From assembly GCA_947650365.1 (NCBI GenBank), contig OX393550.1:72053478-72117477 (forward strand): a stretch of DNA of 64,000 bases. Direction: 5' to 3'. The notes beneath the pieces are model-generated. The model searched no databases. It had not been told where the DNA came from and saw only the letters and a program-made list of their open reading frames with translations. Positions 1-64,000 of the stretch are shown piece by piece. Both the position numbers and the translations under genes were made by a program. Position 1 is the stretch's first letter; each line of letters begins with the position of its first letter. Origin of the DNA: Chamaelirium japonicum. Lineage: Eukaryota > Streptophyta > Magnoliopsida > Liliales > Melanthiaceae.

Positions 1-3000
1 AAAATATCTACAAATCAAGTACACCTCCCAGAAATACCCTATAAAAGTCTCACCATGTGCTACCCTATTTTTAGGATCGCTACAAGAGTTTCTATATTTA
101 GGAAGACAAAATCCCTCCTATTTTCTCAGGATCCCCACCTGATAACTATAAATAAATTATATACAAATCAAACACTCCTTCCCAAAACACCCTCTACGAG
201 TCGCTATGTCTCTTCCTCTTTTTGGGATTACAACTAGACTCCGTATATTTGGTGAGCCAAAATCGCTCCCTATTTTCTCAGGACCCTTACGCGATAACTG
301 TAAATAAATTATATATAATTCAAGCATTTATCTCCAAAATATTATCCAAGATCTTTGATATGTGCCTTACTTATTTTCGGATCGCTACCAGACTTTTTAT
401 ATTTGGAGAACCAAAATAACTCCCCTTTTTTGTTGGACCCCCACCCGATAACCATAAGTAAATTATATATAAATCGAGTACTCCTCCTCAAAATATTTTT
501 CAAGAGACACATCATATGCCTCCCTAGTTTTGGGATTGCTAATAGACTCCCTATACTTAGTGAGCCAATATCGCTCGAGCACTCTTTTCCGAAACACCCT
601 CGAAGAAACTCACCATGTGCCTCCCTATTTTTGGGATTGCTAACAGACACTATATTTAGGAAGCCAATATCGCTCTATATTTTCTCAGGATAACTAGCCA
701 ACAACCATTAGTAAATTATATACAAATCGATCATTACTTCACAAAATACCCACTAAGAGCCTGACCATATGCCTTTCTATTTTTGGGATTTCTACAAGAC
801 TCCTTTATTTCGAGAAACAAAATCATTTCCTAATTTCTCAGGACCCCTACACGACAACCATAAGTAAATTATATACAAATCGAATACTTCTTTTCAAAAC
901 ACCTTTTAAGAGCCTCGCCATATGCATCCTTTTTTTTAGGATAACTACTAGACTCCCTATATTTGGGGATCCAAAATTATTCCCTATTTTCTCTGGATGC
1001 CCACTCGATAACTATAAGTAAATTATATACAAATTTAGCACTCCTTCCTATAACACCATCTCAAAGCCATGTCAATGCCTCCCTATGTTTATGATTGCTA
1101 CACGACTCTCTATATTTGGGGAGCCAAAATCGTTCCATATTTTCTTAGGACTCCTACCCGATAATCATAGGTAAATTATATACAAATACAACACTCCCAA
1201 AAACACCCTCAAAGAGCCTCTCCATATGCCTCCCTATTATTTAGATCGCTACCAAACTTATTATATTTAGGGAGCCAAAATCACTTTCAATTTTTTCAAG
1301 ACCCTCACCGAACAACCATAAGTAATTTATATTTATATAGAATAATTATCCCCAAAAACACTCTCTAAGAGCCTCATATTGTGTTTCCCTATTTTTGACA
1401 TTGCTACCAGATTCCCTAAATTTGGAAAGCCAAAATCGTACCATATTTTCTCAGGACCCCATCCAGTAATTGTAAGTAAATTTTATAAAAATCAAGCGCT
1501 TTTTCCCAAAATATTCTCCAAGAGCATCGTTATATGCCTTCTTATTTCTGGGATCACCATTAGACTCACTATAGTTGAAGAGCAAAAATTATTTCCTATT
1601 TTTTTTAGGACTCCCACCTGATAACCATAAGTAAATTATATACAAATCGAGCACTCCTCCCTAAAATACCCTCCCAGAAACTTGCCATGTGTGTCCATAA
1701 TTTTGGGATCGCAATCAGACTTTATACATCTTGGGAGCCTAAATCACTCTCTAATTTTTCAGGATCCCCACCCGATAACCATTAATAAATACGATACAAA
1801 TCGAGTACCCCTCCCCAAAACACTCTCTAAGAGCTTCATCATGTGGCTCTATTTTCTTGGGATCGCTACCAAACTCTCTATATTTTGGGGGCCAAACCTG
1901 TTCCTTTTTTTATTAGGACCCCCGACCGATAACAATTAATAAATTATATACAAATCTAGCATACCTTCTTAAAATACCCTCCAAGATGTGCCTTTCTATT
2001 TTTTGGATCGCTAATAGACTCCCTATAATTGGGGAGGCAAAATTGCTCCTTATTTTTATCCCCTATCCAAGAATGGTAAGTAAATTATATACAAACTGAG
2101 CACTCTTATCCGAAACAGTTTCCAAGAGTCTTGCCATGTCCCTTCATATTTTTAGGATTGCTACCACACTCGTTATATTTAGGGAAACAAAATCGTTTCT
2201 AATTTTTTTAGGACCCCCACCCAACAACCATAAGTAAATTATATACAACTCAAGTACTCATCCTAAAAATACCCCTAAGAGCCTCTCCATGTGCCTTTCT
2301 ATTTTTGGGATCGCTAACAGACTCCCAATATTTAGGAAGTCAAAATAATTCCCTATTTTCTCAGAACACCCATCCGACAACCATAAGTAAATTATATACA
2401 AATCTAGGACTCCTCCCTAAAATACCCACCAAGATGATCATCATGTATCTCCCTATGTTTGGGATCGCTAATAGACTCCCAAAATTTGGGGAGTCAAAAT
2501 CGCTTCCTATTTCCTCAGGACCGCTACCTGATAATTATAAATAAATTATATGTAAATTGAGCACTCTTTCCCAAAACAACCTCAAAGAGCCTCTGTAGTA
2601 TCTTTTTATTTTTAGGATCACTAAAAGAGTCTCTATATTTGGGGAGCCAAAATTGCTTTTTATTTTATCAGGTCACCCACCATATAACTATAAGTAAATT
2701 ATATACAAATAGAGCACTCCTCCCCAAAACACCATCCCAGAGCCTAGCCATTAGCCACCCTATTTTTATGATCACTAACTCTTTATTTGGGTAGCCAAAA
2801 TCACTTCTTATTTTTTCTTCACTCGATAACCATATGTAAATTATATACAAATCGAGCACCCTCCTTAAAATACCTTCCAAGAGTCATACAATTTGCCTCA
2901 CTATATTTGAGATCGATATCGTACTCTCTACAACTAAAAGTAAATTGTAGATAAATCGAACACTCATTTCCAAAATATCCTCAAAGAGCTCATCAAATGT

Positions 3001-3110
3001 CTTTCTATTATTGGGATCGCTACCAAACTACTTATATTTTGGGAGTCAAAATCGATCTCTATTTTCTTAGGACCCCTACCTGACAACCATAAGTAAATTA
3101 TATACAAATC
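1..3110 (-). repeat. Subfamily A monomers upstream of the 7 kb duplication
   Basis: About twenty divergent A monomers with no gene. The first ~277 bases align closely with 19,556-19,834. One monomer near 2,925 has lost its centre: the text passes from GTACTCTCTA straight to CAACTAAAAGTAAATT. I found no second full-length copy of this stretch in the window. The right limit is set at the GAGCAC landmark where the duplicated segment begins. Confidence 0.8.
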
Positions 3111-6100
3111 GAGCACTTATCTATAAAATATCTTCTAAGAGCATCACTATATCATTTCCTATTTTGAAGATCACTAATAGACACCTTACGTTTAGGGAGT
3201 CAAGATTACTCCTTATTTTCTTATGACCTTAACCTGACAACCATAAGTAAATTATAATCAAATCTAGAACTCCTCCCTAAAATAACCATCAAGAGCCTCG
3301 CCATGTGTCTTATAATATCTGGGATTACTACTAGATTTTTTAAATTTAGGAAGCCAAAATTGGTCCTTATTTTCTCAGGACCCCTACCCGATAACCATAT
3401 ATATATTATATATAAATTAAGCACTCCTCCCCAAGATACCCTCCAAGAGCTTAGCCATGTGCGTTCCTATTTTTGGGATGGGATCGTTACTAGACTCCCA
3501 ATATTTAGGGAGTCAAAATCACTCCATATTTTCTTAGGACCCCCACCCGATAACTATAAGTAAATTATATACAAATCGAGCACTCATCCCCAAAACATCC
3601 TCCAAGAGCCTTGCTATTTACCTCCCTATTTTTGTGATCACTATAAAACTCCCTATATTTGGCGAGCAAAAATTACGTTCTTTCTTCTCAGAACCCCTCT
3701 CCTGACAACTGTAAGTAAATAGAAACAAATCGAGTATCCTCCCCAAAACACTCTCCAAAAGCCTTGCCATGTGCCTTCTAATTTTTAGGATCGCTACCGG
3801 ACTCCATATATTTGGGGAGTTAAAATCGCTATATATTTTCTTAGGACTCCCATCCGACAACCATTACTAATTATATATAAATCGAGGACTCCTTCTAAAA
3901 TATCCTCCTAGAGCCTCGATATATGCCTTCCTATTTTTGGGATCACTAACAGACTATTAAATTTGGGGAGCTAAAATCACTCACTATTTTCTCATAACCC
4001 CCACCTAAAAACCATAAGTAAATTATATACAAATCGAGCACTCATTCCTATAACACCCTTAAAGAGTATTACAAGGCACCTCCTTACTTTTAGGATCTCT
4101 ACTAGACTCCTTATATTTGGGAAGCCAAAATCGTTCCCTATTTTCTCAGGACCCCACTCGATAACCATAAGTAATTAATTATAAAGAAATCTAGTATACA
4201 CTCTCTAAGAATCTCGCTATGTGCCTTCTTACTTTTGTGATTGCTATCAAACTCCTTATATTTGTGAAGCCAAAATTACTCCGTATTTTCTTAGGATCCC
4301 TACTAGAAAACCATAAGTAAATTATATAATCGAGCACTACTCCACAGAACACTTTTGAAGAGTCTCACCATATGCCTCCCTATATTTAGGATCGCTAAAA
4401 GAAACCCTATATTTGGGGAGGCAAAATCAATCCCTATTATTTTAGGACCCTAATTCGACAACCTTAAGTAATATATATGTATAAATCTAGTTCTCCTCCC
4501 CATAATATCCTTTAAAAGACTCGCCATGTGTCTTCCAATATTTAGGATCACTACTTGACACACTATATTTTGGGAGCCAAAATTATTTCCTATTTTTTAA
4601 GGACTCTCACCCCACAATCATAAGTAAATTATATACAAATCAAGTAATCCTCCTAAAAATACCCTCCAAGAGTATCGCTATATGCCTTCCTATTTTTATG
4701 GATCGCAACCAGACTATCTATATTTTTGGAGTCAAAATTGCACCATATTTTCTCATAACCCCCTACCCTATAACTATAAGTAAATTATATGAAAATTAAG
4801 AGCTCCTCTCAAAAATACCTTCTAAGAGCCTCGCTATATCCTTTTCTATTTTTTAGATCGCTACCAAACTCCCTACATTTGGTAAGCCCAAATCGCTCTC
4901 TATTTTCTCAAAACTCCTACCCAATAACCATAAGTAAATTATATACAAATCAAGCAATCCTTTCCAAAACAATCTCCAATAGTCTCACCATATGCCTTCC
5001 TATTTTCCGATCACTACCAGGCTTCTATATTTAGGGAGCCAAAATCACTTCCTATTTTCTCAAGACCCCCGCCCAATAATAAAAATTAAATTCTATACAA
5101 ATCAAACACTCCTCTCCATAACACCCTCAAAGGGCCTCACCATGCATCTCCTTATTTTCGGGATCGCTACTAGACTCCATATATTTTGAGTGCCAAAATC
5201 GCTTTCTATTTTCTCAGGACCCCGACACAACAATAATAAGTAAATTATATACAAATCGAGCAATCTTACACAAAATAACCTCTAAGAGGCATGCCATGTG
5301 TCTTTTTATTTTTGTGATCGCTACCAGGATCCCTATATTTGGGTAACCAAAATAGCTCCCTATATTCTCATGATCCTTTCCGATAAATTATAAGTAAATT
5401 ATATACAAATCATGCACTCCACTCCAAAACACCCTCTAAGGACCATACCATATGCCATCCTATTTTTTGGATCACTACTAGACTCTCTATATTTGGGGAG
5501 CCAAAATTACTCCCAGTTTTCTCCGAACCCCCATCTAATAACTATAAGTAAATTATATACAAATCGAGCACTCATCTCCAAATCACCCTCCAATAGCCTC
5601 GCTATATGCCTTCCTATTTTTCGGATCGCTAGCAGACTCCTTATATTTAGGGAGCCAAAATTGCTGCCTATTTTCCCAAGATTCTTACCCGATAATCAAC
5701 TTAAGTTATATACAAATTGAGCACTCCTTTCTATAACACCGTCAAAGAATCTCGCCATGTACCTCCTTATGTTTGGAATCGCTACTAGACTCCTTAAACT
5801 AGGAGATCCAAAATCGCTACCTATTTTCTCAAGACACTAACCCGACAACTATAAGTAAATTATATACAAATCAAGCACTCCTCCCAAAAATACCCTCCAA
5901 GAGCCATGATATATGCCTCCTTATTTTTGGGATCGCTATAAGGCTCCCTATATTTTTGCAGCCAAAATTTTTCCATATTTTCTCCAAACCCCATCAAACA
6001 ACGATAATTAAATTATATACAAATCGAGTACTCCTCTCCAAAATATACTCCAAAACACATGCCATGTACCTTCCTATTTTTTGGATCACTACTAGACACC

Positions 6101-9100
6101 CTACGTTTGGGGAGCCAAAATCGATCCCAATTTTCTCAAGAACCCTACCTGACAACCATACATAAATTATATACAAATCGAGCACTCATCTCCAAACCAC
6201 CCTCGAAGAGCCTCGTCAAGTGTCTCCCTATTAACTAGACTCCTTATATTTGGGAGCCAAAATCGCTTCCTATTTTCTCAAGACCCCCACATAATAACTA
6301 TAACTAAATTATATATAAATTGAGTACTCCTCCCTTAAACACCCTCTTAGAGCTTCAACACGTGCCTTTTTTTTAGGGATCACTACCAGACTCCCTTTAT
6401 TTTAGGAGCCAAAAACTTTTTCTAATTTCTTAGGACCCAACAGCCATAAGTAAATTATAGGAAACTCTAGCACTACTTCCCAAGACACCCTCCAAGAGCT
6501 TTGCCAAGTGTCTCCCTATATTTGGAATAGCTATCAGACTCCCTATATTTGAGGAGCCACAATCGCTCTCTATTTTCTTAGGACCTCTACTTGATAACTT
6601 TAAGTAAATTATATACAAATAAAACACTTTTCCCTAAAACACTTTTTAGGTACTTCATCACCTGACCACAAAAAGTAAATTATATTTAAATCGAGTACTC
6701 TATCCTGTAGCATTCTCAAACAGCCTCGTTATACACCTTTTTATATTTTTTGGATTGTTACCGAGCTCTATATATTTGGAGAGCCAAAATCGCTTCCTAT
6801 TTTCTTAGGACCCTCACCCAACAACTATAAGTAACTTATCTATAAATTGAGCAATCCTGCCAAAAATCCACTCTAAGAGGCTCACCATGTGCCTCCCTAT
6901 TTTTAGGATCGCTACCAGACTCTAAATATTTAAAAAGCCAAAATAACTGCCTATTTTTCTTAGGACCCCCACCAGATAATCATAAAAAAATTATATATAA
7001 ATAAAGCGCTCTTTTCCAAAACACCCTTCAAGAGCCTTGCCATGTGCCTTATTATTTTTAGGATTACTACTAGGCTCTCTAAATTTGGGGAGCAAAAATC
7101 ACTCCTTACTTTCTTTGGAGTCCCACCCAACAACCATAAGCAAATGGAGCACTCATCCTCAAAATACCCTCCAAGAGTTTTGCCATTAGCCTCCCTATTT
7201 TTTGAATCGCTACCAGACTCCCTATATTTGGAGAGTCAAAATTGCTCTATATTTTCTCAGGACCCCTACCCGACAATCATAAGTAAATTATATATAAACT
7301 AAGCACTCCACCCTAAATCACCCTCCAAATGACTCATCATGTGCCTCCCTATTATTGAAATCGCTAATAGACTCCCAATATTTGGAGAACCAATATTGCT
7401 CTATATTTTTTTAGGATACCTACTCGACAACTATAATTAAATTATATATAAATCGACCACTACTTTCCAAAACACCATCCAAGAACCTCATCATATGCCT
7501 ACTAATTTTATGAATCACTACCATACTCCCTATATTCATGGAGCCAAAATCGCTTTTCTAATTTCTCAGGACCCCCACCCGACAACTATAAATAAATTAT
7601 ATACTAATAGAGTACTCTTCCTAAAATAACCTCTAAGAGCCACACCATATGCCTTTTTTTTTGGGAGGATCGCTACCAGATTTCCTATATTTGGGGAGCC
7701 AAAATTGCTCCCTATTTTATAAGGACCCCCACATGAGAATTATAAGTAAAATACATACAAATCAAGCACTCTTTTCCAAAATACCCTCCAAGAAACTCAC
7801 CATGTGCCTTTATATTTTTGGAATCGCGATCAGACTCCCTATATTTGGGGAGGCAAAATCGTTCTCTATTTTTTCAAGACTCACACCCGACAATCATAAG
7901 TAAATTATATATAAATCGAGTACTCCTTTGACTTTAATAGTCTCACTTTGTGCCTTCCTATTTTTAGGATCACTATTAGATTCTCTACATTTGGTGAGCG
8001 ATAATCGCTCCCTATTTACTCAGAACACTCACATGATAATTATAAGTAAGTTATATACAAATTGAGCACTCCTTCCTATAACACCCTCAAAGAGCTTTAC
8101 CATGCACCTCCTAATTTTTGGGATCGTTACCAGACTTCCTATATTTAGGAATCCAAAATCCCTCCCTATTTTTTCATGGCCCCTACCCAACAACCACAAG
8201 TAAATTATATACAAATCTAGCCTTTCTTTCCAAAATATAATCCAAGAACCTCGCAAAGTGGCTCCCTATATCTGGTACCGCTACCAAACTCCCTATATTT
8301 AGGGAGTCAAAATTGCTCCATATTTTCTTAGGGACCCCACTTAATAACTATAAGTAAATTACATTCAAATCAAGCTCTTCTTTCGAAAACACCCTCTAGG
8401 AACCTCACTATGTGCCTTCCTATATTCAAATCAAGTTCTCCTCCCATAATATCCTTAAACAACCTTGCCATGCAACTCTCTATTTTTGGAATCGCTAGCA
8501 GACTCCTTATATTTGGAGAGCCAAAATTATTACGTATTTTTTTAGGAGCCCCACATAATAACCATAAATAAATTATTTATAAATTGAGCACTCCTCCTAA
8601 AAAATCATCCAAATACCTCACCATGTGCCTTCCTATTTTTTGGATCACTACTAGACTCTCTATATTTGAGGAGCTAAAATCGTTGCCTATTTTATTTGGA
8701 TTCTCACCTGATAACGATCAATAAATTATATATAAATCGAGCACTTCTTTTCTAAAACACCTTTCAAGAGCCTCACCATGTGCCTTCCTATTTCTAGGAT
8801 CACTACTAGACTCCCATCATTTAAAGAGCCAAAATTGTTTTTTATTTTCTCAGCACATCAATCCGATAACCATAAGCAAATTATATACAAATAGGGCACT
8901 CATCCTCAATACTCTCCAAAAGCCTCGCTATTGACCTCCCTATTTTTTAGACCGATGTTAGACTTTTTATATTTAGGGAGCTAAAATCGCTCCCTATTAT
9001 CTTAGGACCCCTACCCGATAATCATAAGTAAATCATATATAAATCGAGTACTCTTCTCTAAATCACCCTCCATAACCCTCCCTATTTTTGGGATCACTAC

Positions 9101-9802
9101 TAGACTCCAACATTTAGGGAGACATTATCGCTCTATATTTTCTTAGGACCCCTACTGGATAACTATAAATAAATTATATACAAATCGAGCACTACTCCCC
9201 AAAATACCCTCCAAAAGTATGTCCATGTGCCTTCCTATTTTTGGTATCGCTACCAAACTCCTAATATTTGGGGATCTAAAATCACTTTCTAATTTCTCAG
9301 GACTCATACTCGACAACCATAAGTAAATTATATACAAATCATGTACTCCTCCTAAAAATACCCTTTAATAGCCTCTTTATATGCCTCTTTTTTATTAGGA
9401 TTACTACCAGACTTCCTACATTTAGGAGATAAAATGGCTCCATATTTTCTCTGGATCTCTACTCGATAATTATATATAAATTACATATAAATCGAGCACT
9501 CCTCTCCAAAATACCCTCTAAGAATATCGCCATGCATGTGTCTTCATATTTTTAGGATCGCTACCAGACTACCTACATTTGGGGAGGCAAAATCGCTCTC
9601 TATTTTCTCATAACTTCCACGGGAACCAGAAGTAAATTATATACAAATCGAGTATTCCTTCCCAAACACCATTTAATAGCTATGCTATTTGCATTCCTAT
9701 CTTTGGGATTGCTACTAAATAGTCTATATTTAGGGAGCTAAAACTGCTACCTACTTTCTTAAGAACCCCAAACGATAACTATAAATAAATTATATACAAA
9801 TC
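3111..9802 (-). repeat. Large tandem duplication, copy 1 (about 6.7 kb of A monomers)
   Basis: This segment of roughly 43 monomers recurs in the same order directly downstream. Paired positions at a constant offset of 6,692 include the GAAGATCACTAATAGAC monomer near 3,160 and GGGATGGGATCGTTAC near 3,476. Past 3,884 the offset becomes about 7,000: GCATGCACTCC-type text near 5,410, CTTCAACACGT near 6,353, and CATAAGCAAATGGAGC near 7,135. Beyond 8,424 it is about 7,090-7,100. Shared private mutations, including the same partial monomers, exclude chance similarity between monomers. In the stretches I compared, the copies are roughly 85-93 percent identical, higher than neighbouring monomers are to each other. 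This copy lacks 94 bp at 8,423 that copy 2 has at 15,418-15,511. Confidence 0.85.
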
Positions 9803-10269
9803 GAGCACTCATTTACAAAATATCTCCTAAGAGCATCACCATGTCCTTTCTTATTTTAAAGATCACTAATAGACTCCTTATATTTAGGAAGCCAAGATCA
9901 CTCCTTATTTTCTTATGACCTTAATCCGATGACCATAAGTAAATTATAATCAGATCTAGAACTCCTCCCTAAAACAACCACCTAGATCCTCGCCATGTGC
10001 CTCCTAATATCAGAGATTACTACTAGACTCCCTATATTTAGGAAGCCAAAATCACTCCTTATTTTTTCAGGACCCCCACCCTACAACTATATATATATTA
10101 TACACAAATTAAGCACTCCTCCCCAAGATACCCTCAAAGAGCCTAGCCATATGCCTTCCTAGTTTTGGGATGGGATCGTTACCAGACTCCTAATATTTAG
10201 GGAGTCAAAATCGCTTCATATTTTCTCAGGACCCCCACCCGATAACTATAAGTAAATTATATACAAATC

Positions 10270-10881
10270 AAGCACTCCTCCCCAAAATATCCTCCAAGAG
10301 CCTTGCTATTTGCCTCCCTATTTTTGCGATCACTATAAAACTCCCTATATTTAGCAAGCAAAAATTGCATCCTATCTTCTCAGGATACCTCACCTGACAA
10401 TTGTAAGTAAATAGAAAAAAACCAAGTACCCTCCCCAAAACATTCTCCAGGAGCCTTGCCAGGTGCCTTCCAATTTCTAGGATCGCAACCAGCCTCCCTA
10501 TATTTGGGGAGTCAAAATTGCTACATATTTCCTTAAGACTCTCATCCGATAACCATTAGTAATTATATACAAATCGAGCACTGCTACCCAAAACATCCTC
10601 CAAGACCCTTGCTATTTGCCTCCTAATTTTTGCGATCACTATAAAACTCCCTATATTTGGTGAGCAAAAATTGCGTCCTATTTTCTCAGGACCCCTCACC
10701 TGACAACTATAAGTAAATAGAAATAAATAAAGTACCCTCCCCACAATATCATCCAGGAGCCTCGTCATGTACCTTCCGATTTTTGGGATCACTACCAGAC
10801 TCCCTATATTTGGAGAGTCAAAATCACTACATGTTTCTTTAGGACTCCCATCCGACAACCATTAGTAATTATATACAAATC
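10270..10881 (-). repeat. Two-monomer tandem duplication inside copy 2
   Basis: Positions 10,270-10,575 and 10,576-10,881 are both 306 bp and carry the same private variants: GCGATCACTATAAAACTCCC, GCAAGCAAAAATTGC or GTGAGCAAAAATTGC, a TAAGTAAATAGAAA segment lacking the usual TTATATAC, and a shortened TTAGTAATTATATAC. Copy 1 of the 7 kb duplication has this pair only once, at 3,578-3,883. The gain therefore postdates the larger duplication, or one unit was lost from copy 1. Confidence 0.85.
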
Positions 10882-12538
10882 GAGCACTCCTTATAAAACA
10901 TCCTCTTAGAGTCTCGATATATGCCTTCCTATTTTAGGGATCACTAACAGACTATTAAATTTAGGGAGCTAAAATCACTCACTATTTTTTCATAACCCCC
11001 ACCTATAAACCATAACTAAATTATATACAAATCGAGCACTCCTTCTTATAACACCCATAAAGAGTATTGCAAGGTGCCTCCTTATTTTTAGGATCTCTAC
11101 TAGACTCCTTATTTTTGGGAAACCAAAATCGCTCCCTATTTTCTTAGGATCCCACCCGACAACCATAAGTATTTAATTATAAAGAAATCGAGTACACACC
11201 CTCTAAGAGCCTTGCCATGTGCCTTCTTATTTTAGTGACTGCTATCAGACTTCTTATATTTATGATGCCAAAATTGCTCCCAATTTTCTTAGGATCCCTA
11301 CTAAAAAATCACAAGAAAATTATATGATTGAGCACTACTCTACAGAACACTTTTGAAGAGTCTCGCCATGTGCCTCCCTATATTTGGGATCGCTAAAAAA
11401 ACCCTATATTTGGGGAGGCAAAATCAATCCCTATTTTTGTAGGACCCCAACCCGACAACCTTAAGTAAATTATATATATAAATCTACTACTCCTTCCCAT
11501 AATATCCTCTAAGAGACTCGCCATGTGTCTTCCAATATTTGGGATCGCTACTAGACTCCCTGTATGTAGGGAGCCAAAATTATTTCCTATTTTTTCAGGA
11601 CCCCCACCCCACAATCATAAGTAAATTATATACAAATCAAGTAATCCTCTTAAAAACACCCTCCAAGAGTATCCCTATATGCCTTCCTATTTTTGGGGAT
11701 CACAACCAGACTCTCAATATTTTTAGGTGCAAAATTGTATTATATTTTCTCAGGACCCCCTACCCTATAACTATAAGTAAATTATATGAAAATCAAGAGC
11801 TCCTCTCAAAAACACCATATAAGAACCTCGCTATATCCCTTTCTATTTTTTGAATCCCTACCAAACTCCTTACATTTGGGAAGCCAAAATCGCTCTCTAT
11901 TTTCTCAAACCTCCTACCCAATAACCATAAGTAAATTATATACAAATTGAGCACTCCTACCCAAAACAATCTCCAATAGCCTCGCTATATGCCTTTTTAT
12001 TTTGCGATCGCTACTAGGCTTCTATATTTAGGGAGCCAAAATTGCTCCCTATTTTCTCAAAAACCCCACCCGATAATCAAAATTAAATTATATATATCAA
12101 ACACTCCTCTCTATAACACCCTCAAAGGGCCTCGCCATGTACCTCCTTATTTTCGGGATTGCTACTAGACTATATATATTTTGAGTGCCAAAATCACTTT
12201 CTATTTTCTAAGGACCCCTACACAACAATAATAAATAAATTATATACAAATCGAGCACTCTTCCTAAAAATATCCTCTAAGATGCATGCCCTGTATCTCC
12301 TAATTTTTGGGATCGATACCAGGATACCTATATTTGGGTAGCCAAAATCGCTCCCTCTTTTCTCTTGATCTCTTCCGACAACCAAAAGTAAATTATATAC
12401 AAATCATGCACTCCTCTCCAAAACACCTTCCAAGAGCCATATCATATGCCATCCTATTTTTTAGATTACTACTAGACTCCCTATATTTGGGGAGACAAAA
12501 TCACTCCCAACTTTATCTGAATCACCATCTGACAACCA

Positions 12539-12692
12539 TAAGTAAATTATATACAAATTGAGCACTCATTCCCAAATCACCCTCCAAGAGTCTCGTCATA
12601 TGCCTCTCTATTTTTCGGATCGCTAGCAGACTCCTTATATTTAGGGAGCCAAAATCGCTCCTTATTTTCTCAAGACTCTTACCCGATAATCA
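12539..12692 (-). repeat. Representative subfamily A monomer (about 154 bp)
   Basis: Taken from one TAAGTAAATT landmark to its equivalent in the next monomer, a spacing of 154 bp. It carries the A-type landmarks: CTCGTCATATGCC, CGGATCGCTAGCAGACTCC, a TATATTTAGGGAGCC segment and TATTTTCTCAAGAC. Read on the minus strand, the order matches the B monomer of the right block. The differences are a CTTGAGAAAAT-like segment instead of TTCAAAAAAAATATGG, and GAGGCATATGACGAGG instead of GAGCATATTGCGAGG. It is offered as a reference for the family and is not a consensus. Confidence 0.85.
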
Positions 12693-15600
12693 AACTTAAA
12701 TTATATACAAATCGAGTACTCCTTTCTATAACACCCTCAAAGAAAATCTCGCCATACACCCTCTAAGTTTTAGGATCGCTACCAGACTCCTTAAACTTTG
12801 AGAGCCAAAATCGCTACCTATTTTCTCAGGACCCTAACCCGACAACTATAAATAAATTATATACAAATCAAGAACTCCTCCCAATAATACTCTTTAAGAG
12901 CCACGACATATGCCTCCTTATTTCTGGTATTGCTATAAGGCTTCCTATATTTTTTTAAGCCAAAATTGCTTCCTATTTTCTCCAAACTCCATCAGATAGC
13001 CATAAGTAATTATATACAAATCGAGTACTCCTCTCCAAAATAGCCTCCAAAAGCCATGCCATGTACCTTCCTATTTTTTGTATCACTACTAGACTCCCTA
13101 TATTTAGGGAGCCAAAATCGATCATAGTTTTCTCAGGACCCCCACCTGATAACCATTCATAAATTATATACAAATCGAGCACTCATCCCAAAATCACCCT
13201 CTAAGAGCCTCGTCATATGTCTCCCTATTAACCAAACTCCTAATATTTGGGAGCCAAAATCGTTCCCTATTTTCTCAAGACCCCCACACAATAATCATAA
13301 GTAAATTATATACAAATTGAGTACTCCTCTCTTAAACACCCTCTAAGAGCTTCAACACGTACCTTTTTTTTGGGGATCACTACTAGACTCCCTTTATTTT
13401 AGGAGCTAAAAACTATTCCTAATTTCTTAGAACCCAACAGCCATAAGTAAATTATAGAAAACTCTAACACTTCTTCCCAAAACACCCTCCAAGAGCCTCA
13501 CAAAGTGCCACCCTATATTTGGAAAAGCTATCAGACTCCCTATATTTGAGGAACTACGATCACTTCCTATTTTCTTAGGACCTTCACTTGATAGCTTTAA
13601 GTAAATTATATATAAATCAAACACTCCTTCCTAAAACACCTTTCAGGTACCTTATCACTTAACCACCAAAAGTAAATTATATTCAAATCGAGCACTCTTT
13701 CCTATAATATTCTCAAATAGCCTCTCCATACACCTTTATATTTTTTAGATTGCTATCGGACTCTTTATATTTGGAGAGCCAAAATCACTTCTTATTTTCT
13801 CAGGACCCTCACCTAACAACTATAAGTAAATTATCTATAAATCGAGCAATTCTGCCAAAAACCCATTCCAAGAGCCTCACCATGTGCCTTCCTATCTTTA
13901 GGATCACTCTCAGACTCCCAATATTAAAAAAATCAAAATAGCTGCCTATTTTTCTTAGGACCCCTACCAGATAATCATAAAAAAATTATATATAAATAAA
14001 GCACTCTTTTTCAAAATATCCTCCAAGAGCCTTGTCATGCACCTTCTTATTTTTGGGATCACTACTAGGCTCCCTACATTCGGGGAGCTAAAATCACTCC
14101 CTACTTTTTCTGGAGCCCCACCCGATAACCATAAGCAAATGGAGCACTTATCCTCAAAAGACCCTCCAAGAGCCTTTCCATCAGCCTTCCTATTTTTCTG
14201 ATCGCTACCAGACTCCCTACATTTGGAGAGTCAAAATTGCTCCATATTTTCTCAGGACCCCCACCCGACAATCATAAGTAAATTATATATAAACAGAGCA
14301 CTCCACCCTAAATCACCCTCCAAGTAACTCGCCATATTTCTCCCTATTGTTGAGATCACTAATAGACTCTCTATATTTGGAGAGCCAATATTGCTCTATA
14401 TTTTCTTAGGACCCCTACTCGAAAATCATAATTAAATTATATACAAATTGAGCACTACTCTCCAAAACACCATCCAAGAACCTCATCATATGTCTTCCAA
14501 TTTTAGGAATATCTACCAGACTCTCTATATTCAGGGAGCCAAAATCGCTTTCCTAATTTCTCGAGACCCCCACCCGATAACCATAAATAAATTATATACT
14601 AATCGAGCACTCCTTCCAAAATAACTTCTAAGAGCCACGCTATATGCCTTTTTTTATAGGGGATCGCTACCAGATTCCCTATATTTAGGGAGCCAAAATC
14701 GCTCCCTGTTTTATAAGGACCCCTACCTGACAATCATAAGTAAAATATATACAAATCAAGCACTCCTTTCCAAAATACCCTCTAAAAAACTTGCCATGTG
14801 CCTTTATATTTTTGGAATCATGATCAGACTTCCTATATTTAGGGAGGCAAAATCACTCTCTATTTTTTTAAGACTCATATCTGACAACCATAAGTAAATT
14901 ATATATAAATCGAGTACTCCTTCACCTTTAATAGCCTCACTTTGTGCCTTCCTATTTTTAGGATCACTACTAGACTTTCGATATTTGCAGAGCCATAATC
15001 GCTCCCTATTTACTCAGGACACTCACCTGATAACTATAAGTAAATTATATACAAATGAAGCACTTCTTCCCATAACACACTTAAAGAGATTTATCTTGCA
15101 TCTTCCTATTTTTGGGATCACTACCAGACTCCCTATATTTAGGGATCCAAAATCGTTCCCTATTTTCTCATGGCCCCTACCCAACAACCACAAGTAAATT
15201 ATATATAAATCTAGCCTTTCTTTCCAAAACATCCTCCCAGAGCCTCGCAAAGTGGCTCCCTATATTTGGTACCATAACCAAACTCCCTATATTTGGGGAG
15301 CTAAAATCGCTCCATATTTTCTTAGGACCCCCACTTAATAACTGTAAGCAAATTACATTCAAATCAAGCACTTCTCCCCAAAACACCCTCTAGGAACCTT
15401 ACTATGTGCCTTCCTATTTTTGCGACTTCTACTAGAATCCTTCTATATTTGGGAAGCCAAAATCACTCCCTATATCTCAGGACCCCCACCTGATAATCAT
15501 AAATAAATTAAATTCAAATCAAGTACTCCTTCCTATAATATCCTCAAACAACCTCGTCATACAACTCCCTATTTTTGGAATCGCTACCAGACTCCTTATA

Positions 15601-16902
15601 TTTGGGGAGCCAAAATCATTACGTATTTTTTTAGGAGTCCCATACAACTATAAATAAATTATCTATAAATCGACCACTTCTCCGAAAAATACCATGCAAA
15701 TGCCTCACCATGTACCTTCCTATTTTTGAAATCACTAATCGACTCTCTATATTTAAGAAGCTAAAATCGTTGCCTATTTATCTGAATTCTCACCCAACAA
15801 CGATAAGTAAATTGTATACAAATAGAGCACTCCTTTTCCAAAACACCCTCCAAGAGCTTTACTATATTCCTTCCTATTTCTGAGATCACTACGAGACTCC
15901 CATTATTTGGGGAGCCAAAATCGCTCCCTATTTTCTTAGCATACCGAATCGACAACCATAAGCAAATTATATACAAATAGAGCACTCATCCTCAAAACAC
16001 TCTCCAAGAACCTCGCTATGTACCTCTCTATTTTTTAGATCGATGCCAGACTTTCTATATTTGGGGAGCTAAAATTGCACCCTATTATCTTAGGACCCCT
16101 ACCCGATAATCATAAGTAAATCATATATTAATCGAGTACTCCTCTCTAAATCACCCTCTATGAGACTTGCCATGTGACTCCCTATATTTGGGATCGCAAA
16201 TAGATTCCCAATATTTGGGGAGACATTATCGCTCTCTATTTTTTTAGGACCCCTACTAAATAACCATAAGTAAATTATATACAAATCGAGCACTAGTCCC
16301 CAAAATACCCTCCAAGAGCATGTCCATGTGCCTTCCTATTTTTGGTATCGCTACCAAACTCTCAATATTATGGGAGCCAAAATCGTTTTCTAATTTCTCA
16401 GGACTCCTACTCGACAACCATAAGTAAATTATATACAAATCGAACACTCCTCCCAAAAATATCCTCTAATAGCCTTTTTAAATGCTTCTTTTTTATTAAG
16501 ATTACTACCAGACTTCCTACATTTGGGAGATAAAATAGCTCCATATTTTCTCTGGATCTCTACTCGATAATCATATATAAATTACATATAAATTGAGCAC
16601 TCCTTTCCAAAATACCCTCCAAGAATATCGACATGCATGTGTCTTCATATTTTTGGGATCGCTACCACACTACCTATATTTGGGAAGGCAAAATCGCTCT
16701 TTATTTCTCATAACTTCTACCTGAACCATAAGTAAATTATATACAAATCGAGCATTCCTCCCAAAACACCATTTAATAGCCATGCCATGTGCCTTTCTAT
16801 CTTTGGGATTGCTACTAAGTAGTCTATATTTAGAGATCCAAAATTGCTACCTACTTTCTTAGGAACCCCACCCGATAATTATAAATAAATTATATACAAA
16901 TC

Positions 16903-19834
16903 GAGCACTCTTTTCCATAACACCCTTAAAGAACTTCGCTATGCACCTCCCGATTTTTGGGATTGCTACCAGACACCCTATATTTATGGATCGAAAATCA
17001 CTTTCTATTTTCTTGGGACCCCTACGCAATAACCAAAAGTAAATTATATATAAATCAAGCATTCCTACCTAAAAATCACTCTAAAAGCCTCACTTTGTAT
17101 CTTCCTATTTTTGCGACCGCTACCAGACTCCCCCTATAATTGGGGAGCCAAAATCGCTCCCTATTTTCTCAAGACCCCCACCTGACAACCATAGGTAAAA
17201 TATATTCAAATCTGGTACTCCTACCCATAATAACCTTAAATAGTATCACCATATACCTCCCTATATTTGGGATCGCTACCAGACTCCTTACATTTGGAAA
17301 GCCAAAATCACTCCCTATTTTATCAGAACCCGCACACAATAACCATAAGTAAATTATCTATATATTGAGCACTCTTAAAAAAAAAACCACCTAAAGGCTC
17401 GCCATGTGCCTCCCTATTTTTGGGATCATTGTCATATTCCTTACATTTGGGAAGCCAAAATCGTTGCATATTTTCTCAGGACCCTCACTCAACAACCATA
17501 CATAAATTATATACAAATTGAGCAATTATTTCCAAAGAACCCTCCAAGATAGTCATAATGTGTTTTTTTTATTTTTGGGATTACTAATAGACTCTATATT
17601 TGGGGAGCTAATAATGCATTATATTTTGTTAGGACCCCTACACGATAGTTATAAGTAAATTATATACAAATCGAGCACTATTCTCTAATATACCTTTCAA
17701 AAGCATTGCCATTTGCATTTCTATCTTTGGAATAACTACCAGACTCCTAACATTTAGAGAGCCAAAATCACTTCCTAATTTATCGGGTCCCCCACTCGAT
17801 AGCTATAAGTAAATTATATATAAATCGAGCACTCCTCCCTAAAATACACTCTAAGAACCTCACCATATGCCTCCTTTTTTTAAAGATCGCTACCAGACTC
17901 CTTATATTCGGAGAGCCAAAATTGCTTCTTATTTTCTTAGGACCCCCACCTGCCAAGAACCTCGTCATGTGCCTTTATATTTTTGGGATCGTTACCAGAC
18001 TTCCTATATTTGGAGAGACAAAATCACTCTCTATTTTCTCCGGACTCCCACCCGATAATTATAAGTAAATTATATACAAATCGAGCACTTCTTATAAAAT
18101 ACTATTTAATAGCCTTGTCGTGTACCTTCTAATTTTTAGGATCCAAAATGACGCCCGACTTTCTCAGGACCTCTACCTGATAACTAAAATAAAATTATAT
18201 ACAAATCGAGCACTCCTTTCTATAACACCCTCAAAGAGCTTTGCCATGCACCTTCTTATTTTTCGAATTATTAATAGATCCCTATATTTAGGGACTCAAA
18301 ATCACTCCCTATTTTCATATCCCACCCATCCGACAACCACCCTACAACCATAAGTAAATTATATACAAATCGAGCATTCATCCTAAAAAAACCCTTCAAG
18401 AGCTTGTCTATGTGGCTCCCTATTTTTAGGATCACTACTATACTCCCTATATTTGAGGAGTCAAAATCATTTCCTATTTTCTCTGCAATCTTATCTGATA
18501 ATCATTAGTAAATTATATATAACTTGAATACTCCTCCCCAAAAAACCCTCTAATATCCTCGCCATGTGCCTTTTTTTTCGGAGCACAATTAGACTCCCTT
18601 TATTTGGAGAGCCAAAATCACTCCCTATTTTCTCAGAACCCTCACCTGATTACCATAAATAAATTATATACAAATCAACCACTTATTCAGAAAACACCCT
18701 TAAAAAGCCTCCCCATATGCCTCCTTATTTTTCGGATAGCTACCAGACTCCTTATATTTAGGGAGCCAAATTCGCTTCCTATTTTCTCAAGTTCCCCACC
18801 CGATAATAGTATATAAATTATGTATAAATAAAACACTCCTCCTTAAAATACCCTCCAAGAGCCTCGTTATGTGCCTTTCTATTTGTGAAATCGCTAACTG
18901 ACTCCTTACATTTGGGGAATCAATATCATTCTATATTTTCTAAGGACCTCCACCCAACAACCAAAAGTAAATTATATACAAATCGAGCACTACTTCCCAC
19001 AACACCTTTAAAGAGCCTCACCTTATACCTTACTATTTTTGGGACCGCTACTAGACTCCCTATATTTGGGGAACAAAATTCACTTTATATTAAAAACTAT
19101 AAGTAAATTATATACAAATTCGGCCCTCTTTTTAAAAAAACCTTCTCAGAGCCTCACCATGTGCGTTCATATTTTAGAGATCGCTACCAGACTCCATACA
19201 TTTGGCAAGTCAAAATCGTTCTTTATTTTTTAAGGACTTCCACTGGAGAACTATAAGTAAATTATATAGAAATCAAGTACTCCTTCCCAAAATATCCTCT
19301 AATAACCTCACTATGTGCCTTTATATTTTTAATATTAATACTAGACTCTTTATATTTAAGGATCCAAAATCGCTCCGGACCCTTAATCGATAACTATAAG
19401 TAAATTATATATAAATCGAGAACTCCTCTCCATAACACTCTAAAAGAGCCTCACTATGGACCTCTCTAGTTTTGTCATCGTTACTAGACTTCTTATATTT
19501 GGGGTGTCAAAATTGCTCCCTATTTTATCAGGACCCCCTACCTAATAATTATAGTAAAATATCTATAAATCAAGCACACCTTCCAAAAATATCCTATAAG
19601 AGTCTCACCATATGCCACCTTATTTTTAGAATCACTACCAGACTTTCTATATTTATGGATCCAAAATCGCCCCCTATTTTCTCAGGACCCCCACCTAATA
19701 ACCATAAATAAATTATCTACAAATCAAGCACTCCTATCCGAAATACCCTCTAAGAGTCTGCTATGTCTCTTTCTCTTTTTGGGATTACAACTAGACTCCT
19801 TATATTTGGTGAGCCAAAATAGCTTCCTATTTTC
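16903..19834 (-). repeat. Decayed A monomers, partial third copy, up to the orientation switch
   Basis: From 16,903 the order resembles 15,057 onward: monomers with TATGCACCTCC, then TTTTTGCGAC, then TATATTCAAAT. One monomer is missing, because the offset falls from about 1,846 to about 1,689. Resemblance continues less clearly past 17,350. Truncated monomers are frequent from about 17,940: CCCACCTG joins directly to CCAAGAACCTCG near 17,952, the central segment is missing near 18,140, and TTCTCAGGA segments are missing near 19,085 and 19,375. No gene is present. Confidence 0.6.
19556..19834 (-). repeat. Paralogue of window bases 1-277
   Basis: This stretch matches the first 277 bases of the window at an offset of 19,555-19,557. 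Shared private text includes AAAATATCTA followed by AAATCAAG, CCTATAAGAGTCTCACCATA against CCTATAAAAGTCTCACCATG, and CTATGTCTCTTTCTCTTTTT against the same text with one change, followed by GGGATTACAACTAGACTCC and GGTGAGCCAAAAT. The similarity stops exactly where the orientation switch begins, and the left copy carries on as an intact A monomer. Confidence 0.8.
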
Positions 19835-19846
19835 GTGGGGTTTTAA
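19826..19846. other. Inversion junction between satellite blocks
   Basis: Up to about 19,834 the text is A-type on the minus strand, ending in GCTTCCTATTTTC. From there it is B-type on the plus strand, beginning with GTGGGGTTTTAAAAAAAATA, which corresponds to GGTGGGGGTTCAAAAAAAAT in other B monomers. The intact paralogue at positions 264-290 shows the A monomer continuing into CTATTTTCTCAGGACC, which fixes the break to within two or three bases. Because both sides are the same family in opposite orientation, GAGCCAAAATAG on the left faces a near-complement AAATAGTTTTGGCTC on the right, giving an imperfect palindrome around the join. Confidence 0.9.
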
Positions 19847-22800
19847 AAAAAATATAAAATAGTTTTGGCTCCCTAAATATAGGGAGTCCAGTAGTAATTC
19901 GAAAATATAGATCATATTATGAGGCTCTTAGAGGGTATTTTAGGGAGGAGTACTCGATTGCATATAATTTCTTTTAGGTTATTGGGTGGGCGTTCAAAAA
20001 AAATATGGAGCAGTTTTGGCTAACTAAATATAGGGAGTCTAGTAGTAATCCTAAAAATAGAAAGGCATATTGCGAGACTCTTAAAGGGTGTTTTAGGGAG
20101 GAGTGCTTGATTTATTTATAATTTACTTATGATTTTGGGGTATTTTTGGAAGGCAATGGCGAGGCTCTTCGAGGGTGTTTTGGGGAGAAATGCTCGATTG
20201 TATATAATTTTTTTATGGTTATCGGGAAGGGGTTCAAAAAAAAAGGTTGCTGTTTTGGCTCCCTAAATATATTGAGTCTAGTAGCAATCCAAAATATATA
20301 GAGCATATTATGAGGCTGTTAGAGGGTGTTTTAGGGAGAAGTGCTTGATTGTATATTATTCACTTTAGGTTGTCCTGTGGGGGTTCAAAAAAAATATGGT
20401 GCATTTTTGACTCCCTAAATATAGGGAGTCTAGTAGCAATCCCAAAAATAGAGAGAATATTGCAAGGCTCTTAGAGGGTATTTTAGGGAGGAGTGCTTAA
20501 TTATATATAATTTACTTAAAATTATCGGGTAGGGGTTAAAAAAAAATATATACTGGTTTTTCCTCCCAAAATATAGGGAGTTTAGTAGCTATCCAAATAA
20601 TAGAGAACATATTGCGAGGCTATTAGATGGTGTTTTTGGGAGGAATGCTTAATTGTATATTATTTAGTTAAGGTTATTAGGTGGGTGTTCAATAAAAATA
20701 TAGAGCAGTTTTGGCTCTCAAAATATAGGGAGTCAAATAGCAATCCCAAAAATAGAGAGCATATTGTGAGGCTCTTAGAGGGTGTTTTAGGGAGGAGTGC
20801 TTGATTATATATAATTTACTTAAGGTTATAGGGTGGGAGTTCAAAAAAAATATGAAGTGATTTTGGCTCCCTAAATATAGGGAGTCTAGTAGCAATCCCA
20901 AAAATAGAGAGGCATGTTGTGAGGTTCTTAGAAGGTGTTCTAGGGAGGCGTGCTGGATTTATATATAATTTACTTATGATTTTAGGGTGTTTTTGGGAGG
21001 CAATTGTGAGGCTCTTAGAGTATGTTTTGGAGAGGAATGCTCAATTGAGTATAATTACTTAAGGTTGTCGGATGGGTATTCAAACAAAATATGGAGTGGT
21101 TTTGGCTCCAAAAATATAAGGAGTTTAGTAGCAATCCCAAAAAATAGAGAGTATATTGCGAGGCTTTTAGAGGGTATTTTAGGGAGGAGTACTCAATCGA
21201 ATATAATTTACCTTAGGTTATCGAGTGGGGGTTCAAAAATAATATGGAGTGGTTTTGGCTCCTTAAATATAGGGAGTCTAGTAGCAATCCTAAAAATAGA
21301 GAGGCATATTACTAGACTCTTAGAGGGTATTTTAGAAAAGAGTGCTTGATTTATATATAATTTACTTAAGATTTTTGGGAGTTTTTGGGAGGCAATGGCG
21401 AGGCTCTTAGAGGGTATTTTTGGGAGGAATGCTCGATTATATATAATATACTTAAGGTTAACGGGTGAGGGTTCAAAAAAAATATAGAACGGTTTTGGCT
21501 CCCAAAATATAGGGAGTCTAGTAGTAATCCCAAAAATTGAGAGCATATTACAAGGCACTTAGAGGGTGTTTCAGGAAAGAGTGCTCGATTGTATATAATT
21601 TACTTAAGGTTATCGTGTGGGCGTTCAAAAAATATATGGAGCGATTTTGGCTCCCTAAATATACGGAGTCTAGTAGCAATCCTAACAATAGAAAGGCATA
21701 TTGCGAGTTTCTTAGCGGGAGTTTAAGGGAGGAGTGTTTGATTTATATATAGTTTACTAATAATTTTAGGGTATTTTTGGCAAGAAATGGCGAGGCTCTT
21801 GAAGTGTGTTTTTGGGAGGAATGCTTGATTGTATATAATTTATTTAAGGTTATTGGGTGGGGTTTTAAAAAACCTATAGAGTAGTTTTGGCTCCCTAAAT
21901 ATAGGGAGTTAAGTTGCAAACCCAAAAATAGAGAGCATATTATGTCTTTTAGAGGGTATTTTAGGGAGGAGTACTTGTTTATATATAATTCACTTAAGGT
22001 TGTCGAATGGGGGTTCAAAAAAAATATAGGGTGATTTTGGCTCCCAAAATATAGGGAGTCTAGTAGCAATCCCAAAAATATATAGCATATTCAGAGGCTC
22101 TTAGAGGGTATTTTAGGGAGGAGTGGTTGATTGTATATAATTTACTTAAGGTTGTCGAGTGGGGGTTTAAAAAAATTATAGAGCGGTTTTGGCTCCCTAA
22201 ATATAAGGAGTCTAGTAGCAATCCTAAAAATAGGGAGCATATTTTGAGGCTATTAGAGCATGTTTTTAGGGGGAATGCTCGATTGTATATAATTATTTAA
22301 AGTTGTTGAGTGGGGGTTCAAAAAAAATATGGAGCAGTTTTGGGTCCCTAAATATAGGGAGTCTAGTAGCAATCCCAAAAGTAGAGAGCATATTAAGCTC
22401 TATGAGGGTGTTAGGGAGGAGTGCTCGATTGTATATAATTTACTTAAGGTTGTCTGGTGGGGGTTAAAAAAAAATATAGAGCAGTTTTGGCTCCCTAAAT
22501 ATAGGAAAACTAGTATCAATCCCAAAAATAGAGAGGCATATTGCGAGGATCTTAGAGGGTGTTTTAGGAAGGAGTGCTTGATTTGTATATAATATACTTA
22601 TGATTTTAGGGTATTTTTGGGAGGTAATGGCCAGACTCTTTAAAGATGTTTTTGGGAGGAATGCTCGATTGTGTATAATTTACTTAAGATTGTCGGGTTA
22701 GGATTCAAACAAAATATGGAACGGTTTTGGCTCTCTAAATATAGGAAGTCTAGTAGCAATCCCAAAAAATAGAGAGACATATTGCGAGGCTCTTTGAGGG

Positions 22801-24805
22801 TGTTTTAAAAAGGAGTGTTTGATTTATATATAATTTACTGATAATTTTTGGATATTTTTGGGAGGCAATGGTGAGGCTCTTAGAGAGTGTTTTTGGAAGG
22901 AATGCTCGATTGTATAATTTACTTAAGGTTGACAGGTGGTGGTTGAAAAAAAATATAGAATCGTTTTTGCACCCTAAATATAGGGAGTTTAGTAGCAATC
23001 CCAAAAATAAAGAGCATATTACCATGCTCTTATACCGTATTTTAGGAAGAAGTGCTCTATTATACATAATTTACTTAAGGTTGTCGGGTAGGCATTCAAA
23101 TAAAATATAGAGCAGATTTGGCTCCCTAATTATAGGGAGTCCAGTAGCAATCCCAAAAATAGAAAGGCATATTACGAGTCTCTTAGAGGGTGTTTTAGGG
23201 AGGAGTGCTTGATTTATATATAATTTACTTATGATTTTAGGGTGATTTTGGGAGAATTGCTCGATTGTATATAATTTACTTAAGGTTGTCAAGTGGGTGT
23301 TCAAAAAAAATATAGAGTGGTTTTGGCTCCATAAATATAGGAAGTTTAGTAGTAATCCCAAAAATATAGAACATATTACGAGGCTCTTAGAGGGTATTTT
23401 AGGGAGGAGTGCTCGATTGTATATAATTCCCTTAAGGTTATCCGGTGGGGGTTCAAAAAAAATATAGAGCAGTTTTGGCTCCCTAAATATAGGGAGTCTA
23501 GTAGCAATCCTAAAAATAAAGAGCATATTGCGAGACTCTTAGAGGGTATTTTACGGAGGACTGCTCGATTGTATATAATTTACTTAATATTGTCGAGTGG
23601 AGGTTCAAAAAAAATAGGGAACAATTTTGCCTCCCTAAATATAGGGAGTCTAGTAGCAATCCCAAAAATAGAGAGCATATTGCGAGGCTATTAGATGGTC
23701 TTTTTGGAAAGAATGCTCGATTTTATATAATTTACTTATGGTTGTCGGGTGGGGGTTCAAAAAAATATGGAGCAATTTTGTCTCTCTAAATCTAGCGAGT
23801 CTGTAGCAATCCCAAAAATAGAGAGCATATTGCGAGGCTTTTAGAGGGTGTTTTAGAGAGGAGTGCTCAATTATATAAAATTTACTTAAGGTTGTCGGGT
23901 AGAGGTTCAAAAAAAATATAGAGCGATTTTGGTTCCCTAAATATAAGGAGTCTAGTAGCAATCCAAAAAATAGAGTGGTTTATTGCGAGGCTCTTAGAGG
24001 GTGTTTTAGCGAGGAGTGCTTGATTTATATATAATTTACTTATAATTTTAGAGTGTTTTTGGGAGGCAATGGCGAGGCTCTTAGAGGGTATTTTTGGAAG
24101 GAATACACGATTATGTATAATTTACTTAAGGTTGTCGAGTGGGGGTTAAAACATAATATGGAGCGGGTTTGGCTCCCTAAATATAGGGAGTGTAGTAGTA
24201 ATCACAAAAGATAGTGATCATATTGCGAAACACTTATTGGGTGTTTTAGGGAGGAGTGCACAAACGTATATAAATTACTTAAGGTTATCGGGTGGGGATT
24301 CAAAAAAAATATGGAGCGATTTTGGTTCCCTAAATATAAGGAGTCTAGTAATAATCCTTAAAATAGAGAGGCATATTGCGAGGCTCTTAGAGGGTGTTTT
24401 AGGATGGAGTGCTTGATTTATATATAATTTACTTATAATTTTTGGATGTTTTTAGGTAGCAATAGCGATGCTTTTAGAGCGTGTTTTTGGAAGAAATGCT
24501 CGGTTATATATAATTTACTAAAGGTTAACGAGTGGGGGTTAAAAAAAAATATAGAGTGGTTTTGGCTTATTAATAATAGGGAGTCTAGTAGAAATTCCAA
24601 AAATAGAAAGCATATTACCAGGCACATAAAGGGTATTTTAAGAAGGAGTGCTCGATTTTATATAATTTATATAAGGTTGTCGGGAGGGCTTTCAAAAAAA
24701 ATATATAGCGATTTTGGCTTTCTAAATATAAGGAGTCTAGTAGCAATCCCAAAAATAGAAAGACATATTGTGAGTCTCTTAGAGGGTATTTTAGGGAGGA
24801 GTGCT

Positions 24806-24807
<2 letters not shown>

Positions 24808-24872
<65 letters not shown>
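24808..24872. repeat. (TA)n microsatellite, about 65 bp
   Basis: A pure alternating AT run that replaces the normal TTTATATATAA at the 3' end of the monomer just before an S element. The host module is about 56 bp longer than the usual 390 bp, which matches expansion of the resident TATATATA seed. Confidence 0.97.
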
Positions 24873-24879
<7 letters not shown>

Positions 24880-26344
24880 TATGATTTTATGGTGTTTTTG
24901 GGTGGCAATAGCCAGGCTCTTAGAGGGTGTTTTTAGGAGGAATTCTCGATTGTATATAATTTAATTAAGGATATCTGATTGGGTTCAAAAAAAATATAGA
25001 GCAGTTTTGGTTCTCTAAATATAGGGAGTCTAGTAGCAATCCCAAAAATAAAGAGCATATTATGAGTCTCTTAGAGGGTGTTTTAGGGTGGAGTGCTCGA
25101 TTGTATATAATTCACTTAAGGTTGCCGAGTGAGGGTTTAATAAAAATATAGGACGATTTTGGCTCTCTAAATATAGGGAGTCTAATAACAATCGCAAAAA
25201 TAGAGAACGTATTGTGAGTCTCTTAGAGGGTGTTTAAGGGAAAACTGCTTGATTATATATAATTTACTTAAGGTTGTTGTGTAGGGGTTCAAAAAAAATA
25301 TAGAGTGGTTTTGGCTCCCTAAATATAAGGAGTCTAGTAGCAATCCTAAAAATAGAGACCATATTGCAAGGCTATTAGAGGGTATTTTTATGACGAATGC
25401 TCGATTGTATATAATTTACTTAAGGTTGTCGGGTGGGGGTTCAAAGAAAATATGGCTCAGTTTTGGCTGCCTAAATATAGGAAGTCTAGTAGCAATCCCA
25501 AAATTAGATAGCATATTAGGCTCTTAGAGGGTGTTTTAGGGAGGAGTGCTCGATTGCAAATAATTTACTTAAAGTTGTCGGGTGGGGGTTCTAAAAAATT
25601 ATGGTGCGGTTTTGGCTCCCTAAATATAGGGAGTCTAGTAGCAATCCCAAAAATAGAGAGGTTTATTGCGAGGCTCTTAAATAGGGTTTTAGGGAGGAGT
25701 ATTTGATTTATATATAATTTACATATGATTTTGGGGTATTTTTAGGAGGCAATGGCGAGGCTCTTAGAGGGTGTTTTTGGGAGGAATGCTTGATTGTGTT
25801 TAATTTACTTAAGATTATCGGGTGAGGGTTCAAACAAAATATGGAGCGATTTTGGCTCACTAAATATAGAGAGTCAAGTAGCAATCCTAAAAAATAAAGA
25901 GCATATTGCGAGACTTTTAAAGAGTGTTTTAGGGTGGAATACTCAATTGTATATAATTTACTTAAGGTTGTCGGGTGGGGGTTCAAAAAAAAAATGGAGC
26001 GGTTTTGGCTCCTTAAATATAGGGAGTCTATAAGCAATCCCAAAAATAGAGAGGTATACTGCGAGGCTCTTAGAGGGTATTTTAGGTTGCAGTGCTTGAT
26101 TTATATATAATTTACTTATGATTTTACGGTGTTTTAGGGAGGCAATGGCGTAGCTCTTAGAGGGTGTTTTTGGAAGGAATGCTTGATTATATATAATTTA
26201 CTAAAGGTTGTATGGTGGGGGTTTAAAAAAAATATAGAGTAGTTTTTGATCCCTAAATATAAGGAGTCTAGTAATAATCCCAAAAATAGATAGCATACTA
26301 CGAGGCTCTAAGAAAGTGTTTTAGAGATGAATGCTCGATTGTAT

Positions 26345-26402
26345 ATAATTTAGTAATAATTATCGGGTGGGAGTCTTGAGAAATTCGGATTAATTTTTGG
26401 GA
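26345..26402 (+). repeat. Truncated A-type monomer in B array
   Basis: TCGGGTGGGAGTCTTGAGAA followed by ATTCGGATTAATTTTTGGGA. The first part is the A-type CTTGAGAAATT segment. The central part of the monomer, with the hairpin and GCGATCCC segment, is deleted relative to the five other A-type copies in this block. The containing module is 619 bp instead of about 694. Confidence 0.7.
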
Positions 26403-28656
26403 GGAATACTCGATTGTATATAATTTACTTAAGGCTGACGGGTGGGGGTTCAAAAAAAATATGGAGCAGTTTTGGCTCCATAAATATAGGCAGTCTAGTA
26501 GCAATCCCAAAAATAGAGAGCATATAGCAAGGCTCGTAGAGGGTGTTCTAGGAAGGAATGCTTGATTGTATATAATTTATTTAAGATTGTCTGGTGGGTG
26601 TTCAAAAAAAATATGAAGTGATTTTGGCTACCTAAATATAGGGAGTATAGTAGCAATCCCAAAAATAGAAAGGCATATTGCGAGGCTCTTAGAAGGTGTT
26701 TTAGGGAGGAGTGCATGATTTATATATAATTTACTTGTGATTTTAGGGTGTTTTTGGGAGGCAATGGCGAGCTCTTAGAGCGTGATTTTGGAAGGAATAC
26801 TCGATTGTATATAATTTACTTAAGGTTGTCGAGTGGTGGTTAAAAAAAAAAATGGAGCAGTTTTGGCTTCATAAATGGAAAGTCTAGTAGCAATCCCAAA
26901 AATATAGAGCATATTATGAGGCACTTTGAGGGTATTTTAGGGGGGAGTGCTCGATTTTACATAATTCACTTATGGTTATCCGTTGGTTGTTCAAAACAAA
27001 TATGGAGTAGTTTTGGCTCCTTAAATATAGGGAGTCTAGTAACAATCCCAAAAATAAAGAGCATATTGCAAGCACCTTAGAGGGTATTTTAGGAAGGAGT
27101 GCTCGATTGTATATAATTTACGTAAGGTTACCGGGTGGGGGTTTAAAAAAAATATGGAGCGGTTTTGCCTTCCTAAATATAGGGAGTCTAGTATCAATCT
27201 TAAAAATAGAGAGCATATTACGAGGCTATTAGATGGTGTTTTGGGAAGGAATGCTCGATTGTATATAATTTAATTAAGGATATCGTGCGCGGGTTCAAAA
27301 AAAAAATTTGAGTGGTTTTGTCTCCCTAACTATAGGGAGTCTAATAGCAATCTCAAAAATACAGAGCATATTGCGAGACTGTTAGAGGGTATTTTAGGGA
27401 GGAGTGCTCGATTGTATATAATTTACTTATGGTTATCCTGTAGGGTTTCAAAAAAAATATGCAGCGATTTTGGCTTCCTTAATATAGAGAGTCTAGTAGC
27501 AATCCCAAAAATATAAAGCATATTATGAGGCTCTTAGAGGGTATTTTAGGGAGGAGTGCTCGATTGGATATAATTTACTTAAGGTTTACGGGTGGGTGTT
27601 CAAAATAAATATGGAGTATTTTTGACTCTCTAAATATAAGTAGTCTAGTAGCAATCCTAAAAATAAAGAGTATATTGTGAGGCTATTAGATGGTATTTTT
27701 AGGAGGAATGCTCGATTATATATAATTTACTTAAGGTTGTCGGATGGGGGTTTAAAAAAAATATAGAGTGATTTTGGCACCCTAAATATAGGGAGTCTAG
27801 TAGCAATCCCAAAAATAGAGAGAATACTGCGAGGCATTTAGAGGGTTTTTAAGGGAGGAGTGGTCGATTATATATAATTTACTTAAGGTTGTCGGGTGGG
27901 GGTTCAAAAAAAATATAAAACGATTTTGGCTCCCTAAATATAGGGAGTCTAGTAGCGATCCCAAAAATAGAAAGGCATGTAGCAAGGCTCTTAGAGGGTG
28001 TTTTAAGGAGTAGTTCTTGATTTATATATAATTTAATTATGATTATAGGGTATTTTTTGGAGGCAATGGCCAGGCTCCTAGAGGGTGTTTTTGGGAGGAA
28101 TGCTCGATTATGTATAATTTACTTAAGATTATCGGATAGAGGTTCAAAAAAAATATGAAGCGATTTTGGCTTCTTAAATATAGAAAGTCTAGTAGCAATC
28201 CCAACAAATATAGTGCATTTTGCGAGACTTTTAAAGAATGTTTTAGGGAGGAGTGCTCAATCGTATATAATTTCCTTAAGGTAATCGTATGGGGGTTCAA
28301 AAAAAATATAGAGTAGTTTTGGCTCATTAAATATAGGGAGTGTTATAGTAATCCTAAAAATAGAGAGTCATATTGCGAGGCTCTTAGACGGTTATTTTGG
28401 GAGTGCTTGATTTATATATAATTTACTTATGATTTTTGGGTGTTTTTGGGAGACAATGGCAAGGCACATAAAGGGTATTTTTGGGAGAAATGCTCGATTA
28501 TATATAATTTACTTAACGTTGACAGGTGGGGTTAAAAAAAAAATATAGATCGATTTTGGCTCCCTAAATATAGGGAGTCTAGTAGCAATCCCAAAAATAG
28601 AAAGCATATTACTAGGCTCTTAGAGGGTATTTTTGGAAGGAGTGCTCGATTGTATA

Positions 28657-31600
28657 TAATTTATTTATAATATTAGGGTGTTTTTGGGAGGCAATACCGA
28701 GGCACTTAGAGGGTGTTTTTGGAAGGAATGTTCGATTGTATATAAATTACTTAAGGTTGTAGGGTGGGGGTTTAAAAAAAATATAGAGCGGTTTTGGCTC
28801 CCAAAATATAGAGAATCTAGTACCAATCCCAAAAATAAAGAGCATATTGTGAGTCTCTTAGAGGATGTTTTAAGGAGGAATACTCGATTGTATATAATTC
28901 ACTTAAGGTTGTCGGGTAGGGGTTTAAAAAAAATATGGGGCGGTTTTGGCTCCCTAAATATAAGGAGTCTAGTAGCAATCCTAAAAATAGAGAGCATATT
29001 GCGAGGCTCTTAGAGGGTATTTTAGGGAGGAGTGCTCTATTGTATATAATTTACTTAAGGTTGTCCGGTGGGGGTTCAAAAAAAATATGGAGCCGTTTTG
29101 GCTCCCTAAATATAGGGGTCTAGTAGCAATCCCAAAAAATAGAGAGCATATTGCTAGGCTTTTAGAGGGTGTTTTTAGGTGGAATGGTCGATTGTATATA
29201 ATTTTCTTAAGGTTATCGGGTGGGGGTTCAAAAAAAATATATAGCAGTTTTGGCTCCCTAAATATAGGGAGTCAAGTAGCAATCCCAAATATAGAGAGCA
29301 TATTAGGCTCTTAGAGGGTGTTTTAGGGAGGAGTGCTCGATTGTATATAATTTACTTTAGGTTATCGGGTGGGGGTTCAAAAAAAATATAGAGCGATTTT
29401 GGCTCCCTAAATATAAGGAGTCTTATAGCAATCCCAAATATTGAGAGGCATATTACGAGGCTCTTAGATGGTGTTTTAGAAACGAGTGCTTGATTTATAT
29501 ATAATTTATTTATAATTTTTAAGTATTTTTGGGTGGAAATGGCGAGGCTCTTAGGGAGGCTTTTTGGGAGGAATACTCGATTGTGTATAATTTACTTAAG
29601 GTTGTGAAGTGGGGGTTCAGACAAAATATGGAGCGATTTTGGCTTCCTAAATATAGGCACTCTAGTAGTATTTCCAAAAAATATAGAGCATATTGCGAGA
29701 CTCTTAGAGAGTATTTTAGGGAGGAGTGCTCAATTGTATATAATTTACTTAAGGTTATAGGGTGGGGGTTCAAAAACAATATGGATCGATTTTGTATCCT
29801 TAAATATAAGGAGTCTAGTAGCAATCCCAAAAATAGAGAGGCATATTGCGAGGCTCTTAGAGGGTAATTTCAGGAGGAGTGCTTGATTTATATCTAATTT
29901 ACTTATGATTTTAGGGGGTTTTTGGGAGGCAATGGCGAGGCTCTTAGAGGTGTTTTTGGAAGGAATGCTTGATTATATATTATTTACGAAAGATTATTGG
30001 GTGGGGGTTTAAAAAAAATAAAGAGCTGTTTTGGCTCCCTAAATATAGGGAGACTAGTAGCAATTCCAAAAATAAAGAGCACATTCCGAGGCTCTTAGAA
30101 GGTTTTTTAGGGAGGAGTGCTCGATTGTATATAATTTAGTTACAATTATCGGGTGGAAGCCTTGAGAAATTGGGAGTGATTTTGGCTTCCCAAATATAGG
30201 GAATCTAGTAGCGATCCCAAAAATAAGGAGGCAATGGCAAGGCTCATATAAGGTGTTCTTGGGAGGAATGCTCGATTGTATATAATTTACTTAAGGTCGA
30301 CGGGTAAGGGTTTAAAAAATATATAGAGCGATTTTTGCACCCTAAATATCTAAAGTCTAGTAGTAATATCAAAAATAGAAAGCATATTGCAAGGTTGTTA
30401 GAGGCTGTTTTAGGGAGGAGTGCCATATTATATATAATCTACTTAGGGTTGTCAGGTGGGCGTTCAAACAAAATATGGAGCGGTTTTGGCTATCTAAATA
30501 TATGGAGTCTAGTAGTAATCCTAAAAATAGAAAGGTATATTGCAAGGCTCTTAGAGTGTGTTTTAGGGAGGAGTGCTTGATTTATATATAATTTACTTTT
30601 GATTTTAGGATATTTTTGGGAGGCAATGGCGAGGCTCTTAGAGGATATTTTTGGGAGAACTTCTCGATTGTATATAATTTACTTAAGGTTGTCGGGTGGG
30701 GGTTCAAAAGAAATATACAACTGTTTTGGCTCTATAAATATAGGGAGTCTAGTAGCAGTCCCAAAAATAAAGAGCATATTGTGAGGCTCCTAGAGGGTTT
30801 TTTAGGGAGGAGTGTTCGATTGTATATAATTTACTTAAGGTTGTCCGGTGGGGGTATAAAAATAATATAAAGTAGTTTTGGCTTCATAAATATAAGGAGC
30901 CTAGTAACAATGCCAAAAATAGAGAGCATATTGCGAGGCTCTTATAGGGTATTTTAGGGAGGAGTGCTCGATTGGATATAATTTACATAAGGTTGTCGAG
31001 TAGGCGTTTAAAAAAAATATCAAGCGGTTTTGCCTCCCAAAATATAGGGTGTCTAGTAGCAATCCCAAAAATAGAAAGCATACTGCGAGGCTATTAGATG
31101 GTGTTTTTGGGAGGAATGATCGATTTTATATAATTTACTTAAGGTTATCGGGTGGGGGTTCTAAAAAAATGTGGAGCGGTTTTGGCTCCCTAAATATAAG
31201 GAGTCTAGTAGCAATCCTAAAAATAGATAGTATATTGTGAAGTTCTTAAAGGGTATTTTAGGAAGGAGTACTCGATTATATATAATTTATTTAAGGTTGT
31301 CGGATGGGAGTTCAAAAAAACTATAGAGCAATTTTAGCTCCCTAAATATAAGGAGTCTAGTAGCAATCCCAAAAACAGATTGGCATATTACAAGGCTCTT
31401 AGAGAGTATTTTAGGGAGGAGTGCTTAATTTATATATAATTTACTTATGATTTTAGGATATTTTTGGGAGGCAATGGCAAGGCTCTAAGAGGGTGTTTTT
31501 AAAAGGAATACTCGATTGTGTATAATTTACTTAATATTGTTGGATGAGGGTTCAAACAAAATATGGAGCGGTTTTGGCTCCCTTAATATAGGGAGTCTAG

Positions 31601-33898
31601 TAGTAAACCCAAAAAATAGAGATCATATTAAGAGGCTCTTACAGGGTGTTTTAGGGAGGAGTGCTCAATCAAATATAATTTACTTAAGTTTGTTGGGTGG
31701 GAGGGTTCAAAAAAAATATGAAGCGATTTTGGCACCTTAAATATAGGGAATCTAGTAGCAATTCTAAAAATAAAGAGGCATATTGGGAGGCTCCTAGAGG
31801 GTATTTTAGTGAGGAGTTCTTGATTTATGTATAATTTACTTAAGATTTTTGGGTATTTTTGGGTGGCAATGGCGAGGCACGTAGAGGTGTTTTTGGAAGG
31901 AATGCTCGATTGTATATAATTTACTTAAGGTTGACTGGTCGGGGTTCAAAAAAAATATAGAGCGGTTTTGGCTCCCTAAATATAGGGAGTCTAGTATCCA
32001 TAAAAAAAATATTGAGCATATTGCGAGGCCGTTAGAGGGCACTTTTAGGAGGAATGCTCTATTGTATATAATTTACTTAAGGTTTTCGGGTGGGGGTTAA
32101 AAAAAAATATGGAGTAGTTTTGGCTCCCTAAATATAAGGATTATAGTAACAATCCAAAAAATAGAGAGCATATTAGGCTCTTAGAGGGTGTTTTAGGGAG
32201 GAGTGCTTTATTGTTTATAATTTACTTAAGGTTATCGGGTGGGGGATCAAAAAAAATATGGAGCGATTTTGGCTCCCTAAATATAGGGTGTCTAGTAGCA
32301 ATCCCAAAAATAGAGAGGTATGTTACTAGGCTCTTAGAGGGTGTTTTTGGGAGGAGTACTTGATTTATATATAATTTACTTATGATTTTAGGATTTTTTG
32401 GGAGGCAATAGCTAGGCTTTTAGAGGGTGTTTTTAGGAGGAATGCTCGATTGTGTATAATTTACTTAATGTTGTCAGGTTGGGGTTCAAACAAAATATGG
32501 AGCAGTTTTGGCTCCCTAAATATAGCGAGTCTAGTAGCATCCTAAAAAATAAAGAGCATATTGCGAGACTCTTAAAGGGTATTTTACGAAGGAGTACTTA
32601 ATCGTATATAGTTTACTTAAGGTTGTCGGGTGGGGTTTTAAAAAAAATATGGAGCGGTTTTGGCTCCTTAAATATAAAGAGTCTAATAGCAATCAAAAAA
32701 ATAGAGAGGCACACTGCGAGGCTCTTAGAGGGTGTTTTAGGGTGGAGTGCATGATTTATATATAATTTACTTGTGATTTTCTGGTGTTTTTGGGAGGCAA
32801 TGGCGAGGTTTTTAGTGGGTATTTTTAGAAGGAATGCTCAATTGTATATAATTTACCATGCTAGTAGAGGGTGTTTTAGGAAGGAGTGCTCGATTGTATA
32901 TAATTTACTTAAGGTTGTTGGGTGGGAGTTCAAGAAAAATATGGAGCAGTTTTGGCTCCCTAAATATAAGGAGTCTAGTAGCAATCCCTAAAATAAAAAG
33001 GCATATTGCGAGTCTCTTAGAGGGTATTTTCGGGAGGAGTGCTTGATTTATATATAATTTACTGATAACTTTAGGGTATTTTTTGGAGGCAATGGCGAGG
33101 CTCTTATAGGGTATTTTTAGAAGGAATACACAATTATATATAATTTACTTAAGGTTGTCGGGTATGGGTTAAAAAAAAATATTAAGAGGTTTTTGCTCCC
33201 TAAATATAGGAAGTCTAGTAGCAATCCCAAAAATAGAGAGTATATTACGAGTCTCTTAGAAGGTGTTTTAGGGAGGAGTACTCGATTGTATATAATTCAC
33301 TTAAGGTTGTCAGGTGGGGATTCAAAAAAAATATGGGGCGATTTTGGCTCTCTAAATATAGGGAATCTCTTAGCAATCCTAAAAATAGAGAGCATATTAC
33401 GTGGCTCTTAGAGAGTGTTTTAGAGAGGAGTGCTCGATTGTATATTATTTACTTAAGGTTGTCGGTTGAGGGTTCAAAAAAAATATGAAGCGATTTTGGC
33501 TCCCTAAATATAGGGAGTCTAGTAGAAATCCAAAAATAGAGAATATATTGCGAGACTATTAGAGGGTGTTTTTAGGAGGAATGCTCGATTGTATATAGTT
33601 TATATAAGGTTTTTGGGTGAGGGTTCAAAAAAAATATGGAGCAGTTTTGGCTCCTTAAATATAGGTAGTCTAATAGCAATCCTAAAACTATAGAGCATAT
33701 TAGGCTTTTAGAGGGTGTTTTAGGAAAGAGTGCTTGATTGTATATAATTTACTTAAGGTTGTTGGGTAGGGGTTCAAAAAAAATATGGTGCAATTTTGGT
33801 TTCCTAAATATAGGGAGTCTAGTAGCAATCTAGAAAATAAAGAGGCATATTACGAGGCTCTTAGAGGGTGTTTTAGGGAGGAGTGCTTGATTTATATA
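28657..33898 (+). repeat. B array with one 2-4-5 higher-order unit
   Basis: S starts are at 28,657; 29,502; 29,895; 30,589; 31,437; 31,832; 32,372; 32,763; 33,055 and 33,899, giving 5, 2, 4, 5, 2, 3, 2, a damaged module, and 5. The stretch 29,502-31,436 has the same 2-4-5 order and lengths (393, 694, 848) as two units near the right end of the window. The damaged 292 bp module contains a join at 32,857 where TATAATTTACC runs straight into ATGCTAGTAGAGGG, removing most of one monomer. Confidence 0.75.
30138..30262 (+). repeat. A-type monomer embedded in B array
   Basis: Contains TCGGGTGGAAGCCTTGAGAA, ATTGGGAGTGATTTTGGC, AGTAGCGATCCCAAAAATAA and GGAGGCAATGGCAAGGCTCA. These match the reverse complement of left-block monomers (for example CCTGAGAAAATAGGGAGCG and GGTAGCGATCCC) and not B. 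The distinctive tail CTCATATAAGG is shared with the other A-type copies in this block. Confidence 0.8.
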
Positions 33899-34701
33899 TA
33901 ATTTACTTATGATTTTAGGGTATTTTTGGGAGGCAATAGTGATGCTCTTTGAGGATGTTTTTGTAAGGAATGATCGATTGTGTTAAAATATAGAGCGGTT
34001 TTGACTCCTAAAATATAAGGAGTCTAGTATTAATCCCAAAAAATAAAGAGTATATTGCGAGGCTCTTAGAGGGTGTTTAGGGAGAAGTGCTCGATAGCAT
34101 ACAATTTACTTAAGGTTGTCAGGTGGGGGTTCAAAAAAAATATAGAGCGGTTTTGGCTCCCTAAACATAGGGAGTTTAGTAGCAATTCCAAAAATAGAGA
34201 GCATATTGCAAGGCTATTAGAGGGTATTTTTGGGAGGAATGCTCGATTGTATATAATTTACTTAAGGTTATTGGATGGGGGTTCAAAAAAAAGATGGATT
34301 GGTTTTGGCTCCCTAAATATAGGGAGTCTAGTAGCAATTCAAAAAATAGAGAGCATATTAGGCTCTTAGAGGGTATTTTAAGGAAGAGTGCTCGATTATA
34401 TATAATTTACATAAGGTAGTCAGGTGGGACTTCAAAAAAAATATAGAGCAGTTTTGGCTCCTTAAATATAGGGAGTCCAGCAATAATCCCAAAAATAGTG
34501 AGGGATATTGCGAGGCTCTTAGAGGGTATTTTAGGAGGGAGTGCTTAATTTATATATAATTCACTTATGATTTTATGGTGTTTTTAGAAGGCAATGGTGA
34601 GGCTCTTCGTAGGTGTTTTTGGGAGGAATGCTCGATTGTGAATAATTAACTTAAGGTTATCGGGTGGGGGTTCAAATAAAATATGGTGTTATTTTGGCTC
34701 T

Positions 34702-34737
34702 CTAAATATAGGGAGTCTTCCTAAATATAGGGAGTCT
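34702..34737 (+). repeat. 19 bp duplication of hairpin arm, first copy
   Basis: CTAAATATAGGGAGTCT appears twice in succession within one monomer. The 3' arm and loop of the usual palindrome are thereby doubled. The host module is about 20 bp longer than 390. Confidence 0.9.
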
Positions 34738-37717
34738 AGTAGCAATCCCAAAAAATAGAGAGTATATTGTGAAGAACTTAGAGAGTATTTTAGGGAGGAG
34801 TGCTTGATTGTATATAATTATTTAAGGTTGACAGGTGGGGGTTAAAAAAAATATGGTGCTGTTTTGGCTCCTTAAATATTGGGAGTCTAGTAGCAATCCT
34901 AATAATAGAGAGACATATTGCGAGGCACTTAGAGGGTATTTTAGGAAGGAGTGTTTTGATTTATATATAATTTACTTGATATTTTAGGGTATTTTTGGGA
35001 GGCAATGATGAAGCTCTTAGAGGGTATTTTTTGGAAGAATGCTCGATTATATATAATTTACTAAAGGTTATCGGGTATGGATTCAAAAAAAATATAGAGC
35101 GATTTTGGCTCCCTAAATAAAGGGAGTCTAGTAGCAATCCTAAAAGTAGAGAGTATATTGCGAGGCCATTAGAGGGTGTTTTTAAGAGGAATGCTCGATA
35201 GTATATAATTTACTTAATGTTTTTGGGTGGGGGATCTAAAAAAATATGGAGCAGTTTTGGCTCCCTAAATATAGAGAGTCTAGTAGCAATCCCAAAAATA
35301 GAGAGCATATTATGCACTTTGAGGGTGTTTTAGGGACGAGTGCTCAATTGTCTTTAATTTACTTAAGGTTATCGGTTGGGGGTTCAAAAAAAATATGGAG
35401 AAATTTTGGGTCCCTAAATATAGGGAGTCTAGTAGCAATCCCAAAAATAGAGTGGCATATTGCGAGGCTCTTAGAGGGTGTTTTAGGGAGGTGTGCTTGA
35501 TTTATATATAATTTTATTATAGTTTTAAGGTGTTTTTGGGAGGCAATGGCGAGGCTCTTAGAGTGTGTTTTTGGGAGGAATACTCGATTGTGTATAATTT
35601 ACTTTAGTTTGTCGGGTGGGGGTTTAGACAAAATATGGAGCGGTTTTGGCTTCCTAAATATAGAAAGTCTAGTAGCAATCCTAAAAAATAGAGAGCATAT
35701 TGCGAGGCTCTTAGAGGGTGTTTTAGGGAGAAGTGCTCAATCGTATATAATTTACTAAAAGTTGTCGAGTGGGGGTTAGAAAAAAAAATAGAGCGGTTTT
35801 GGCACCTTAAATATAGGGAGTCTAGTAGCAATCCTAAAAATAGAGAGCCATATTGCGAGGCTATCAGAGGGTGCTTTAGGAAGGAGTGCTTGATTTATAT
35901 ATATTTTACTTATGATTTTTTGGTGTTTTTGTGAGGCAATGGTGAGGCTTTTAGAGGTTTTTTCTTAGAGGAATACTCGATTGTATATAATTTTCTTAAG
36001 TTTTACTGGTGGGGGTTCAAAACAATTATGGAACGATTTTGGCTCCCTAAATATAGGGAGTCTAGTAGAATTCCTAAAAATATAGAGCAGATTACCAGAC
36101 TCTTAGAGGGTGTTTTAGAAAGGAGTACTCGATTGTATATAATTTACTTAAGGTTGTCGGGTGGTTATTCAAAAAAAATATAGAGTAATTTTGGCTCCCT
36201 AAATATAGGGAGTCTAGTAGCAATCCCAAAAATAGAAAGGCATACTGGGAGTCTCTTAGAGGGTGTTATAGAAAGGAGCGTTTGATTTATATATAATTTA
36301 CTAATGACTTTAGGGTGTTTTTGGGAGGCAATGGTGTGGCTCTTAGAGGGTATTTTTGGGAGGAATGCTCGATTGTATATAATTCACTTAAGGTAATCGT
36401 ATATGGGTTTAAAAAAAATATGGGGCGGTTTTGGCTCCTTTAAAATAGGGAGTCTAGTAGCAATCCCAAAAGTAGAGAGCATATTGCGAGGCTCTTAGAG
36501 GGTGTTTTAGGAAGGAGTGTATATAATTTATTTAAGGTTGTCGGGTTAGGGTTCAAAAAAATTATAGAGGGATTTTGGCTCCCTGAATATAGGGTGTCTA
36601 GTAACAATCCCAAAAATAGAGAGCATATTGTGAAGCTATTAAGGGTGTTTTTAGGAAGAATGCTCAATTGTATATAATTTACATAAGGTCGTCGGGTGGG
36701 GGTTCAAAAAAAATATGGAGTGGTTTTGGCTCCCTAAATATAGGGAGTCTAGTAGCAATCCCAAAAATAGAGAGCATATTAGGATCTTAAGGGGTGTTTT
36801 AGGAAGGAGTGCTCGATTGTATATAATTTACTTAAGGTTGTTGGGTAGGGGTTCAAAAAAAATATGGTGTAATTTTGGATTCATAAATATAGGTTGTCTA
36901 GAAGCAATCCCAAAAATAGAGAGGCATATTGTGAGGCTCTTAAAGGATGTTTTAGGGAAGAGTCCTTGATTTATATATAATTTACTTATGATTTTAGGAT
37001 ATTTTTGGGAGGTAAGTGTTTTTGGGAGGAATGCTCGATTGTGTAGCAATCCCAAAAAATAGATAGTATATTACGACGCTCTTAGTGGGTGTTTTAGGGA
37101 GGAGCGCTCGATAGCATATAATTTACTTAAGGTTATTGGGTGGGGGTTAAAAAAAAATATAGAGCGGTTTTGGCTCTCTAAATATAGGAAATCTAGTAGC
37201 AATCCCAAAAATAGAGAGCATATTGCGAGGCTATTAGAGGGTGTTTTGGAGAGGAATGCTCGATTGTATATAATTTATTTAAGGTTGTCGGGTGGGGGTT
37301 CAAAAAAAATATGAAGTAGTTTTGGCTCCCTAAATATAGGGAGTCTAGTAGCATTTCCAAAAATAGAGAGCATATTAGGCTCTTAGATGGTGTTTTAGGT
37401 AAGTGTACTCGATTGTATATAATTTACTTAAGGTTGTCGGGTGGGGCTTAAAAAAAAACATGGAGTGATTTTGCTCCCTAAATATAGGGAATCTAGTTGT
37501 AATCTCAAAAATAGTGAGGCATATTGTGAGGCTCTTAGAGGATGTTTTAGGTGTGAGTACTTTTTTTATATATAATTCACTTATAATTTTAGGGTGTTTT
37601 TGCGAGGCAAAGGCTAGGCTCTTAGAAGGTGTTTTGGGGAGGAATGCTCGATTGTGTATAATTTGCTTAAGGTTATGGGGTAGGGGTTCACATAAAATAT
37701 GGAGCTATTTTGGCTCC

Positions 37718-37753
37718 CTAAATATAGGGAGTCTCCATAAATATAGGGAGTCT
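37718..37753 (+). repeat. 19 bp duplication of hairpin arm, second copy
   Basis: CTAAATATAGGGAGTCT is followed by CCATAAATATAGGGAGTCT at the same monomer position as at 34,702. This is a shared derived change supporting the 3,016 bp tandem duplication. Confidence 0.9.
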
Positions 37754-38015
37754 AGTAGCAATCCCAAAAAATAGAGAGCATATTGTGAAGCTCATAGGGA
37801 GTGTTTTAGGGAGGAGTGCTCGATTGTATATAATTTATTTAAGGTTATCGGGTGGGGGTTCAAAAATAATATGGAGCGGTTTTGACTTTTTAAATATAGT
37901 GAGTCTAGAAGCATATTGCGAGGCAATTAGAGGGTGTTTTTGGGAGGAATAATCGATTGTATATAATTTACTTAAGGTTGTTGGGTAGGGGTTCAAAAAA
38001 AATATGAATCGGTTT

Positions 38016-38061
38016 AAAGGAGAGGTCATCGATCGAAAGAGTAGGTTCTGTCTGTATCCTC
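38016..38061. other. Non-satellite insertion (filler-like), about 46 bp
   Basis: Between a normal AAAAAAAATATGAATCGGTTT and a normal CTAAATATATGGAGTCTAG there is text that matches no part of the monomer in either direction, including AGAGGTCATCGATCGAAAGA and GTAGGTTCTGTCTGTATCC. It replaces the TGGCTC of the host monomer and is clearly richer in G and C than its surroundings. I see no target-site duplication or terminal inverted repeat, and no reading frame of note. It may be filler captured during double-strand break repair, or a remnant of a larger insertion. Confidence 0.85.
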
Positions 38062-41000
38062 CCTTTCTAAATATATGGAGTCTAGGAGTAATCCTAAAAA
38101 TAGATAGCATATTACGAGGCCATTAGAGGGTGTTTCTAAGAGGAATGCTCGATTGTATGTAATTTACATATAGTTTTTGGGTGGGGGTTCAAAAGAAATA
38201 TGGAGCGATTTTAGTTCCCTAAATATAGCGAGTCTAGTAGCAATCCCAAAAATAGAGAGCATATTAGGCCCTTAGAGGGTGTTTTAGGGAGGTGTGCTCG
38301 ATTGTTTATAATTTACATAAGGTTATCGGGTGCAGGTTCAAAAAAAATATAGAGCGATTTTAGCTTCATAAATATAGGGAGTCTAGTAGCAATCCCAAGA
38401 ATAGAGAAGCATGTTGCGAGGCTCTTAGTGGGTGTTTTTGGGAGGCAATGACGAGGCTCTTAAAGAGTGTTTTTGGAGGGAATGTTCGATTGTATATAAT
38501 TTACTTAAGATTATCGGGTGGGGGTTCAAACAAAAAATGGAGCGATTTTTGCTCCCTAAATATAGAGACTCTAGTAGTAATCCCTAAAAATAGAGAGTAT
38601 ATTACGAGGCTCTTAAAGGGTGTTTTACGGAGGCGTGCTCAATCGTATATAATTTACTTAAGGTTGTCGGGTGGGGGTTCAAAAAAAATATGGATTTGTT
38701 TTGGCTCCTTTAATATAGGGAGTCTAGTGGCAATCCAAAAAATAGAGAGGCATATTGCGAGGCTTTTAGAGGGTGTTTTAGGGAGGAATGCTTGATTTAT
38801 ATATAATTTACTTATGATTTCTGGGTGTTTTTAGGAGACAATGGCGAGGCTTTTAGACGGTGTTTTTAAGAGGAATGCTCGATTGTATATAATTTTCTTA
38901 AGGTTGACGGGTGGGGGTTCAAAAAAAATATGGAACGGTTTTAGCTCCCTAAATATAGGAAGTCTTGTAGCAATACCCAAAATAGAGAGTCTATTACCAG
39001 GCTCTTAGAGGGTATTTTAGGAAGGAGAGCTCGATTGTATATAATTTACTTAAGGTTGTCGGGCGGGTATTCAAAAAATATATGGAGCAGTTTTGGCTCT
39101 CTAAATATAGCGAGTCTAGTAGCAATCCTAAAAATAGAAAGGTATATTGCGAGTCTCTTAGAGGGTGTCTTAGGGAGGAGTGCTTGATTTATATATAATT
39201 TACTGATTACTTTAGGGTGTTTATGGGAGGCAATAGAGAGGCTCTTAGAGGGTATTTTCAAGAGGAATGCTCGATTGTATATAATCTACTTAAGGTTGTT
39301 GGGTGTGGGTTCAAAAAAATATAGAGCGGTTTTCGCTCCATAAATATAGGGAGTCTAGTAGTAATCCTAAAAATAAAAAGCATATTGTGAGTCTCTTCGA
39401 GGGTGTTTTAGGGAGGAGTGCTCGATTGTATAAAATTCACTTAAGGTTATCGGGTAGGGATTCAAAAAAAATATGGGGTGGTTTTAGCTCCCTAAATATA
39501 GGGAGTCTAGTATTAATCCCATAAATAGAGAGCGTATTATGAGGCTTTTAGAGGGTATTTTAGGGAGGAGTGCTTGATTGTATATAATTTATATAAGGTT
39601 GTCGGGTGGGGGTTCAAAAAAAATATGGAGCGATTTTGACTCCCTGAATATAGGGAGTCTAGTGGTAGTCCCAAAAATAGAGAGCATATTGTGAGGCTAT
39701 TAGAGGGTGTTTTTAGGTGGAATGCTCAATTGTAAATAATTTACATAAGGCTGTCGGGTGGGGGTTCAAAAAAAATATAGAGTGGTTTTGCCTCCCTAAA
39801 TATAGGGAGTCTAGTAGCAATCCCAAAAATAGAGAGCATATTAGGCTCTTACAGGGGATTTTATGGAGTTCTTGATTATATATAATTTACTTATGGCTGT
39901 CGGGTGGGGGTTCAAAAAAAATATGGTGCAATTTTGGCTCCTAAATATAGGGAGTCTAGTAGCAATCTCCAAAATATCGAGGCATATGGTGAGGCTCGTA
40001 GAGGGTGTTTTAGGGAGGAGTGCTTAATTTAAATATAATTTACTTATGATTTTAGGGTGTTTTTAGGTGGCAATCGCGAGGCTCTTAGAGGGTGTTTTTG
40101 GGAGAAATGCTCGATTGTGTATAATTTAGTTAAGTTTGTCTTGTGGGGGTTTAAAAAAAATATAGAACAGTTTTGGCTCCCTAAATATAGGGAGTCTAGT
40201 AGCAATCCTAAAAAAAAAGAGCATATTGCGAGGCTCTTAAAGGGTGTTTTAGAGAGGAGTGCTCGATAGCATATAATTTACTTAAGGTTGTCGGGTGGGG
40301 GTTCAAAAAAAATATAGAGCGGTTTTGGCTCCTTAAATATAGGGAGTCTAGTAGCAATCCTAAAAATACAGAGTATATTGCGAGGCTATTAGAGGTTGTT
40401 TTTTGGAGGAATGCTTGATTGTATATAATTTACTTTCGGTTGTCAGGTGGGGGTTCAAAAAAAATATAGAGCGATTTTGGCTCCCTAAGTATAGGGTGTC
40501 TAGTAGCAATTCCAAAAATAGAGAGCATATTAGGCCCTTAGAGGGTGTTTTAGGGAGGAGTGCTTGATTGTATATAATTTACTTAAGGTTGTCGAGTGGT
40601 GCTTCAAAAATAATATAGAGCGATTTTGGCTCCCTAAATATACGGAGTCTAGTAGTAATCCCAAAAATAGTGAGACATATTACAAGGATCTTAGAGGGCG
40701 TTATAGGGGGGAGTGTTTGATTTATATATAATTCACTTATGATTTTAGGGTTTTTTTGGGAGGCAATGGCGAGGTTCTTAGAGGGTGTTTTATGGAGTTA
40801 TGCTCGATTGTGTATAATTTACTTAAGGTTATCGGGTGGGGGTTCAAACAAAATATAGAGCTATTTTGGCTCCCTATATATAGAGAGTCTCATATAAATC
40901 CCAAAAAATAGAGAGCATATTGCGAAGCTCTTTAAGAGTGTTTTAGAGAGGAGTGCACTATTGTATATAATTTACTTAAGTTTGCCTGGTGGGGGTTCAA

Positions 41001-44000
41001 AAAAAAATATAGCAATTTTGGCTTCTTAAATATAGGGAGAAAAATAGCAATCCAAAAAATAGAGAGTCATATTGCAAGGTTCTTAGAGGGTATTTTAGGA
41101 AGGAAAGCTTGATTTATATATAATTTACTTAAGATTTTAGGGTATTTTTGGGAGGCAATGACGAGGGTCTTAGGGGGTGTTTTTGGAAGGAATGCATGAT
41201 TATATATAATTTACTAAAGGTTATCGGGTGGGGGTTCAAAAAAAATATGGAGCGGTTTTGGCTCCCTAAATATAGGGAGTCTAGTAGAAATCCCAAAAAT
41301 AGAGAGCATATTGCGAAGCTCTTAGAGAGTATTTTAGGGAGGAGTACTCGATTGTATATAATTTCCTTATGGTTATCGGGTTGGCCTTAAAAAAAATATG
41401 GAGCAGTTTTGGTTACCTAAATATAGGGAGTCTAATAGCAATCCCAAAAATAGAAAGACATACTGTGAGGCTTTTAGATGGTGTTTTAGGAAGGTGTGCT
41501 TGATTTATATATAATTTACTTATGATTTTAGGGTGTTCTTGTGAGGCAATGGCGAGGCTATTAGAGGGTGTTTTTGGGAGGAATACTTGATTGTTTATAA
41601 TTTACTTAAGGTTATCAGGTGGGGATTCAAAAAAAATATGGAGTGGTTTTGGCTCCATAAATATAGGGAATCTAATAGCAATCCCAAAAATAAAGTGCAT
41701 TTTGCGAGGCTCTTAGATGATATTTTATGGAGGAGTGCTCAATTATATATAATTTAATTAGGTTGTCGGGTGGGGGTTCAAAAAAAATATGTATCCGTTT
41801 TGTCTCCCTAAATATAGGGAGTCTAGTAGTAATCCCAAAAATAGAGAGCATATTGCGAGGCTATTAGATGGTGTTTTTGGGAGGACTGCTTGATTATAGA
41901 TAATTTACTTCAGGTTGTCGGGTAGGGATTCAAAAAAAATATGGAGTGGTTTTGGCTTCCTAAATATAAGGATTCTAGTAGCAATCCTGAAAATAGAGAG
42001 GCATATTGCAAGGCTCTTATAGGATATTTTAGGGAGGAGTGCTTTATTTATATATAATTTTCTTTTAATTTTTGGGTGTTTTTGAGAGGCAATGGCGAAG
42101 CTCTTAGAGGGTGTTTTTTGGAGGAATGCTCAATTGTATATAATTTACTTAAGGTTGAAGGGTAGGGGTTCAAAAAAAATATGGAGTAGTTTTGGTTTCC
42201 AAAATATAGGGTGTCTAGTAGCAATCCCAAAAATAAAGAGCATATTGCGAGGCTTTTAGATGGTGTTTTAGGGGGAAGTGCTTTATTATATATAATTTAC
42301 TTAAGGTTATCGGGTAGGCATTAAAAAACAAAATGGAACTATTTTGGCTACATAAATATAGGGAGTCTAGTTGCAATCCCAAAAATAGAAAAGTATATTG
42401 TGAGGATCTTATATGGTATTTTAGGAAGGAGTGGTTGATTTATATATAATTTACTTATGATTTTAAGATATTTTTGGATCCAATGGCGATGCTCTTAGAG
42501 GGTGTTTTTGGGATAAATGCTAGATTGTATATAATTTACTTAAGGTTGTTGGGTGGGGGTTCAAAAAAAATATGGAGCGGTTTTAGCTCACAAAATATAG
42601 AGTCAAGTAGAAAACCCAAAAATAGAGAATATATTACCAGTCTCTAAGAGGGTATTTTAGGAAGGTGTACTCTATTATATATAATTTACTTAAGGTTTGT
42701 CAGGTGGGAGTTCAAAAAAAATATGGAGTGGATTTGGCTCCGTAAATATAGGGCATCTATTAGTAATCCCAAAAATAGAAAGGCATAATGTGAGTTTCTT
42801 AAAGGGTGTTTTTAGGAGGAGTGCTTGATTTATATATAATTTACTTTTGATTTTAGCGTGTTTTTGGGCGGCAATAGAGAGGCTCTTAGAGGGTGTTTTT
42901 GGGAGAAATGCTCAATTGTATATAATTTACTTAAGGTTGTTGAGTGGGGGTTCAAAAAAAATATAGAGCGGTTTTGGTTCCCAAAATATAGGTAGTCTAG
43001 TAGCAATCCGAAAAATAGAGAGCATATTGCCAGTCTTATAGAGGGTATTTTAGTGAGGAGTACTCAATTGTATATAATTCACATATTGTTATCGGATAGA
43101 GGTTCAAAAAAAATATAGGGCGGTTTTGGCTCCCTTAATATATTAAGTCTAGTAGCAATCTCAAAAATAGAGAGCATATTGCGAGGCTCGTAGAGGGTGT
43201 TTTAGGGAGAAGTGCTCGATTTTATATAATTTACTTAAGGTTGTCGGGTAGAGGTTCAAAAAAACAATGGAGTGGTTTTGGCTACCAAAATATAGGGAGT
43301 CTAGGAGCAATCCCAAAAATAGAGAGCATATTATGAGGCTTTTAGAGGGTGTTTTTAGGAGGAATGCTTGATTGCATATAATTTACTTAAGGTTATCGAG
43401 TGAGGGTTAAAAAAAAATATGGATCAGTTTTGGCTCCCTAAATATAGGGAGTATAGTTGCAATCAAACAAGTAGAGAGGCATATTGCGAGGCACTTAAAG
43501 GGTGTTTTAGGGAGGAATGCTTGATTTATAAATAATTTACTTATGATTTTAGGGTGTTTTTAGGAGGCAATGGCCAGACTTTTAGAGGGTATTTTTAGCA
43601 GAAATGCACGATTATGTATAATTTACTAAAGGTTCTCGGGTGGGGGTTCAAACATAATATAGAGCAGTTTTGGCTCCCTAAATATAGGGAGTCTAGTAGC
43701 AATCCCAAAAAATAGAGAGCATATTACGAGGCTCTTAGAGAATGTTTTAAAGAGGAGTGCTCGATTGTATATAATTTCCTTAAGATTATTGGGTGGGGGT
43801 TCAAAAAAAATATAGAGCAGTTTTGGCTCCATAAATATAGGGAGTCTTGTAGCAATCCCAAAAATAGAGAGCATATTACGAGGCTATTAGAGGGTGTTTT
43901 AGGGAGGAGTGCTCGATTGTATATAATTCACTTAAGGTTATCCGGTGGGGGTTCAAAAAAAATATTGAGTGGTTTTGACTCCCTAAATATAGCGAGCCTA

Positions 44001-44310
44001 GTAGCAATCCCAAAAATATAGAGCATATTGCGAGACTTTAAGAGGGTATTTTAGGGAGAAGTGCTTCATTTATATATAATTTACTTATGATCTTAGGGTT
44101 GGAGGTAATGGCGAGGCTCTTAGAGGGTATTTTTGGAAGGTCTGCTCAATTATATATAATTTACTAAAGATTATCGGGTGGGGGTTAAAAAAAATATAGT
44201 ACAGTTTTAGCTCCTCAAATATAGGGAGTTTAGTAGCAATCCCAAAAATAGAGAGCATATTGTGAGGCTCTTAAAAAGTATTTTAGGGATGAGTGCTCGA
44301 TTGTATATAA

Positions 44311-44440
44311 TTTAGCTATGATTATCGGGTAGGAGCCTTGAGAAATTAGGAGCGATTTTCACTCCGCTCCCCAAATATAGGGAGTCTAGTAGCTATCCTA
44401 AAAAAAAGGAGGCAATGACAAGGCTCAAATAAGGTATTTT
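44311..44440 (+). repeat. A-type monomer embedded in B array
   Basis: Contains TAGGAGCCTTGAGAAATTAG, GAGCGATTTTCACTCC followed by GCTCCCCAAATATAGG, and GGAGGCAATGACAAGGCTCA. It lacks the A8 tract of its neighbours. A small ACTCC/GCTCC duplication sits at the hairpin. It lies about 235 bp after an S start, as do the other A-type copies. Confidence 0.8.
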
Positions 44441-45034
44441 TGGGAAAAATGCTCAATTGTATATAATTTACTTAAGGTTGATGGGTGGGGGTTCAAAAAA
44501 ACTATAGAACTATTTTTGCCCCTAAATATAGGGGGTCTAGTAGCAATCCCGAAAATAATGATCATATTGCGAGGCTCTTAGAGGGTATTTTTAGAAGAAG
44601 TGCTCGATTGTATATAATTTATTTAATGTTGTCTGGTAGGCATTCAAAAAAAATATGGAGCGGTTTTGGCTGCCTAAGTATCAGGAGTCTAGTAGCAATC
44701 CCAAAAATAGAAAGGCATTTTGCGAGGCTCTTAGAGGGTGTTTTAAAGAGGAGTGCTTGATTAATATATAATTTACTTATGATTTTTGGGTATTTTTGGG
44801 ATGGAATGGAGAGGCTCTTAGAGGGTGTTTTTGTGAGAATTACTTGATTGTATATAATTTACTTAAGGTTGTCGGGTGGGGGTTCAAAAAAAATATTGCA
44901 TGATTTTGGCTCCCTTAATATAGGGAGTCTACTAGCTATCCCAAAAATAGAGAGCATATTTGGAGGCTCTTAGAGTGTGTTTTAGGGTGGAGTGCTCGAT
45001 TGTATATAATTCACTTAAGGTTATCCAGTGGGGG

Positions 45035-45186
45035 TTCAAAAAAAATATAGAGCGGTTTTGGCTCCCTAAATAAAGGGAGTCTAGTAGCAATCCCAAAAAT
45101 AGAGAGCATATTGCGAGACTCTTAGCGGGTATTTTAGGGAGAAGTGCTCGATTGTATATAATTTACATAAGGTTGTCACGTGGTGG
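45035..45186 (+). repeat. Representative subfamily B full monomer (152 bp)
   Basis: Measured from TTCAAAA at 45,035 to the equivalent position at 45,187. The same 152 bp period is seen from 47,413 to 47,565. Each monomer has an A8 tract at its start and an inverted repeat with the usual form CTCCCTA-AATA-TAGGGAG (in this monomer the spacer is AATA and one stem base is changed). Other constant parts are a TATATAATTTA segment and a G-rich GGTGGGGG end. Confidence 0.9.
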
Positions 45187-46910
45187 TTAAAAAAAAATAT
45201 AGAGTGGTTTTGCCTCCCTAAATATAGTGAGTGTAGTAGCAATCCCAAAAATAGAGAGCATATTGCGAGGCTATTAGATGGTGTTTTTGGGTGGAATGCT
45301 CGATTTTATATAATTTACTTAAGGTTATCGGGTAGGGGTTTAAAAAAAATATGGAGCTGTTTTGGCTCTCTAAATATAGGGAGTCTAATAGTAATCCCAA
45401 CAATAGAGGGCATATTGCGAGGCTCTTAGAGGGTGTTTTGGAGAGGAGTTCTCGATTGTATATAATTTACATAAGGTTGTCGAGTGGGGGATCAAAAAAA
45501 ATAACGAGCAATTTTTGCTTCCTAAATATAGGGAGGCATGTGGCGAGGCTCTTAGAGGGTGTTTTAGGGAGGAGTGCTTGATTTATATATAATTTACTTA
45601 TTATTTTATGGTATTTTTGGGAGGCAATGGTGAGGCTCTTAGAGGGTATTTTTGGGATGAATGCTTGATTGTGTATAATTTACTTAAAGTTATCAGGTGG
45701 GGGTTCAAACAAAATATGGAGTGGTTTTCGCTCTCTATATATAGGGAGTCTAGTAGCAATCCCAAAAAATAGAGATCATATTGCGAGGATCTTAGACGAT
45801 GTTTTAGGGAGGAGTGCTTAAATATATATAATTAACTTAAGGTTATCGGGTGGGGGTTCAAAAAAAATATGGTGCAATTTTGGCTTCTTAAATATAGGGA
45901 GTCTAGTAACAATCCTAAAATTAGAGAGGCATATTGCGAGGCTCTTAAAGGGTGTTTTAGAGAGGAGTGCTTGATTTATATATAATTTACTTATTATTTT
46001 TAGGTATTTTTGGGAGGCAATGGCGAGGCTCTTAGAGGGTGTTTTTGGAAGGAATACTCGATTGTATATAATTTACTTCAGGTTGATAGGTGGGGGTTCA
46101 AAAAAAATATGGAGCAGTTTTGGCTTCCTAAATATAGGGAGTCTAGTAGTAATCAAAAAAATAGATAGCATCGTACTAAGCTCGGTGTTTTAAAAAGGAG
46201 TGATCAATTATATATAATTTGCTGAAGGTTGTTGGGTGAGCGTTAAAAAAAAATATAAAGCAGTTTTAGCTCCATAAATATAGGGAGTCAAGAAGCAATC
46301 CTAAAAATAGATAGATATATTGCGAGTCTCTTAGAGGGTATTTTAGAGAGGACTGCTTGATTTATATATAATTTACTTAGGATTTTAAGGTTATTTCGTG
46401 AGGCAATGGCGAGGCTCTTATAGGGTGTTTTTGGGAGGAATGCTCGATTGTATATAATTTACTTAAGGTTGTCAGGTGTGGGTTCAAAAAAAATATGGAG
46501 CCATTTTGGCTCCTAAATATAGGGAGTCTGGCAACAATCCCAAAAATAGAAAGCATATTGCGAGTCTTTTAGATGGTGTTTTAAGGAGGATTGCTCGATT
46601 GTATGTAATTAACTTAAGGTTGTCAGGTGGGGGTTCAAAAAAAATATGGGGCGATTTCGGCTCCCTTAATATAGGGAGTCTAGTAGCAATCACAAAAATA
46701 GATAGCATATTGTGAGACTTTTAGAGGGTGTTTTACAGAGGAGTGCTCGATTGTATATAATTTACTTAAGGTTGTCGGGTGGGTATTAAAAAAAATATAG
46801 AGCGGTTTTGGCTACCGAAATATTGGGAGTCAAGTTGCAATCCCAAAAATAGAAAGGCATTTTGTGAGGCTCTTGTTGGGTATTTTAGGGAGGTGTGCAT
46901 GATTTATATA

Positions 46911-49900
46911 TAATTTACTAATGATTTTAGGATATTTTTAAGAAGCAATGATAAGGATCTTACAGGGTATTTTTGGGATGAATTCTCGTTTGTATATAAT
47001 TTACTTAAGGTTATAGGGTGAGAGTAGAAAAATATCAAGCGATTTTGGCTCCCTAAATATAGGGAGTCTAGTAGCAATCCCAAAAATAGAGAGCATATTA
47101 CCAGGCTTTTAGAGGGTATTTAAGGAAGGAGTGCTCAATTGTATATAATTTACTTAAGGTTGTCAGGTGGGCATTCAAAAATAATATGGAGCGGTTTTTA
47201 CTTCCTAATTATAGGAAGTCTAGTAACAATCCCAAAAGTAGAAAGGCATATTGCGAGTCTCTTAGAGGGTGTTTAGGGAGGAGTACTCGATTTATATATA
47301 ATTTACTTATGATTTTAGGGTGTTTTTAGGAGGCAATGGCGAGGCTCTTAGATGGTGTTTTTGGGAGGAATACTCAATTGTATATAATTTACTTAAGGTT
47401 GTCGGGTGGGGGTTCAAAAAAAATATAGAGCAGTTTTGGCTCCCTAAATATAGGGAGTCTAGTAGCAATCCTAAAAATAAAGAGTATATTGTGAATCTTT
47501 TAAGGGGTGTTTTAGGAAGGAGTGCTCGATTGTATATAATTAACTTAAGGTTATCCGGTGGGGGTTCAAAAAAAATATGGGGCGATTTTGGCTTGCTAAA
47601 TATAAGAAGTCTAGTAGCAATTCCTAAAATAGAGAGCATATTGTGAGGCCCTTAGAGGGTGTTTTAAGGAGGACTGTATATAATTTACCTAAGGTTGTCG
47701 GTTGGGGGTTCAAAAAAAATATAGAGCAGTTTTGGCTTCCTTAATATAGGGAGTCTAGTAGCAATCCCAAAAATAGAGAGCATATTGTGAGGCAATTAGA
47801 GGGTGTTTTTAGAAGGAATGCTCAATTATATATAATTTACTTAAGGATGTCGAGTGGCGGTTCAAAAAAAATATGTTGCAGTTTTGGCTCCCGAAATATA
47901 GGGAGTCTCGTTGCAATCTACAAAATAGAGAGCATATTACCAGGCTCTCAGAGGGTGTTTTAGGAATAAGTGCTCGATGTATATAATTTATTTAAGATTG
48001 TCGGGTGGGTGTTCAAAAAAAATATGAAGTAATTTTGGCTCCCTAAATATAGGGAGTCTGGTAGCAATCCAAAAATAGAAATGCATATTGCAAGTTTCTT
48101 AGATGGTGTTTTAGGGAGGAGTGCTTGATTTATATATAATTTACTTATGATTTTAGGGTGTTTTTAGGAGGCAATGGCGAGGCTCTTAGAGGGTATTTTT
48201 GGGAGGAATGCTCAATTTTATATAATTTAGTTATGGTTGTCAAGTGTGGGTTCAAAAAAAATATTGAGCGATTTTGGCTCCCTAAATATAGGGAGTCTAG
48301 TAGCAATCCCAAAAATAGAGAGCATATTTCTAGTCTCTTAGAGGGTGTTTTAAGGAGGATTGCTCAATTGTATATAATTCACTTAAGGTTGTCGGGTGAG
48401 GGTTCAAAAAAAATATGGGGCGATTTTGGCTCCCTTAATATAAGGAGTCTAGTAGCAATCACAAAAATAGAGAGCATATTTTGAGACTTTTAGAGGGTGT
48501 TTTAGAGAGGAGTGCTTGATCGTATATAATTTACTTAAGGTTATCAGGTGGGCATTTAAAAAAAATATAGAGCAATTTTCGCTACCCTAATATAGGGAGT
48601 CTAGTTGCAATCCTAAAAATAGAAAGGCATATTGCGAGGCTCTTATAGGGTATTTTAGGAAGGAGTGCGTTATTTATATATAATTTACTTATGATATTAG
48701 GATATTTTTAGGAGGCAATGGTGAGGGTTTTAGATTGTGTTTTTGGGATGAATGCTCGATTGTATATAATTTACTTAAGGTTGTTGGGTGGGGGTTAAAA
48801 AAAAAATAGAGTGGTTTTGGCTCCCTAAATATAGGGAGTCTTGTAGCAATTCCAAAAATAGAGACCATATTACCAGTCTCTTAAAGGGTATTTTAGGAAA
48901 GAGTGCTCGATTGTATATAATTTCCTTAAGGTTGTCGGGTGGACGTTCAAAAAAAATATGGATCGGTTTTGGCTCCCTAGATATAGGAAGTCTAGTAGCA
49001 ATCCCAAAAATAGAAAGGCATAATGCGAGTCTCTTAGTGGGTGTTTTAGGGAGAAGTGCTTGATTTATATATAATTTACTTATAACTTTAGGGTATTTTT
49101 TTGAGGCAAAGAGGAGGCTTTTAGAGGGTAATTTTGGGAGGAATGCACGATTATATATAATTTACTTAAGGTTGTTGGGTGGGGGTTCAAAAAATATGTA
49201 GCGGTTTTGGCTCCCTAAATATAGGGAGTTTAGTAGCAATCCCAAAAATAGAGAGCATATTGTGAGTCTTTTAAAGGGTGTTTTAGGAAGGAGTGCTTGA
49301 TTGTATATAATTCACTTAAGGTTATCGGGTGGAGATTCAAAAAAAATATAGGGTGGTTTTGGCTCCCTAAACGTGGAAGTCTAGTAGCAATCCCAAAAAT
49401 AGAGAGCATATTTCTAGGCTCTTAGAGGGTATTTTAGTGAGGAGTGCTCGATTGTATATAATTTAACTAAGGTTGTCGAGTGGGGGTTTTAAAAAAATAT
49501 AAAGCGATTTTGGCTCCCTAAATATAGGGAGTTTTGTAGTAATTCAAAAAATAGAGACCATATTGCGAGGTTATTAGAGGGTGTTTTTAGGAGGAATGCT
49601 CGATTGTATATAATTTACTTAAGGTTGTCGGGTGGGGGTTCAAAAAAAAATAGAGCGATTTTGGCTCCATAAATATAGGGAGTCTAGTAGCAATCCCAAA
49701 AATAGAGTACATATTACTAGGCATCTTAGAGGATGTTTTAGGAAGGATTGCTCGATTGTATATAACTTACTTAAGGTTGTCGAGTAGGTGTTCAAAAAAT
49801 ATATGAAACGGTTTTGGCTCCTTAAATATAGCGATCTAGTAGCAATCCCAAAGATAGAAAGGCATATTGCAAGTCTCTTAGAGGGTGTTTTCAGGAGGAG

Positions 49901-52900
49901 TGCTTGATTTATATATAACTTATTTATGATTTTAGGTTGTTTTTGGGAGGCAATAGTGAGGCGCTTAGAGGGTATTTTTGGGAGAAATGCTCGATTGTAT
50001 ATAATTTACTTAAGTTTGTCGGGTGTGGGTTTAAAAAAAATAAGGAGCGGTTTTGGATCCCTAAATATAGGGAGTCTAGTAGCAATCCCAAAAATAAGGA
50101 GTATATTGCGAGTCTCTTAGAGGGTATTTTAAGGAGGAGTGCTTGATTGAATATAATTCACTTAAGGATGTTGGGTGGGAATTCAAATAAAATATGGGGC
50201 GATTTTGACTCCCTTAATATAGGGAGTCTAGTAGTAATCACAAAAATAGAGAGCATATTGTGAGATTTTTAGAGGGTATTTTAGGAAAGAGTGCTCGATT
50301 GTATATAATTTACTTAAGGTTATCGGTGTGGGCATTATAAAAAAATATAGAGTGGATTTGGCTACCTAAATATAGGGAGTCTAGTTGCAATCCTAAAATT
50401 AGAAAGGCATATCACTATGCTCTAATTGGGTATTTTATGGAGGAGTGTGATTTATATATAATTTTCTTTTAGGAGGCAATAGTGAGGCTCTTAGAGGGTG
50501 TTTTTGGGATGAATATTCGATTATACATAATTTACTTAAATTTATTGGGTGGGGGTTTAAAAAAAATATGGAATGGTTTTGGCTCCCAAAATATAGGGAG
50601 TCTAGTAGCAATCCCAAAAGTAGAGAGCATATTACCAGGCTCTTAGAGGGTGTTTAATGAAGAAGTGCTCAATTATATATAATTTACTTAAGATTGTCGG
50701 GTGGGGGTTCAAAAAAAATATGTGGCGGTTTTGGCTCCCTTAATTTAGGGAGTCTAGTAGTAATCCCAAAAATAGATAGTATATTGTGAGTCTCTTAGAG
50801 GGTGTTGTAAGGAGGAGTGCTCGATTGTATATAATTCACTTAAGGTTATCGGGTAGGTGTTCAAAAAAAGTATGGGGTGGATTTGCCTCCTTTAATATAG
50901 GACTCTAGTAGCAATCATAAAAATAGAGCATATTGCGAGACTTTTAGAGGGTGCTTTAGAGAGGAGTGTTTGATTGTATATAATTTACCTATGGTTATCG
51001 GGTGGTCATTTAAAAAAATATAGAGCGGTTTTGGCTACCTAAATATAGGAAGTCTTGTTGCAATCCCAAAAATAGAAAGGCATACTGGGAGGCTCTTATA
51101 GGATATTATAGGGAGGAATGCGCTATTTATGTATAATTTACAGATGATTTTAGGGTATTTTTAGGAGGCAATGGTGAGCCTCTTAGAGGGTGTTTTTGGG
51201 ATGAATGCTCGATTATACATAATTTACATAAGATTTTCCGGTGGGGGTTAAAACAAATTTGGAGCGGTTTTGGCTCCCTAAATATAGGGAGTCTAGAAGC
51301 AATCCTAAAAATAGAGAGCATATTACCAGGATCTTAGAGGGTGTTTTATGAAGGAGTCCTCGATTGTATATAATTTACTTAAGGTTGTCGGGTAGGCGTT
51401 CAAAAAAAATATAGAGTAGTTTTGGCTCCCTAAATATAGGGATTCTAGTAGCAATCCCAATAATAGAAAGGCATAATGCGAGTCTCTTAGAGGGTGTTTT
51501 AGGAAAGAGTGCTTGATTTATATATAATTTACTTATGATTTTAGGGTGTTTTTAGGAGAAAATGGGGAGGCTCTTAGATGGTATTTTTGGGAGGAATGCT
51601 CGATTATATATAATTTACTTAAAGTTGTTGGGTCGGGGTTCAAAAAAATATGGGGTGGTTTGAATCCCTACATATAGGGAGTCTAGTAGCATTCCCAAAA
51701 ATAGAAAGCATATTGCGAGGCTCTTAGAGGATGTATTCGGGAGGTTTGCTCGATTGTATATAATTTAACTAAGGTTATCGTGTGGGGGTTTAAAAAAATT
51801 ATAGAGCAAATTTGGCTCCCTAAATATAAAGAAGACTTGTAGCAATCCCAAAAATAGAAATCATATTGCAAGGCTATTAGAGGGTGTTTTTAGGAGGAAT
51901 GCTCGATTGTATATAATTTACATAAGGTTGTTGCGTGGGGGTTTAAAAAAAATATGGAATGGTTTTGGCTTCCTAAATATAGGGAGTCTAGTACCAATCC
52001 CAAAAATAGAAAGGCATATTGCGAGTCTCTTAGAGGGTGTTTTTGGGAGGAGTGCTTGATTTATATATAATTTATTTATGATTTTAGGGTATTTTTTGGA
52101 GGCAATGGCGAGGCTCTTAGATGGTGTTTTTGGGAGTAATGCTCGATTGTATATAATTTTGTTAAGGTTGTCGGGTATGGGTTCAAAAAAATATGGAGCG
52201 ATTTTGGCTCCCTAAATATAGAGAGTCTAGTAGCAATCCTAAAAATAAAGAGCATATTGCAAGTCTCTTAGAGGGTATTTTAAGAAGGTGTGTTCGATTG
52301 TATATAATTCACTTAAGTTTGTTGGGTGGGGGTTCAAAAAAAAATATGGGACGATTTTGGCTCCCTTAATATAGGAAGTCTAATAACAATCACAAAAATA
52401 GAGAGCAAATTGTGAGACTTTTAGAGGGTGTTTTAGGAAGGAGTGCTCGATTGTATATAATTTACTCAAGGTTGTCGGATGGGCATTCAAAAAAAATATG
52501 GAGCGGATTTGGCTACCTAACTATAGGGAGTCTAGTTATAATGCCAAAATTAGAAAGGCATATTGTGTGGCTCTTATAGGGTATTTTAAGGAAGAGTACA
52601 TGATTTATATATAATTTACTTTTAGAAGGCAATAGTGAGGCTCTTAGAGGGTGTTTTTGGGATGAATGTTCGATTATATACAATTTACTTATGGTTGTTG
52701 GGTGGGGGTTCAAAAAAAATATAGAGCGGTTTTGGCTACCTAAATATAGAGAGTCTAGTAGCAATCCCAAAAATAGAGAGCATATTACTAAGCTCTTAGA
52801 TGGTGTTTTAGAAAGGAGTGCTCGATTGTATATAATTTACTTAAGGTTGTCGGGTGGGTGTTCAAAAATAATATGGAGCGGTTTTGGCTCCCTAAATACT

Positions 52901-54377
52901 GAGAGTCTAGTAGTAATCCCAAAAATAGAAAGGCATATTGTGAGTCTCTTAGAAGGTGTTTTAGGGAGGAGTGCTTGATTTATATATAATTTACTTATGA
53001 TTTTAGAGTGTTTTTAGGAGGCAATAACGAGGCTCTTATAGGGTGTTTTTGGGAGGAATACCTGATTGTATATAATTTACTTAAGGTTATAAGGTGGGGG
53101 TTAAAAAAAAATATAGAGCAGTTTTGGCTTCCTAAATATAGGGAGTCTAGTAGCAATCCCTAAAATAGAGAGCATATTACGAGTATTTTAAAGGGTATTT
53201 TAGGAAGGAGTGATCGATTATATATAATTTACTTAAGGTTGTAGGGTGGGGGTTCAAAAAAAATATAGGGTGGCTTTGGCTCCCTAAATATAGGGAGTCT
53301 AGTAGCAATGTCAAAAATAGAGAGCATATTACGAGGCTCTTAGAGGGTGTTTTAGGGAGTAGTGCTCGATTGTATATAATTTACCTAAGGTTGTCGAGTG
53401 GGGGTTCAAAAAAAATATGGGGCAATTTTGGCTTCCTAAATATAAGGAGTCTAGTCACAATCCTAAAAATAGAGAGCTTATTACGAGGATATTAGAGGTT
53501 ATTTTGAGGACGAATGCTCGATTGTATATAATTTACTTAAAGTTGTTGGGTGGGGGTTCCAAAAAAAATAAAGAGTAGTTTTGGTTCCCTAAATATAGGG
53601 AGTCTAGTAGCAATCCCAAAAATATAGAACATATTACAAAGCTCTTAGAAGGTGTTTTAGGAAGGAGTGCTATATTGTATATAATTTACTTAAGGTTGTC
53701 ATATGGACATTCAAAAAAAATATGGAGCAATTTTGACTCCCTAAATATAGGGATTCTAGTAGCAATCCTAAAAATAGAATGGCATATTGCGAGTCTCTTA
53801 GAGGATGTTTTAGAGAGGAGTGCTTGATTTATATATAATTTACTTATGATTTTAGGGTATTTTTGGGAGGCAATGGCGAGGCTCTTAGAGGGTGTTTTTG
53901 GGAGGAATGCTCGATTGTATATAATTTACTTAAGGTTGTCGAGTATGGGTTAAAAAATATATAGAGTGGTTTTGGCTCCGGAAATATAGGGAGTCTAGTA
54001 GAAATCCCAAAAATAGAAAGTATATTGCGAGTCTATTAGATGGTGTTTTAAGGAGGAGTGCTCGATTGTGTATAATTCACTTAAAGTTATCGGGTGGGGG
54101 TTCAAAAAAAATATGGGACAGTTTTGGCTCCCTTATTATGGGGGGTCTAGTAGCAATCACAAAAACAGAGAGCATATTACAAGACGTTTAGAGGGTGGTT
54201 TAGGGAGGAGTGCTCGATTGTATATATTTTACTTAAGGTTGTCGGGTGGGCATTCAAAAAAATATGGAGCAGTTTTGGCTTCCTAAATATAGGGAGTCTA
54301 GTAGCAATCCCAAAAATAGAAAAGCATATTGCGAGTCTCTTAAAGGGTATTTTAAGGAGGAGTGTTTGATTTATATA
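46911..54377 (+). repeat. Higher-order repeat array, 2-5-3 unit of about 1.78 kb
   Basis: S starts are at 46,911; 47,299; 48,137; 48,681; 49,072; 49,916; 50,459; 51,134; 51,525; 52,068; 52,612; 52,987; 53,836 and 54,378. Units with modules of 2, 5 and 3 full monomers occupy 46,911-48,680 (1,770 bp), 48,681-50,458 (1,778 bp) and 52,612-54,377 (1,766 bp). The unit 51,134-52,611 (1,478 bp) is the same with two monomers lost from the 5 module. Predicted length for ten full and three S monomers is 1,778 bp. Diagnostic variants recur in phase within the 3 module: TATGGGGCGATTTTGG, GCTCCCTTAATATAGG, CAATCACAAAAATAG and the GGCTACC...AGTTGCAATCC monomer. A four-monomer module at 50,459-51,133 interrupts the series. 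Confidence 0.85.
53836..53921 (+). repeat. Representative truncated monomer S (86 bp)
   Basis: Runs from TAATTTACTTATGATTTTAG to just before the next TAATTTACTTAAGG. It lacks the block from the G-rich end through the A8 tract, hairpin and CAATCCC segment, and retains GGGAGGCAATGGCGAGGCTC, CTTAGAGGGTGTTTTTGGGA and GGAATGCTCGATTG. The TTACTTATG and GGAGGCAATGGCGAGG variants match subfamily A, not B, so S looks like a deletion derivative of an A monomer. More than sixty S copies occur in the right block. The full monomer before each S usually has GAGGCATATTGC and GCTTGATTTATATATAATTT, while ordinary B monomers have GAGCATATTGC and GCTCGATTGTATATAATTT. Confidence 0.85.
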
Positions 54378-56008
54378 TAATTTACTTATGATTTTAGAGT
54401 GTTTTTTGGAGGCAATAGTGAGGCTCTTACACGGTGTTTTTGGGAGGAATGCTCGATTGTATATAATTTACTTAAGGTTGTCGGGTGGGGGGTTCAAAAA
54501 AAATATGGAGTGGTTTTGCCTTCCTAAATATATGGAGTCTAGTAGCAATCCCAAAAATAGAGAGCATATTGCGAGTCTTTTAGAGGGTTTTTTAGAGAGG
54601 AGTGCTCGATTGTATATAATTAACTTAAGGTTGTCGGGTGGGGGTTCAAAAAAAATATGGGGTGGTTTTGGCTTTCGAAATATAGGGAGTCTAGTAGCAA
54701 TCCCAAAAATAAATAGCATATTGCCAATCTCTTAGAGGGTGTTTTAGGGAGGCGTGCTCGATTGTATATAATTTACCTAAGGTTGTTGGGTGGGTGTTCA
54801 AAAAAAATATGGAGCACTTTTGGATCCAAAAATATAGGAAGTTAGTAGCAATCCCAAAAATAGAGTGCATATTTCGAGGATATTAGAGGGTGTTTTTAGG
54901 AGAAATGCTCGATTCTATATAATTTACTTAAGGTTGTTGGGTGGGGTTTCAAAAATAATATGGAGCGGTTTTGGTTCCCTAAATATGGGGAGTCTAGTAG
55001 CAATCCCAAAAATAGAGAGCATATTGCAAGGCTAATAGAGGGTGTTTTCAGGATGGATGCTCGATTGTATATAATTTACTTAAGGTTGTTGGGTGGGTGT
55101 TTTAAAAAAAATAGATCAGTTTTGCCTCCCTAAATATAGGGAGTCCATTAGAAATCCCTAAAATAGAGAGCATATTAGGCTCTTAGAGGGTGTTTTAGGG
55201 AGGAATGCTCGATTGTATATAATTTACTTATGGTTGTCGGATGGGGGTCTAAAAAAAATATGGAGCTGTTTTGGCTCCCTCAATATAATGAGTCTAGTAG
55301 CTATCCTAAAAATCGAGAGGTATATTACGAGACTCTTATAAGGTGTTTTAAAGAGGAGTGCTTGATTTATATATAATTTACTTTTGATTTTAGGGTATTT
55401 TTGGGAGGCAATGGTGAGGTTCTTAAAGGATGTTTTTGGGAGGAATACTTGATTGTGTATAATTTCCTTATGGTTATCGGGTGGGGGTTTAAAAAAAATA
55501 TAGAGCTGTTTTGGCTCCCTAAATATAGGGAGTCTAGTAGCAATCCCAAAAAATAGAGAGCATATTACAAGTCTCTTAGAGAGTGTTTTAGGGAGGAATG
55601 CTCGAATATATATAACTTACTTAAGGATGTCAGTTGCGGGTTCAAAAAAAATATGGAGTGATTTTGGCTCCTTAAATATAGGGAGTCTAGTAGCAATCCC
55701 AAAAATAGATAGGCATATTGCGAGGCTCTTAGAGGGTATTTTAGGGATGAGTGCTGGATTTATATATAATTTACTTATGATTTTAGGGTTTTTTTTGGAG
55801 GCAATGGCGAGGCTCTTAGAGGGTGTTTTTGGGAGGAATGTTCGATTATATATAATTTACTAAAGGTTATCAGGTGGGGGTTTAAAAAAAATATAGAGCT
55901 GTTTTGGATCCCTAAATATAGGAAGCCTGGTGGCAATCCCAAAAATAAAGAGCATATTGTGAGGTTCTTATAAAGATTTTTAGGGAGGAGTGCTCGATAT
56001 TATATAAT

Positions 56009-56140
56009 TTAGTTATGATTATCAGGTTGGAGAATTGTGAAATTAGGAGCAATTTTGGCTTCCCAAATATAGGGAGTCTAGTAGCGATCCCAAAAATAAG
56101 GAGGCAATGGCGAGGCTCATATAAGGTGTTTTTGGGTGGA
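56009..56140 (+). repeat. A-type monomer embedded in B array
   Basis: Contains TTGGAGAATTGTGAAATTAG, GAGCAATTTTGGCTTCCC, AGTAGCGATCCCAAAAATAA and GGAGGCAATGGCGAGGCTCA with the CATATAAGG tail. It begins about 240 bp after the S start at 55,767. Confidence 0.8.
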
Positions 56141-57550
56141 ATACTCAATTGTATATAATTTACTTATGATTGACGGATGGTGGTTCAAAAAAAATATGAA
56201 GCGGTTTTGGCTTCCTAAATTTATAAAGTCTAGTAGCAATCCCAAAATTAGAGAGCATATTGTGAAGCTCTTAGAGGGTGTTTTAGGGTGGAGTGCTCAA
56301 TTGTATATAATTTACTTAAGGCTGTCTGGTGGGTGTTAAAAAAAAATATAGAGCGGTTTTGGCAACCTAAAAATATGGAGTCTAATAGCAATCCCAAAAA
56401 TAGAAAGGCATATTGTAAGGCTCTGAGAGGATATTTTAAGGAGAAGTTCTTGATTTATATATAATTTACTTATGATTTTAGGGTATTTTTGGGAGGTAAT
56501 GGTGAGGCTCTTAGAGGGTGTCTTTAGAAGGAATGCTCGATTGTATATAATTTACTTAAGATTGTCGGGTTGGGGTTCAAAAAAAATATAGAGCAGTTTT
56601 GGCTCTATAAATATAGGGAGTCTTGTAGCAATCCCAAAAATAGAGAGTATATTGCGAGGCTCTTAGGGGGTGTTTTATGGAGAAGTGCTCGATTGTATAT
56701 AATTCACTTAAGGTTGGCCGGTGGGGGTTCCAAAAAAATATAGAGTGGTTTTGGCTCTCTAAATATTAGGAGTCTAGTAGCAATCCCAAAAATAAAGAGC
56801 ATACTGCTAGGCTCTTAGAATGTATTTTAGGGAAGAGTGCTCGATTGTATATAATTTACTTAAGGTTATCGGATGGGGATTCAAAAAAAATATAGATTGG
56901 TTTTGCTTTCCTAAATATAGGGAGTCTAGTAGCAATCCCAAAAATAGAGAGCATATTATGAAGTTATTAGATGATGGTTTTGGAAGGAATGCTTGATTGT
57001 ATATAATTTACTTAAGGTTGTCGAGTGGGGGTTCAAAAAAAATATGGAGCGATTTTGGCTCCCTTAATATGGGGAGTCTAGTAGCAATTCCAAAAATAGA
57101 GAGTATATTGTGAGGCTCTTAGAGGGTGTTTTAGGGTGGAGTGCTCCATTGTATATAATTTCCTTATGGTTGACGGGTGGGGGTTCAAAAACAATATGGA
57201 GCGATTTTGCTTCCCTAAATATAGGGAGTCTAGTAGCAATCCAAAAAATAGAGAGGCATGTTGTGAGGCTCTTAGAAGGTGTTTTAGGGAGGAGTGCTTG
57301 ATTTATATATAATTTACTTATGATTTTAGCGTGTTTTTGGGAGGCAATGGCGAGGCTCTTAGAGGGTGTTTTTGGGAGGAATGCTCGAATATATATAATT
57401 TACTAAAGATTGTCCGGTGGGGGTTCAAAAAAAGTATAGAGCGGTTTTGGCTCTCTAAATATAGGAAGTATAGTGGTAATTCGAAAAATAGGGAGCATAT
57501 TGTGAGGCTCTTAGAAAGTATTTTAGGGAGGAGTGCTCGATTGTATATAA

Positions 57551-57685
57551 TTTTGTTATGATTATCAGGTGTGAGCCTTGTGAAATTGGGAGCGATTTTG
57601 GCTCGCCAAATATAGGGAGTCTAGAAGCTATCCCAAAAATAAGGTGGCAATGGTGGGGCTCATGTAACGTGTTTTTGGGAGGATT
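57551..57685 (+). repeat. A-type monomer embedded in B array
   Basis: Contains GTGTGAGCCTTGTGAAATTG, GGAGCGATTTTGGCTCGCC, AAGGTGGCAATGGTGGGGCT and CATGTAACG. It lacks the A8 tract. It begins about 240 bp after the S start at 57,310. Confidence 0.8.
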
Positions 57686-58841
57686 ACTCAATTATATATA
57701 ATTTACTTAAGGTTGACGGGTTGGTGTTTAAAAAAAATATGGTGCGATTTTGGCTCCCTAAATATATAGAGTCTAATAGCAATCCCAATTATAGAGAGCA
57801 TATTGCGAAGCTCTTAGAGGGTGTTTTAGGATGGAGTGCTCGATTGTATATAATTTACTTAAGGCTGTCGGGTGGGTGTTCAAAAAAATTATGGAGCGGT
57901 TTTGGTTACCTAATTATATAAAATCTTGAAGCAATCCCAAAATTAGAAAGGCATATTGCGAGACTCTTAGAGGGTATTTTAGGGAGAATTTCTTGATTTA
58001 TATATAATTTACTTATGAATTTAAGGTGTTTTTAGGAGGCAATGGCGAGGCACTTAGAGGGTGTTTTTAGGTAGAATGCTCAATTGTATATAATTTACTT
58101 AAGGTTGTCATGTGGGGATTCAAAAAAAATATGGAGCAATTTTGGCTCCATAAATATAGGGAGACTTGTAGCAATCGCAAAAATCAAAAGCATATTATGA
58201 GGTTTTTAGGTGGTGTTTTTGGGAGGAGTGTTCGATTGTATATAATTCACTTAAGGTTGGCCGATAGGGGTTCAAAAAAAATATGGAGCGGTTTTGGTTC
58301 CCTAAATATAGGGTATCTAGTAGCAATCCAAAAAATAGAGAGCATACTGCTAGGCTCTTAGAGGGTATTTTAGGAAAGAGTGCTCGATTATATTTAATTT
58401 ACTTTTGGTTGTTAAGTAGGGTTCAAAAAAAATATGGATCGGTTTTGCCTTCCTAAATATAAGAAATCTAGTAGAAACCCCAATAAATAGAGAGCATATT
58501 ATAAGGCTATTAGATGATGTTTTTGGGAGGAATTCTCGATTGTGTATAATTTATATAAGGTTATTGGGTGGGGGTTTAAAATAAATATGGAGCGGTTTTG
58601 GCTCACTAAATATAGGGAGTCTAGTAGCAAGACCAAAAATAGAGAGCATATTGTGAGGCTTTTAGAGGGTGTTTTAGAAAGGAGTGCTCGATTATATATA
58701 ATTAATTTATGGTTGTCAGGTGGGGGTTCAAAAAAAATATAGAGCTTTTTTGTCTTCCTAAATATAGGGAGTCTAGTAGCAATCCTAAAAATAGAGAGGC
58801 ATGTTTCGAGGCTTTTAGAGGGTGTTTTAGGGAGGGATGCT

Positions 58842-58962
<121 letters not shown>

Positions 58963-61602
58963 ACTTTTAATTTTAGAGTGTTTTTGGGAGACAATGGTGT
59001 GGCTCTTAGAGGGTGTTTTTGGCAGGAATATTTGATTGTGTATAATTTATTTAAGGTTGTCGGCTGGGGGTTCAAACGAAATATGGAGCAATTTTAGCTC
59101 CCTAATATAGGGAGTCTAATAGCAATCCTAAAAAATAGATGGCATATTGAGAGGCTCTTAGAGGGTGTTTTTGGGAGGAGTACTCAATTATATATAACTT
59201 ACTTAAGGCTGTCGGGTGGGGGTTCAAAAAAATATGGAGCGGTTTTGGTTTATTAAATATTGGAAGTCTAGTAGCAATCCAAAAAATAGAGAGGCATATT
59301 GCGAGGCTCTTATAGGGTGTTATAGGAAAGAGTGCTTGATTTAAATATAATTTACTTATGATTTTTGGGTGTTTTTGGAAGGCAATGACAAGGCACTTAG
59401 AGGGTATTTTTGGGAGGAATGTTCGATTGTATAAAATTTATATAAGGTTAATGGGTAGGGGTTCAAAAAAAATATAGAGCGGATTTGTCTCCCTCTATAT
59501 AGGGAGTCTAGTAGCAATTCCTAAAATAGAGAGCATATTGTGAGACTTTTAGAGGGTATTATATGGAGGAGTACTCGATTATATATAATTTACTTAAGGT
59601 TGTCGTGTCGGTATTCAAAAAAAATATGGAGTAGTTTTGGCTATCTAAATATAGGGAGTCTAGTTGTAATCCCAAAAATAGAAAGGCATTTTGCGAGGCT
59701 CTTATAGGGTGTTTAATGGAGGAGTGCGTGATTTATATATAATTTACTTATGATTTTAGAATATTTTTAGAAGGCAATGACGAGGCTTTTAGAGGGTGTT
59801 TTTGGGATGAATGCTCGATTATATATAATTTACTTAAGGTTATCCAGTAGGGGTTCAAAAAAAATATGGAGTAGTTTTGGCTCCCTAAATATATGGAGTC
59901 TAGTAGCAATCCTAAAAATAGAGAGCATATTACCAGGCTCTTAGAGTGTTTTAGGAAGGAGTGCTCGATTATATATAATTTACTTAGGTTGTCGGGTGGG
60001 CCTCCAAAAAAAATATAGAACGATTTTGACTCCAAAAATATAGGGAGTCTAGTAGCAATCCCAAAAATAAAAAGGTATATTGCGAGTCTCTTAGAGGAAG
60101 TTTTAGGGAGGAGTGATTGATTTATATATAATTTACTTATGATTTTTGGGTATTTTTTAGAGGCAATAGTGAGTCTCTTAAAGGGTATTATTGGGAGGAA
60201 TGCTTAATCGTATATAATTTACTTAAGGTGTTGGGTGAGGATTCAAAAAAATTATGGAGCGGTTTTGGCTCCCTAAATATAGGGAGTATAGTAGCAATCC
60301 CAAAAATAGAGAGCATATTATGAGTCTCTTAAAGGGTGTTTTACGGAAGAGTGCTCGGTTGTATATAATTCACTTAAGGTTGTATGGTGGGGGTACAAAA
60401 AAAATATAGGGCGGTTTTGGCTCCCTAAATATAGGGAGTCTATTAGCAATCCCAAAAAAATAGAGGGTATATTGCGAGGCTCTTAGAGGGTATTTTAGGA
60501 AGGAGTGCTCGATTCTATAAAATTTACTTAAGGTTGTCGGGTGGGAATTCAAAAAAAATATAGAGTGATTTTGGCTTCCTAAATATAGACAGTCTAGTAG
60601 CAATCCCAAAAATAGTGAGCAAATTGAGAGCCTATTAGACGGTGTTTTTAGGAGGAATGCTCGATTGTATATAATTTACTTAAAGTTGTTGGGTCGGGTT
60701 CAAAAAAAATATGTAGCGGTTTTGGCTCCTTAAATATAGGGAGTCTATTAGCAATCTCAAAAATAGAGAGCATATTAGGCACATAGAGGGTATTTTAGGG
60801 AGGAGTGCTTGATTGTATATAATTTACTTGTTATCGGGTGGGGGTTCAAAAAAACTATAGAGCGATTTTGGCTCCCTAAATATAGGGAGTTTAGTAGCAA
60901 TCCTAAAAATAGAGAGGCATATTGTGAGGCTCTTAAGGGATGTTTTAGGGAGGAGTGTTTAATTTATATATAATTTATTTATGATTTTAGTGTGTTTATG
61001 GGTGGCAATGGCGAGGCTCTTAGAGGGTGTTTTTGGGAGAAATAGTCGATTGTGTATAATTTACTTAAAGTTGTCAGGTATAGGTTCAAACAAAATATGA
61101 TGCGGTTTTAGCTCCCTAAATATAGGGAGTCTAGTAGCAATCCCAAAAAATAGAGAGCATATTGTGAGGCTCTTAGAGAGTGTTTTAGGGAGGAATGCTC
61201 GATTGTATATAATTTACTTAAGGTTGTCGGGTAGGGGTTCAAAAAAATATAGAGCGGTTTTGGCTCCTTTAATGTAGGGAGTCTAGTAGCAATCCAAAAA
61301 ATAGAAAGGCATATTGCAAGGCTCTTAGAGGGTATTTTAGGAAGGAGTACTTGATTTATATATAATTTACTTATGATTTTAGGGTGTTTTTAGGATGCAA
61401 TGACGAGGCTCTTAGAGGGTGTTTTTGGGAGGATTGCTCGATTATATATAATTTACTATAGGTTGTCGGGTGGGGGTTCAAAAAAAATATAGAGCGGTTT
61501 TGGCTCCCTAAATATATGGAGTCTAGTTACAATCCCAAAAATAGATAGCATATTGCAAGGCTTTTAGAAAGTATTTTAAGGAATAATGCTCAATTATATA
61601 TA

Positions 61603-61735
61603 ATTTAGTTATGATTATCGGGTGGGAGTCATGAGAAATTGGGAGTGATTTTTGCTTCTCTAATATGGGGAGTCTAGTAGCGATCCCAAAAATAAGGAGG
61701 CAATGGTGAGGCTTATATAAGGTGTTTTTGAGAGG
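61603..61735 (+). repeat. A-type monomer embedded in B array
   Basis: Contains TCGGGTGGGAGTCATGAGAA, ATTGGGAGTGATTTTTGC, AGTAGCGATCCCAAAAATAA and GGAGGCAATGGTGAGGCTTA with the TATAAGG tail. It begins about 240 bp after the S start at 61,363, exactly paralleling the copy 5,596 bp upstream. Confidence 0.8.
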
Positions 61736-64000
61736 AATGCTCGATTGTATATAATTTACTTAATTTTGACGAGTGGGGGTTCAAAAAAAATATTGAGCAA
61801 TTTTAGTTCTATAAATATAGGAAGTCCAGTAGCAATCCCAAAAATAGAGAGTTATTGTGTGGCTCTTAGAGGGTGTTTTAAGGAGAAGTGCTTGATTGTA
61901 TATAATTTACTTAATGTTATCGGGTAGGCATTCAAAAGAAATATAGAGTGGTTTTGTCTGCCTAAATATTGGGAGTCTAGTAGAAATCCCAAAAATAGAA
62001 AGGCATATTGTGAGGCTAACAGAGGGTGTTTTAGGGAGGAGTGCTTGATTTATAAATAATTTATTTATAATTTTAGGTTATTTTTGGGAAGCGATGGTGA
62101 GGCTCTTAGAGGGTGTTTTTAGGAGGAATGCTCAATTGTATATAATTTAATTAAGGTAGTCCGGTGTAGGTTCAAAAAAAATATGGTGTGATTTTGGCTC
62201 CGTAAATATAGGTAGTTTCGTAGCAATCCCAAATATAGAGAGCATATTATGAGGCTCTTAGAGGGTATTTTAGAGAGGAGTGCTCGATTGTATATAATTC
62301 ACTTAAGGTTGTTCGGTGGGGATTTAAAAAAAAATATGGAGCGATTTTGGCTCCCTAAATATATGGTGTCTAGTAGAAATCCCACAAATAGAGAGATATT
62401 GCGAGACTATTATAGGGTATTTTAGGAAGAAGTGCTCGATTATATATAACTTACTTAAGGTTGTCGGGTGGGGGTACAAAATAAATATGGAGCGGTTTTG
62501 CCTTACTAAATAAAGGTAGTCTAGTAGCAATCTAAAAAATAGAGACATATTGCGAGGCTATTAGATGGTGTTTTTGGAAGGAATGCTCGATTGTATATAA
62601 TTTACTTAAGGTAATTGGGTGGGGGTTCAAAAAAATTATAGAGCGGTTTTGGCTCCCTAAATATAAGGAGTCTAGTAGCAATCCAAAAAATAGAGAGCAT
62701 ATTGCGAGGCTCTTAGAGGGTGTTTTAGGAAGGAGTTCTCGATTGTTTGTAATTTACTTATGGTTATCGGGTGAGGGTTCGAAAAAATATAGAGCGATTT
62801 TGCCTCCCTAAATATAGGAAGTCTAGTAGCAATCCCAAAAATAGAGAGGCATGTTGCGAGCTTCTTAGAGGGTGTTTTAAGGAAGAGTGCTTGATTTATA
62901 TATAATTTACTTATGATTTTAGGGTATTTTTGGGAGGCAATAGAAAGGCTCTTAGAGGGTGTTTTTCGGAGAAATTCTCGATTGTGTATAATTTACTTAA
63001 AGTTGTCGGGTGGGGGTTCAAACAAAATATGGAACAGTTTTGGCTCCGTAAATATAGGGAGTCTAGTAGCAATCCCAAAAATAGAGAGTATATTACAAGA
63101 CTCTTAGAGGGTGTTTTAGGGAGGAGTGCTCAATTGAGTATAATTTACTTAAGGTTATCGGGTGGGCGTTCAAAAAAAAAATGAAGCGGTTTTGACTCAT
63201 TAAACATAGGGAATCTAGTAGAAATCCTAAAAATATAGAGGCATATTGTGAGGCTATTATAGGGTGTTTTAAGGAGGCATGCTTTATTTATATATAATTT
63301 ACTTATGATTTTGGGTGTTTTTGGGAGGCAATGGCGAGGCTCTTAGAGGGTTTTTTTGGGAGGAAAAATCGATTATATATAATTTACTTAAGATTGATGG
63401 TTGGGGGTTCAAGAAAAATATGGAGCAGTTTTGGCTCCCTAAATATAGGGAGTCTAGTAGCAATCCCAAAAATAGAGAGCATAATACGAGGATTTTAGAG
63501 GGTATTTTTGGGAGGAGTGCTTGATTCTATATAATTTACATAAGATTGTTAGGTGGGTATTCAAAAAAAATATGGAGCGGTTTTTGCTACCTAAATTTAG
63601 GGATTCTAGTTGCAATCCTAAAAATAGAAAGGCATAATACGAGGCTCTTATAGGGTGTTTTAGAGATGAGTGCTTGATTTATATATAATTTACTTACGAT
63701 TTTAGGGTGTTATTGGGAGCAATGACGAGGCTTTTAGAGGGTGTTTTTGGGAGGAATGCTCGATTATATATAATTTACTTAAGGTTGTCGAGTGGGGGTT
63801 TAAAAAAAATATAGAGTGGTTTTAGCACCCTAAATATAGGGAGTCTAGTAGCAATATCAAAAATAGAGAGCATATTATGAGGCTATTAGAGGGTCTTTTT
63901 GGGAGGAATGCTCGATTATATACAATTTACTTAACATTGTCGGGTGGGGGTTCAAAAAAAATAAGGAGTGGTTTTGACTCCCTAAATATAGGTAGTCTAG

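Follow-up and report, generated by a model that had tools for sequence, protein, structure and literature searches.

A short, putatively chimeric unit in the third slot of a probable irregular, trimer-based higher-order satellite repeat

Introduction

What does the regular recurrence of a short unit, S, among the full-length monomers of a satellite array signify: a measuring element, a deleted monomer scattered among equivalent ones, or a resident of one slot in a larger repeat? We addressed this question in a stretch of 64,000 nucleotides (the window), in which an array of ~152-bp monomers (B) is interspersed with S units over 44 kb. The original prediction was that S acts as a ruler and that the array evolves by gain and loss of whole monomers. 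Our analysis indicates that the array is, with high probability, an irregular multi-domain higher-order repeat with a trimer register, in which a chimeric S occupies the third slot of H-P-S trimers (H and P are monomer classes described below) and which has spread in blocks.

Satellite arrays of the window

Satellite DNA fills the window from end to end, as successive head-to-tail units in two arrays (Table 1). The A and B monomers belong to the same family, with 135 of the 152 consensus columns equal, and the A array repeats at ~7.0 kb (47 units). Positions 19834-64000 were tiled by the Viterbi algorithm with B and S profiles, which initially called 247 B and 79 S units. The S calls at 26302 and 32805 were re-labelled as truncated B because the S tail was absent, yielding a final count of 249 B monomers (~152 bp; mean identity among them, 0.82) and 77 S units, of which 61 have the modal length of 87 bp.

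Table 1. Positions of the satellite arrays, individual S units and similar blocks in the window
Feature	Coordinates	Strand	Details	Basis
A satellite array	1..19833	-	~154-bp monomers, opposite orientation to the B array	tiling
Seam	19760..19960	.	opposite arrays join without obvious spacer	tiling
B satellite array	19834..64000	+	249 B of ~152 bp (truncated ones included) plus 77 S of ~87 bp; head-to-tail, continuing past the window end	Viterbi tiling, two S calls re-labelled
First S unit	20074..20160	+	87 bp	tiling
Example module, n=5	20074..21007	+	S-HMMHP, then next S	tiling and unit classes
Enlarged S unit	24772..24912	+	141 bp, with TA run (64 bp, 24808-24871)	tiling
Block	29155..31238	+	matches 55028-57111; offset 25,873 bp; unit string HPSHPSHxHPSHMMH common to both	block alignment
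Shortened S unit	38418..38452	+	cut to 35 bp	tiling
Local domain	46025..54419	+	n partly 3-2-5; similar blocks offset 1764, 3931 and 5699 bp, mean unit identity 0.87	block alignment
Adjacent duplication	55809..58998	+	two copies of 11 units (HxHPS-HMMHPS), 1543 bp apart; units 0.865 identical on average	block alignment
Enlarged S unit	58808..58998	+	191 bp, with TA run (114 bp, 58844-58957)	tiling

The stretch is non-coding satellite DNA, eukaryotic by kind, and the array is putatively located in a centromeric or pericentromeric region of a plant-like genome. Only three open reading frames of at least 120 aa were found (120-151 aa), all inside the B array, and no Rfam family matched at the gathering thresholds. 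An 18-base core had no exact match among viral, bacterial and archaeal contigs; given that these were the contigs searched, little was to be expected from this comparison. A literature search with satellite sequence strings and with phrases for a 152- or 154-bp satellite or monomer produced no match, although the family may nonetheless have been published. Changes of the C-to-T type were several-fold more frequent than T-to-C in every context counted, with the highest values in CA, CG and CCG; this excess would fit strong cytosine methylation of the kind found in plants but is not diagnostic of any group.

Spacing of the S units

Distances between successive S units lie near 86 + 152n bp, n being the number of monomers in between: 56 of the 76 modules fall within 3 bp and 63 within 10 bp of such a value, compared with the 4.6% and 13.8%, respectively, that phase-free placement would give. 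The modules comprise n=2 (33 cases), 5 (17), 4 (12), 3 (10), 1 (2), 6 (1) and 8 (1). Thus, several elements of the original prediction were borne out upon profile tiling, namely, the quantised distances, the prevalence of modules with n=2 or n=5 (50/76) and the single cases near 996 and 1,302 bp, which correspond to the n=6 and n=8 modules. The predicted S length of 86 bp fits the spacing but falls short of the modal unit. Deviations had been attributed to visible local events, and such events indeed sit in off-size modules, as judged by eye rather than module by module: 13 of the 76 distances are off by more than 10 bp, and off-size modules contain TA runs within S (24772 and 58808), shortened S (23176, 38418, 50416 and 52567), short B (32805, 33941 and 37016) or an internal duplication of ~20 bp (34599 and 37615).

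The notion of S as a ruler, in contrast, was abandoned. In any gapless array, tandem repetition forces whole-unit spacing, so that quantisation is automatic and S need not measure anything. The informative quantity is which values of n occur, not quantisation as such. A model with S scattered at random among equivalent monomers, which would produce geometrically distributed n, was rejected (chi-square of 125 versus a maximum of 90 in 20,000 simulations). A periodic order of long and short modules was not adopted either: among the 12 lags examined, with P values uncorrected for their number, values were low at lag 4 (P=0.007) and high at lag 6 (P=0.024).

Monomer classes and the trimer register

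The monomers of the B array carry position-specific markers. We denote as H the monomers with T22 and A30, which mostly come next after S, as P the non-H monomers before S, and as M all remaining ones. The H doublet is present at the first position in 66 of the 76 modules, at position 4 in 16 of the 17 n=5 modules, at position 3 in 8 of the 12 n=4 modules and at 2 of 3 positions in the longest modules (position 4 for n=6, positions 4 and 7 for n=8), compared with 5 of the 137 remaining positions. The P marker is one extra base near column 142 (columns 142-144), usually G, seen at 69 of the 76 last positions of modules and at 5 of the 169 others, all five being position 2 of n=4 modules. The consensus sequences of P and M are otherwise identical, and the monomer preceding S is usually 153 bp long (50 of 71 P). 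In a mixture model, the rough BIC was best at two classes, which set divergent or truncated monomers apart instead of dividing H from non-H, the H split appearing only at three classes; the position classes therefore rest on the marker columns and not on a clustering score.

S usually resides between P and H, with H directly after it in 73 of 77 cases and P directly before it in 71 of 77, the latter partly by definition of the label; the extra base itself is found in the unit before S in 70 of 77 cases (G 56, A 7, T 6, C 1). Same-position monomers thus have diagnostic variants in common (T22 and A30, the extra base and the class consensus), as befits a higher-order repeat, and a short monomer recurs in a fixed slot, as befits one with a truncated monomer. 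Furthermore, the H-to-H spacing equals three units in 78 of 110 cases. We read the array as a higher-order repeat of irregular composition with a trimer register, made up of H-P-S (~392 bp) and H-M-M (~456 bp). Such trimers yield n=2, 5 and 8 (n mod 3 = 2), values found in 51 of the 76 modules, with the other 25 outside this fit.

The main competing explanation considers S to be a monomer with two internal deletions, lying among equivalent B monomers in an array where whole monomers are added or lost one at a time. The quantisation in single-monomer steps and the occurrence of n=3 and n=4 (22/76) agree with it, but the monomers are not equivalent, the three-unit series prevails and geometric n is rejected. 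A further discrepancy lies in S itself.

Origin of the S unit

A motif covering the S tail and junction (up to 6 substitutions over 30 bp) was detected in 65 of the 77 S units, in none of the 249 B monomers and on neither strand of positions 1-19833, so that S looks like one lineage. Tiling of the A array called 4 of 134 units as S (71, 60, 71 and 51 bp), although the tail motif is absent there from both strands. The S tail resembles the H head: 21 of 22 columns are alike, and the local score is 35, compared with 29 for the P, M and A consensus sequences and a maximum of 28 among 3000 dinucleotide shuffles of the tail. Individually, 64 of 69 S tails are closest to H, 3 are tied and 2 are not (8 of the 77 were skipped for length). 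The best jump model, which has greater freedom than the collinear one, scores 14 (10 to 14 over four flank choices) against 5 for two collinear deletions. The first join is blurred by short matches (GGGTG) in both partners, leaving the exact join points uncertain, and the 5' part of S is marginally closer to the A consensus (score 50) than to P or M (49).

These alignments favor an S tail that was partly copied from the head of the H monomer next to it on the 3' side. A collinear alignment with two deletions can be written, but the H head fits the tail better, and the proposal that S elements are defined by two deletion endpoints was accordingly dropped; together with the module data, this leaves the two-deletion explanation improbable. 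Since the tail nearly copies the next H head, the S-H boundary constitutes a short tandem duplication of ~22-33 bp. That this boundary could be a preferred site of cutting and re-joining, with S steering which blocks exchange and the array carrying its own recombination punctuation, is a conjecture that we consider decidedly unlikely.

Block duplications and a scenario for the array

Sequence similarity within the B array is blockwise and tracks the module series. Modules of the same n are more alike when the n of their neighbors match (r=0.36; 0 of 2000 shuffles), also after removal of the effects of n and position (r=0.33; 0 of 2000 shuffles). Nine ungapped diagonals exceed the highest of 60 within-class shuffles, and 7 of the 14 gapped alignments listed exceed the highest of 20 shuffles. 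The diagonal correlation of residual identity decays from 0.10 at step 1 to 0.02 at step 8 and is ~0 off the diagonal. Recurrence beyond the shuffled level involves blocks of 7-40 units, but at varying offsets (e.g., 1543, 1764 and 3931 bp), the best of them reaching an identity of 0.87-0.88; the second copy of the adjacently duplicated HxHPS-HMMHPS block ends in the S with the 114-bp TA run. Residual identity shows no trend along distance, and local homogenization by distance was rejected.

The suggestion that the module series can serve as a barcode thus applies to the series together with the sequence. The n-series alone is weak in this capacity and was rejected, its recurrence being non-significant against shuffled series for k = 2 to 6 (P=0.15 for k=3, 0.08 for k=4 and 0.43 for k=5). 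Gain and loss of whole monomers, as originally proposed, accounts only in part for an array with a prevalence of three-unit steps and similarity in blocks of ~7-40 units.

Under the preferred higher-order repeat scenario, the basic register would be a trimer starting with H, the third slot of which holds either S (H-P-S) or a full monomer (H-M-M). S may have originated once, within a pre-existing trimer headed by H, when a template switch or an illegitimate join led from approximately column 58 of a non-H monomer to the next H head (approximately columns 7-32) and then back to an H start. The H-P-S trimer would subsequently have spread alongside H-M-M in blocks of some 7-40 units, either by unequal exchange or by copying akin to conversion. 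Minor events may include occasional gain of a single unit (n=3), loss of S, as some n=4 modules look like, and local indels. S would then be a passive phase marker rather than a measuring element.

Two other explanations were considered. S could be a selected element, a phase spacer for nucleosomes or CENP-A or a protein-binding site, the placement of which is maintained by function. The usual slot of S is kept over 44 kb, and most monomer columns beyond ~60 are missing from S, among them the CTCCCTAAATATAGGGAG dyad seen in the consensus of the full monomer. However, the variability of S is close to that of the monomers (mean identity across the shared columns 1-37 of 0.820 for S, 0.817 for H, 0.803 for P and 0.830 for M; 0.832 for the S tail; 0.847 for S-S over all columns versus 0.829-0.837), damaged S units exist (TA runs and a 35-bp remnant), and the CTCCCTAAATATAGGGAG dyad lacks clear covariation, making selection on S very improbable. 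A functional hairpin at the dyad was rejected, as the 7 column pairs gave no coherent signal: the paired fraction was ~2 SD above shuffles for one pair (13 compensated double mutants versus 8.3 expected), ~1.2 SD above for another, ~2.3 SD below for a third (4 versus 8.6) and within 1 SD for the other four. Finally, satellite arrays are hard to assemble, and joins might have gone wrong at position 19833, where the arrays meet, or in either TA run, but the position markers are consistent along the array and accurate long reads should place uniquely given B monomers that are 82% identical on average and the lack of exact 90-mer repeats outside TA runs in the B array (its two exact 100-mers both lie within them), so that collapsed or mis-joined reads are an almost negligible explanation of the pattern.

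Comparison with known satellites

In human alpha-satellite, monomers fall into classes according to position, higher-order repeats of variant length occur within one array, and copies of one higher-order unit are usually highly alike. The B array is similar in the classes and in the variant unit lengths, whereas its monomers (0.82) and even its best blocks (0.87-0.88) are far less alike. The unit classes and module series form a readable record of block reshuffling in a fairly old, diverged satellite and, given long reads, would allow tracing unequal exchange between chromosomes or accessions.

Higher-order repeats with a truncated monomer have already been published: in the switchgrass centromere repeat, four 175-bp monomers plus roughly half of another make up a unit of 792 bp, and six monomers plus 53 bp make up one of 1,131 bp (Melters et al. 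2013, PMC4053949). As far as the descriptions, rather than sequences, can be compared, the two systems have in common a higher-order unit of several full monomers and a truncated one. Unlike in switchgrass, where one unit is stated per cited read, short units are separated here by a variable number of monomers (1-6 and 8) around the trimer register, and the short unit bears a copy of the following monomer's head. The array illustrates how a short chimeric monomer can become fixed at a single position within a higher-order repeat.

In maize centromere 10, CentC is described as having adjacent multi-monomer duplications (one of 10 monomers) and adjoining inverted arrays, with homology-mediated deletion leading to loss of monomer sequence and a chimeric monomer (PMC4806543). 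Adjacent block duplications, a putatively chimeric monomer and adjoining inverted arrays are likewise features of the window, again compared by description and not by sequence, whereas the recurring short unit found here has no counterpart in that description of CentC.

Composition of the window

Tiling of both arrays showed that satellite units fill the window end to end, with a minus-strand array (A array) followed by a plus-strand array (B array) whose consensus monomers are identical at 135 of 152 columns. The sign of the GC skew reverses at the 19833/19834 boundary because array orientation flips there. Here the two oppositely oriented arrays of one family abut, each at roughly the same part of the monomer and without an evident spacer, forming a diverged inverted repeat. 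Three ORFs of at least 120 aa (longest, 151 aa) were found in the window, all within the B array, and an Rfam search of the window at gathering thresholds returned no match. Judging by sequence type and mutational pattern, the source may be eukaryotic and plant-like, and the location centromeric.

Arrays and similar blocks in the window
Feature	Position	Strand	Monomer length
A array	1-19833	minus	~154 bp
B array	19834-64000	plus	~152 bp
Similar block pair	46025-50787 vs 47789-52941	plus	
Adjacent duplication	55809-57351 / 57352-58998	plus	
Similar block pair	29155-31238 vs 55028-57111	plus	

Spacing of the short units

The B array was tiled with a purpose-written two-profile Viterbi aligner, both profiles being learned from the data. 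The raw tiling contained 247 full monomers (B) and 79 short units (S); two S calls, at 26302 (78 bp) and 32805 (52 bp), had no S tail and were reassigned to B as truncated monomers, giving final counts of 249 B and 77 S. The 76 S-to-S distances deviated from 86+152n, n being the number of B monomers between successive S units, by no more than 3 bp in 56 cases, 5 bp in 59, 8 bp in 61 and 10 bp in 63. The distances in the original prediction, including the single cases at 996 and 1,302 bp, were thus right, as was the choice of n = 2 (33 modules) and n = 5 (17) as the commonest values; the other modules had n = 1 (2), 3 (10), 4 (12), 6 (1) and 8 (1). The spacing is quantised as claimed, but the modal S is 87 bp (61/77) rather than 86 bp and the monomer preceding S (class P, see below) is 153 bp in 50 of 71 cases, so that the spacing constant lies 1-2 bases above the value proposed. 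The idea that S acts as a ruler fails, since in any array joined head to tail without spacers the distance between two short units equals the length of the short unit plus whole monomers. The informative question is which n values occur, rather than quantisation itself. Random scatter of S among monomers (geometric n) was rejected, with a chi-square of 125 against a maximum of 90 in 20,000 simulations.

Trimer register of the B array

Monomers were compared according to their place within the module, the run from one S to the next. Class H is defined by the doublet T22 plus A30 (base and column), which first positions carried in 66 of 76 cases; it was also present at position 4 of n = 5 modules (16/17), at position 3 of n = 4 modules (8/12) and, pooling position 4 of n = 6 with positions 4 and 7 of n = 8, in 2 of 3 monomers; all remaining positions together had it in 5 of 137. 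The marker of class P, an extra base at columns 142-144, occurred in 69 of 76 last positions versus 5 of 169 others. All five exceptions were second units of n = 4 modules (5/12), as expected if an S had been lost after that unit. In the 70 units before S that carry it, the extra base was G in 56, A in 7, T in 6 and C in 1. The P label uses the position before S in its definition, but the extra-base marker is independent of it. Other non-H monomers (M) numbered 54, and divergent or truncated ones (x) 13.

With these classes, n = 2 modules read mostly H-P-S, n = 5 modules H-M-M-H-P (15/17), n = 3 modules H-M-P (7/10) and n = 4 modules H-x-H-P (6/12), and the sole n = 8 module H-M-M-H-M-M-H-P. 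H-to-H spacing was three units in 78 of 110 cases, and 51 of 76 modules had n = 2, 5 or 8. Position markers, module strings and H-to-H spacing thus indicate that the register is a trimer, with S in a third slot. Against this, in a mixture model a rough BIC was best at two classes, splitting off divergent monomers and not H, which separated at three; the monomer classes therefore rest on the named marker columns.

The six H-x-H-P modules lie at 26063, 29850, 44032, 55722, 57265 and 61318, and the module following each begins H-M-M-H (n = 5 in five cases, n = 8 in one). In five of them x belongs to one common divergent class; the module at 26063 has a truncated monomer in that place. This succession suggests an 11-unit lineage scattered across ~35 kb.

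Origin and variability of S

S had been described as a truncated monomer with two shared deletion endpoints. Its 5' part (to ~column 58) scored 50 against the A consensus, 49 against P and M and 45 against H. The S tail, AGGGTGTTTTTGGGAGGCAATG, equals the head of H at 21 of 22 columns, including both H-diagnostic bases, and its local score was 35 against the H head versus 29 against P, M and A. Among single S tails, 64 of 69 were nearest H, 3 were tied and 2 were not (8 of the 77 were skipped for length). At a cost of 4 per jump, a model drawing on the H head reached 14 (10 to 14 over four flank choices) versus 5 for the collinear two-deletion model, which argues against two deletions; the jump model has more freedom, so the shuffle control matters, and 3000 dinucleotide shuffles of the S tail gave a maximum of 28. 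The join points are not sharp. Sixty-five of the 77 S carried the tail motif and none of the 249 B did; both strands of the A array lacked it, although tiling there called 4 of 134 units S. Given this confinement to S of the B array and the H-diagnostic bases in the tail, a single origin of S within the B lineage, later than the H variant, is most likely.

S varies to about the same degree as the monomers across the columns 1-37 that they share (mean identity: S 0.820, H 0.817, P 0.803, M 0.830), and the full-length monomer's dyad showed no consistent covariation. No observation here calls for an S function.

The S consensus contains TTTATATATAA, without the G that breaks up the corresponding stretch of the B consensus; the only two AT/TA dinucleotide runs of at least 10 in the whole window (24808-24871 and 58844-58957) both sit inside S units.

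Probable block exchange and array history

After class, row and column effects had been removed, the residual identity of a unit pair was correlated with that of pairs further along its diagonal, r falling from 0.10 at step 1 to 0.05 at step 3 and 0.02 at step 8; off the diagonal the correlation was ~0. Nine ungapped diagonals exceeded the highest of 60 within-class shuffles, and 7 of the 14 gapped block alignments listed exceeded 0.171, the highest of 20 shuffles; the block pairs and the adjacent duplication tabulated above are examples of such similarity. Unit similarity showed no distance effect. The module series, earlier proposed as a barcode, is informative in that same-n modules are more alike when their neighbouring n match (r = 0.36, 763 pairs, 0/2000 shuffles; r = 0.33, 762 pairs, 0/2000 shuffles with (n, position) effects removed; r = 0.35 for 529 pairs more than 8 kb apart), but taken by itself the n-series showed no excess recurrence over shuffled series (k = 2 to 6, P 0.08 to 1.0). 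With a mean monomer identity of 0.82 (243 monomers) and a longest exact repeat outside the TA runs of between 80 and 89 bp in the B array, the exchanges probably did not happen recently.

A similar internal loss is shared by two S units (50416-50483 and 52567-52636) that are separated by 2.15 kb and lie in a block pair above the shuffle level; they may descend from one damaged S. H monomers 34599-34770 and 37615-37786 have in common an internal duplication of ~20 bp, placed alike in both; their surrounding blocks (34059-34921 and 37075-37919) align, but with a score of 0.157, below the highest shuffle. Within a 196-bp monomer (37920-38115) sits an insert, some tens of bases long, that does not resemble the satellite.

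Comparison with known satellites and the A array

Published accounts describe higher-order repeats containing a shortened monomer in switchgrass (PMC4053949) and, in maize CentC, blockwise duplications, adjoining inverted arrays and a chimeric monomer produced by homology-mediated deletion (PMC4806543). The B array likewise holds a shortened monomer, and block duplications, a probable chimeric monomer and adjoining inverted arrays are shared with CentC; its organisation thus belongs to an already described kind. Literature queries, which did not name this feature, found no description of a trimer register in which n varies, combined with a short unit bearing the head of the next monomer.

The minus-strand A array, with a mean unit identity of 72%, contains a long repeat of 47 units: at an offset of 6,994 bp, ~5.4 kb of it aligned with 86.4% identity, and the best match lay at lag 47 for 83 of 134 units. 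Two truncated units of 71 bp, at 13654 and 6657, resemble each other and are 6,997 bp apart.
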